From Lachnospiraceae bacterium (GTDB lineage Bacteria > Bacillota > Clostridia > Lachnospirales > Lachnospiraceae): a stretch of 41,199 bases of DNA. Shown here in pieces: positions 1 through 41,199 of the stretch. The DNA is taken from NCBI GenBank assembly GCA_024698715.1, contig JAILRA010000073.1, positions 1 through 41,199 of the forward strand, in the 5' to 3' direction. The position numbers and the translations under genes were made by a program. Each line of letters opens with the position of its first letter. Within the stretch, counting starts at the first letter, position 1. The notes under the pieces are model-generated. The model was not told where the DNA came from. It ran no database searches and saw only the letters and a list, made by a program, of their open reading frames with translations.

Positions 1-158
1 TGCTTATTCTTCCGGTTATTAACTGGTTAATTATGACTGTTGTATTAATAAATACAGAAGAAAAATGGCTCATTAAATTGTATGGTGACGAATACGCTGA
101 GTATAAAAAACATGTGAACAGGTGCATTCCGTTCTTTCCAAGAAAAAGAAATAAATAA
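1..158 (+). CDS. Isoprenylcysteine carboxyl methyltransferase-like protein, C-terminal end (partial)
   Basis: An open frame runs from the window edge to a TAA at 156-158. It encodes a hydrophobic stretch (LILPVINWLIMTVVLI) followed by EEKWLIKLYGDEYAEYKKHVNR and a basic tail. The EE-x-L-x-x-x-(Y/F)G-x-x-Y-x-x-Y arrangement ending in a positively charged tail is typical of the C-terminus of integral-membrane ICMT/PEMT-like methyltransferases, whose SAM site lies in this region. The start and most of the membrane segments lie outside the window, so substrate and exact family remain open. Confidence 0.6.
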   Translation, partial: LILPVINWLIMTVVLINTEEKWLIKLYGDEYAEYKKHVNRCIPFFPRKRNK

Positions 159-192
159 TACGAAAAGCAAAATACGTTTTTAAAGAGAAAAT

Positions 193-843
193 ATGGGTCT
201 TAAAACAAGAAAAACAGGTGATCATAAATCAACTATAAGCTTTTTAAGAAAGCACTACGCGAAGCGTTTGGAAAAATATCTTGTCTGTCAGGGAAGCGAT
301 GATGCGAAAGCGATTAGAGAAGAGTATGAAAAACGCTTTATGAAGTATATGGATGAATCTGATTTTGGGAAAAATGACGGAAAGTTCACAAGTTATCTGA
401 ATATTTATTCCGGACTTGCAGCTTATGAAATATTACAGGAAAAAGGATTCTCCAAAGATGAAAGTATAGCGACATATGATTTTATGTGTCTTCCGATGAG
501 AAAGATAGCGGCAACGGCACACCGGGTGATAGATTTGTTTCCTAACGGATATGAACATTTAGTTAAAAACCTGTTGTCCGACATGGATGGAGACAAAGCG
601 GTTTGCTGGGAATATGAAACTGTCGAAAACAGTGATGAAAGATTTGAATACAAGGTAAATAAGTGCATATATTATGATACCTGCAAGGAACATGGGTATC
701 CTGAATTCACTGCTGTATTTTGTAATCATGACCATTATGCCTTTGATGTATTGCATCGACATGTACGCTTTGAAAGAATTGGTGCTATTGGAGATGGATA
801 TCATTGCTGCCATGACATTTTTTATCATGTTAAGAAAAGATAA
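193..843 (+). CDS. L-2-amino-thiazoline-4-carboxylic acid (ATC) hydrolase family protein
   Basis: This soluble protein of 216 residues has no signal peptide or membrane segment. Its C-terminal third contains YDTCKEHGYPEF, then CNHDHYAFDVLHRHVRFERI, then GDGYHCCHDIFY. The spaced Cys/Asp/His pattern and the closing GDG-x-x-CCHDIFY resemble the ATC hydrolase family, in which the name-giving member acts in conversion of thiazoline precursors to L-cysteine. Most members have no tested substrate, so the function here is inference from family resemblance. A start at ATG 193 is preceded only by a weak purine-rich RBS. It lies 34 bases downstream of the ICMT-like gene and 20 bases upstream of an esterase remnant, so co-transcription is plausible. 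Confidence 0.6.
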   Translation: MGLKTRKTGDHKSTISFLRKHYAKRLEKYLVCQGSDDAKAIREEYEKRFMKYMDESDFGKNDGKFTSYLNIYSGLAAYEILQEKGFSKDESIATYDFMCLPMRKIAATAHRVIDLFPNGYEHLVKNLLSDMDGDKAVCWEYETVENSDERFEYKVNKCIYYDTCKEHGYPEFTAVFCNHDHYAFDVLHRHVRFERIGAIGDGYHCCHDIFYHVKKR

Positions 844-863
844 GGCATTTAAAGGAGACAAAA

Positions 864-1043
864 ATGAGTCTTTTGTACAGTATTTTGAAACCTTTTATTA
901 GGTGTGGAGTTAAGGATTATACCATAAAGATTAAAGAGGGAATGCCTCATGCCTGGCCGGTTTTCACTTTTCTGACGGAAGGAAGAGAGGGAGAACGTGA
1001 GATTATAGACGATATTAATCAGTACTTCGGAGAAAGGGATTGA
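864..1043 (+). pseudogene. Internally deleted alpha/beta-hydrolase (esterase) remnant, 59 aa
   Basis: A short frame with a good RBS (AAAGGAGA, 851-858) starts at ATG 864 and ends at TGA 1041-1043. Its first 17 or so residues (MSLLYSILKPFIRCGVK) look like the N-terminus of small alpha/beta-hydrolases of the acetyl-esterase type. The remainder, EGMPHAWPVF followed by EGREGEREIIDDINQYF, resembles the C-terminal catalytic-His segment (M-x-H-x-x-P/F) and last helix of the same fold. The core carrying the nucleophile Ser and catalytic Asp is absent. The simplest reading is an in-frame internal deletion of an esterase gene. It may still be translated, but it cannot be an active hydrolase. Confidence 0.5.
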
Positions 1044-1050
1044 AACAATA

Positions 1051-1857
1051 ATGAACGAAGAAAAGATAAAACCGATACTTAACGGTTCAGCAGAAACAAT
1101 GCTCCAGAGTTTTTATGCAAGGGCAATGTGGAGCAGGAATCCGAAGAATAAGTTTAGAGATGTCAAGTCTGAAGAAATAGTCGATAAACTCGATTATGAT
1201 TTTTCAAAAGCTGAAAATGATGCTGCCATGAGCAGCGGAGTTATTGCCAGGACATATGTTTTTGATGAACTTGTTTCGAATTTTATAAAAGATAATCACG
1301 AATGTACTGTAGTAAACATAGCATGTGGTTTGGATACAAGATTTTATCGAATGGATAACGGAGAGATTACCTGGTATAATCTGGATCTTCCTGAGACTAT
1401 AGAAGTCAGGGATTCCGTTTATCATGAGTCAGGAAGAGTGTCGACTATAGGCTGCTCTGCTTATGATCCTGCTTGGGCTGAAAAGATACAGGTTAGAGGA
1501 AAGATGCTTTTTATCATTGAAGGCCTTTCAATGTATCTGACAGAAGAACAGGTTGGAAAGATGCTTGGTATCATCAGAGATAATTTTGATAATGCAACAG
1601 TTTTGATGGAATGCCTATGTCCTAAGTTTGTTAATAGAGAAAAAGTTGAAAAGTCTATAAAGTCAACGGGAGCTGTTTTTACATGGGGTGCATACAGTTT
1701 CGATGATTTAGGGGATATAGCAAAGGGATTCAGAAAAATAAAGGATGATAATATTATCAGAGGCATGTGCGAATACTATCCGATATATAAACTTGTAGCA
1801 TGGATTCCTCTAATCAAGAAATATGCACAAAAGATTTTGATATTTGAAAAAATGTGA
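1051..1857 (+). CDS. Class I SAM-dependent methyltransferase, leucine carboxyl methyltransferase (LCM/TcmP) family
   Basis: The protein has 268 residues. The SAM-binding motif I is VVNIACGLDTRFYRMDNG (around residues 88-105), the LCM-family version of the glycine-rich loop, followed by the acidic WYNLDLPETIEVR segment and FIIEGLSMYLTEEQV. Bacterial members of this family include polyketide O-methyltransferases such as TcmP and many uncharacterised proteins; the substrate is not readable here. ATG 1051 follows the esterase remnant by 7 bases. The gene is followed by a palindromic hairpin with a T run (1876-1912) that can end this transcription unit. Confidence 0.7.
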   Translation: MNEEKIKPILNGSAETMLQSFYARAMWSRNPKNKFRDVKSEEIVDKLDYDFSKAENDAAMSSGVIARTYVFDELVSNFIKDNHECTVVNIACGLDTRFYRMDNGEITWYNLDLPETIEVRDSVYHESGRVSTIGCSAYDPAWAEKIQVRGKMLFIIEGLSMYLTEEQVGKMLGIIRDNFDNATVLMECLCPKFVNREKVEKSIKSTGAVFTWGAYSFDDLGDIAKGFRKIKDDNIIRGMCEYYPIYKLVAWIPLIKKYAQKILIFEKM

Positions 1858-1875
1858 GTTTGTATGAATTAATGC

Positions 1876-1912
1876 GATGTCAAGAAATTAATTTCTTGAC
1901 ATCTGTTTTTTT
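1876..1912 (+). terminator. Perfect 28-bp palindrome plus T run: terminator that also overlaps a promoter
   Basis: The arms GATGTCAAGAAAT and ATTTCTTGACATC meet over a TA (1876-1903) and are perfectly complementary. A T-rich tract follows (1904-1912). This is a good intrinsic terminator for the methyltransferase operon. The right arm contains TTGACA (1896-1901), the -35 box of the next promoter, so the same palindrome is also well placed to be an operator. Confidence 0.7.
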
Positions 1913-1924
1913 ATGGAATATAGT
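1896..1924 (+). promoter_or_regulatory. Promoter of the HTH/HipA-like module
   Basis: TTGACA (1896-1901), exactly 17 bases, then TATAGT (1919-1924). The -35 box lies inside the right arm of the 1876-1903 palindrome. A protein bound to the palindrome would block RNA polymerase, which suits autoregulation by the HTH protein that starts at 1956. Confidence 0.65.
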
Positions 1925-1955
1925 GAAAATAAACAGGATTTAACAGGAGTTTCTT

Positions 1956-2537
1956 ATGGCGGTAAACGAAAGAGGAGCCGGAAGAAAAAAGGCTTTAAGT
2001 GAAGAAGCAATTGAAGAATTAAGGAAGAGATATTGTAACGGAGAAACTATGAATTCTCTTGCCGGAGAAGCCGGAATTTCACGACAGACTTTATCATCTT
2101 ATTTTCAGGATAATTACCCGCAGGATGGTATATACAGGACTTATACTGCTTGGGCAAAACTTAATGCAGTTTTTCGTGAGAAAGAAATTGCCAATTACAG
2201 TCTTCGAATTGAATTTATGAACAAGGATAAATGTTTAAGTGTAATTCTCGTTGATTTTTACAGTGAACAGATAAGAGTGATTAATCATACTGACAATCCC
2301 ATTCTCCGCCCTTTTGGTATTAAAGCCAAGCCGACATGGGAAGATTTTATGTATTTTCTTGAGGAAAGATGCATACCAAAAGAGAGGTTTGGAATTAAGC
2401 AGGTTTTGAAGGATCTTGGTCTTGAACAGTATGATGTTATTCGCATATTGGAAAAAACCGGCGGGCGTACCGGAGAAGACGATATGTGGATGAAGTTTTC
2501 GTATTACGAAAAAGAAAAAAGATACTCTGAAAACTAG
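1956..2537 (+). CDS. HTH protein with C-terminal accessory domain, partner of HipA-like kinase
   Basis: The protein has 193 residues. Residues about 5-50 (GAGRKKALSEEAIEELRKRY, then a helix-turn-helix with SLAGEAGISRQTLSSYF) resemble the HTH of resolvases and MerR/Xre-like antitoxins. Residues about 95-185 form a separate domain with DNPILRPFG, a TWEDFMYFLEERCIPKER segment, LKDLGLEQYDVIRILEKTGGR and DDMWMKF. It has an AGGAG RBS and ends 19 bases before the kinase gene. By position and architecture it is a candidate antitoxin or autorepressor (HipB-like), possibly with a fused accessory domain analogous to HipS of three-part HipBST systems. That analogy is inference; I recognise no exact family. 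Confidence 0.6.
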   Translation: MAVNERGAGRKKALSEEAIEELRKRYCNGETMNSLAGEAGISRQTLSSYFQDNYPQDGIYRTYTAWAKLNAVFREKEIANYSLRIEFMNKDKCLSVILVDFYSEQIRVINHTDNPILRPFGIKAKPTWEDFMYFLEERCIPKERFGIKQVLKDLGLEQYDVIRILEKTGGRTGEDDMWMKFSYYEKEKRYSEN

Positions 2538-2556
2538 GTGGATAGAAAGGTTTTTG

Positions 2557-3453
2557 ATGGATATAGTTGATTTAGACAGTTTGCAACCAATAGAAGGAAT
2601 AGCACATTCTTCGAAAGGCAATCAGTTGAAATGGAATATCGACTCCGTATGGTACAAAGCGGATAGTATTGGATATGAAGGTCTTTCAGAAGTTGTATCT
2701 TCCGCATTTTTTGAAATGTCGAATATTAAAGATTCTTTTCAAAATCAAACAACGAATATCTTCGTGAAATATGAGCCGGTTGTTTTGATTTGGCAGAAGA
2801 ATTGCTTTTTTGGATGCAGGAGTGATAATTTCAGGGAAGATGAATGGCAGCTTATGACGATTGAAAAATTGTATCGTAAAATGACCGGATTGAGTATTGC
2901 AAAAGAAATGGCGCATATCGGCGATGTTAAAGGACGAATAGAACTGATGGTTAGATTTGTCGAAAATGTTACGGGACTACAGGAGTTTGGCAAATATATT
3001 TCTGTAATGCTTTCAGCTGATGCATTTTTCTTAAACGAGGACCGACATACAAACAATATTGCGGTTATGTATAACCCGAATATTGAAGAATATAAATTAT
3101 GTCCGTTTTTTGATTATGGTGCGGGTTTATTTTCGGATGTGCTGGGCGACTATCCAATAGATATGAGTATTGGTGAATGTATGGAAAAGATTGAAGCAAA
3201 GCCTTTTAATCGGGATTTTGATGAACAGTCAGATGCGGCTTGTGAATTGTATCATGGGAGCATAAAGTTTTTAGGGAAAAAAGAACTGATTTCGAAGTGG
3301 AATGAGATTCGAAAAGAGTATGAAAAATGTTCGGAAACACTCAAAAAAGATAAGATAAAATCCAAGGGTTGTATGGAAAAAAACATGCCGCTGGTTTTAG
3401 ACAGAGTGGAAGAAGTATTAAGAGGGCAGATAAGAAAGTACGGAGTTATTTAA
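2557..3453 (+). CDS. HipA/CtkA-like serine/threonine kinase (candidate toxin)
   Basis: The protein has 298 residues from ATG 2557 (RBS AAAGG at 2546-2550); a TTG three bases upstream is less likely. Visible kinase features are a nucleotide-binding lysine in VWYKADSIGYEGLSEVV (K34), a catalytic loop FFLNEDRHTNN (D162, N167) and a metal-binding FFDYGAGLFSD (D186). This order matches HipA and the shorter CtkA-type kinases. HipA toxins phosphorylate glutamyl- or tryptophanyl-tRNA synthetase, while Helicobacter CtkA acts on host targets; the target here is unknown. At about 300 residues it lacks the N-terminal subdomain of the roughly 440-residue E. coli HipA, so part of that function may be carried by the upstream partner. 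A hairpin terminator follows at 3516. Confidence 0.7.
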   Translation: MDIVDLDSLQPIEGIAHSSKGNQLKWNIDSVWYKADSIGYEGLSEVVSSAFFEMSNIKDSFQNQTTNIFVKYEPVVLIWQKNCFFGCRSDNFREDEWQLMTIEKLYRKMTGLSIAKEMAHIGDVKGRIELMVRFVENVTGLQEFGKYISVMLSADAFFLNEDRHTNNIAVMYNPNIEEYKLCPFFDYGAGLFSDVLGDYPIDMSIGECMEKIEAKPFNRDFDEQSDAACELYHGSIKFLGKKELISKWNEIRKEYEKCSETLKKDKIKSKGCMEKNMPLVLDRVEEVLRGQIRKYGVI

Positions 3454-3515
3454 ATATCTGCAGCATACAAGATTATTTTAGTTGCTGTTAAAATTGAATT
3501 ATATAAAATGCAAAG

Positions 3516-3555
3516 AGCCTCATTCATTGTTTTTACAATGTTTGAGGCTTTTTCT
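3516..3555 (+). terminator. Intrinsic terminator after the HipA-like gene
   Basis: AGCCTCA-TT-CATTGT, loop TTTT, then ACAATG-TT-TGAGGCT form a long stem followed by TTTTTCT. It closes the two-gene module, which therefore has its own promoter and terminator. Confidence 0.8.
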
Positions 3556-3599
3556 GTACATGTCTGTGAAGGCTAAATCATCTTTATTGGATTTGTGTA

Positions 3600-3628
3600 T
3601 TGACAAAGAGGTTAGCGAGTGCTAACGT
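3600..3628 (+). promoter_or_regulatory. TetR1 promoter with GTTAG-N6-CTAAC operator (3611-3626)
   Basis: TTGACA (3600-3605), 17 bases, TAACGT (3623-3628). The palindrome GTTAGCGAGTGCTAAC fills the spacer and overlaps the -10. The same site, at the same offset of 11 bases from the -35, recurs at 8927 and 24136. Its position implies repression by blocking polymerase, and autoregulation of the TetR gene it precedes. Confidence 0.75.
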
Positions 3629-3675
3629 AATATATGACCAAAATATTAAAACGGTCACAAGAAAGGAAACGCTAT

Positions 3676-4272
3676 ATGCCGGACAGAGTTTTTACGAATG
3701 AACAGAGGGATGAATTAAGACTTGTGATGCTGGAAGCCGGATTCCCTTTGATAAAAGAATATGGTGTTACACATACAACAATCACTAAGATTACTGAGGC
3801 TGCAGGAATAGCTAAAGGAACATTCTATCATTTCTGGAAAAACAAAGAAGAATACCTTGCTGATTTAATTAAGTATCACAGGCAGAAGATGCTTCCCAAA
3901 CTGATTGACAAAGATGTTCTCGCAGGGAAAAGAAAACTTTGCAGAGAAGATGCTCGAGTTTATTTTCGTCATTTGGTAGATAAGGATATGAGCATCTACG
4001 CACATATGACTCTTGAAGATGAATCGAATCTTATCCACAAGACTTCGGATTTTGATCCTGATGAAGAAAAAGAGAGCTCTATAGCTATCAATTTATTAAG
4101 TATGTTGGAAGGCGTAAGACCTGATGTTGACTTTCTTCTTTTAGCGAACATGACCAAGATTCTTGTGCTGACAGCTGAAGCCAAGGAAGAACTTCATGAG
4201 AGCGTATATGAGAAGACAATAGATACAATCATTGACAGTATTCTTGATTTGATCTTCGAGAAAGGAAATTAA
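3676..4272 (+). CDS. TetR/AcrR family regulator 1
   Basis: The protein has 198 residues from ATG 3676, which has a proper RBS (AAAGGAAAC); the upstream in-frame ATG at 3634 lies within about 10 bases of the -10 and has no RBS. The N-terminal domain FPLIKEYGVTHTTITKITEAAGIAKGTFYHFWKNKEEY is a canonical TetR helix-turn-helix. The C-terminal domain (from about residue 60) has no recognisable ligand signature. It is in an operon with the BAAT-type hydrolase 5 bases downstream. Its own promoter carries one of five GTTAG-N6-CTAAC sites, so it is the leading candidate for the regulator of the whole set, although TetR2 and TetR3 are competitors. Confidence 0.85.
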   Translation: MPDRVFTNEQRDELRLVMLEAGFPLIKEYGVTHTTITKITEAAGIAKGTFYHFWKNKEEYLADLIKYHRQKMLPKLIDKDVLAGKRKLCREDARVYFRHLVDKDMSIYAHMTLEDESNLIHKTSDFDPDEEKESSIAINLLSMLEGVRPDVDFLLLANMTKILVLTAEAKEELHESVYEKTIDTIIDSILDLIFEKGN

Positions 4273-4277
4273 TCAAT

Positions 4278-5204
4278 ATGAAAAAATACAAAGAAACAGA
4301 AAAAGGATTCTACGGATGTTACTGGCCTTGCCCGGGCGGAGAATCACACGAAGCAATTATTGCGATGCTTGGAGATGACTGTGAAGATCATGTTGCAAAA
4401 TCAGGAGCGAAGTGGTTGCATAAGAAATTTGGAGTTAATGTAATGACACTTTCACCTGCTCATAAGGATTACAGTCATCATAATCTTCCGGTTGAAAGAA
4501 TAGGTGCTGCTATTGAATATCTTAAGAGTAAAGGGAATAAGAAATTCGGTATAGCCGGAGCTTCCACAACAGGCATGTATGCTTTAATTGCGGCATCATA
4601 TTATCCCGAGATAACGCTTACCATTGCAATGACACCGAGTGATTTCGTTATGGAAGGATTCTATCAGGGAAAACGTGATGGTATGAAAGAATGGCCCGGC
4701 GAGGGAGAATCAACCGCATCCTGGCAGGGTGAACCGCTTCCTTATCTTCCTTTTGTTTATCGTCATCCTGAATATTATCAGAAGATGAAAGCGGATGCAA
4801 AAGTTAACAAAGATATGCTTGTATCGAGAGGTGTATTCGATGATTCGGAAAAAGCACATCCAATAAGAGAAGAAGAGTTTATAAAAGTTGAAAGAATAAA
4901 AGGAAAACTTTTGCTTATAGGAGCAGAGGATGATGTTCTTTGGGATACTGCAAAGTATATAAGGCGAATGGAAGATAGATTGTCAAGAACTTCTCATGAG
5001 TGTGAAGTTGAGAGTATGATATATGAGCACGCTACACATTTTGTATTTCCGGAAAGCTTGCTTAAGCAGATGATGCCTGTTGGTGGAAGCATGTTCGTCG
5101 GATTATTCAAAGCAGGACGTGATTACAAAAAAGAATGCATGGAAGCTCGAATCGATATAGATAAGAGAATGAGTAAAGCGATAAATGATTGGATAAAGAT
5201 CTGA
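4278..5204 (+). CDS. Alpha/beta-hydrolase, acyl-CoA thioesterase/BAAT C-terminal type
   Basis: The protein has 308 residues. GIAGASTTGMYALIAASYYP (nucleophile Ser about residue 96) is followed by IAMTPSDFVMEGF; LLLIGAEDDVLWDT (acid around 218-223) and HATHFVFPE (His about 254) complete a catalytic triad in the order typical of the BAAT C-terminal family. There, GxSxG/GxCxG enzymes act on acyl-CoA or amide/ester substrates. The elbow here is GASTTG rather than a strict GxSxG. The gene begins 5 bases after TetR1 and is expected to share its repression. The real substrate is unknown. Confidence 0.7.
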   Translation: MKKYKETEKGFYGCYWPCPGGESHEAIIAMLGDDCEDHVAKSGAKWLHKKFGVNVMTLSPAHKDYSHHNLPVERIGAAIEYLKSKGNKKFGIAGASTTGMYALIAASYYPEITLTIAMTPSDFVMEGFYQGKRDGMKEWPGEGESTASWQGEPLPYLPFVYRHPEYYQKMKADAKVNKDMLVSRGVFDDSEKAHPIREEEFIKVERIKGKLLLIGAEDDVLWDTAKYIRRMEDRLSRTSHECEVESMIYEHATHFVFPESLLKQMMPVGGSMFVGLFKAGRDYKKECMEARIDIDKRMSKAINDWIKI

Positions 5205-5243
5205 AACTAAGTTTTTGCTCCCGGTGTCAAAATTGAGAGGTAA

Positions 5244-5957
5244 ATGATGAAAAGAGAAGAATTGAAAAAAATATTCAATATGATGCTCTGGGTAATTCCC
5301 GGAATGATTCTATGTATGATTGGCGATTATTGTATGGGAATTGAACCTAAGGACAGTACCGAGATATCAGGAATGATATCTACCGGATGGCTTACCATCG
5401 CAGATTGGAGAATTGCTGTTTCGAATATTGGTGGACTTATAGGTACGATATGCTATACACTTGCAGCACTTCCTTTTGTGAGATTCCTTCGTGTTAAACT
5501 TAATGAGAGCAAAAGCAGATGGGATAAAATCTGGATACATATGTATATTGCCGGATTGGTTCTTGGAGTAATGAGTTTCATGTATTTTCATCTTGAGTGC
5601 GGAACACTTATACATAATTACAATGTGATTTATGAAGCTGCGGAAGGCAATACAGATTTGGCTGTATCGATGTGGAACCGATCATATATGGTACAGGCCA
5701 TACCATATTGGACAACTTTCTTCGCATTTGAATCGGCAGTTTTTTTCAGTTGGATTGCATTAGTTATTAAAGGAACATTCAAACTTCCCAAAATATGGAT
5801 ACTTGGCTCGCCTATGATTATTGCAGGAATCGGGTTTCTTTTGGAACTTATTATTCCATGGAATTTCAACGGATTCTGTTCAGGATTCGAAAGCCTTGGC
5901 TGGATAGTCATGTTTATGGGAGGCAGGCAATTGGTTAAACAGGAAATTTTTTCATAA
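5244..5957 (+). CDS. Multi-pass membrane protein of unknown function
   Basis: The protein has 237 residues and about six hydrophobic segments: around residues 12-30, 55-80, 95-115, 150-175, 183-200 and 210-228. The pattern includes GDYCMG near the N-terminus and YFHLECGTLIHNYN in the middle. It resembles a Firmicutes family of uncharacterised membrane proteins (possibly DUF6796, not certain). It follows the hydrolase by 39 bases with a GAGAGG RBS and is probably the third gene of the TetR1 operon. No transport or catalytic motif is apparent. Confidence 0.6.
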   Translation: MMKREELKKIFNMMLWVIPGMILCMIGDYCMGIEPKDSTEISGMISTGWLTIADWRIAVSNIGGLIGTICYTLAALPFVRFLRVKLNESKSRWDKIWIHMYIAGLVLGVMSFMYFHLECGTLIHNYNVIYEAAEGNTDLAVSMWNRSYMVQAIPYWTTFFAFESAVFFSWIALVIKGTFKLPKIWILGSPMIIAGIGFLLELIIPWNFNGFCSGFESLGWIVMFMGGRQLVKQEIFS

Positions 5958-6001
5958 AGGGTCCGAATACAGAGGGACGTGTTTTGTGTGTCAAATCGAT
6001 G

Positions 6002-8752
6002 TCAACCCAAAAGTTCTTTTAAAGTTTTCATGATTTCCGGAATATCGTAAGGTTTTGCCAGATGTCCGTTCATGCCGGCATCCAATGCAATCTGGCAATC
6101 CTCTTCAAAGGCATTTGCCGTAACGGCAACGATGGGAATACCGGCTTTTTCTTTATCTTCCAATGCACGAATTTGTTTGGTTGCTTCATAGCCGTCCATT
6201 TTGGGCATCTGAACATCCATAAGGATAATGTCGTAGTAACCGGCAGATGAAGATTTCATTTTTTCCACTGCCTCGGTACCGTCATTTACGATATCAACGG
6301 CAAGTCCGACATTCGTCAAAATATTTTCTGCGAGCATCTGGTTCAATTCGTTATCTTCTGCAAGCAAAACACGTTTTCCTGAGAAATCCGGTTTGGATTC
6401 AGGTTCGGGTGTTTCCTCTTTTTGCTTTTCAACAGAAGCCAGAAAAGGCTGAATCATAACATTTCTAAGCTCAGACATGAACAAAGGCTTTGAGCAGAAA
6501 GCAGTAACGCCGGCTTCTCTTGCCTCAGCTTCAATGTCGGACCAGTCATATGCGGTAAGAATTATAATCGGCGCACTGTCACCGATTACCTTGCGGATTC
6601 TTCTGACGGTTTCTATTCCGTTTAAATCCGGCATCTGCCAGTCGATAATATATACCCTGAATTCATCAGCATTATCCAGAGCATCTTTTGCACGTATCAC
6701 AGCCTCTTTTCCGTAGTTGGTCCAATCGGGACGCATTCCAATTTCACGTAACATGGAACAAACGGAAAGGCAGGTGTCGGTATCATCGTCTGCCACAAGT
6801 ACACGTACGCCTTTAAGCTCGGGAATTGGCTCAATTTTTGCGGATACTTTACTGATTTTGCACGGAAGTTCCACGATAAATTCGCTGCCTTTTCCTTCGG
6901 TGGAATGTACTGTGATTACACCACCCATCATGTCGACTATATTCTTCGCAATTGCCATGCCCAGACCTGTACCCTGAATACCGCTGACGGTACTTGTTTT
7001 TTTCGCGGGAGAAGGCTTCAAATATTGTCTTTTGGAATTCTTCGCTCATTCCGATTCCGTTATCTTTGATACAGAATTCAAAATTGGCAATGTTATCTGC
7101 AGGAGACGGTTTTTCGATAACACGAAAACTGATTGTTCCTCCGGCAGGAGTAAACTTAATGGCATTGGAAAGAATATTCAGCAATACCTGATTCAGGCGG
7201 AGTTTATCGGTAATGATATCCTCGTGTTTTACATCCTGGGTATCAATGAAAAGCTCTAACTGTTTTGAGGAAATATTTGACTGAATAATGGTTCTTAAAT
7301 CATGAATTACATCCGGCAGATGCACATCTGTTTCTTCAATTATAACTTTAACGCTTTCGATACGGCTCATATCCAATACATCATTTATAAGAGATAAAAG
7401 ATGCTGACTGGAAACGGAGATTTTGCCGAGATAATCCTGCACCTGTTCTTTATTGTCGATGTGTGAAGCAGCAAGCGCAGTAAAGCCTACAATGGCATTC
7501 ATCGGTGTACGAATGTCATGGGACATATTGTTTAAAAATGCGGTTTTTGCACGATTGGCATGTTCTGCAACAATAAGCGCATCGGACAATGCTTTCTGAC
7601 TTTCTGCGAGTTCATTGTTTTTTGCTTCAAGATTGATTCTGGCATTTTCCTTTTCTTCAACTTCTTTTTTCGTACGTCGTATGTCACGTATAAGCAGAAA
7701 TACGATTATTACGGCAATAATAAGAATGCCGGTTCCAACCAGTGCCATATGATCACGCAGTGCGTCTATAAAACTGTATGAATAAAGTCCGCCGGTATAT
7801 CGATATGAAATGCCTTGTGCGTAGTCATCGCCAAGAACATTGATTCCGCGGTTAAGGAGCTTTAGCAAGCCTTCGTTTCCGATTTCCACACCGAAGCATC
7901 TGGCATGAAGAGAATCATGATTGTCCATCCATTCCGTCTCGGCTTTTGAAAATGCTCTTGCGGTAACGCTGACGGAATAATATTTTGCTCTGAGTGAATT
8001 CAGGTAATTGGGTTCTTCGGCAGCGAGTAATGCCTGCGCGGAATTTAATTCCGACAAAAGATCCGTGCGATTTTTGCTTACGCATAAGTAATAATCAGAT
8101 GTACCGAAAACGGTCAATACTTCGGAATGTTCTCTTCCGTGAGCACCATCGCTTTCTGCTGCGAGAATATCCACTTCATGAGAATCAAATGCATCAAATA
8201 ACTGCGTGTAGTCTGAATAAGCAACGACATCAGCTTTCACACGATGATTGTCAAGATATTTGTTCAAAACATCAACCATAGCGCTGTCAAGAACGCCGAT
8301 TTTACAACCGTTCAAAGTTGCAGGGTCTGTTGTTATATTTGCGTTTTCATAAGACTTGACAAGGTAGTAGGATTCACTTCCCATTACAGCATCCGGTAGC
8401 CGATGACTTCGGCACGATCTTCTTTAAAAGCCAGACCTGCAAGCATGTCAATTTCTCCGTCGAGAAGCATTTGATAAAGGTCGCCAAACTCTCCGTAGAC
8501 ATATTCATATTCCCAGCCGGTGTATTCGGAAAGTTTACGATAGTATTCATAGGCATAGACGTTTTTAACCTCGCCTTCTTTTGCACCTTCCTGAAATACT
8601 TCGTTCTCGTAATAACCGACGCAGACTATTTCCGGTTCTTTATCAGCATGCGCAGTAAGGGGGAAACTGATAATCAGAAAAACAGCTGCAAAGATGAAGA
8701 GAATAATTCTCTGCAATGTCATCCTGTGATGTATGTTTTGATAAAATTTCAT
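6002..8752 (-). pseudogene. Hybrid sensor histidine kinase, broken by two frameshifts
   Basis: Three successive minus-strand frames together make one protein. They cover an N-terminal signal sequence (about residues 15-37), a periplasmic-binding (SBP_bac_3) sensor domain, a second truncated sensor segment and a membrane helix (LVGTGILIIAVIIVFLLI). HisKA follows, with phospho-His in NNMSHDIRTPMNAIVGF, then HATPase_c (NAIKFTPAGG, DNGIGMSEEF, GTGLGMAIAKN) and two receiver domains (VRVLVADDD...IIDWQMPDLNG and KRVLLAEDN...ILMDVQMPKMDG). The frame breaks near 8397, where restoring one C in CC would rejoin VIGY to PDAVMGSES. It breaks again near 7007, where an A7 run carries one A too many between FSREK and TSTVSG. 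Both are homopolymer indels, so real decay and sequencing error are both possible. Confidence 0.8.
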
Positions 8753-8805
8753 TTATTCTTTTCCTCTAATTTACATATACTTAACAAAAAAATTGTATCT
8801 CATAT

Positions 8806-8814
8806 ATTATAGCA
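8806..8814 (-). promoter_or_regulatory. Extended -10 promoter element for the histidine kinase
   Basis: On the minus strand TGCTATAAT (an extended -10) lies about 55 bases upstream of the kinase start. No good -35 is visible at 17 bases, which is acceptable for an extended -10 promoter. Confidence 0.45.
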
Positions 8815-8915
8815 TAAGGAAACGGGGATTATATGTCATTTTTACAGAATAATTATTTTTAGTATATATGGAATTAATTATAAATCAGGATAATCAAAAA
8901 ACTGTTCTATAGACA

Positions 8916-8944
8916 TTGACAAAATTGTTAGTTGGCGCTAACAT
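8916..8944 (+). promoter_or_regulatory. Methyltransferase 1 promoter with GTTAG-N6-CTAAC operator (8927-8942)
   Basis: TTGACA (8916-8921), 17 bases, TAACAT (8939-8944), with GTTAGTTGGCGCTAAC in the spacer. Architecture and offset match the TetR1 promoter at 3600. Confidence 0.75.
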
Positions 8945-8982
8945 TCATTAAACAAACAAACAAATTCATGAATGGGGAAAAT

Positions 8983-9588
8983 ATGACAAAGAAAATCTGG
9001 GATTTGTATGCACCGTTATATGAAAAGTTTATGCGTACAGACGAAAAAGTTTATAAGCTTATGTATAAGCGAATTCCGAAGGTTGTTAAAGAGAAAAAGG
9101 TTCTCGAGATAGCGACAGGTCCCGGACTTTTGGCAAAGCATATAGCTTCTTCTGCAAAAGAAGTGATTGCAACTGATTACTCGGAAGGGATGATTAAGGA
9201 AGCGAGAAAGGGAGTACATCCTGATAATCTGAAATTTGAAGTTGCCGATGCTACGAATCTTCCTTATGGAGATAATACTTTTGATGTCGTAATAATCGCC
9301 AATGCATTGCATGTTATGCCCAATCCTGATAAAGCTTTGGAAGAAATAGACAGAGTACTTAAGAAAAAAGGCATACTTATTGCACCTAATTTCATTCACA
9401 AAGGTTCCGGCTTAAAGAGTAAAATCTGGTCAACGATTCTTAAGATGTCAGGTATTAAATTTGAACATCAATGGACTAAAACAGAGTATGAGCGTTTCCT
9501 GTCATCGCATGGCTGGAGAGTAGTCAACAGTAAGGAAATGCCCTCGAGAATTACGATGCTTTATACAGAAAATGTAAGGAAGAAATAA
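8983..9588 (+). CDS. Class I SAM-dependent methyltransferase 1 (UbiE-like)
   Basis: The protein has 201 residues. ATG 8983 is chosen because GGGG (8973-8977) is the only RBS-like sequence and upstream in-frame starts run into the operator. Motifs are KVLEIATGPGLLAKH (motif I), IATDYSEGMIKEA (motif II with acidic Asp), VADATNLPYGDNTFDVV and EEIDRVLKKKGILIAPNF. These are typical of methyltransferase_11/UbiE-like enzymes acting on small molecules, but they do not name the substrate. It shares its operator type with TetR1, both ABC pairs and the methyltransferase at 14166, which suggests one physiological response. Confidence 0.8.
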   Translation: MTKKIWDLYAPLYEKFMRTDEKVYKLMYKRIPKVVKEKKVLEIATGPGLLAKHIASSAKEVIATDYSEGMIKEARKGVHPDNLKFEVADATNLPYGDNTFDVVIIANALHVMPNPDKALEEIDRVLKKKGILIAPNFIHKGSGLKSKIWSTILKMSGIKFEHQWTKTEYERFLSSHGWRVVNSKEMPSRITMLYTENVRKK

Positions 9589-9595
9589 TTTATTA

Positions 9596-9624
9596 TTGAC
9601 AAAGAAAACTAAAATAACTATAGT
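9596..9624 (+). promoter_or_regulatory. TetR2 promoter
   Basis: TTGACA (9596-9601), 17 bases, TATAGT (9619-9624). It reads into the inverted repeat at 9623-9663. Confidence 0.7.
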
Positions 9625-9663
9625 AATCTTTGATAGCGAACAATGATAACTATCAAGGATTAC
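9623..9663 (+). promoter_or_regulatory. 14-bp inverted repeat overlapping TetR2 -10 and start of transcript (probable operator)
   Basis: The arms GTAATCTTTGATAG (9623-9636) and CTATCAAGGATTAC (9650-9663) are complementary but for one position, around a 13-base centre. A T6 run follows, which imitates a terminator. The expected transcription start near 9631 would leave out half the left arm, so a DNA operator is the better reading. The left arm and centre contain AGCGAACAATG (9635-9645), also found at the TetR3 promoter. Confidence 0.55.
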
Positions 9664-9684
9664 TTTTTTATAAGGGTTATGAAT

Positions 9685-10302
9685 ATGCCGAGAGATAAGT
9701 CATTAAGCCACATCAGAGTGAATAAAGCGATTATGGAGGAGTTCCTTGAGAAAGGATATGAAGCTGCCTCCATCAGAAGCATCGGTGCAAGAGCCGGCAT
9801 GACATCTGCAGGTCTTTACAGACATTATGCCGATAAAGAGGCGATGTTTGACGGCATGGTTAAGCCTCTTGTAGATGAGATGAAAAGCTGGCTTAAGAAT
9901 CATACAAGTAAAAAATATGATATTGTTGATGGCAATCTTTCAGGTGAAGAACTCTTTGGAGAATCATTTGTAGATCTTATAAGAAATGTGATTTTACCCA
10001 GAAGGCAGGAGTTTATTCTTTTGATGACTTGTTCTGCCGGAACCAGGTATGAGAATTTTATACATGATTTAACTAACGAGAATCAAAAAGAATTTCTGGA
10101 TGCATTAAAATATCTTAAGAAAAAGGGATATCCTGTTAAAACCGTGTCAGAAGAAGAACTTCATTTTCTTTTATCGGCTTATTTAACAGCGTGCTTCGAA
10201 CCTATCATTCACGATTATAATGAAAAGCAGATAGATAAATATCTGAATCTGATGCAGGAATTCTTCATGCCGGGGTGGTTACGAATTATGGGTATTGAAT
10301 AA
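9685..10302 (+). CDS. TetR/AcrR family regulator 2
   Basis: The protein has 205 residues starting MPRDKSLSHIRVNKAIMEEF. ATG 9685 has AAGGG eight bases upstream, and its MPRDKS start is identical to that of TetR3 (23463); ATG 9679 is too close to the RBS. The HTH is YEAASIRSIGARAGMTSAGLYRHYADKEAMF. Several C-terminal blocks match TetR3, including S-x-GTRYENF-x-H and EELH/KELH, so the two are paralogues. It sits just upstream of an ABC half-transporter pair and is separated from it by a terminator, so it has its own transcript. It is a likely regulator of the adjacent transporter. Confidence 0.85.
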   Translation: MPRDKSLSHIRVNKAIMEEFLEKGYEAASIRSIGARAGMTSAGLYRHYADKEAMFDGMVKPLVDEMKSWLKNHTSKKYDIVDGNLSGEELFGESFVDLIRNVILPRRQEFILLMTCSAGTRYENFIHDLTNENQKEFLDALKYLKKKGYPVKTVSEEELHFLLSAYLTACFEPIIHDYNEKQIDKYLNLMQEFFMPGWLRIMGIE

Positions 10303-10304
10303 AC

Positions 10305-10326
10305 AGAGCCTACGGGCTCTTTTTTA
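10305..10326 (+). terminator. Terminator after TetR2
   Basis: AGAGCC, loop TACG, GGCTCT, then a T run. It is short but GC-paired, directly after the stop codon. Confidence 0.7.
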
Positions 10327-10333
10327 TTGCGTA

Positions 10334-10364
10334 AGTTATCGTTATCAAGTTAGCGATAACTAAC
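10334..10364 (+). promoter_or_regulatory. Operator cluster upstream of ABC pair 1 (GTTAG-N6-CTAAC at 10349-10364)
   Basis: GTTAGCGATAACTAAC (10349-10364) is the third copy of the shared site. It overlaps a second inverted repeat, AGTTATCG (10334-10341) with CGATAACT (10354-10361). The core promoter is weak (no TTGACA; TAACGA follows at the expected place). Two regulators may compete here. Confidence 0.6.
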
Positions 10365-10474
10365 GATTTTATATAAGTATTCTCAATAGAATTATTAGCG
10401 GAGGCGTATATGAAAACATAAATTTTTACTTAAAAGATTAATATTTTAAATGAGATATAAGGAGGAACAATAAG

Positions 10475-12238
10475 TTGGGAAAGACTCAAAAATATGATCA
10501 TATGAAATTGATCAGACAATATGCGGGAGGACATAAACATTTGATAACACTTGGCAGATTCTTAGCTGCCATAAGTGCAGTTATGACATTGATACCGTAT
10601 TATATGATGTGGAAGATTATAAGGGTAGCGGTTAACGGCGAGAACCTTGGTTCAATAACAATTTATGCTATTGTTGCAGTAGCGCTGATAGTAGGAGCAT
10701 TGCTTGTATATATCGCTGCGCTTCTTTGCACTCATATTTCTGCCTTCAGAGTACAGGCTAATATGAGAAGTTCTCTTATGAGAAGAATAATCACATTACC
10801 TCTAGGTGTATTTGATGAAGACGGTACAGGCAAGATAAGAAGAATTGTTAATGATTCCACTGCGGCAACTGAAACGTATATTGCACATACACTTGCGGAT
10901 AAGACGGTTGCTGCCGTTACACCTGTAGGTCTTCTTATATTGGTATTTGCTTTTAACTGGAAGATAGGACTTATCTGTATGATACCGGCTGTTATCGGAT
11001 TCTGCTGCATGATGTCAATGATGGGAAAAAATATGCAGCAGAAGATGAAAGAGTATCAGGATGCACTCGAAACAATGAGTTCGGAAGCTACAGAATATGT
11101 TAGAGGTGTTCCTGTTGTTAAGACATTCGGCCAGACGGTCCATTCATTTAAGAGATTCAAGGATTGTATTGACGGATTCGGCAAATGGACGACGGAATAT
11201 ACATTAATGCTTAGATTCCCCATGATGGGATTCATGACATGTATTAATGCAATCTTTGTATTTTTAGTAATTGCATCATATATCTTTACAAGAAACGGAG
11301 TTGATAATGCAACTATTCTTAACATAATGTATTACATCATTATTACACCGCTGGTAACAGTTGCATTAACTAAGATTGCATATTCAGGTGAAGCTGAGAT
11401 GAATCTTATTGATGCATTAAAGAGAGTAGATAAGATTATGGAGATAGATCCTCTCGGAGAAGGATATAGCAATGAGAGACCTGTTGATTTTGGTGTAGAA
11501 GTAAAAAATGTATCTTATCGCTATAAGGGTGCAACGAGAAATGCGCTTGATAATGTATCGCTTTCTATTAAGCAGGGTGAGCATGTTGCGTTTGTCGGAC
11601 CTTCAGGTTCCGGTAAGACTACAATGGCAGAACTATTAGTCAGATTCTTTGATGTTACAGAAGGTGAGATAAGCATCGGTGGTGTTAACGTAAAAGATAT
11701 GCCTTCATCATATCTTATGGAACAGGTTTCATTTGTATTCCAGGATAGCCGCCTTATAAAAAAATCAATACTTGAAAATGTTCGCATGAGTAAGCCTGAT
11801 GCAAGTGAAGATGAAGTAATAGAAGCACTTAAAAAGGCGCAGTGCATGGATATATTAGAAAAACTGCCCAATGGTATACATACAGTTATAGGTGAAAAGG
11901 GAACATACCTTTCAGGTGGCGAGCAGCAGAGAATAACTATCGCCAGAGCGGTATTAAAAGATGCACCAATCCTTATACTTGATGAAGCAACAGCCTTTGC
12001 TGATCCTGACAACGAGACTAAGGTTCAGGCTGCTTTTGATGAGATGTCCAAGGATAAGACGCTTATCATGATCGCTCACAGACTGTCAACTGTTATGAAT
12101 GCAGATAAGATATTTGTTATGGATGACGGTAAATGCATAGAAGCAGGTAAGCATGATGAACTTATGCAGTCAGGCGGATTATATAAGCGTATGTTTGATG
12201 AATATTCAAAATCAATTGAGTGGAAGGTAGGTGCATAA
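10475..12238 (+). CDS. ABC half-transporter 1A (fused membrane and ATPase domains)
   Basis: The protein has 587 residues from TTG 10475, preceded by GGAGG at 10461-10465; ATG 10502 is an alternative. About six membrane segments (residues 20-320) precede an ATPase with Walker A GPSGSGKTT (around 375), signature LSGGEQQR, Walker B LILDEATAFADPDNE and H-loop IAHRLSTV. The D-loop region ATAFADP instead of ATSALD is, from memory, common among IrtAB/YbtPQ-type siderophore importers that use an exporter-like fold. It forms a heterodimer candidate with the gene 1 base downstream. Import of a metallophore or heme is inferred from this motif, the adjacent Feo/SUF genes and the ECF relic beside the paralogous pair. 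Drug or lipid export remains possible. Confidence 0.8.
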   Translation: MGKTQKYDHMKLIRQYAGGHKHLITLGRFLAAISAVMTLIPYYMMWKIIRVAVNGENLGSITIYAIVAVALIVGALLVYIAALLCTHISAFRVQANMRSSLMRRIITLPLGVFDEDGTGKIRRIVNDSTAATETYIAHTLADKTVAAVTPVGLLILVFAFNWKIGLICMIPAVIGFCCMMSMMGKNMQQKMKEYQDALETMSSEATEYVRGVPVVKTFGQTVHSFKRFKDCIDGFGKWTTEYTLMLRFPMMGFMTCINAIFVFLVIASYIFTRNGVDNATILNIMYYIIITPLVTVALTKIAYSGEAEMNLIDALKRVDKIMEIDPLGEGYSNERPVDFGVEVKNVSYRYKGATRNALDNVSLSIKQGEHVAFVGPSGSGKTTMAELLVRFFDVTEGEISIGGVNVKDMPSSYLMEQVSFVFQDSRLIKKSILENVRMSKPDASEDEVIEALKKAQCMDILEKLPNGIHTVIGEKGTYLSGGEQQRITIARAVLKDAPILILDEATAFADPDNETKVQAAFDEMSKDKTLIMIAHRLSTVMNADKIFVMDDGKCIEAGKHDELMQSGGLYKRMFDEYSKSIEWKVGA

Positions 12239-12239
12239 G

Positions 12240-13973
12240 ATGATAGAAAAATTACAGCATAAATACGCACTTTCCAGACAGGGTGCGAAAGACATGATTA
12301 AGGCATGTGTCTGCGTTACATTAACGGATATGGTTTTGATGCTGCCTGCAGGTGTGCTTTACACATTAATTAAAGATTTGCTTAATAACAGCTTAACGAA
12401 GGAAAGAATTCCTTTTTATGTAATAGCTTCGGTAATCATAATACTTCTTATAGCTATTACAAATTTTATTCAATATAACGCAACATTTTTAACTACTTAT
12501 CGTGAAAGCGGTGTTAGAAGAACGGCAATTGCTGAGAAACTTAGAAAACTTCCTCTTTCGTATTTCGGAAAAAAGAATATTGCGGATCTTACAACAAATA
12601 TCATGGGCGATTGTGCAATGATTGAGACGGCATCAAGCCACTGGATTCCCGAACTTATCGGTGCAGTAATCTCGGTTGCGCTGGTTGGCATAAGCATGTT
12701 CATCTTCTTTGACTGGAGAATGGTACTTGCGGCTTTTTGGGTAATTCCTGTTGCTTTTATTATCGTTATTACGTGCTCGGGGGCAGAAAAAAGAGCAGTC
12801 AGAAAAAATCAGGCTATCAAGCTTGATATGTCTGACGGAATTCAGGAGTGTCTTGAATCAATCAGGGATTTGAGAGCCAACAATTCCGAAAACAGATATA
12901 TGGAAGAACTTGACGGCAAGATTAAGAAGGTTGAAAAGTTTGCGCTCTTTACTGAACTTAAGATGGCTGTATATGTAAACTCTGCAGCAATCGTACTTAA
13001 ACTTGGCATCGGTACAACTGCTATTATGGGCGGTATCTTATTTGCAAAAGGTGATATTGATATTTTAACATTCTTCATGTTCCTTATGATTGTATCAAGA
13101 TTATATGCTCCTATGGAGATATCTCTACAAAACTTTGCTGCTATCATTGCTACAGGTATTCAGTGTGAAAGACTTGATGAAGTTCTCTCACATGAGATTC
13201 AGACCGGATCAGATAAGTTAAAAGTTGACGGATATGATATTGTATTCGACCATGTAGGATTCAAATATTCAGATGATACAGATGTGCTTTCGGATGTAAG
13301 CTTTACGGCAAAGCAGGGCGAAGTTACAGCTCTCATCGGTCCTTCCGGCGGTGGCAAGACAACTATATCAAGACTTGCAGCGAGATTCTGGGATGTTAAC
13401 AGCGGTACTATTACACTAGGCGGACAGGATGTATCTGAGGTTGATCCTGAGACATTGCTTTCAAAGTACTCGATTGTTTTCCAGGATGTTACACTTTTTA
13501 ATAATTCCGTTATGGAGAATATTCGTATCGGAAAGAGTGGTGCGACCGATGAAGAAGTAATGGAGGCGGCAAGACTTGCCAACTGCGAAGAATTTGTCAA
13601 TCTGTTGCCTGACAAGTACAATACCAATATAGGTGAAAACGGAAGTGAATTATCCGGCGGTGAGAGACAGAGAATATCAATCGCGAGAGCTTTCCTTAAG
13701 GATGCACCTGTAATTCTTCTTGATGAAGCAACAGCATCTCTTGATGCAGAGAATGAAACTGCTATTCAGGAAGCGCTCTCAAGACTTATTAAGAATAAGA
13801 CAGTGCTTATCATCGCTCATCGTATGAGAACCATAGCAAATGCAGATAATATTGTTGTATTAAAGGATGGTGTTGTTGCGGAGCAGGGAAGTCCCGAATA
13901 CTTATCGGGATTCGACAGTATCTACTCGCGTATGACAAAACAGCAGTTGAAGTCACAGAACTGGAAAATGTGA
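12240..13973 (+). CDS. ABC half-transporter 1B (fused membrane and ATPase domains)
   Basis: The protein has 577 residues from ATG 12240, one base after the stop of 1A; GTG 12231 would overlap 1A and is less likely. Membrane segments occupy residues about 20-310. ATPase motifs are Walker A GPSGGGKTT (around 366), signature LSGGERQR, Walker B ILLDEATASLDAENE and IAHRMRTI. Its catalytic motifs are conventional, so the pair has one normal partner and one with an altered D-loop, as is frequent in heterodimeric ABC proteins. It is the partner of 1A and paralogous to the protein at 25925. Confidence 0.8.
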   Translation: MIEKLQHKYALSRQGAKDMIKACVCVTLTDMVLMLPAGVLYTLIKDLLNNSLTKERIPFYVIASVIIILLIAITNFIQYNATFLTTYRESGVRRTAIAEKLRKLPLSYFGKKNIADLTTNIMGDCAMIETASSHWIPELIGAVISVALVGISMFIFFDWRMVLAAFWVIPVAFIIVITCSGAEKRAVRKNQAIKLDMSDGIQECLESIRDLRANNSENRYMEELDGKIKKVEKFALFTELKMAVYVNSAAIVLKLGIGTTAIMGGILFAKGDIDILTFFMFLMIVSRLYAPMEISLQNFAAIIATGIQCERLDEVLSHEIQTGSDKLKVDGYDIVFDHVGFKYSDDTDVLSDVSFTAKQGEVTALIGPSGGGKTTISRLAARFWDVNSGTITLGGQDVSEVDPETLLSKYSIVFQDVTLFNNSVMENIRIGKSGATDEEVMEAARLANCEEFVNLLPDKYNTNIGENGSELSGGERQRISIARAFLKDAPVILLDEATASLDAENETAIQEALSRLIKNKTVLIIAHRMRTIANADNIVVLKDGVVAEQGSPEYLSGFDSIYSRMTKQQLKSQNWKM

Positions 13974-14026
13974 TAAAAAAATATAAAATAACTGTTGAAC
14001 TATCACAAATAGTGTGATATAAAATG

Positions 14027-14063
14027 AATTGGCGGTTAAGGCAGACTAACTTGACCGCCAATT
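14027..14063 (+). repeat. 14-bp inverted repeat between ABC pair 1 and methyltransferase 2
   Basis: AATTGGCGGTTAAG (14027-14040) pairs with CTTGACCGCCAATT (14050-14063), one position forming G-T, around a 9-base loop. No T run follows on the plus strand. The right arm contains TTGACC (14051-14056), a possible -35 for the next gene with TAGAGT 16 bases on. It may be a terminator of ABC pair 1, an operator, or both. Confidence 0.5.
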
Positions 14064-14076
14064 AAACGTTAATAGA

Positions 14077-14092
14077 GTTAGAGAACACTAAC
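14077..14092 (+). promoter_or_regulatory. GTTAG-N6-CTAAC operator upstream of methyltransferase 2
   Basis: GTTAGAGAACACTAAC, the fourth copy of the shared palindrome. It lies 73 bases upstream of ATG 14166 and close to weak promoter candidates (TTGACC 14051; TATAGA 14100). Confidence 0.6.
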
Positions 14093-14165
14093 TAAATGAT
14101 ATAGATTCTATATTTGTTGCAGGAATGAATTAATGGCTGTTTTTAACTGATTTGGAGGAAAAGAA

Positions 14166-14789
14166 ATGGGCTTGTATAAGAATTTTGTAAGCCAGACAAG
14201 AAAGCCGGAGGGCACGCTTGGAAAAATGATGGTAAACGGAATGAATGGAGGTCATGCAAAAATGGCAGACTGGGGAATATCCCATCTGGAAATCGTTAAC
14301 CCTTCTGAACTTCTGGAAATAGGATGCGGAGGCGGAAGAAACGCAGGAGAGCTTATGAAAAAATATCCGTCGGCGTATATGACTGCAGTGGATTATTCTG
14401 AAGTTTCCGTTGAAAAGGCAACATCTGTTAATCAGGCGGCGATTGATAACGGAAGATGCGAAATAAGACAAGCGGATGTTTCGTCTTTGGATCTGCCGGA
14501 TGAAAAGTACGATTTGGCAACAGCTTTTGAAACAATTTATTTTTGGCCGGGACTTGAAAAATGTTTTACGGAGGTCGCAAGAGTTCTCAAGAAGGGCGGC
14601 TCTTTTATGATTGTCAACGAATCAGATGGAACGGATGATGCCAGTCTGAAATTTGAGAAGATTATTGATGGCATGAAATGTTATACGATTGAGAATATCG
14701 AGTTTGCTCTTTATTCTTCAGGATTTTCAGATGTTAAATCTTTTCATCACGAATCAAAACCCTGGATTACCGTAATAGCAACCAAATAG
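14166..14789 (+). CDS. Class I SAM-dependent methyltransferase 2
   Basis: The protein has 207 residues with a strong RBS (GGAGG). Motifs are LLEIGCGGGRNAGELMKKY (motif I), MTAVDYSEVSVEKA, ADVSSLDLPDEKYDLATAFETIYFWP and VLKKGGSFMIVNESDG, a standard methyltransferase_11/25 profile for small-molecule substrates. Its N-terminus differs from methyltransferase 1, so the two are not close duplicates. It follows ABC pair 1 and has its own copy of the shared operator. A role in modifying the transported compound is possible but unproven. Confidence 0.8.
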   Translation: MGLYKNFVSQTRKPEGTLGKMMVNGMNGGHAKMADWGISHLEIVNPSELLEIGCGGGRNAGELMKKYPSAYMTAVDYSEVSVEKATSVNQAAIDNGRCEIRQADVSSLDLPDEKYDLATAFETIYFWPGLEKCFTEVARVLKKGGSFMIVNESDGTDDASLKFEKIIDGMKCYTIENIEFALYSSGFSDVKSFHHESKPWITVIATK

Positions 14790-14795
14790 AAGATA

Positions 14796-14816
14796 TTTAT
14801 AATTTCAAATTATAAA
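14796..14816 (+). promoter_or_regulatory. AT-rich perfect palindrome upstream of the iron-uptake operon
   Basis: TTTATAATTT-C-AAATTATAAA has two perfect 10-bp arms around a single C. It lies 20 bases before the first gene of the DUF3793-feoAB operon. Size and 1-base centre resemble Fur-family or DtxR-family operators. It lacks a T run, which argues against a terminator for methyltransferase 2. Confidence 0.45.
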
Positions 14817-14836
14817 AAGTTGAGACGGAGAGCCGA

Positions 14837-15388
14837 ATGCTAAAAAAGTCGATAGTTGAATTCTGTTCACCTACGCTTGCTGGAATAAAGACCGGCAGCA
14901 TCTTTTCTGTAAAGAAAAACAGAAAAGAAATAACAGACGAGATAAGAAATCTAAACGAAAAACTGGTTGATAAGGGAATCAGAATAATTCCAATCGAAAA
15001 GAGCGAAAAAAATACTCTTATATATGTTTACAGACCGGAAAGATTGAAAAAAGATCTTTGCAAACCGGAGGCCTCATGCATTCTAAAGGAAAAAGGTTAC
15101 ATATCGGAAAACTGCGATTTGTGTTTGATGAAATTAATTAAACGCTTGAAGAATGATTCTGATTTCCCTCATGAAATAGGATTGTTTTTGGGATATCCTC
15201 CATCCGATGTGAAATGTTTTATGAAAAGTCCCTGCGAGGGCGTTAATTGTATCGGATGCTGGAAAGCTTATGGCAATTGTGAAGAGGCAAAAAAGACTTT
15301 TGCGCAATTTCAAAAATGCAAAGAAGCTTATTGTAAAGCAATCGATCAGGGGATTGAATTCGAATCACTTGTTGTTAAAACAGGATGA
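14837..15388 (+). CDS. DUF3793 family protein
   Basis: The protein has 183 residues with a CGGAG RBS. Typical family features are the opening FCSPTLAGIKTGSIFSV, a central LIYVYRPERL and the conserved HEIGLFLGYPPSDVKCF. About ten cysteines are present, including CDLC, CEGVNCIGCW and a C-terminal CKEAYC, which could bind metal or an Fe-S cluster. The family is commonly found near FeoB and flavodoxin genes in Clostridia, as here, and has no established biochemical role. It is the first gene of the apparent feo operon. Confidence 0.75.
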   Translation: MLKKSIVEFCSPTLAGIKTGSIFSVKKNRKEITDEIRNLNEKLVDKGIRIIPIEKSEKNTLIYVYRPERLKKDLCKPEASCILKEKGYISENCDLCLMKLIKRLKNDSDFPHEIGLFLGYPPSDVKCFMKSPCEGVNCIGCWKAYGNCEEAKKTFAQFQKCKEAYCKAIDQGIEFESLVVKTG

Positions 15389-15399
15389 AAGGATTATAA

Positions 15400-15777
15400 A
15401 TGCGCGGAACAATCATCGTTTTAATAGTGTTGGCTGTTGTTATAGCTTTGGCAATCGTGGGGATGGTTAAAAGGATCAAATACGGTTCAAGCTGCTGCGG
15501 GGAAAAAGATGCTGCTCCTTCGAAAATAAGAGTCAAAGACAGAAACAAGAGTCATTACCCTTATGTTTATTATCTGGATGTAGATGGAATGCACTGCAGC
15601 GGATGCGTTCGGAAGATTGAAAACGAATTCAATTCGAAAGACGGAATGTGGGCAAAGGCAAGCCTTGAGAAAAAGCAGGTAAAACTCTTATCAAAGTTTT
15701 CGCTGGATAAAAGCATGGCTTCGGGAATCGTTTCCGATGCGGGATTTACGATGCTTTCATTTGAAATATCAAAATAG
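15400..15777 (+). CDS. Membrane-anchored heavy-metal-associated (HMA) domain protein
   Basis: The protein has 125 residues. An N-terminal membrane helix (about residues 4-22) is followed by a basic turn and SSCCGE, resembling FeoB-associated Cys-rich membrane proteins. A C-terminal HMA fold follows (from about residue 52) with the metal site GMHCSGC, C-x-x-C at about residues 67-70. HMA domains bind Cu(I), Zn or similar soft metals. Fusion of an FeoB-associated Cys-rich anchor to an HMA domain upstream of feoA is not a common arrangement. It starts 11 bases after DUF3793 and ends 20 bases before feoA. Confidence 0.7.
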   Translation: MRGTIIVLIVLAVVIALAIVGMVKRIKYGSSCCGEKDAAPSKIRVKDRNKSHYPYVYYLDVDGMHCSGCVRKIENEFNSKDGMWAKASLEKKQVKLLSKFSLDKSMASGIVSDAGFTMLSFEISK

Positions 15778-15797
15778 ATCATATTTAGGAGGATGAG

Positions 15798-16025
15798 ATG
15801 AGTAAACTGACAGACATGCAAAAAGGAGCTGAAGGCACGGTTGTGTCGGTAAGCGGAGATGCCAGATTTGTAAGCCGTATTACATCGATTGGACTTACAC
15901 CGGGATGCAAGGTATCCATGATTAAGAATGAAAAGAACAGACCTATTCTTGTTTATTCAAGAGACACGATGATTGCGCTTAACAGAAAAGACTGTTCGAA
16001 CATAGAAATGGAGGTAACAGCATAA
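15798..16025 (+). CDS. feoA: FeoA, ferrous iron transport accessory protein
   Basis: The protein has 75 residues with RBS AGGAGG. It shows the SH3-like FeoA pattern: LTDMQKGAEGTVVSVSGDARFVSRITSIGLTPGCKVSMI, then PILVYSRDTMIALNR. FeoA is a small cytosolic partner that modulates FeoB. The stop overlaps the FeoB start by one base (TAATG), indicating translational coupling. Confidence 0.92.
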   Translation: MSKLTDMQKGAEGTVVSVSGDARFVSRITSIGLTPGCKVSMIKNEKNRPILVYSRDTMIALNRKDCSNIEMEVTA

Positions 16026-18049
16026 TGACCGCGGATAATGAATATGTAATAGCATTGCTTGGACAGCCAAACTCGGGTAAGTCCACGCTTTTTAATGCAT
16101 TAACGGGAATGCATCAGCATGTGGGCAACTGGCCCGGCAAGACGGTTGAGAAAAAAGAAGGGTCTTTCAAACGTGAGGATAAAAAATATATTGTAGCAGA
16201 TCTTCCCGGAACATACAGTTTGTCTGCAAACTCCGACGAAGAGATGATTACAAGGGATTATATAGCATCGGGAAAGGCAGATGTGGTATGTATTTTAGCC
16301 GACAGTTCACAACTTAGCAGAAGCCTCTATATGCTTGCGGATTATGCGGGAATAACGGTTCCCTGTTTCCTGCTTCTCAATATGAGCGATGTCGCTGCTC
16401 TTCAGGGAAAAACAATTGATGCAAAAGCGCTTGAAAAGAAACTCGGTATTCCGGTTGTTCCTTTTTCTGCACCAGACAGGAAATCTTATGACGGATTTTA
16501 TACCGCATTAAACAGGGCTTTGATTAAACAATCCAAATTGGATTATACGGTTTTGGAAGAAAAATATGCAAATATAGAAGGATTTAACGAATTAAAGAAT
16601 ATTATTCCCGAAGGAGTTATTTCGGGTTATTCGAAAACATGGCTTGCAATCAAGGCAATAGAAGGAGATGTTCCTGTTATTGCAAAGATAAAAGAAAAAC
16701 TCTCTGCTGAAAATGTTAAGACTTTGGAAAAAATAATTGTAAGCATCAAGAATGGTGTTGTTGTCGCAGGAGAAAGCAAATTCGCATGGATCGATGAATT
16801 GCTTGAAGGAAGTGTGAAATCCGAAAAGAAATCAGCGTCTTTAGGAAAATTCGACAGATTGGTTACGCATAAAATCTGGGGTAAAATAGTTGTAATTGCC
16901 ATTATATTCGGAGGACTTTTACTTTCATTCATACCCGCTTTGCCGTTCATGGGAATCGGACAGGGTATTTCGGCCATACCCGATCCCTTATCAGATATCC
17001 TGATAGGAATAGGATGTCCGAAAATCATAGTATCGCTGTTCTGCGATATTTTCATCAGATGTATATCATTTGTAGTTCAGATGCTCGGATTTGTATTTGG
17101 AGTAACATTGGTATTCGGGTTACTCGAAGAGATAGGTCTTATGGCGAGAGTATCATATGTATTTGATAATTCCATGAGTAAATTCGGTCTTCAGGGCAAG
17201 AGTGTAATGCCTTTCCTTATTAGTTTCGGATGTACGATGGGTGGTGCAGCCGGGACCAGAGTAATCGATAACTGGGGACAGAAGGTTTTGACTATCGCAC
17301 TTTCGTGGGCAATTCCCTGTGGAGCTGCATGGGCAGTAATTCCTTTGTTATCCACTATCTTTTTCGGAGCATGGGCGCCTGTAATCATATTGGCAATATT
17401 AATTGTTATGATACTTCATATTTGTGTGACGGGATTTATTTTCGGACGTTTCCTTGTTAAACCTGAAGAGAGATACGGAATGATTATGGAACTTCCTCCG
17501 TATCATAAACCCAGATGGGGCGCTCTTCTTCGTTATGTATTCGGTAGAACAAAAGATACATTTTTAAGAGCAACAAAAGTAGTGCTGCTTGTAGCATTTG
17601 TATTTTGGCTTTTATCATTCACGAAGGACGGAAATATTGCTAACAGCCTTCTTTATAAATTCGGTCATTTTGTAGAGCCTGCAACGAAATTGGTTGGTAT
17701 GAGCTGGCAGTCCTTCCTTGCATTCCTTGCTTCATCATTAGGAAAGGAAGGGGCACTTGGTGTACTCAGTATGCTGTATACCAATTCCGGAACTTTAACT
17801 TTAGGTTCACTTATGGCTGCAGAGAAAGCAAGTAACTTTAATGAGTTAATGCTAGCAAACATTTCAAGACCTGAAGGCCTTGCTTTGATATTCGCAATGA
17901 CATTCAACATGCCATGTATCGTAGCACTTGCTGCAACATATCAGGAGACTCACTCAGCAAAATGGACTGCAATTATCGGTGTATATTACACTGTAGTAGC
18001 CCTTCTGTTGGCTGGTGCAGCTTACTATATTGGATTATTAATCTTCTAA
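16025..18049 (+). CDS. feoB: FeoB, ferrous iron transporter
   Basis: The protein has 674 residues, within the family range. The N-terminal G domain has G1 GQPNSGKST (residues 13-21), switch region HVGNWPGKTVEKKEG, G3 DLPGTYSL and G4 NMSD. Two Gate-type membrane halves follow (SFGCTMGGAAGTRVIDNWG in the middle; SSLGKEGALGVLSMLY and FNMPCIVALAATYQE near the end). It imports Fe(II) across the cytoplasmic membrane. FeoA upstream and a FeoC-like gene downstream complete a feoABC arrangement. Confidence 0.95.
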   Translation: MTADNEYVIALLGQPNSGKSTLFNALTGMHQHVGNWPGKTVEKKEGSFKREDKKYIVADLPGTYSLSANSDEEMITRDYIASGKADVVCILADSSQLSRSLYMLADYAGITVPCFLLLNMSDVAALQGKTIDAKALEKKLGIPVVPFSAPDRKSYDGFYTALNRALIKQSKLDYTVLEEKYANIEGFNELKNIIPEGVISGYSKTWLAIKAIEGDVPVIAKIKEKLSAENVKTLEKIIVSIKNGVVVAGESKFAWIDELLEGSVKSEKKSASLGKFDRLVTHKIWGKIVVIAIIFGGLLLSFIPALPFMGIGQGISAIPDPLSDILIGIGCPKIIVSLFCDIFIRCISFVVQMLGFVFGVTLVFGLLEEIGLMARVSYVFDNSMSKFGLQGKSVMPFLISFGCTMGGAAGTRVIDNWGQKVLTIALSWAIPCGAAWAVIPLLSTIFFGAWAPVIILAILIVMILHICVTGFIFGRFLVKPEERYGMIMELPPYHKPRWGALLRYVFGRTKDTFLRATKVVLLVAFVFWLLSFTKDGNIANSLLYKFGHFVEPATKLVGMSWQSFLAFLASSLGKEGALGVLSMLYTNSGTLTLGSLMAAEKASNFNELMLANISRPEGLALIFAMTFNMPCIVALAATYQETHSAKWTAIIGVYYTVVALLLAGAAYYIGLLIF

Positions 18050-18100
18050 GCCTTCTCCTTGAGAAGAAGGTGGCACGAAGTGTCGGATGAGGTGTCACAC

Positions 18101-18370
18101 ATGCAAAAACTGATTGAATTATTAAAAGACGGAAGATCGAGGACCATAGAAATGCTCGCTGAGGAATTGGGAGAATCAACGGAGCAGGTCAACAGAGATA
18201 TGGAATTCCTCGAACGTATGGGGGTAATAAGAAGAACCGGCTATGAGGAAGCACAAGGACATGACTGTTCGACATGCGGCGGATGCAAGGACGGACAGAA
18301 ATGTAAATCCTGTGCTCCGGAAGGCGGATTTAAAAATATGGGGCATATGTGGGAAGTGATTTCCAAATAA
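18101..18370 (+). CDS. feoC: FeoC-like winged-helix protein with Cys cluster
   Basis: The protein has 89 residues from ATG 18101; the TTG at 18059 has no RBS. The winged helix MQKLIELLKDGRSRTIEMLAEEL...MEFLERMGVIRRTGY is followed by CSTCGGCKDGQKCKSC, five closely spaced cysteines (C-x2-C-x2-C-x5-C-x2-C) that could hold an Fe-S cluster as in enteric FeoC. It lies 51 bases after feoB. In enteric bacteria FeoC protects FeoB from proteolysis; here the same role or iron/redox-sensing regulation is possible. Confidence 0.75.
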   Translation: MQKLIELLKDGRSRTIEMLAEELGESTEQVNRDMEFLERMGVIRRTGYEEAQGHDCSTCGGCKDGQKCKSCAPEGGFKNMGHMWEVISK

Positions 18371-18383
18371 ATATAAATTGTTG

Positions 18384-18440
18384 TTGACATACGTAAGCGA
18401 ACAGTGTATTCTTATAGAAGTTAAGAAAACACTGTTCGCT
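18384..18440 (+). promoter_or_regulatory. suf promoter with split inverted repeat
   Basis: TTGACA (18384-18389), 17 bases, TATTCT (18407-18412). AGCGAACAGTGT (18396-18407) lies in the spacer, and its perfect complement ACACTGTTCGCT (18429-18440) lies about 33 bp further, centre to centre, within the leader. The left arm is upstream of the expected start, so the repeat cannot form as an RNA hairpin; it is a DNA site. A near copy occurs at 23380-23438. Confidence 0.7.
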
Positions 18441-18454
18441 AAAAATGATAAAAG

Positions 18455-18477
18455 AAAGCACAAGGCTTTATTTTTTT
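18455..18477 (+). terminator. Weak attenuator-like hairpin in suf leader
   Basis: AAAGC, loop ACAAG, GCTTT, one A, then T7 (18471-18477), about 55 bases before sufC. The stem is short, so termination would be inefficient. Confidence 0.3.
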
Positions 18478-18535
18478 AACAATAAAACCTATTTAAACAA
18501 TAGGCGGATAGGCGTTAAACGAAAGGAGTTAATTG

Positions 18536-19279
18536 ATGTCATCTATTTTGGAATTAAAGAACCTGCATGTATCAGTCGGCGAGAAAGAAATACTTAAAGG
18601 TATTGATCTTGAAATAAAAGCAGGTGAAACACACGTATTGATGGGACCTAACGGTGCCGGAAAGTCAACGCTCGGACATGCGATAATGAATGACCCCAGG
18701 TATGAGATTACCGAAGGTAAATTATTTTTTGAGGGCGAAAACATTACTGAAGAAGATACGGATAAAAGAGCGAAAAGAGGGATTTTTTTAACTTTTCAGG
18801 ATCCCGTGCCCGTACCGGGTATTTCATTGGGCAGCTTTACAAGAAGTGCTTTGGAACAGGGCGGAGAGAAACACATTAAACTCTGGGATTTTGCAAAAAA
18901 GTGCAAAGAGGTATGCGGATTGCTTAATATGGACAAGTCTTACATAGACAGAGATTTAAATGTTGGATTCTCCGGTGGCGAGAAAAAGAAAGCGGAAATA
19001 TTCCAGTTACTTATGCTTAATCCAAAACTTGCCATCCTGGATGAAACAGATTCCGGCCTTGATGTTGATGCGGTAAAAACGGTGTCAAAGGGAGTGGAAG
19101 AGTATCAGAAAAATGGCGGCACATTATTGATTATTACGCACAGTACAAGAATTCTTGATAACCTGAATGTTGACAAGACTCATATTCTTATTGACGGTAA
19201 GATCGTAGAGAGCGGCTCGTCGTGTTTGATTGCCAAGATCAATCAGAACGGATTTGAGGAATATTGTAAAGAAGAATAA
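18536..19279 (+). CDS. sufC: SufC, Fe-S cluster assembly ATPase
   Basis: The protein has 247 residues from ATG 18536 (GGAG seven bases upstream). ABC ATPase motifs are GPNGAGKST (Walker A), FSGGEKKKAEIFQLL (the SufC-specific signature) and AILDETDSGLDVDA (Walker B with D-loop). There is no membrane domain. SufC powers the SufBCD scaffold in Fe-S cluster assembly. It is the first gene of sufCBDSU, with SufB 14 bases downstream. Confidence 0.93.
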   Translation: MSSILELKNLHVSVGEKEILKGIDLEIKAGETHVLMGPNGAGKSTLGHAIMNDPRYEITEGKLFFEGENITEEDTDKRAKRGIFLTFQDPVPVPGISLGSFTRSALEQGGEKHIKLWDFAKKCKEVCGLLNMDKSYIDRDLNVGFSGGEKKKAEIFQLLMLNPKLAILDETDSGLDVDAVKTVSKGVEEYQKNGGTLLIITHSTRILDNLNVDKTHILIDGKIVESGSSCLIAKINQNGFEEYCKEE

Positions 19280-19293
19280 GAAATGGGAAAAAT

Positions 19294-20703
19294 ATGAAAG
19301 AGAAAACTTATATAGAAGATATAGACGAGAGCATTTATGACTTTCGTTTTAAAGAAGATGAAGAAGATGTTCTCGGACGCGGTATTGGGTCCGATCTTAT
19401 AGATGAAATCTCTAAAGAAAAGGGCGATCCGGAATGGATGAGGCAGTTCAGACAAAGATCGTTGGAAATATTTCACAAAACCCATATGCCCAATTGGGGC
19501 CCTTCTATAGAAAGCCTTGATATGGACAGAATCATTACCTATATTCGTCCGAAGGCTCGAATGAAAAATAAGTGGGAAGATGTTCCTGAAGATGTAAAGC
19601 AGACTTTTGAAAGACTGGGAATTCCGCAGGCAGAAAGAGAGTCGTTATCCGGCGTAGGCGCACAATATGATTCTGAGATCGTTTATCACAATCTTCGTGC
19701 TGAAGTCGAAAAACAGGGTGTTGTATATACAGACCTGGAAACTGCGATGAGGGATGAAAAGTATTCGGAAATGATAAAGAAACATTTCATGAAACTCATT
19801 CCGCCGACAGATCACAAATTTGCGGCGTTGCATGGTGCGGTATGGTCAGGAGGTTCATTTGTGTATGTTCCGGAAGGAGTTAAAGTTGAGATTCCGCTCC
19901 AGTCATATTTCAGACTCAATGCGGAAAGTGCAGGACAGTTCGAACACACACTTATCATTATCGGGAAGAATTCATATCTTCATTTTATTGAAGGATGTTC
20001 GGCTCCGAAATATTATGCAGCAAGTCTGCATGCAGGATGTGTGGAGCTATATGTCGGTGAAAATGCCACACTCAGATATTCGACAATAGAGAACTGGTCC
20101 AAGAATATGTACAACTTAAACTCGAAGAGAGCTTTGGTAGAAAAAGCCGGGAAAATAGAATGGATTTCGGGATCTTTCGGATCGCATATATCTTACCTTT
20201 ATCCTACCAGTGTCTTAAACGGAGAAGGGTCTTCAAGCGAGTTTACAGGAATAACATTCTCCGGAAACGGTCAGGATTTGGATACGGGAGCAAAAGTTAT
20301 TCACAATGCACCCAACACAACATCTTATATGAATACGAGATCGATCTCGAAAAGCGGAGGCGTCAATACATTCAGAAGCGAAGTAATTGTAAAGCCACAG
20401 GCGAAAGGAAGCAAATCATCTGTATCATGTGCATCGCTTATGTTAGATTCGATATCCAGATCAGATACAATCCCTGTAATGGATATAAGGACCAAGGATG
20501 CAGATATCGGACATGAAGCAAAAATCGGAAGAATAAGTGATGAAGCGGTCTTTTATCTTATGACGAGAGGACTGTCCGAAGAAGAGGCCAAGGCGCTTAT
20601 CGTAAGCGGTTTCTGCGAGAATGTTTCCAAAGAACTGCCGGTCGAGTACGCAGTGGAGATGAACAACCTCATACGTATGGAGATGGTTGGAAGCATCGGT
20701 TAA
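19294..20703 (+). CDS. sufB: SufB, Fe-S cluster scaffold subunit
   Basis: The protein has 469 residues, the usual SufB size. It contains the SufB core HFIEGCSAPKYYAASLHAGCVELYV, then AGKIEWISGSFGSH and MDIRTKDADIGHEAKIGRISDEAVFYLMTRGLSEEEA. The conserved cysteine and C-terminal Glu/His residues serve cluster assembly at the SufB-SufD interface. It lies between sufC and sufD. Confidence 0.94.
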   Translation: MKEKTYIEDIDESIYDFRFKEDEEDVLGRGIGSDLIDEISKEKGDPEWMRQFRQRSLEIFHKTHMPNWGPSIESLDMDRIITYIRPKARMKNKWEDVPEDVKQTFERLGIPQAERESLSGVGAQYDSEIVYHNLRAEVEKQGVVYTDLETAMRDEKYSEMIKKHFMKLIPPTDHKFAALHGAVWSGGSFVYVPEGVKVEIPLQSYFRLNAESAGQFEHTLIIIGKNSYLHFIEGCSAPKYYAASLHAGCVELYVGENATLRYSTIENWSKNMYNLNSKRALVEKAGKIEWISGSFGSHISYLYPTSVLNGEGSSSEFTGITFSGNGQDLDTGAKVIHNAPNTTSYMNTRSISKSGGVNTFRSEVIVKPQAKGSKSSVSCASLMLDSISRSDTIPVMDIRTKDADIGHEAKIGRISDEAVFYLMTRGLSEEEAKALIVSGFCENVSKELPVEYAVEMNNLIRMEMVGSIG

Positions 20704-20731
20704 TTGATCAGTTTAGAACGGAAAGAAGATT

Positions 20732-21679
20732 ATGAGTGAAAACAAAACTATCAGAATAAACAATCTGCCGGTTCCTACGTGGAACCACTTAAAGATAAAC
20801 GATGCCGAATATGAAACAATGGCATCAAAGGAAGAACTCTTTGACCAATTAAAGAAGATAGCAGTCAAGCCGGAGAATCAACTTCCGGTAGTGCATGATG
20901 AAGTGATCGAAGAAGCGACCGAAGGTTTGGATTTTGAATTTACGATAAACACCGATTCAACGATTATATTAAGATTATTGAATAAATGCGAAGAAAAATC
21001 GGATGATTCTAAAAAAGATATTATCGTTAAGATCAACGCAAACATAAAAGAAGGATTAACACTGAATTTATCGATAGTCAATTTGACAAAAGGAGCGAGA
21101 ATATACGTCACATCAGATGCACTTTGCAATGAAAACAGCGCACTTCGCATGACTACGATTTCTTTGGGATCATCCAAAGCGTATTTTGAAGGAAAAGCTG
21201 AACTCAAAGGAGATAATTCAATGTTTGATTCGTATACCGCATATATTTTAAACAGCGGTCAGTTCCTGGATATGAATTATGTAGCAGATCATAAAGGAAA
21301 GAATACGGAAGCTGAGATTGTATCATCCGGAGTACTCAACAAAGGTACGGAAAAAGTATCCAGACAGACGGTTAATTTTATATCCGGATGTGCGGGCTCA
21401 AAGGGAGCGGAAAGCGAAGAGGTTCTTTTGCTCGACGATGATGTGATAAGCAAATCTGCGCCGCTGATTCTTTGCACCGAAGAAGATGTCGAAGGTGAAC
21501 ACGGTGCTTCAATCGGACAGCCGGATATCGATGTAATTTTTTACCTGAAATCAAGGGGAATCGCCATCGAAAAAATATATGAGATGTTAAGCTTCGCAAA
21601 GATCGAGGCTGCACTTTCAAGAATAGATCATGAAGAAACATCTGAAATGGTCAGAAACTATCTCGGTATAAATAATTAA
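20732..21679 (+). CDS. sufD: SufD-type Fe-S cluster assembly protein
   Basis: The protein has 315 residues, shorter than the roughly 420 of E. coli SufD but common in Clostridia. The N-terminal part (NLPVPTWNHLKIND) is a typical SufD opening. The C-terminal part has DVISKSAPLILCTEEDVEGEHGASIGQPDIDVIFYLKSRGI, including the conserved His of the SufB-SufD interface. The beta-helical middle is reduced. It is encoded between sufB and sufS. Confidence 0.88.
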   Translation: MSENKTIRINNLPVPTWNHLKINDAEYETMASKEELFDQLKKIAVKPENQLPVVHDEVIEEATEGLDFEFTINTDSTIILRLLNKCEEKSDDSKKDIIVKINANIKEGLTLNLSIVNLTKGARIYVTSDALCNENSALRMTTISLGSSKAYFEGKAELKGDNSMFDSYTAYILNSGQFLDMNYVADHKGKNTEAEIVSSGVLNKGTEKVSRQTVNFISGCAGSKGAESEEVLLLDDDVISKSAPLILCTEEDVEGEHGASIGQPDIDVIFYLKSRGIAIEKIYEMLSFAKIEAALSRIDHEETSEMVRNYLGINN

Positions 21680-21691
21680 AAGGATTTTCAA

Positions 21692-22900
21692 ATGAATATT
21701 AAAGAAATACGGGCACAATTTCCGCTCATAAATAATCAGAATATCGTTTATCTTGATAACGCAGCTACTACGCAAAAACCACATTGTGTAATAGATGCGT
21801 TCTCTGAATTTTATTGCAATTTCAATGCAAATCCCATGAGAGGTATATATGACTTAAGTGTTGCTGCTACGGATGCTTATGAAAATGTCAGAGAGCAGAC
21901 CGCAGGCTTTGTTAATGCTAAAGATCCTTCGGAGATAATATTCACAAGAAATGCTACGGAAAGTTTGAATCTGACAGCTAATATTTTGTCGGGAACGTTG
22001 AAAGAAGGCGATGAAATACTGGTAGCAACGAGTGAACACCACAGCAATTTTCTTCCATGGAAAAGAATCGCAGATAATAAAAGACTGAAAATAAAATATC
22101 TTGATTGTGATTCTGAAGGTGAATATTCTGTTGAATCTTTAAAAGAAGCTTTATCAGAGGGAACCAAAGTATTTGCTATAGCAACTGTTTCAAATGTTAT
22201 AGGAAGGGTGAACCCAATCAGAGAGTTTGCAAAGATATGTCACGCAAACAATACTCTGATCTGTGTGGATGCAACGCAAAGTGTAGCACATATGAAAACG
22301 AATGTCATAGAAGATGATGTTGACTTCCTGGCGTTTTCAGCTCATAAAATGTATGGCCCTATGGGTGTGGGAATTCTTTACGGGAAGAAAGAACTGTTGG
22401 AAAAACTGCCGCCTTTTTTGGAGGGTGGAGAAATGATAGAGTATGTTTCTAAAGAGAAAACCATTTACGCAGATCTTCCTCAAAAATACGAAGCGGGAAC
22501 GGTAAATGCCGCAGATGTGTATGCTTTCGGTAAAGCAATGGAATATGTTAAAAAGATTGGGTTTGAAGAGATTGGTGAAAGAGAAAGACTGCTTACCGGT
22601 TATCTTTTTGACGGAATGAAAAATACCGATAATATCCGAATTATCGGTGCGAAAGATTCGGCTGAACATAATTGTATAGTTTCATTCGCGGTCGATGATG
22701 TACATCCGCATGATGTTGCATCGATATTTGCTGATTCGGGTATATGTATAAGAGCAGGACATCACTGTGCGCAGCCACTTCATATTCTGCTTGGCATACC
22801 TTCAACAGTAAGGGCGAGTCTGGCATTTTATAACACTAAAGAAGAGATAGATTTCTTCATCAAAGTATTATCTGAAATAAGGTCACGAATGGGATACTGA
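21692..22900 (+). CDS. sufS: SufS, cysteine desulfurase
   Basis: The protein has 402 residues, a fold-type I PLP enzyme of class II (SufS) type. Visible are VYLDNAATTQKP near the start, TSEHHSNFLPW, the PLP lysine in DFLAFSAHKMYGPMGVGILYG and the persulfide cysteine in RAGHHCAQPLH near residue 357. It supplies sulfur as a persulfide that SufU receives. It lies 12 bases after sufD. Confidence 0.94.
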   Translation: MNIKEIRAQFPLINNQNIVYLDNAATTQKPHCVIDAFSEFYCNFNANPMRGIYDLSVAATDAYENVREQTAGFVNAKDPSEIIFTRNATESLNLTANILSGTLKEGDEILVATSEHHSNFLPWKRIADNKRLKIKYLDCDSEGEYSVESLKEALSEGTKVFAIATVSNVIGRVNPIREFAKICHANNTLICVDATQSVAHMKTNVIEDDVDFLAFSAHKMYGPMGVGILYGKKELLEKLPPFLEGGEMIEYVSKEKTIYADLPQKYEAGTVNAADVYAFGKAMEYVKKIGFEEIGERERLLTGYLFDGMKNTDNIRIIGAKDSAEHNCIVSFAVDDVHPHDVASIFADSGICIRAGHHCAQPLHILLGIPSTVRASLAFYNTKEEIDFFIKVLSEIRSRMGY

Positions 22901-22943
22901 GAAAGAATGATATGAGGAAAACACGAAAGGGTTAAAGGAGAGA

Positions 22944-23372
22944 ATGGATAAACGAACGTTTTACAATGAAGTATTAATAGAACATAACAAGTATCCGACA
23001 CATAAACATGCTATGCCGGGATGCTGTTATTCAAAAGAAGGTATTAATCCAAGCTGCGGGGATGATCTAATAATCAATCTTGATATTAAAGACGGAATCA
23101 TACAGGGCGGTTCTTTTGAAGGAGACGGCTGTGCGATATCGCAGGCTTCAGCGGATATAATGTTCGATCTTTTAACAGGCAGAAGTGTTGCAGAGGCAAA
23201 GGAATTGTCCGCTATTTTTTCGAGAATGATTAAAGAAAAGATAACAGATGAGGAACTTGAAAGGCTCGAAGAAGCGGGAGCACTTATGGATATTTCTCAT
23301 ATGCCGGCCAGAGCAAAATGTGCCATGCTTGCCTGGCGAACACTTGATGAAATTTTATTGCAAAAAATATAA
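22944..23372 (+). CDS. sufU: SufU, zinc-dependent sulfur transfer protein
   Basis: The protein has 142 residues and is IscU-like. Cysteine positions are PSCGDDLIINL, FEGDGCAISQASADIM and MPARAKCAMLAWRTL, the three-Cys plus Asp zinc site of SufU. The RAKC-x-x-L-x-W ending is diagnostic. It takes sulfur from SufS for the SufBCD scaffold. It is the last gene of the operon; the TetR3 promoter starts 8 bases after its stop, with no terminator between them. Confidence 0.93.
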   Translation: MDKRTFYNEVLIEHNKYPTHKHAMPGCCYSKEGINPSCGDDLIINLDIKDGIIQGGSFEGDGCAISQASADIMFDLLTGRSVAEAKELSAIFSRMIKEKITDEELERLEEAGALMDISHMPARAKCAMLAWRTLDEILLQKI

Positions 23373-23379
23373 AAAATGT

Positions 23380-23438
23380 TTGACAATTATAAGCGAACAA
23401 TGTATTCTAATAAAGGTTTTGAGAGTACAGTGTTCGCT
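23380..23438 (+). promoter_or_regulatory. TetR3 promoter with split inverted repeat, near twin of suf promoter
   Basis: TTGACA (23380-23385), 17 bases, TATTCT (23403-23408). AGCGAACAATGT (23392-23403) is mirrored by ACAGTGTTCGCT (23427-23438) with one mismatch and about 35 bp between centres. Spacer, -10 and half-sites closely match 18384-18440. Confidence 0.7.
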
Positions 23439-23462
23439 TTGGCTTTTGAAAGGGGAATATAA

Positions 23463-24083
23463 ATGCCGAGAGACAAATCTGAAAATCATGAAAAGATAAT
23501 AAATGCTGCATATAAAGAATTCATGGAGTATGGCTTTAACGATGCTTCCATGAGAAGAATCGCAGCGGAATGCGATATGAGCGCGTCCGGTCTTTACAAA
23601 CATTTTCCGAGTAAAGAAGAAATGTTCGCCGCATTGGTCGAACCTGCATATTCCGGATTGAAAGAAATGTATTACCAAAAACTTTCGGTTCAGTACGAAG
23701 AACTCGAGAATCAATCTGCGGAAGAAATCTGGGAAGGTGAAGATGAAACCGTTTGGGTCATTAAATATATTTATGACAATTTCAACGCTTTCAAACTTCT
23801 TATCTGCAGATCTCAGGGAACAAGATATGAGAATTTTACTCATGAACTTGCAACGCTTGAAGAGCAATCAACATTAGATTATTTAAAGAAGATTAAAGAT
23901 AAAGGAATTGAAATCAATAAAATATCCAAGAAGGAATTACACCTTTTTGTGACTTCGAATATAAATGCAATATTTGAAACGGTTATCCATGATTTTTCCA
24001 GAAAAGATGCTTTGATCTATGCCAAACATTTCGATGACTATTGCATCGGCGGCTGGAAAAGACTTCTGGGATTACCGGAATAA
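23463..24083 (+). CDS. TetR/AcrR family regulator 3
   Basis: The protein has 206 residues beginning MPRDKSENHEKI, with RBS AAAGGGG. The HTH is FNDASMRRIAAECDMSASGLYKHFPSKEEMF. It is paralogous to TetR2: same start, the shared S-x-GTRYENF-T/I-H block, and similar C-terminal helices ending in GW-(K/L)R-(L/I). It precedes ABC pair 2 just as TetR2 precedes ABC pair 1. Its promoter matches that of the suf operon, so its level probably follows the same Fe-S or iron signal. Confidence 0.87.
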   Translation: MPRDKSENHEKIINAAYKEFMEYGFNDASMRRIAAECDMSASGLYKHFPSKEEMFAALVEPAYSGLKEMYYQKLSVQYEELENQSAEEIWEGEDETVWVIKYIYDNFNAFKLLICRSQGTRYENFTHELATLEEQSTLDYLKKIKDKGIEINKISKKELHLFVTSNINAIFETVIHDFSRKDALIYAKHFDDYCIGGWKRLLGLPE

Positions 24084-24101
24084 GAAAAAGAAAAATAAAG
24101 C

Positions 24102-24126
24102 GCAACCGATTGGTTGCATTTTATTT
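24102..24126 (+). terminator. Terminator after TetR3
   Basis: GCAACC, loop GATT, GGTTGC, then ATTTTATTT. It sits between TetR3 and the promoter of ABC pair 2. Confidence 0.65.
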
Positions 24127-24153
24127 GGTATATAAGTTAGACAAAACTAACCA
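24125..24153 (+). promoter_or_regulatory. ABC pair 2 promoter with GTTAG-N6-CTAAC operator (24136-24151)
   Basis: TTGGTA (24125-24130), 17 bases, TAACCA (24148-24153), with GTTAGACAAAACTAAC in the spacer. The operator starts 11 bases from the -35, as at 3600 and 8916. Confidence 0.65.
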
Positions 24154-24170
24154 AGAAGGAGAATATAAAA

Positions 24171-25925
24171 ATGAACAAGAAAGAAAAGACAAAATCAGCA
24201 CTTTCCTGGGTGCTGGAATTTACGAAGATGGATGCTGCTTCGTATTTCTTCAGTGTACTCTTTGCGATCATAAGCGTAGCTGCGGGCTTTTTACCTTATT
24301 TCTTTGTGGCGAAGATAGTCGGTGCGTTGATAGAGGAAAATAAAGACATTAAATATTATTTAATTCAGTGCGCTTTTATTTGTGCTTGCTGGATTGTAAA
24401 TAAACTGTTTCATGCTTTCTCGACAACAATGTCTCACAAGGCAACGTTCGGAGTTTTGGCACAGATAAGAAGGATGTTAACTAAAAAACTCAGTCGTATG
24501 CCTTTGGGCGATGTTATGGATGATTCGTCGGGATCGCTTAAGAACATAATCGTTGAACGTGTTGATTCCATAGAGACCACGCTGGCTCACATAGTTCCGG
24601 AACTTATATCAAATGCCATCGTACCGGTCGGAGTTCTGGTCATTATGCTTACAATCAACTGGAAACTGACACTCCTTGCAATGATAAGCATTCCCATAGG
24701 TGGAATCTTTTACTCGCTTATGATGGTGGGAGCAAAAGAAAGTTTTGAAAACACGATGGTTAAAACCAAAGCTCTTAATGATACAGCTGTTGAATATATC
24801 AACGGTATTGAGGTTATAAAAGCCTTCGGTAAATCAAAAACTTCTTATGAGAAATTTGTGATTGCAGCAAAAGAAGGAGCGGATTGCTTTGTAGAATGGA
24901 TGAGAAGATGTAATCTCTGGCAGAATCTGGCCTTATCCATTATGCCAAGTTTCTTTATAACACTTCTTCCTTTTACAGGATGGTTTTATATGACAGGACG
25001 TATTAACGGTACAGATGCTTTGATGCTCATCATTCTGGCTCTCGGACTTGTTGCACCGTTTATGATCATATCCGGACATATGGATGAGATGTCGAAAACC
25101 GGTGCGATCATCATGGAAGCGACTTCCATATTAAACAAGAGAGAACTTATTCGTCCTGAATATGCAAAGGAAATGCCTATAGACAATAATATAGAATTTA
25201 AAGATGTTCATTTCGGATACAAAGAAGAAGAGGTTCTTCACGGAATCAATTTAAAGATGAAAGAGGGAACCGTCAATGCATTGGTTGGCCCTTCCGGATC
25301 AGGCAAATCAACTATTGCAAAACTAATCGCATCTTTCTGGGATGTGGATGAAGGTCAGATACTTTACGGAGGAGTAAATATTAAAGATATGCCTCTTGAT
25401 CTGTACAATAAAAATATCGCGTATGTTTCGCAGGATAATTATCTTTTTGATGAAACGGTTTTGGAAAATATCAGAATGGGTAATCCAAATGCTACGGATG
25501 AAGATGTAATTAATGCTGCAAAGGCTTGCGGATGCCATGATTTCATTTTGAATCTTGAGAACGGATATGACACCGTGGCCGGAGGAGCAGGGGGGCACTT
25601 GTCAGGCGGCGAAAGACAAAGAATTTCAATTGCCAGAGCCATGCTTAAGAATGCACCGGTTGTTATTCTTGATGAAGCAACAGCATACACGGATCCTGAG
25701 AATGAAGCAATTATTCAAAAGAGTGTTGCAAAACTGGTTCAGGGTAAAACACTGATAGTCATAGCACACAGGTTGTCAACAATCATATCTGCAGATCAGA
25801 TTATTGTTGTAAATGACGGCAAAATCGCGGCTACAGGCACGCAGGATGAATTATTGCAAAGATGTCCGTTATACAAAGATATGTGGGAAGCTCATATTTC
25901 ATCCAGAGATACGGAGGTGGCATAA
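24171..25925 (+). CDS. ABC half-transporter 2A (fused membrane and ATPase domains)
   Basis: The protein has 584 residues with an AAGGAG RBS. Membrane segments occupy residues about 20-310. ATPase motifs are GPSGSGKST (around 372), LSGGERQR, VILDEATAYTDPENE and IAHRLSTI. The D-loop variant ATAYTDP parallels ATAFADP in transporter 1A, and both are first genes of their pairs. It overlaps the next gene by one base. It is probably a heterodimer with 2B; import of a metallophore or heme is inferred from the context and the adjacent ECF relic. Confidence 0.8.
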   Translation: MNKKEKTKSALSWVLEFTKMDAASYFFSVLFAIISVAAGFLPYFFVAKIVGALIEENKDIKYYLIQCAFICACWIVNKLFHAFSTTMSHKATFGVLAQIRRMLTKKLSRMPLGDVMDDSSGSLKNIIVERVDSIETTLAHIVPELISNAIVPVGVLVIMLTINWKLTLLAMISIPIGGIFYSLMMVGAKESFENTMVKTKALNDTAVEYINGIEVIKAFGKSKTSYEKFVIAAKEGADCFVEWMRRCNLWQNLALSIMPSFFITLLPFTGWFYMTGRINGTDALMLIILALGLVAPFMIISGHMDEMSKTGAIIMEATSILNKRELIRPEYAKEMPIDNNIEFKDVHFGYKEEEVLHGINLKMKEGTVNALVGPSGSGKSTIAKLIASFWDVDEGQILYGGVNIKDMPLDLYNKNIAYVSQDNYLFDETVLENIRMGNPNATDEDVINAAKACGCHDFILNLENGYDTVAGGAGGHLSGGERQRISIARAMLKNAPVVILDEATAYTDPENEAIIQKSVAKLVQGKTLIVIAHRLSTIISADQIIVVNDGKIAATGTQDELLQRCPLYKDMWEAHISSRDTEVA

Positions 25926-27664
25926 TGTTTAAGACTTTAAAAATGTATTTTGATTTCTGTAATGAAGAAAACAGAAAAAAATTATTGACTGCAATGATAC
26001 TCGGAGTTGTCAAATCGATTTTTGCGACTCTTCGTATACCTGCCATAGCAATTATTCTCAAAGGAATATTAGAGAATAATATGAGCATGACAAATGTGTG
26101 GATTTCCGTAGGCGTTATGGGCTTATCGATTTTGGGACAGGTTCTGATAGGCCTTAAAACCACAATGCTTCAGACAGAAGCCGGATACAATACATGCAGT
26201 TCAAAGAGAATGGAAATTGCAGAGCATTTAAGATATCTGCCCATGGGTTATTTTAATAAAAACAATTTAGGGCAGATAACCAATGTTACTACGAATACAA
26301 TGGAAATGCTCGCTGATGTTGCCACACGTATAGTAATGATATCGACACAGGGAATCATAACAACGTTTGTTATTTTTCTCTTCCTCCTAATATTTGATAT
26401 CCGAATTGCTATGATTCTTCTGGTCGGTATTGTTATTTTTTCATTCTTTAATACTCTTATGCAAAACTCAACAAAACCTGCTGCTCCAAGGAAAGCAAAA
26501 GCAGACGAGGATCTTGTGGTGGCGGTTCTTGAATATGTGCAGGGAATTGCGGAAGTTAAGAATTTTAATCTTACAGATAAGACTGCAGTAAAGCTTGAGA
26601 ACAGTATAGTGGAAAAGAAAAATGCAGATACAAAACTTGAATTTGCGGTAGTTCCATTTATGACTCTTCAGGGTATTACAACGAAATTTACCGGTGTTAT
26701 TATGTGCCTTGCATCCGTAATCTTTTATCTGAATGGTTCTATGTCCCTTTTATATGCAATCCTTATGGTTATATCATCGTTTATGGTATATGAAAGTCTT
26801 GATATGATGGGATCTTTCTCGGCGCTTATGCGTACCGTAAATATTGTTGTTTCAAAAGCAAACGAAATACTGGAAATGAAACCTATGGATATCGATGGGG
26901 AAGACATTGTGCCTTCAAGTATGAAACTTGAAATGAAAAATGTATCTTTTGCATATGAAGATAAGACAATTATTGACGACATTTCTCTTACAATACCTGA
27001 GAAAACAACAACTGCAATCGTCGGACCTTCCGGTGGCGGCAAGACGACACTTACGAATCTTTTGGCAAGATTCTGGGATGTGCAAAGCGGAGAAGTTTTG
27101 CTTGACGGTAAAAATGTTAAAGATTACAGTTTTGACAGCCTTATGAAAAATTTCAGCTTTGTTTTCCAGCGTGTTTATCTTTTTGAAGATACAATAGCCA
27201 ATAATATCCGTTTCGGCGAACCTGAAGCTTCGATGGACAGAGTTATAGAGGCGGCCAAGAAGGCAAGATGCCATGATTTTATCATGAGTCTGCCAAACGG
27301 ATATGAAACGGTTATCGGAGAAGGCGGTGCATCGCTTTCAGGCGGAGAAAAACAGCGAATTTCGATTGCAAGAGCAATTATGAAAAACAGTCCCATTATT
27401 ATTCTTGATGAAGCAACGGCAAATGTCGATCCCGAAAATGAAGCAGAACTTTCGAAGGCGATAGAAGAACTCACTAAAGACAAGACAATAATCATGATTG
27501 CTCACAGACTAAAGACGGTAAGACATGCGGATAATATTCTGGTTATTTCCAACGGAAAAATAGCTCAACAGGGTACACATGACGAACTTATTAAAGAAGA
27601 TGGAATTTACAGAAACTTCGTTATGGAAAGAAAAGAAGCGATATCATGGAAAGTGGCAGGATGA
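25925..27664 (+). CDS. ABC half-transporter 2B (fused membrane and ATPase domains)
   Basis: The protein has 579 residues from ATG 25925, which overlaps the TAA of 2A and has GGAGG at a suitable distance; an in-frame extension to 25862 would lie inside 2A. Membrane segments occupy residues about 15-300. Motifs are GPSGGGKTT (around 366), LSGGEKQR, IILDEATANVDPENE and IAHRLKTV. It is paralogous to 1B in order and motif style. It ends just upstream of a decayed EcfT fragment. Confidence 0.8.
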   Translation: MFKTLKMYFDFCNEENRKKLLTAMILGVVKSIFATLRIPAIAIILKGILENNMSMTNVWISVGVMGLSILGQVLIGLKTTMLQTEAGYNTCSSKRMEIAEHLRYLPMGYFNKNNLGQITNVTTNTMEMLADVATRIVMISTQGIITTFVIFLFLLIFDIRIAMILLVGIVIFSFFNTLMQNSTKPAAPRKAKADEDLVVAVLEYVQGIAEVKNFNLTDKTAVKLENSIVEKKNADTKLEFAVVPFMTLQGITTKFTGVIMCLASVIFYLNGSMSLLYAILMVISSFMVYESLDMMGSFSALMRTVNIVVSKANEILEMKPMDIDGEDIVPSSMKLEMKNVSFAYEDKTIIDDISLTIPEKTTTAIVGPSGGGKTTLTNLLARFWDVQSGEVLLDGKNVKDYSFDSLMKNFSFVFQRVYLFEDTIANNIRFGEPEASMDRVIEAAKKARCHDFIMSLPNGYETVIGEGGASLSGGEKQRISIARAIMKNSPIIILDEATANVDPENEAELSKAIEELTKDKTIIMIAHRLKTVRHADNILVISNGKIAQQGTHDELIKEDGIYRNFVMERKEAISWKVAG

Positions 27665-27698
27665 CAAAAAAATTCGTAAAAATGTGATTTGCTATTGA

Positions 27699-27878
27699 AT
27701 AAAATATAATGGTGAGTTCGTTTCAGCCATGCAGAAAATGCATATTCCGGATGGAATAACGATTTCGCTTGCTGTCGTAATGAGTTTTTTTCCAACAATA
27801 AAAGAAGAATATTCGGCTATCAGTGATGCGATGAAAATGCACGGAATAAGATTCGGAGGAGGAAATTTATCAGGATGA
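27699..27878 (+). pseudogene. EcfT (ECF transporter T-component) relic
   Basis: This is an open stretch of about 60 codons, with ATG at 27729 and stop at 27876. It encodes NGEFVSAMQKMHIPDGITIS followed by FFPTIKEEYSAISDAMKMHGIRFGG. This matches the cytoplasmic coupling region of EcfT/CbiQ proteins: a first segment with P-x-x-I, then (R)FFPT-x-x-EE-x-x-x-I-x-x-A-x-x-x-RG. The membrane N-terminus and the C-terminal third are gone, and the usual Arg before FFPT and in the second Ala-Arg-Gly motif are changed. ECF modules accompany ABC pairs of this type in some Firmicutes, so this is probably the remnant of a lost import system. Confidence 0.55.
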
Positions 27879-27909
27879 GTTTTATTAAACGATAAATATG
27901 ATTAGAAAG

Positions 27910-27948
27910 AAAAGTTCGTGATCTTTAAAAAGGTTGTGAACTTTTTTT
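27910..27948 (+). terminator. Terminator-like hairpin downstream of the EcfT relic
   Basis: AAAAGTTC (27910-27917) pairs with GAACTTTT (27938-27945) around a 20-base loop and continues as a T tract. It marks the end of the accessory region. Confidence 0.5.
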
Positions 27949-27956
27949 AAAAGTAT

Positions 27957-27985
27957 TTGCTAAATGGAATAAATGAAAATATAAT
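27957..27985 (+). promoter_or_regulatory. ddh promoter
   Basis: TTGCTA (27957-27962), 17 bases, TATAAT (27980-27985), about 40 bases before the ddh start. Confidence 0.7.
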
Positions 27986-28027
27986 GTATTCGTATGTATT
28001 TCGATAAAGTCACAGGAGGACTATAAA

Positions 28028-29014
28028 ATGAGCATTAGAATTGGTATTATCGGTTACGGCAATCTCGGACGCGGAGTTGAATGTGCCGTTAAGCAGAATA
28101 AAGATATGGAACTCGTTGCGGTATTTACAAGAAGAGATCCCGCAAGCGTGAAGATCCTTACTCCGACGGCTCAGGTTGTGAATGTTTCCGATATCGCAAA
28201 CTGGAAAGACAAGATTGATGTTGCAATAATCTGCGGAGGTTCTGCAACGGATCTTCCCAAGCAGACACCCGAATATTCCAAGCTCTTTAACTGTATAGAT
28301 TCGTTTGATACTCATGCCAGAATTCCCGAGCATTTTGATAACGTAAACAAGGTATGTCTTGAAAACGACAAAGTTTCGATTATTTCGATCGGATGGGATC
28401 CCGGTCTTTTCTCGCTTAACAGACTTCTCGGAAACGCAATCCTTCCCAACGGTAAAGATTATACTTTCTGGGGCAAGGGTGTAAGCCAGGGACATTCCGA
28501 TGCGGTAAGAAGGATCAAGGGCGTAAAGAATGCAAAACAGTATACCATCCCCGTTGAAAGTGCACTGGAAAGCGTAAGAAACGGTGAGAATCCCGAACTT
28601 ACCACGAGACAGAAACATACAAGAGAATGCTTCGTGGTACTTGAAGAAGGTGCTGATGCTAAGGCAGTTGAACAGGAGATCGTAACAATGCCCAACTATT
28701 TTGCGGATTACGATACCACCGTTCATTTTATCAGCGAAGAGGAGTTTAATGCCAATCATTCAGGCATCCCTCACGGCGGATTTGTACTCAGATCCGGAAA
28801 GACGGGCTGGAACGAAGAAACCGGCCACATGATCGAGTTCAGCTTGAAACTTGAATCCAATCCCGAGTTTACTGCTTCCGTATTGATCGCATATGCAAGA
28901 GCTGCTTACAGACTTTCCGAAAAGAAGGATTTCGGATGCAAGACAATATTTGATATTCCCATTGCCATGCTTTCCGAAAAAGACGGTGAGGAACTTCGCA
29001 GATCACTTTTATAA
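28028..29014 (+). CDS. ddh: meso-Diaminopimelate D-dehydrogenase
   Basis: The protein has 328 residues with a strong AGGAGG RBS. An N-terminal NADPH-binding fold begins IRIGIIGYGNLGRGVE; CGGSATDLP, the substrate segment SFDTHARIPEHF, SIGWDPGLFSLNRLLG and GKGVSQGHSDAVRRIKGVK follow. This is the characteristic Ddh pattern, close in length to the roughly 320-330 residues known. The enzyme makes meso-DAP from tetrahydrodipicolinate for lysine and peptidoglycan in a single step. It has its own promoter (27957). Confidence 0.94.
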   Translation: MSIRIGIIGYGNLGRGVECAVKQNKDMELVAVFTRRDPASVKILTPTAQVVNVSDIANWKDKIDVAIICGGSATDLPKQTPEYSKLFNCIDSFDTHARIPEHFDNVNKVCLENDKVSIISIGWDPGLFSLNRLLGNAILPNGKDYTFWGKGVSQGHSDAVRRIKGVKNAKQYTIPVESALESVRNGENPELTTRQKHTRECFVVLEEGADAKAVEQEIVTMPNYFADYDTTVHFISEEEFNANHSGIPHGGFVLRSGKTGWNEETGHMIEFSLKLESNPEFTASVLIAYARAAYRLSEKKDFGCKTIFDIPIAMLSEKDGEELRRSLL

Positions 29015-29055
29015 GAAACATATAGTTTTGTGCTTAAAAACGAAAAGAGAAGATT

Positions 29056-29841
29056 ATGCATAATGATATTTTACATATAGGAAATTTTACCCTGCACGGC
29101 TATTCACTGATGATAGCACTTGGATTTATCATCGGAATGTCGCTTTGCCTGTTAAAAGCCAAGAAAGATAAGAAGAACGGTGACATCATTACCGATATAG
29201 GTATGATAACGATACTCGCAGGTTTTTTGGGCGGAAAGATCCTGTATCTTATAGTGGATTTCAAGAATCTTATTGCCAATCCCAAAAGCGTACTGGGATT
29301 TCCTCAGGTATTCTCCGGATTTGTTGTATTCGGAGGAATCATAGGCGGTTTCATAGCTGTATGTATTTATTCGAAGATAAAAAAGATCAACGCGCTGGAA
29401 TACCTGGATTATATGATACCGTTTATCGCATTGGTGCAGGGATTCGGTCGTATAGGATGCTTTCTTGCAGGCTGTTGTTACGGCGGTCCGACCGATTCTT
29501 TTCTCGGAGTCGTATTTCCGCAGGGTTCGATAGCACCTGCAGGTGTTAAACTCTGGCCGACACAGCTTTTTTCCGCATTCGGAGATTTTGCCATTGCTGG
29601 AATCCTTCTGCTGGTTTCGACAAAAAATAAGAAAAACGGAAATATATGTATCCTTTATCTGATCCTTTACAGTGTAGGAAGATTTATTGTAGAGTTTTTC
29701 AGAAACGACCCGAGAGGTGCCGTGGGAGCTTTATCCACATCTCAGTTCATATCGATCATAATGCTTCCAATAGCGATAGCATTAGGTCTGGTATTGAATT
29801 TTTACAAAAAAAAGGAAACAAATAATGAAAAGCAGAATTAA
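29056..29841 (+). CDS. lgt: Prolipoprotein diacylglyceryl transferase (Lgt-like)
   Basis: The protein has 261 residues with about seven membrane segments. The N-terminal LHGYSLMIALGFIIGM and the later GRIGCFLAGCCYGG, IAPAGVKLWPTQLFSA and VGRFIVEFFRNDPRG match Lgt proteins of Clostridia. The classical GRxGNFxN signature is replaced by GR-I-G-C-F-L-A-G-C-C, so this is a divergent member. Lgt transfers a diacylglyceryl group to lipobox cysteines. The reading frame overlaps the next gene, a lipoprotein-type binding protein, by 17 bases, linking enzyme and probable substrate. Confidence 0.8.
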   Translation: MHNDILHIGNFTLHGYSLMIALGFIIGMSLCLLKAKKDKKNGDIITDIGMITILAGFLGGKILYLIVDFKNLIANPKSVLGFPQVFSGFVVFGGIIGGFIAVCIYSKIKKINALEYLDYMIPFIALVQGFGRIGCFLAGCCYGGPTDSFLGVVFPQGSIAPAGVKLWPTQLFSAFGDFAIAGILLLVSTKNKKNGNICILYLILYSVGRFIVEFFRNDPRGAVGALSTSQFISIIMLPIAIALGLVLNFYKKKETNNEKQN

Positions 29842-30775
29842 ATATTTCGGCATTCTTTCATTTATTATTTCCGCCATATTTTTAATATGCGGTTGTGAAT
29901 CTAAGACCGAAGCTGAAAATGGTACGACAATTGTCTGTACCATTTTTCCCGTTTATGATTGGTGCAGGGAAATAACTGCCGGATGCGAAAATGTAAATGT
30001 TATCCTGCTTGAGGACAACGGAACGGATATGCATTCGTATCAGCCTACGGTAAAGGATTTTGCGGATATGGAAGACTGCGATGTCTTTATCTTCATCGGG
30101 GGAGAATCCGAAGAATGGGTTGAAGAGTTCTGCGAAGAGCATCAGAGCACAAAAAGAACGGATATATGTCTGATGGATGAGATTTCCGATTATGTGCTGA
30201 CTGAAAATTCGGAAGGAATTATCAGTGCGGAACATGATGAAGAAAACGAAGAAGAAAACGATGAACATATTTGGCTTTCACTGAAAAGAAGCATGAAATG
30301 TGTCGAGGTTATAAGCGGGAAAATCAAAGAAAAGACGATTGATAAAGAACAGGTTGAAAAGAATACCGTCGATTACATAAATAAACTTTCACAGCTTAAT
30401 GACGAATACGAAAACTATTTTGCTTCACAAGAAAGAATGCTGGTGGTTGCGGACAGGTTCCCTTTCAGATATCTTGCGGAGGATTATAATATTTCTTACA
30501 TTGCTGCGTTTCCGGGATGCAGTTCGGAAGTCAATACTTCTTTCGAAACGGTTGCCGGCCTGGCGGACGGATTAAAAAACAGCAATGAAAAAACTGTGTA
30601 TATTACCGAAAGCGGAGACTCTGAATTTGCCCGGACAATCATTAATGAATCCGGAAAGAACGGCAGTATAAAAACACTTGATTCAATCCAGACCGTAAAC
30701 AAATCGCAGATTGCCGGCGGAATATCATATTATGAACTGATGAAAAAGAATCTTGAGATAATTAAAGAACAATAA
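29825..30775 (+). CDS. Metal ABC transporter substrate-binding lipoprotein (ZnuA family)
   Basis: The protein has 316 residues. A signal sequence leads to ICGC at about residue 23, a lipobox with an unusual Cys at -2. The family fold is shown by TIFPVYDWCREI, DMHSYQPTVKDFADMEDCDVFIFIGG, an acidic loop EHDEENEEENDEHIW (Asp/Glu-rich where ZnuA has a His-rich loop) and ADRFPFRYLAEDYNISYIAAFPGC. His of DMH and DEH match two metal ligands; the third usual His is Asp in ADRF. It probably captures Zn(II) or Mn(II) and hands it to the two following gene products. Confidence 0.82.
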   Translation: MKSRIKYFGILSFIISAIFLICGCESKTEAENGTTIVCTIFPVYDWCREITAGCENVNVILLEDNGTDMHSYQPTVKDFADMEDCDVFIFIGGESEEWVEEFCEEHQSTKRTDICLMDEISDYVLTENSEGIISAEHDEENEEENDEHIWLSLKRSMKCVEVISGKIKEKTIDKEQVEKNTVDYINKLSQLNDEYENYFASQERMLVVADRFPFRYLAEDYNISYIAAFPGCSSEVNTSFETVAGLADGLKNSNEKTVYITESGDSEFARTIINESGKNGSIKTLDSIQTVNKSQIAGGISYYELMKKNLEIIKEQ

Positions 30776-30838
30776 ACATATACAAATACGATGATAATTG
30801 AAGGCTCGAAAGGTACTAAAAAAATTGTCAGGTGAAGT

Positions 30839-31528
30839 ATGGCACAGATTAAAGGAACAAATGTATCCGTAGGATATGAAAAAAGAATAGTGGCAGGCAA
30901 TATAAACTTCGAAGTTAACGAAGGTGACTATTTGTATGTTATCGGCGAGAACGGTTCCGGCAAATCGACTTTGATGAAGTGTATTCTCGGACTGGAAAAA
31001 ACAGTGTCGGGAAGCATTACGTTCGGAGACAGTCTTAAGCAGAAAGAAATAGGATATCTGCCGCAGCAGAGTATGATTCAGAGAGATTTTCCGACCACAG
31101 TCGGTGAGATAGTTTTGTCCGGATGTCTTAACAGACTCGGATGGCGGCCTTTTTTCGGAAAGAAAGAAAAAGAAGCTGCAATCGAGGCTATGAAAAAACT
31201 TGAGATTCTTGATTTGGAAAAACGTTCTTATCCGGAACTCTCGGGCGGACAGCAGCAAAGAGTATTGCTTGCAAGAGCACTTTGCGCTACGGGAAAACTT
31301 CTTCTTCTGGATGAGCCTGCAGCAGGATTGGATCCATATGTTCAGGAGCAGCTTTATGCTCTGATTTATAAAATAAACAAAGAAGACAAGATTACAATAA
31401 TAATGGTTTCGCATGATATAGAAGCGGCCAAGAAATATGCAACTCATATTCTTCATATAGGAAAAGAAAAGAGTGTATTTTGTACAAAAAGAGAATTTAT
31501 TAAGGAGAACGGCGCATGTCTGTTTTAG
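30839..31528 (+). CDS. Metal ABC transporter ATPase (ZnuC-type)
   Basis: The protein has 229 residues. Motifs are GENGSGKST (Walker A), GYLPQQSMIQRDFPTTVGEIVLSG (Q-loop region, typical of Zn/Mn ATPases), LSGGQQQRVLLARAL, LLLLDEPAAGLDP and VSHD. It energises import of the metal bound by the ZnuA-like protein. Its end overlaps the permease start by 13 bases. Confidence 0.88.
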   Translation: MAQIKGTNVSVGYEKRIVAGNINFEVNEGDYLYVIGENGSGKSTLMKCILGLEKTVSGSITFGDSLKQKEIGYLPQQSMIQRDFPTTVGEIVLSGCLNRLGWRPFFGKKEKEAAIEAMKKLEILDLEKRSYPELSGGQQQRVLLARALCATGKLLLLDEPAAGLDPYVQEQLYALIYKINKEDKITIIMVSHDIEAAKKYATHILHIGKEKSVFCTKREFIKENGACLF

Positions 31529-32367
31529 AAATATTGGCAGAATATTTGTCACGTTCCATGGTAAGAAATGCCCTGATAGTGGGAACGCTTATTTCACTGT
31601 GTTCATCGCTTCTTGGAACAACCATTGTTCTTAAAAGACTTTCTTTTATAGGAGACGGTCTTTCACATGTGGCTTTCGGTGCATTGTGCATTGCCATGGT
31701 AATGTCTTTATCCGACAAGATGATACTTGTGCTGCCGGTTACGATTCTGGTAGCCATGATTTTAATGGGATCAAACGAAAAAAAGATGATAAAGGGCGAT
31801 GCCGCGATAGCAATGCTGTCTGTCGGGGCATTGGCTTTGGGTTATCTTTTGCTTAATGTTTTTCCGAACAAAAGAAGTGGCAATGTGTCGGGAGATGTAT
31901 GTTCCACTTTGTTCGGTTCGACATCAATACTGACACTTTCCAAAACGGATGTAATTCTTTGCGGGATTCTTTCGTGTGTTGTTGTTTTGTTTTTTGTCGT
32001 GTTTTATCATCGGATTTATTCAATTACATTTGACGAGGGTTTTGCTTCTGCGACAGGTATAAGATGCGGATTGTACAAAATGCTTCTTTCCATAATAATT
32101 GCAGTTGTGATCGTACTCAGCATGCAGCTTGTCGGATCACTTTTGATTTCCGCATTGATTGTATTTCCTGTACTTTCTGCCGGAAGGGTGTTCAGAAGTT
32201 TCATTTCGGTAGTAACGGCTTCCGGAATAATCGGAGTTTTTTGTGCGGTTACCGGCATAGTGGCTTCGATACTGTTTTCAACACCGATAGGTGCAACGGT
32301 GGTATGCGTGAATATTCTGGTATTTGCAGTCTGCTTTCTTTTCGGAAAAGTTTTTGGAAGACATTGA
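31516..32367 (+). CDS. Metal ABC transporter permease (ABC-3/ZnuB family)
   Basis: The protein has 283 residues with about eight hydrophobic segments. The early LLGTTIVLKRLSFIGDGLSHVAFGAL is the ABC-3 signature, followed by FDEGFASATGIRCG and LLISALIVFPVLSAGRVFRSF, the coupling region. It forms the channel of the ZnuABC-type importer. The start overlaps the ATPase gene. Confidence 0.88.
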   Translation: MSVLEILAEYLSRSMVRNALIVGTLISLCSSLLGTTIVLKRLSFIGDGLSHVAFGALCIAMVMSLSDKMILVLPVTILVAMILMGSNEKKMIKGDAAIAMLSVGALALGYLLLNVFPNKRSGNVSGDVCSTLFGSTSILTLSKTDVILCGILSCVVVLFFVVFYHRIYSITFDEGFASATGIRCGLYKMLLSIIIAVVIVLSMQLVGSLLISALIVFPVLSAGRVFRSFISVVTASGIIGVFCAVTGIVASILFSTPIGATVVCVNILVFAVCFLFGKVFGRH

Positions 32368-32398
32368 TTTTGTTTTGTTTATGACTTGAAAAATATTC

Positions 32399-32427
32399 TT
32401 GCACAGCATTGAACTAAGTGCTATACT
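32399..32427 (+). promoter_or_regulatory. typA promoter
   Basis: TTGCAC (32399-32404), 17 bases, TATACT (32422-32427). It gives a leader of about 135 bases. Confidence 0.7.
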
Positions 32428-32430
32428 CAC

Positions 32431-32466
32431 AAACGGTGCTTTTTTCCGACGAAAAAAGTATCGTTA
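32431..32466 (+). promoter_or_regulatory. Hairpin at the 5' end of the typA leader
   Basis: CTTTTTTC, loop CGAC, GAAAAAAG (32439-32458), extended outward by ACGGTG against TATCGT with two G-T pairs. It begins at about the transcription start, so it would cap the mRNA and could affect stability or cold-dependent expression. Confidence 0.4.
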
Positions 32467-32570
32467 TTTATTTTGTTTAACGGATATAATATCGGGAACG
32501 TGAAATGATTTTTCGAAAAGAGAATTAATTCTTTTTGAAATGTTTTCATAATCTACGGAGGAATTTATAA

Positions 32571-34424
32571 ATGATTACGAAAAGAGAAGATATTCGTAAT
32601 GTTGCAATTATAGCGCATGTCGATCACGGCAAAACCACACTGGTCGACGGCCTTTTGAAACAGAGCGGTGTATTCAGAGAGAATCAGGAAGTTGCCGAAA
32701 GGGTAATGGATTCGAATGATATCGAAAGAGAAAGAGGAATTACGATCCTTTCGAAAAACACTGCCGTTAATTACAAAGGAGTTAAGATCAACATTATAGA
32801 TACTCCGGGCCATGCTGATTTCGGCGGTGAGGTCGAACGAGTTCTTAAAATGGTAAACGGAGTAATACTTCTTGTAGATGCGTTTGAAGGCCCCATGCCT
32901 CAGACAAAATTCGTTTTAAGAAAAGCACTTGAACTCAAACTTCCGGTAATAGTCTGTGTTAACAAGATAGACAGACCCGAAGCCAGATGTGAAGAAGTTG
33001 TGGATGAAGTTCTTGAACTGTTCCTTGATCTTGATGCGGATGATTCTCAGCTTGACTGTCCGTTCATATTTGCATCTGCAAAGGCAGGTACTGCCGTTAA
33101 GGATCTTAATGACGAAGCAGTCGACATGTCTCCGCTTTTTGAGACTATCATTGATTACATTCCCGCTCCCGAGGGTGACCCCGAAGGCGGTACACAGATC
33201 CTTATAAGTACGATCGACTATAATGAGTATGTCGGAAGGATCGGTGTCGGAAAAGTTGACAGAGGAACGGTTAAGACAAATGATGATGTAATAATAGTCA
33301 ATGCTCACGATCCCGAGAAATCCAGAAAAGTAAAAATATCGAAACTTTACGAGTTTGACGGACTCGAAAGAGTGGAAGTTAAGGAAGCAGGGATAGGTTC
33401 CATAGTGGCTATTTCCGGAATCTCGGATATTCATATCGGCGATACGCTCTGCAGCGTAGATCAGCCCGAACCCATTCCTTTTCAGAAGATCTCCGAGCCT
33501 ACGATTGCAATGCATTTTATCGTTAATGATTCTCCGCTCGCGGGAAGAGAAGGAAAATATGTAACAAGCCGTCATATAAGAGACAGGCTTTTCAAAGAAC
33601 TCAACACTGATGTATCTCTCAGAGTGGAAGAGACGGACAGTACCGATTCATTTAAGGTATCGGGAAGAGGCGAACTTCATCTTTCGGTCCTCATAGAGAA
33701 TATGAGAAGAGAGGGATACGAATTTGCTGTAAGCAAAGCAGAGGTTCTTTACAAAAAAGATGAGAACGGAAAACTTCTCGAACCGATGGAGAGAGCTTTC
33801 ATAGATGTTCCCGAAGAATTCTCAGGAAGCGTTATAGAAAAACTCAGCCAGAGAAAAGGCGAACTGGTTACGATGGGAAGCGCATCCGGCGGATATACGA
33901 GACTTGAATTCCTCATTCCTTCCAGAGGACTTATCGGATACAGAGGTGATTTCTTAACCGATACCAAAGGAAACGGAATACTCAATACTTTATTTGAAGG
34001 CTACGGTCCTTACAAGGGAGAGATCCAGTACAGAAAACAGGGCTCCCTCATTGCGTTTGAAGGCGGAGAAAGCGTTACTTACGGCCTGTTCAATGCGCAG
34101 GAAAGAGGAACGCTCTTTATAGGACCCGGCGAAACGGTATATGCCGGAATGATCATAGGACAGTGCCCCAAAGCGGAAGATATAGAACTCAATGTCTGCA
34201 AGACCAAGCATCTTACCAATACACGTTCTTCATCTGCTGACGAAGCTTTGCATCTGGTTCCGCCCAGAATCTTAAGTCTTGAACAGGCGATAGATTTTAT
34301 TGATACGGACGAACTTTTGGAAGTAACGCCGACTCATCTTCGAATGAGAAAGAAGATTCTTGATCCGACTTTGAGAAAAAGAGCGGGATTCGCCAAGAAG
34401 CAGGCGGAAGCCAACGCAAATTAA
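32571..34424 (+). CDS. typA: Translational GTPase TypA/BipA
   Basis: The protein has 617 residues, normal for the family, with RBS GGAGG. G motifs are AHVDHGKTT (G1), RGITI (G2), DTPGHADF (G3), NKIDR (G4) and SAK (G5). The C-terminal BipA-specific part includes [46 protein letters not shown] and [19 protein letters not shown]. BipA is a ribosome-associated GTPase needed for large-subunit assembly at low temperature. It is monocistronic, with its own promoter and terminator. Confidence 0.96.
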
Positions 34425-34429
34425 TGATA

Positions 34430-34458
34430 AAAACCGGAATGAAACTTCCGGTTTTTTT
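34430..34458 (+). terminator. Terminator after typA
   Basis: AAACCGGAA, short loop, TTCCGGTTT and T7. Confidence 0.85.
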
Positions 34459-34527
34459 AGTATTTAAGGCCTGTTTTAAGGCAATCTTGACTTAAGGCCC
34501 CAATTGATGTCAGGAGTGGTATTTTAC

Positions 34528-34556
34528 TTGATAATTATTCGGTTTGCAAGTATACT
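34528..34556 (+). promoter_or_regulatory. Promoter of the tsa operon
   Basis: TTGATA (34528-34533), 17 bases, TATACT (34551-34556). The leader contains the palindrome TTAACGCGTTAA (34608-34619), 11 bases before the first start codon. Confidence 0.7.
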
Positions 34557-34630
34557 ATATATTGATTTATTGTGTGTAAGTCTGCGAACATTTAGGTTTA
34601 CATAATATTAACGCGTTAACGGAGAAAACA

Positions 34631-35119
34631 ATGGAAGTCAGCTTCAGTGTGCAGATGACAACTTCAAAATTATACGACTTTAATCTCCAGCATTCGTATA
34701 AAAAACCGATATCGATCATAGCAACCGCTACCGGCGTTATTTTTGCATTTCTTTTTATTCAGACGCTGAAATGGTATTACATAGCTGCGGCACTGCTTTT
34801 GATATTTTATCTTCCGATAAGTCTTTTGCGTTCATCCTTTATGAAAGTGAAAATGATAGATTTTTTCAGGGAACCCGTTTCGTATCATTTAAATGACGAA
34901 GGCATTACTGTCAGCGCTCAGGGCGAAGAGCAGACTATTCCATGGTCCGACTGTGTGAAAGCTTGCAATACAAAACAAAGTTATTTTATATATACGGGCA
35001 GGAATTCGGCGTTTATTTTTCCAAAGAAAGACATGGGAGACAAAATGTCGGATGTTCTCATTATGATCAATACCCATATGGATCCCGCAAAAGTAAAGAT
35101 CAAATTCGGAGGGCTCTGA
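34631..35119 (+). CDS. YcxB-like membrane protein
   Basis: The protein has 162 residues. Two adjacent membrane helices (about residues 28-63) lie within a soluble protein. The C-terminal half has EGITVSAQGEEQTIPWSDCVKACNTKQSYFIYTGRNSAFIFPKKD, the pattern of YcxB-like C-terminal domains. The function of this family is unknown. The stop overlaps the tsaE start (TGATG), so it is translationally coupled to the t6A genes. Confidence 0.7.
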   Translation: MEVSFSVQMTTSKLYDFNLQHSYKKPISIIATATGVIFAFLFIQTLKWYYIAAALLLIFYLPISLLRSSFMKVKMIDFFREPVSYHLNDEGITVSAQGEEQTIPWSDCVKACNTKQSYFIYTGRNSAFIFPKKDMGDKMSDVLIMINTHMDPAKVKIKFGGL

Positions 35120-35571
35120 TGGAAGGGATATTTGAGGTCTTTTCGCCTGAAGAAACAATTGAACTCGGGAAAAAATTTGCTCTCGAAGCAAACCCCGGTA
35201 CCGTAATAGCGCTTTGCGGAGATCTCGGTGTCGGTAAAACCGTATTTACAAAGGGGATCGCGTCAGGACTCGGCATAAAAGAAAACGTTTCCAGTCCGAC
35301 ATTTACCATTCTTGAATCCTATTATGACGGAAAGATGCCGCTTCATCATTTCGATGTATACAGAATAAGCGATATCGACGAAATGGAAGAGATCGGTTTT
35401 GACGACTGCGTTTTTTCGGAAGGGATCACGATCATTGAATGGGCTGAGAATATAGAAGAGATCATTCCCTCCGGATCATTTTGCGTGACTGTATCGAAGG
35501 ATCTGTCAAAGGGAACGGATTATCGGAGAATAGTCATTAAAAAAACTGAAAAAGAAGGTTATCTGAATTGA
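35119..35571 (+). CDS. tsaE: TsaE, t6A biosynthesis ATPase
   Basis: The protein has 150 residues from ATG 35119; the frame stays open upstream to 34942 but only inside the YcxB-like gene. Walker A GDLGVGKT (residues 34-41), SSPTFTILESY, the PLHHFDVYRI segment and IIEWAENIEEIIP are family hallmarks. TsaE works with TsaB and TsaD in making N6-threonylcarbamoyl-adenosine at position 37 of ANN-decoding tRNAs. Its stop overlaps the tsaB start. Confidence 0.94.
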   Translation: MEGIFEVFSPEETIELGKKFALEANPGTVIALCGDLGVGKTVFTKGIASGLGIKENVSSPTFTILESYYDGKMPLHHFDVYRISDIDEMEEIGFDDCVFSEGITIIEWAENIEEIIPSGSFCVTVSKDLSKGTDYRRIVIKKTEKEGYLN

Positions 35572-36275
35572 AAATACTTGCACTTGATTCTTCGGGGCTT
35601 GTTGCATCAACGGCATATCTTGAAGACGGAAAGATAAAAGGATTAATTAATATAAATTATCAAAAAACACATTCGCAGACTCTTTTGCCCATGCTTGACG
35701 AACTGGTTAAAACTCTCGGAGTCGAATTAAAGGATATCGACTTTCTGGCATGTGCGAACGGACCCGGATCGTTCACAGGATTAAGGATCGGAGTTGCGAC
35801 GGTAAAGGGACTGGCTGAGAGCCTTGATAAAAAAGTGGTCAATGTTTCGACGCTGGAAGCTCTTTCGCTTAACTGGCCGGGAGTGGACGGAATTGCATGT
35901 CCGATAATGGATGCAAGAAGATCACAGGTATATGCGGCGGGATATGTTTTTGAAAAAGACGGATTAAGACCACGCGAGATAATAGCCCCCGTTAACTGTA
36001 TGATATCCGAACTGTTTGAAAAACTCGAAGCTCTGGGTAAAAAAGTTTATTTTACGGGTGACGGCGTGCCGGTATACGAAGATGCGATAAAGAACAATCT
36101 TAAGGTTCCGTATGCTTTATCCGGTGCGGTCAATACTTATCAGAATGCCGGAAATGTCGCGTTCCTTGCCGAGTTTTATGCAGGGGAAAACAAGGCGGTT
36201 GATGCGTCAGAGGTCACACCCGTATATCTCAGAAAACCTCAGGCTGAAAGAGAACGGGAAGCGTTGGAAAAATAG
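35568..36275 (+). CDS. tsaB: TsaB, t6A biosynthesis protein
   Basis: The protein has 235 residues from TTG 35568, overlapping the tsaE stop by 4 bases. The ASKHA fold opens with ILALDSSGLVASTAYL, then THSQTLLPMLDELV, FLACANGPGSFTGLRIGVATVKGLA and the LSLNWPG-x-x-G-x-x-C-P-I-M-DARRSQVYA segment. TsaB is the non-catalytic partner of TsaD. Confidence 0.93.
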   Translation: MKILALDSSGLVASTAYLEDGKIKGLININYQKTHSQTLLPMLDELVKTLGVELKDIDFLACANGPGSFTGLRIGVATVKGLAESLDKKVVNVSTLEALSLNWPGVDGIACPIMDARRSQVYAAGYVFEKDGLRPREIIAPVNCMISELFEKLEALGKKVYFTGDGVPVYEDAIKNNLKVPYALSGAVNTYQNAGNVAFLAEFYAGENKAVDASEVTPVYLRKPQAEREREALEK

Positions 36276-36277
36276 TT

Positions 36278-36718
36278 ATGTTTGTTATTAGCCCGATGAA
36301 TGATGAAAACGTCGAAGGAGTAGCTGTACTTGAAAAGGAAAACTTCAGCGACGGATGGAGTCTGAATTCTCTGAAAGAAGAACTGAATAATCCAAATGCC
36401 GTATATTTTGTGATGAAGGATGAAAACAGCTCGGAAGTGGTAGCTGCGGCAGGCATGATAGTCAGTTTTGATATTGCCGATATAATGAATGTCTCTGTAA
36501 AAAAAGAATACAGAAGAAATGCACTCGGGAGCAGACTTATAGAAAGACTGCTCGAAGATGGCAGAAAGATCGGCGTTAAGGAATTTGTTCTCGAAGTCAG
36601 GGAAAATAACGAGGCGGCACGAAAACTCTATGAAAAAGAGGGATTTGTTTTTGAAGGCATAAGACCGGATTTTTACAGTAATCCCAAAGAAAATGCCGCT
36701 TTGTACAGATATAAATGA
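36278..36718 (+). CDS. rimI: RimI, ribosomal-protein-alanine N-acetyltransferase (GNAT)
   Basis: The protein has 146 residues. The GNAT core is ADIMNVSVKKEYRRNALGSRLIERLL (acetyl-CoA motif R-x-x-A/G-x-G, here RRNALG), then EFVLEVRENNEAARKLYEKEGFVFEGIRPDFYSNP. Gene order tsaE-tsaB-rimI is conserved in Firmicutes and supports the assignment. It lies 2 bases after tsaB. Confidence 0.88.
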   Translation: MFVISPMNDENVEGVAVLEKENFSDGWSLNSLKEELNNPNAVYFVMKDENSSEVVAAAGMIVSFDIADIMNVSVKKEYRRNALGSRLIERLLEDGRKIGVKEFVLEVRENNEAARKLYEKEGFVFEGIRPDFYSNPKENAALYRYK

Positions 36719-36809
36719 AAGCATCCGGATTTTTGGAGCTTTATCGGAAATACAAAATGAGTTTCCGATAAAAAAATTAAGTTTGGGCGGAGAGCCCGCA
36801 AGGAGCAGA

Positions 36810-37721
36810 ATGTTCGAAGTATGTCTTTTGGGAACCGGAGGAATGATGCCGCTTCCCTACAGATGGCTTACATCTTTACTGGTCAGATACAACGGATCGA
36901 ATATATTGATAGACTGCGGAGAAGGCACGCAGGTGGCATTAAGGGAAAAAGGGTGGAGTCCCAAACCGATCGATCTTATATTATTTACGCATTTTCATGC
37001 GGATCATATTTCGGGACTGCCCGGTCTTTTCTTGACACTCGGAAATTCCGAGAGAAATGAGCCGGTAACTCTGGTAGGACCGAAAGGATTAAAAAGAGTG
37101 GTGGAATCTCTTTTGATCATAGCACCTCAGCTTCCGTTCGAGCTTAATTACATCGAACTGGAAGGCGATTCGCAGACGATTGATTTTAAGGATTTTCATA
37201 TAGATGCATTTAAGGTGAATCATAACGTGTTATGTTACGGATACAGCATTTCCATAGACAGAGCCGGAAGATTTGATGCCTTGAAGGCAAAGAAACTCGA
37301 TATCCCGCTTCAGTACTGGTCAAAACTTCAAAAAGGGGAGATCGTAAAAAGCGAAGATGCCGAATATACACCGGATATGGTAATGGGACCTCCCAGGAAA
37401 GGCATCAAGATCACGTATACCACGGATACAAGACCGTGCAAAAACATTGCCGAATTTGCAAAAGAATCCAATCTTTTCATTTGCGAAGGTATGTACGGCG
37501 ATACGCAGATGCTTGAAAAAGCCAAGGAACATAAACATATGACTTTTGAAGAGGCTGCGACTCTTGCGAAAGAAGCGAATGTTCAGGAAATGTGGCTGAC
37601 TCATTACAGTCCTTCACTTTTTAAACCCAAGGATTATCTTGAAAACGCCAGAAACATTTTCCCGGCGACCATTGCCGCAAAGGACGGAATGAGCGCGGAT
37701 CTCAGATATGAAGATCTTTAA
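36810..37721 (+). CDS. rnz: Ribonuclease Z-type MBL-fold enzyme
   Basis: The protein has 303 residues from ATG 36810 (AAGGAG just upstream); a longer frame to 36693 would overlap rimI and lacks homologous sequence. Metallo-beta-lactamase features are LLGTGGMMPLPYRWLTSLLV, LIDCGEGTQVALRE, the zinc motif FTHFHADHISGLPG (H-x-H-x-D-H), VNHNVLCYGY, TYTTDTRPC and the C-terminal LTHYSPSL. RNase Z trims tRNA 3' ends, which suits a locus with t6A and tRNA genes. A related MBL nuclease function is the alternative. Confidence 0.85.
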   Translation: MFEVCLLGTGGMMPLPYRWLTSLLVRYNGSNILIDCGEGTQVALREKGWSPKPIDLILFTHFHADHISGLPGLFLTLGNSERNEPVTLVGPKGLKRVVESLLIIAPQLPFELNYIELEGDSQTIDFKDFHIDAFKVNHNVLCYGYSISIDRAGRFDALKAKKLDIPLQYWSKLQKGEIVKSEDAEYTPDMVMGPPRKGIKITYTTDTRPCKNIAEFAKESNLFICEGMYGDTQMLEKAKEHKHMTFEEAATLAKEANVQEMWLTHYSPSLFKPKDYLENARNIFPATIAAKDGMSADLRYEDL

Positions 37722-37764
37722 TGATAACAATATGTAGTTTGTCAGATCGAGAAAGAACAGACCG

Positions 37765-38376
37765 ATGAAGAAAAAAACAACAATAATCGGAATAATCGGT
37801 ATTGTAGCGATAGCTGTTGCAGTTATTGTTGTTTTTTGGATGCAAAGCAAAAAAGCGGCGAGTCCTGCCGAACCCGAAGTGGAAGTATCGCCGGTTATGG
37901 ATATCCTTTTACGTGATATAGACAAATCTTATCCTCCGACACCAAAAGAAGTGCTGAAGTATTACAGCGAGATAACCTGCTGCTTTTATAATGAGGATAT
38001 GACTCAGGAAAATCTTGAAAAACTGGCTGAAAGATCATATGTGATGTACGATGACGAATTAAAGGAAAATATGCCTTTTGACAAGTATATAGAGGATCTT
38101 CAGCAGGAAGTTCTGTCTTTCCAGTCTCAAAAGATCGTTGTGTCCGGATATTCGGTTTCGGCTGCGGCTGACGTTCAGAGATTTTACGAAGACGGATTTG
38201 AATGGGCGAGACTCTATGCAACATACAGACTCAGACAGGGAACCGATTATATGTATACCAATGAAGTTTTCATTATGAGAAAAGATGATGACGGCCACTG
38301 GAAGATATACGGATTCGAACTTGCCGAGGAAGAAGATATGGGCGAAATGGACGAGGAAACCGCCAAAAACGATTAA
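37765..38376 (+). CDS. Membrane-anchored extracytoplasmic protein, unknown
   Basis: The protein has 203 residues. An N-terminal uncleaved anchor (about residues 6-27, no lipobox) is followed by a soluble domain with [43 protein letters not shown] and a C-terminal NTF2-like ending, [21 protein letters not shown] highly acidic tail closes the protein. It resembles Lachnospiraceae proteins of unknown function (possibly DUF6715). It lies between rnz and tsaD. Confidence 0.6.
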
Positions 38377-38405
38377 TACGAAATAACGAAAAGAGAATTA
38401 TTAAG

Positions 38406-39434
38406 ATGTCTGAAAATATAAATATTCTTGCAATAGAATCTTCCTGTGATGAAACCGCAGCTGCGGTAGTAAGAAACGGAAGGGAAGTTCTTTCAAATGT
38501 CATTTATTCCCAGATAGACCTTCATACCCTTTACGGAGGGGTTGTTCCCGAGATAGCTTCACGAAAACATATCGATAAGATAAATCAGGTTGTGCAAAAA
38601 GCAATCGATGATTCGGGATTGAAACTCGAAGAAATGAATGCCGTTGCGGTAACATACGGACCGGGGCTTGTGGGACCTTTACTTGTGGGCGTGTCTTTTG
38701 CGAAAGCACTTGCTTACGGAGCTGATCTGCCCATTGTGGGTGTTCATCATATAGAGGGTCATATTTGTGCCAACTATATCGCAAATCCCGAATTGGAACC
38801 TCCATTTATGTGCCTTGTGGTTTCGGGCGGACACACTCATCTGGTGAAAGTGACCGATTACGGAAAATATGAGATAATCGGCAAAACGGAAGATGATGCA
38901 GCAGGCGAAGCTTTTGATAAAGTGGCCCGTTCCATAGGACTCGGCTATCCGGGCGGTCCTAAAATAGATAAAGTTTCAAAAGAAGGAAATCCCGAAGCAA
39001 TCAAGTTCCCGAGGGCAAAAGTCGGAGGAAGCGAATACGATTTCAGTTTTTCGGGACTTAAATCCTCGGTTTTGAATTATCTTAATACCGCTTCGATGAA
39101 TAACGAGACTATAGTTACAGAAGATGTTGCTGCTTCGTTCCAGCAGGCCGTGATCGATGTTCTGGTCGGTCATTCAATGGACGCAGTAGAAAAATACGGA
39201 TTCAGTAAATTCGCCATTGCGGGTGGTGTAGCTTCAAACAGCGGGCTGAGAAAAGCGTTTGAAGATGAATGTGCGAAGCGTAATGTGCAGTTTTTCCTTC
39301 CTCCGCCGATCCTTTGTACGGATAATGCCGCAATGATAGGAGCTGCGGCATTCTACGAATATAAAAACGGAGTCCGCCATGGACTGGATCTGAACGCGAT
39401 ACCCAATCTTAAACTGGGTGAAAAATATCAATAA
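38406..39434 (+). CDS. tsaD: TsaD, tRNA N6-threonylcarbamoyltransferase
   Basis: The protein has 342 residues. Motifs are [16 protein letters not shown], the [12 protein letters not shown] segment, [23 protein letters not shown], the metal-binding [12 protein letters not shown] (H-x-x-x-H), VVSGGHTHL and [13 protein letters not shown]. This is the catalytic subunit of t6A synthesis. It acts with TsaB and TsaE encoded 3-4 kb upstream in the same direction. Confidence 0.96.
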
Positions 39435-39453
39435 TATATGAAAGCGTATACGT

Positions 39454-40128
39454 ATGAGCAGATTTTATGCCGTAATCCTTTCGGCAGGAGTGGGAAAGCG
39501 TATGAACTCCGACGTGCCGAAACAGTATTTAATGTTAAAAGACAAACCGGTTCTGGCACACTCGCTTCTTGCTTTTGAAAGATCAAAAGTAGACAGCATT
39601 GTTATCGTATGCGGAAGCGGCGATGAAGAATATATAAGAAAAGAATTCGTGGAAAAATATTCGCTCAGTAAAGTCGAGGCCGTTGTCGAGGGCGGAAAAG
39701 AAAGATACAATTCGGTATTTAACGGACTGAAAGCATGCGAAGGTGCTGATTATGTACTCATTCATGACGGAGCCAGACCGTATGTTTCAGATGAGATCAT
39801 TCAAAGAAATATGGATGAGGTGCAAAAATACGATGCAGTCGTAACAGCGGTTAAGGCAACCGATACGGTGAAGATCGCCGATGAAGACGGATTCGTTAAG
39901 GAAACGCCTGACAGGAGCAGGGTGTATTTCATTCAGACACCGCAGACTTTCAGATATGAACTGGCTTTTGATGCATATGCGAAATACATAGACAGTCTGG
40001 AAAAAAACAATGTGCATGCCACGGATGATGCACAGGTGATAGAGATGTTTTCGGATACAAAAGTGAAACTTGTTGATGGTGAGTCTGTCAATACGAAAAT
40101 AACTAATCCGGAAGATCTTAAAAGATAA
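39454..40128 (+). CDS. ispD: IspD, 2-C-methyl-D-erythritol 4-phosphate cytidylyltransferase
   Basis: The protein has 224 residues. The nucleotide-binding start is ILSAGVGKRMNSDVPKQYLML, followed by HDGARPYVSDE, ATDTVKIADEDGFVKETPDRSRVYFIQTPQTF and HATDDAQVIE. It is the third step of the non-mevalonate isoprenoid pathway. It lies 19 bases after tsaD. Confidence 0.93.
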   Translation: MSRFYAVILSAGVGKRMNSDVPKQYLMLKDKPVLAHSLLAFERSKVDSIVIVCGSGDEEYIRKEFVEKYSLSKVEAVVEGGKERYNSVFNGLKACEGADYVLIHDGARPYVSDEIIQRNMDEVQKYDAVVTAVKATDTVKIADEDGFVKETPDRSRVYFIQTPQTFRYELAFDAYAKYIDSLEKNNVHATDDAQVIEMFSDTKVKLVDGESVNTKITNPEDLKR

Positions 40129-40155
40129 AAGACAAACAGGAGAGTGAAGACTGAT

Positions 40156-40686
40156 ATGAGCAAAGTAATTAAAGTGACTGCTATTCTGTCGATCGTTTTC
40201 GAAGTGCTGTATGTTTTGATCGGAAAGATCATTTTGCCGATCGCAGGCCTGTTGTTCAACAGTTATTACAGATATCAGATAGAAGAAACGGTTAAAGGTG
40301 CAGCGATATATTACGGATTAACTCTGTTCGGGGCGATATTCTTTATAATAATGTTATTATATGCGATCGTGATGATAGCGGCATCAAAAAGCCGGAGCGA
40401 AAATATCGCACCGGAAATATCGGGGTTTATAGTGACGGGCGCCCTGATGCCGATCGTTTCGGTTTTTGGAAGAACTGCAATCAATACGGTTGTGTTCAGA
40501 ATTGTTCAGGCTGTAAGCTCGGTGGAAGCTTTTACCATAATGAATCAGTACGGAAGTTTTTTAAGTGTGATCCATACGATCGCTTTATGTTTGCTTTTTA
40601 TCTCTTTAAGTTTTTCGATATGCAGAAAAAAATATGCTTCCAATGAGGAATTTTACGAAGAAGCAAATAAAGAAGATAATGAATAA
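40156..40686 (+). CDS. Small membrane protein of unknown function
   Basis: The protein has 176 residues from ATG 40156; a GTG at 40144 is too close to the AGGAG. About four hydrophobic segments are seen: residues 7-30, 52-80, 92-118 and 134-155. There is a short acidic C-terminal tail. No family is recognised. It is the last gene of the operon before the tRNA-Ser pair. Confidence 0.6.
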   Translation: MSKVIKVTAILSIVFEVLYVLIGKIILPIAGLLFNSYYRYQIEETVKGAAIYYGLTLFGAIFFIIMLLYAIVMIAASKSRSENIAPEISGFIVTGALMPIVSVFGRTAINTVVFRIVQAVSSVEAFTIMNQYGSFLSVIHTIALCLLFISLSFSICRKKYASNEEFYEEANKEDNE

Positions 40687-40696
40687 TGATTTGGTG

Positions 40697-40725
40697 TTGA
40701 CATCAAAGTATAAATTTGATAAACT
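40697..40725 (+). promoter_or_regulatory. tRNA promoter
   Basis: TTGACA (40697-40702), 17 bases, TAAACT (40720-40725), about 28 bases before the first tRNA-Ser. Confidence 0.65.
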
Positions 40726-40753
40726 AACTTTTGCGTTTGAGATAATGCAATTC

Positions 40754-40839
40754 GGAGAGGTATCGAAGTGGTCATAACGAGGCGGTCTTGAAAACCGTTT
40801 GTCCGAAAGGGCGCATGGGTTCGAATCCCATCCTCTCCG
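40754..40839 (+). tRNA. tRNA-Ser (anticodon TGA)
   Basis: The acceptor arms GGAGAGG and CCTCTCC with discriminator G enclose a class II tRNA with a long variable arm. The anticodon loop CTTGAAA gives TGA, which reads UCA. The T-arm GGTTCGAATCC is canonical. CCA is not encoded. Confidence 0.93.
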
Positions 40840-40906
40840 CTTTTTAATGCAATCATTCATTTTTATAAACGGAAAAAACATATTGTTTGTATTGATTTAG
40901 CTGTCT

Positions 40907-40995
40907 GGAGAAGTACCCAAGAGGCTGAAGGGACACCCCTGGAAAGGGTGCAGGTCGTTAATAGCGGCGCGAGGGTTCAAATCCCTCCTTCTCCG
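40907..40995 (+). tRNA. tRNA-Ser (anticodon GGA)
   Basis: The acceptor arms GGAGAAG and CTTCTCC with discriminator G, the anticodon loop CTGGAAA (GGA, reading UCC/UCU), a long variable arm and the T-arm GGTTCAAATCC are all present. CCA is not encoded. It follows the first tRNA-Ser by 67 bases and is probably co-transcribed. Confidence 0.93.
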
Positions 40996-41007
40996 TTTAA
41001 GATGAAT

Positions 41008-41029
41008 ACCACCAAAGAGGTGGTTTTTT
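41008..41029 (+). terminator. Terminator after the tRNA pair
   Basis: ACCACC, loop AAAGA, GGTGGT and a T run. Confidence 0.8.
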
Positions 41030-41077
41030 CTTTGGAAAAATCTTTAAAAAAATATAATAAATTTTAAAGAAAAGTTA

Positions 41078-41106
41078 TTGACAAGCCTATTTTGAAATGA
41101 TATTAT
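41078..41106 (+). promoter_or_regulatory. Strong promoter at the window end, possibly for an rRNA operon
   Basis: TTGACA (41078-41083), 17 bases, TATTAT (41101-41106), within a very AT-rich upstream tract. It is followed by a hairpin GCACTGCC/GGCAATGC and a leader containing GTACCTTGACAAATAAACAG and ACCCTGAAAATTC, which look like rRNA leader elements of Gram-positive bacteria. No gene starts before 41199. Confidence 0.5.
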
Positions 41107-41199
41107 ATTCAAGCACTGCCGAAAAAAAGGCAATGCAAAGTACCTTGACAAATAAACAGCAATGCAACCCTGAAAATTCAAAAATCGAAGAAATTCGAG

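Follow-up and report, generated by a model that had tools for sequence, protein, structure and literature searches.

An exact GTTAG-N6-CTAAC box as the probable operator of a DtxR/IdeR-type iron regulon in Lachnospiraceae

Genes and sites at the locus

The window analysed here, a stretch of 41,199 nt from a Lachnospiraceae genome, contains five exact matches to GTTAG-N6-CTAAC, at 3611, 8927, 10349, 14077 and 24136, and no others, against a mean of 0.04 and a maximum of 1 in 100 dinucleotide shuffles. These five sites had been put forward, at these positions, in an initial annotation of the DNA and they are borne out; its placement of all of them between genes also holds, provided that the likely gene starts discussed below are used. 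We refer to them as putative iron boxes 1 to 5, and all window features described here lie on the forward strand.

Box 1 (3611..3626) sits between a TTGACA -35 and a TAACGT -10 element in the promoter of TetR1 (3676..4272; PF00440), a TetR-family regulator whose start we infer to be ATG 3676, near the onset of protein conservation with three orthologs, and which is followed by an alpha/beta hydrolase (BAAT_C; 4278..5204; PF08840). Box 2 (8927..8942) lies between TTGACA and TAACAT in the promoter of class I methyltransferase A (8983..9588; PF08241), which is likely to start at ATG 8983 and not at the mechanically assigned TTG 8932. After a second TetR-family regulator, TetR2 (9685..10302; PF00440), box 3 (10349..10364) is found upstream of ABC pair 1, consisting of half-transporter 1a (10475..12238; IrtA/YbtP-like, best half-size solved match IrtA at 320.7 bits) and half-transporter 1b (12231..13973; YbtQ-like, best half-size solved match 6p6i_B at 264.4 bits, with 8vsi_B, named YbtQ, at 263.7).

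Box 4 (14077..14092) heads a run which incorporates class I methyltransferase B (14166..14789; PF08241), a DUF3793 protein (14837..15388; PF12672, E 8.8e-56), a FeoB-associated Cys-rich protein with an HMA-like stretch (15400..15777; PF12669 just over and PF00403 just under the cut-off), a FeoA-like small ORF (15798..16025) that by eye resembles the ORF preceding feoB in locus L044, and the FeoB ferrous iron transporter (16025..18049; PF02421, PF07664). Next come the Fe-S cluster assembly genes sufC-B-D-S-U (18533..23372; PF00005, PF01458, PF00266 and PF01592, with sufD assigned by eye and position), which may belong to the same operon. Finally, TetR3 (23463..24083; PF00440), a TetR2 paralog with 36% identity, precedes box 5 (24136..24151), which lies 19 bp before ABC pair 2, made up of half-transporter 2a (24171..25925; YbtP/IrtA-like, best half-size solved match 6p6i_A at 286.1 bits, IrtA 275.3) and half-transporter 2b (25862..27664; 6p6i_A at 271.8 bits, level with Sav1866 at 271.6). 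Each of the four ABC halves of the window thus finds its best half-size solved match among the YbtPQ/IrtAB siderophore importers, which have an exporter fold (2b tying with Sav1866), and both pairs are best read as predicted importers of this kind. Among the window genes none for making a siderophore was noticed.

The promoter geometry is less uniform than had been proposed. A -35 element exactly 11 bases away, claimed for three sites, stands for 3611 and 8927 (TTGACA in both), but at 24136 the corresponding hexamer is TTGGTA and the case is not clear; among the 17 sites of the genome, only 3611 and 8927 have TTGACA at this distance. When up to two mismatches were allowed, the window held 8 sites against 11.4 expected, which is no excess, and the signal therefore resides in exact or nearly exact copies. 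One such copy, a one-mismatch box at 14035-14050, is embedded in a hairpin, GGCGGTTAA-N11-TTGACCGCC (14031..14059), and each of the five copies of this hairpin found across 41 genomes is followed by a strict box, 46-48 bp on from the point where the hairpin begins.

Distribution of the box and the genes behind it

In its own genome the motif occurs 17 times, with varying spacers, against 3 occurrences of a reversed control, chance expectation being about three sites per genome. The enrichment, which had been proposed as a check, extends to 25 genomes of the same genus (150 motif sites, 32 control). For 16 genomes from other families of the same order the counts are 39 and 27, and in some genomes of other families boxes again head feoAB. 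In a further 117 genomes belonging to the class the motif barely exceeds its control (309 versus 261), and from this we take the box to be confined to some lineages. In genomes G003 and G020 a DtxR protein is present but strict boxes are absent; at the feoAB promoters GTTAG-N6-ATAAC stands in place of the box, a change that we read as probable drift of one arm, and this variant shows a modest excess genome-wide on both strands of five genomes (24 against 13 control).

The other sites of the window's own genome head feoAB, a flavodoxin, further ABC pairs, an ECF cluster and a heavy-metal (P1B) ATPase. A few head poorly fitting genes (enolase, gpmI and gmd), and in genome G040 boxes precede HPr and a cation antiporter, also a poor fit to an iron regulon. 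A scan of public genomes for a -35 promoter element plus the box gave at least 117 loci among the matches listed. Among these, feoA or feoB lies within 1.2 kb downstream in 41 of the 117, DUF3793, flavodoxin or DUF2325 genes in 12, ABC or ECF genes in 9 and ZIP or P1B genes in 3; in a further 41 no labelled gene follows (7 of these loci lie at the end of a contig), and in 6 a TetR gene is all that follows the box. Shifted control positions gave one feo, one DUF3793-type and one ZIP/P1B locus (n=79, the remaining 38 of the 117 being left out because the shifted point fell too near the locus end), and in a subset of 80 loci there were 27 with feo, compared with 0 of 60 controls. Starting instead from feoB, we took 30 loci of relatives, drawn from 37 genomes with a match, and found that the 900 bp upstream contain a strict box in 15 and a box with at most one mismatch in 21, against none and one, respectively, inside feoB itself; the loci used for G014 and G018 are not those of the box-bearing feoB, and the ones used for G017 and G023 are cut by contig ends.

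These data bear on whether the sites are simply chance occurrences or a passive repeat family without a regulatory role. The near-control frequency across the class as a whole is what such a view would expect, but it does not account for five sites where 0.04 are expected, nor for a downstream gene content that is far from random. Moreover, box 1 is kept in an alignment of three orthologous TetR1 promoters, the conservation that had been named as a further check, and there the arms stay while the spacer varies. Box 3 is retained in all four genomes aligned, with a nearly invariant spacer. We give the chance explanation practically no credence.

TetR proteins as local regulators

The initial annotation saw in the five sites one regulon under a single TetR protein, most simply the autoregulated TetR1, and concluded that the genes should act on the same small molecule. 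One operator class at their promoters does tie together TetR1, the two methyltransferases and the two ABC pairs, and to this extent the proposal stands; TetR1, TetR2 or TetR3 as the common regulator does not. In favour of TetR1 are the box in its own promoter, kept in three orthologs, the 8 to 18 boxes in each of the four genomes that have TetR1, and the public loci noted above where a TetR gene alone lies behind the box. Nevertheless, TetR1 orthologs occur in just 3 of 40 relatives, and of the 21 genomes in the genus that lack TetR1, 18 have boxes (96 sites, with 26 for the control), so that the motif does not co-occur with TetR1 and persists where TetR1 is missing. The 17 genome-wide sites are largely iron-themed, and the box-headed feoAB of other families points the same way.

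The TetR1 leader also has a separate palindrome, TGACC-N13-GGTCA (3635..3657), whose arms are kept in all four of the genomes aligned and which has no other exact copy in the genome; this is likely to be TetR1's own operator. A comparable palindrome, GATAG-N13-CTATC (9632..9654), its arms again unchanged across the four aligned genomes, overlaps the TetR2 promoter and is likely to be the TetR2 operator. On phylogenetic distribution and these separate TetR footprints we reject TetR1 as master regulator and consider its control of all five boxes very improbable. With shared iron control, the inference that all the genes act on one small molecule no longer follows.

A candidate DtxR-type regulator

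The genome encodes a short DtxR/IdeR-type protein of 120 amino acids (minus strand, contig C62 of the window's own genome, G000, at about 65845-66207; L036:1846-2208). It matches Fe_dep_repress (PF01325, 45.8 bits) and Fe_dep_repr_C (PF02742, 54.3 bits), both over cut-off, and among solved structures it matches DtxR (2.5e-14) and IdeR (1.4e-13) best, with MntR behind at 2e-8 at best. It matches DtxR only up to about residue 116 and lacks the SH3 domain. In the numbering of the DtxR metal ligands (Met10, Cys102, Glu105, His106), the alignment places a Met at the Met10 position and a C-x-x-E-H motif against residues 102-106, together with an S-K-P-S recognition helix. DtxR-like metal ligands are thus present, and among Cys-type relatives the Met10 position is occupied by Met, Asn or Asp.

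Gene neighbourhood in other genomes points to the same family. Of 39 DtxR-family genes in the own genome and its relatives (hits of G037 and weak hits left out, and the G007 hit cut), 7 have their start no more than 350 bp from a strict box and 32 have no adjoining box. Across the 117 public loci, 11 Cys-type DtxR genes among the matches listed start within the same distance, and several box-adjacent DtxR genes are divergent from feoA/feoB. The candidate gene itself has no box within 1.5 kb in the own genome, and genome G022, which is 84% complete, has 8 boxes and no PF01325 match. In a protein tree, built without three box-adjacent proteins from public loci, the box-adjacent genes do not form one clade (11 changes) and are scattered in the short DtxR family.

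Could another metalloregulator bind the box, either Fur or a second, MntR-like DtxR paralog of the feo operon? A Fur match above the cut-off is present in 24 of the 41 genomes; however, there is none in the own genome (89% complete), on which ground we reject Fur as the box regulator, and G010, G015 and G005, also with no Fur over cut-off, carry 11, 7 and 8 boxes. The MntR-like paralog does belong to the run of feoA-feoB genes that follows a box. Among the DtxR genes compared, however, it occurs in G000 and G008 alone; MntR ranks first among its solved matches, and the C-x-x-E-H metal site is missing. Given this restricted occurrence and degenerate metal site we reject it. Control by either protein appears unlikely.

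A model for iron control

From the sequence comparisons above we propose, with a probability of roughly 87%, that GTTAG-N6-CTAAC is the operator of a short DtxR/IdeR-type metalloregulator without an SH3 domain, most likely the 120-amino-acid candidate, which represses iron-uptake genes when iron is plentiful. The set of genes is best read as a predicted DtxR/EqbA-type iron regulon with YbtPQ/IrtAB-like importers. The box is placed either across the promoter spacer or immediately 3' of the -10, and in this organism one dimer of the Fe2+-bound repressor would occupy it and block transcription. As iron falls the repressor would leave, and feoAB, flavodoxin and the YbtPQ/IrtAB-like importers would be expressed, along with the linked methyltransferase, hydrolase and TetR genes. 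TetR1, TetR2 and probably TetR3 may then be local regulators with their own operators, nested under iron control.

A more tentative extension, which we regard as possible but rather doubtful, is that the global one-dimer DtxR box overlies YbtPQ/IrtAB-like importer cassettes, locally gated by TetR or AraC regulators, that also carry methyltransferases and hydrolases. Every one of them might act as an AND gate, opening only if low iron coincides with its own foreign siderophore, sensed by the local regulator, and together they could provide Lachnospiraceae with a menu of stolen siderophores.

In the literature searched, which covered few subscription journals, we found no paper on the GTTAG-N6-CTAAC box in Lachnospiraceae and kin, and iron control in these bacteria appears to be little described there. 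The type of switch, an iron-sensing repressor, is very probably one already known, here in compact form. A simple box and a named candidate repressor would make the iron regulon readable from genome sequence, and would single out DUF3793, DUF6110 and DUF454, as well as several ABC, ECF and methyltransferase cassettes, as genes likely to serve in iron starvation.

Comparison with known systems

The system shares with IdeR/DtxR of Actinobacteria related DNA-binding and dimerisation domains and iron uptake targets, and differs in that the candidate lacks the SH3 domain. According to PMC8464063, one dimer of IdeR binds the half site TTAGGNNNNCCTAA, and within the actinobacterial box TTAGGTTAGSCTAACCTAA the part bound by one dimer is TTAG-N6-CTAA; the window and genome sites have their half sites in this same single-dimer register, with N6 between them. 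Compared with TTAGGNNNNCCTAA as given there, the inner G/C is not needed here and the outer G/C is kept. Since an exact 19-bp two-dimer IdeR box occurs in none of the 241 loci examined, and since the spacers vary, we call the present box a variant and not a classical IdeR box.

The closest parallel is EqbA, encoded on ICESe2 of Streptococcus equi, a short DtxR-like repressor whose binding is enhanced by Fe2+ or Zn2+ and requires a promoter palindrome with the core GTTAGATGTATCTAAC, and whose deletion raises eqbE 13-fold (PMC3672683). This eqbB operator core is exactly GTTAG-N6-CTAAC, as in the window, and the eqb locus has a YbtPQ-like ABC pair of its own, EqbKL. By its published description EqbA resembles the candidate in being short and DtxR-like, with no SH3 domain and a DtxR-type Cys (PMC3672683), although it has an Asn at the position where the candidate has Met. 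EqbA is also described for one operon on a mobile element, acting through a 36-bp palindrome that exceeds the core (PMC3672683), whereas here the box marks a genomic set of many genes. The EqbA operator, which had been set apart from other iron boxes, would become the half-site form of a type common to many genomes.

Distribution of the box and the genes behind it

The five-site system of the window is very probably a variant of the known DtxR/IdeR iron regulon. Its operator, GTTAG-N6-CTAAC, occurs exactly where the initial annotation had placed it (3611, 8927, 10349, 14077 and 24136), with no other exact copies in the window (shuffles, 0.04) and no excess there of boxes with two mismatches. 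All five sites are intergenic, provided that the likely gene starts are taken; the proposed distance of 11 bases to a -35 element is seen with TTGACA at 3611 and 8927, but 24136 has only TTGGTA. Behind 14077 lie, in order, methyltransferase B, DUF3793, a FeoB-associated protein, a FeoA-like ORF and feoB, and then suf genes. Feo, Suf and flavodoxin genes serve iron supply or iron sparing.

The box recurs beyond the window, with 17 sites in the genome (2.93 Mb, 89% complete) versus three for the pattern read backwards; about three of the 17 could be chance matches. Sites outside the window lie before feoA-feoB, flavodoxin (two sites), an ABC pair on contig C5, another on contig C62 (with an AraC-like gene beside it and, more distant, a gene for a ZnuA-like lipoprotein; labels by eye), an ECF-type cluster that includes a further ABC pair, DUF6110 with a heavy-metal P-type ATPase, a DUF454 gene and a third methyltransferase (by eye), as well as the three worst fits, gmd (by eye), gpmI and enolase.

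In 25 same-genus genomes the count is 150 sites versus 32 controls. Sixteen genomes from other families of the order have 39 versus 27, and 117 further genomes of the class 309 versus 261, with eight or more sites in 12 genomes versus two for the control; the motif therefore belongs to some lineages and not to the class. Three order-level genomes (G025, G031, G040) have sites at feoA, feoB, flavodoxin and a presumably DUF2325-like gene, and also in the interval separating feoA from a divergently oriented DtxR gene, and G040 has further sites before HPr and a cation antiporter. Upstream of feoB, the strict box is present in 15 of 30 relatives; with one mismatch allowed the number rises to 21, of which 20 have two to four copies. 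Inside feoB the corresponding counts are 0 and 1.

The query TTGACA-N5-box returned at least 117 loci from the public genome collection. Genes within 1.2 kb downstream were labelled by best BLAST match to a self-made reference set (some ABC labels at about 30% identity), and 79 positions moved 2.5 kb upstream served as control. Among the 117 listed loci, 41 precede feoA/feoB (1/79 controls), 12 DUF3793, flavodoxin or DUF2325 (DUF3793-type, 1/79), nine ABC or ECF parts, three ZIP or P1B (1/79), one DtxR, six TetR alone and four another labelled gene; 41, seven of them at a contig end, are unlabelled (75/79). A methyltransferase follows 1/79 controls. Two Patescibacteria loci, L085 (Magasanikbacteria) and L105 (Shapirobacteria), carry -35 and box close to a small HTH gene, where the palindrome may serve an unrelated purpose.

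Elsewhere, at locus L038 (G018, 1800-2605), a NifH-like gene (by eye) and more genes follow a box next to a feo-DtxR locus. A leader module (window 14000-14060) consists of a TGTGATATAAA-like stretch and a hairpin, GGCGGTTAA-N6-CTAAC-(0-1)-TTRACYGCC, which embeds a one-mismatch box; further copies are L238 and L240 (own genome), L237 (G023) and L239 (G005). It precedes methyltransferase genes or EcfT, and in 5/5 copies found in 41 genomes a strict box follows, 46-48 bp from where the hairpin starts. The module is possibly a duplicated or mobile promoter.

The probable regulator and its proposed mode of action

The idea of an operator shared by the five sites was right. Its assignment to TetR1, a TetR-family regulator encoded in the window, is very probably wrong, as TetR1 orthologs (84-90% identical) occur in 3/40 relatives and sites are present in 18/21 genus genomes without TetR1. 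The TetR1 leader has a palindrome of its own, TGACC-N13-GGTCA (four-genome footprint; single copy in the genome), another, GATAG-N13-CTATC (four-genome footprint), overlies the promoter of TetR2, a second TetR gene of the window, and GCGAACAATG is present in the promoter regions of both TetR2 and TetR3 (9636-9645 and 23393-23402), perhaps as a half operator that the two paralogs share. Most likely, therefore, the TetRs have separate operators of their own.

At 10349 (window 10320-10365) the box spacer is almost invariant in four genomes (GTTAGYGATAACTAAC) and is overlapped by a YTATC-N14-GATAA repeat, where a second factor (TetR2?) perhaps binds the same place. On the minus strand at 6002-8752, a sensor histidine kinase that seems to include receiver domains is split over three overlapping ORFs, and is therefore frame-broken or affected by assembly errors. 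In G022 and G010, TetR2 directly follows a membrane-protein gene like that at 5244-5957, with kinase and methyltransferase A absent between.

Gene neighbourhood suggests a DtxR/IdeR-type regulator. Of 39 DtxR-family genes fetched from this genome and its relatives, seven begin no more than 350 bp from a strict box, and 12 of the 117 listed public loci have such genes at that distance (13 proteins, 11 with the DtxR-type metal-site Cys). Fur gave no match over the cut-off in the genome. The candidate, a 120-aa protein with Met10 and a C-x-x-E-H signature, has DtxR and IdeR as top-scoring structures, with MntR behind; its gene has no adjacent box, and the assignment therefore rests on family relatives. 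In G003, G005, G007, G013 and G020, CTAAC has become ATAAC in two or three box copies upstream of feoAB, and G003, G005, G013 and G020 have DtxR recognition helices that match those of the box-keeping G010 and G015.

By eye, the sites at 3611 and 8927 occupy the promoter spacer, and others closely follow a -10 or lie around the -35. Of the genome sites, 7/17 have a neighbouring box no more than 120 bp away, with one mismatch allowed and each flavodoxin site counted as the other's neighbour, compared with 70/2000 random 256-bp stretches. Both features fit repression by occlusion, in which, by analogy with EqbA and IdeR, iron would be the corepressor. The best half-size solved relatives of the ABC pairs are YbtP, YbtQ or IrtA entries, with one tie (we take 6p6i_A to be YbtP), and two-unit eukaryotic transporters score higher, partly from two halves adding up. 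For these pairs, siderophore import is more likely than drug export.

Comparison with known iron boxes

In the literature searched, mostly without subscription journals, we found no description of this box in Lachnospiraceae; the accessible part of a C. beijerinckii study has ideR among its transcripts and gives no box (PMC11497831). Two IdeR dimers bind the consensus TTAGGTTAGSCTAACCTAA and a single dimer occupies the 14-bp TTAGGNNNNCCTAA (PMC8464063). TTAG-N6-CTAA of the present box matches the one-dimer register; the full 19-bp box occurs in 0/241 fetched loci. One locus, L224 (G011), has a one-mismatch box 58 bp before feoB, GTTAGGTTAGGCTAAT, close to the classical two-dimer form. EqbA parallels the present box more directly. 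This short DtxR-like repressor lacks an SH3 domain and requires a palindrome with core GTTAGATGTATCTAAC, its binding being enhanced by Fe2+ and Zn2+ and less by Mn2+; loss of eqbA raises eqbE 13-fold, and the authors of that study describe the operator as unlike other iron boxes (PMC3672683). Our data suggest that many genomes share a box of this type and that the EqbA operator represents its half-site form.
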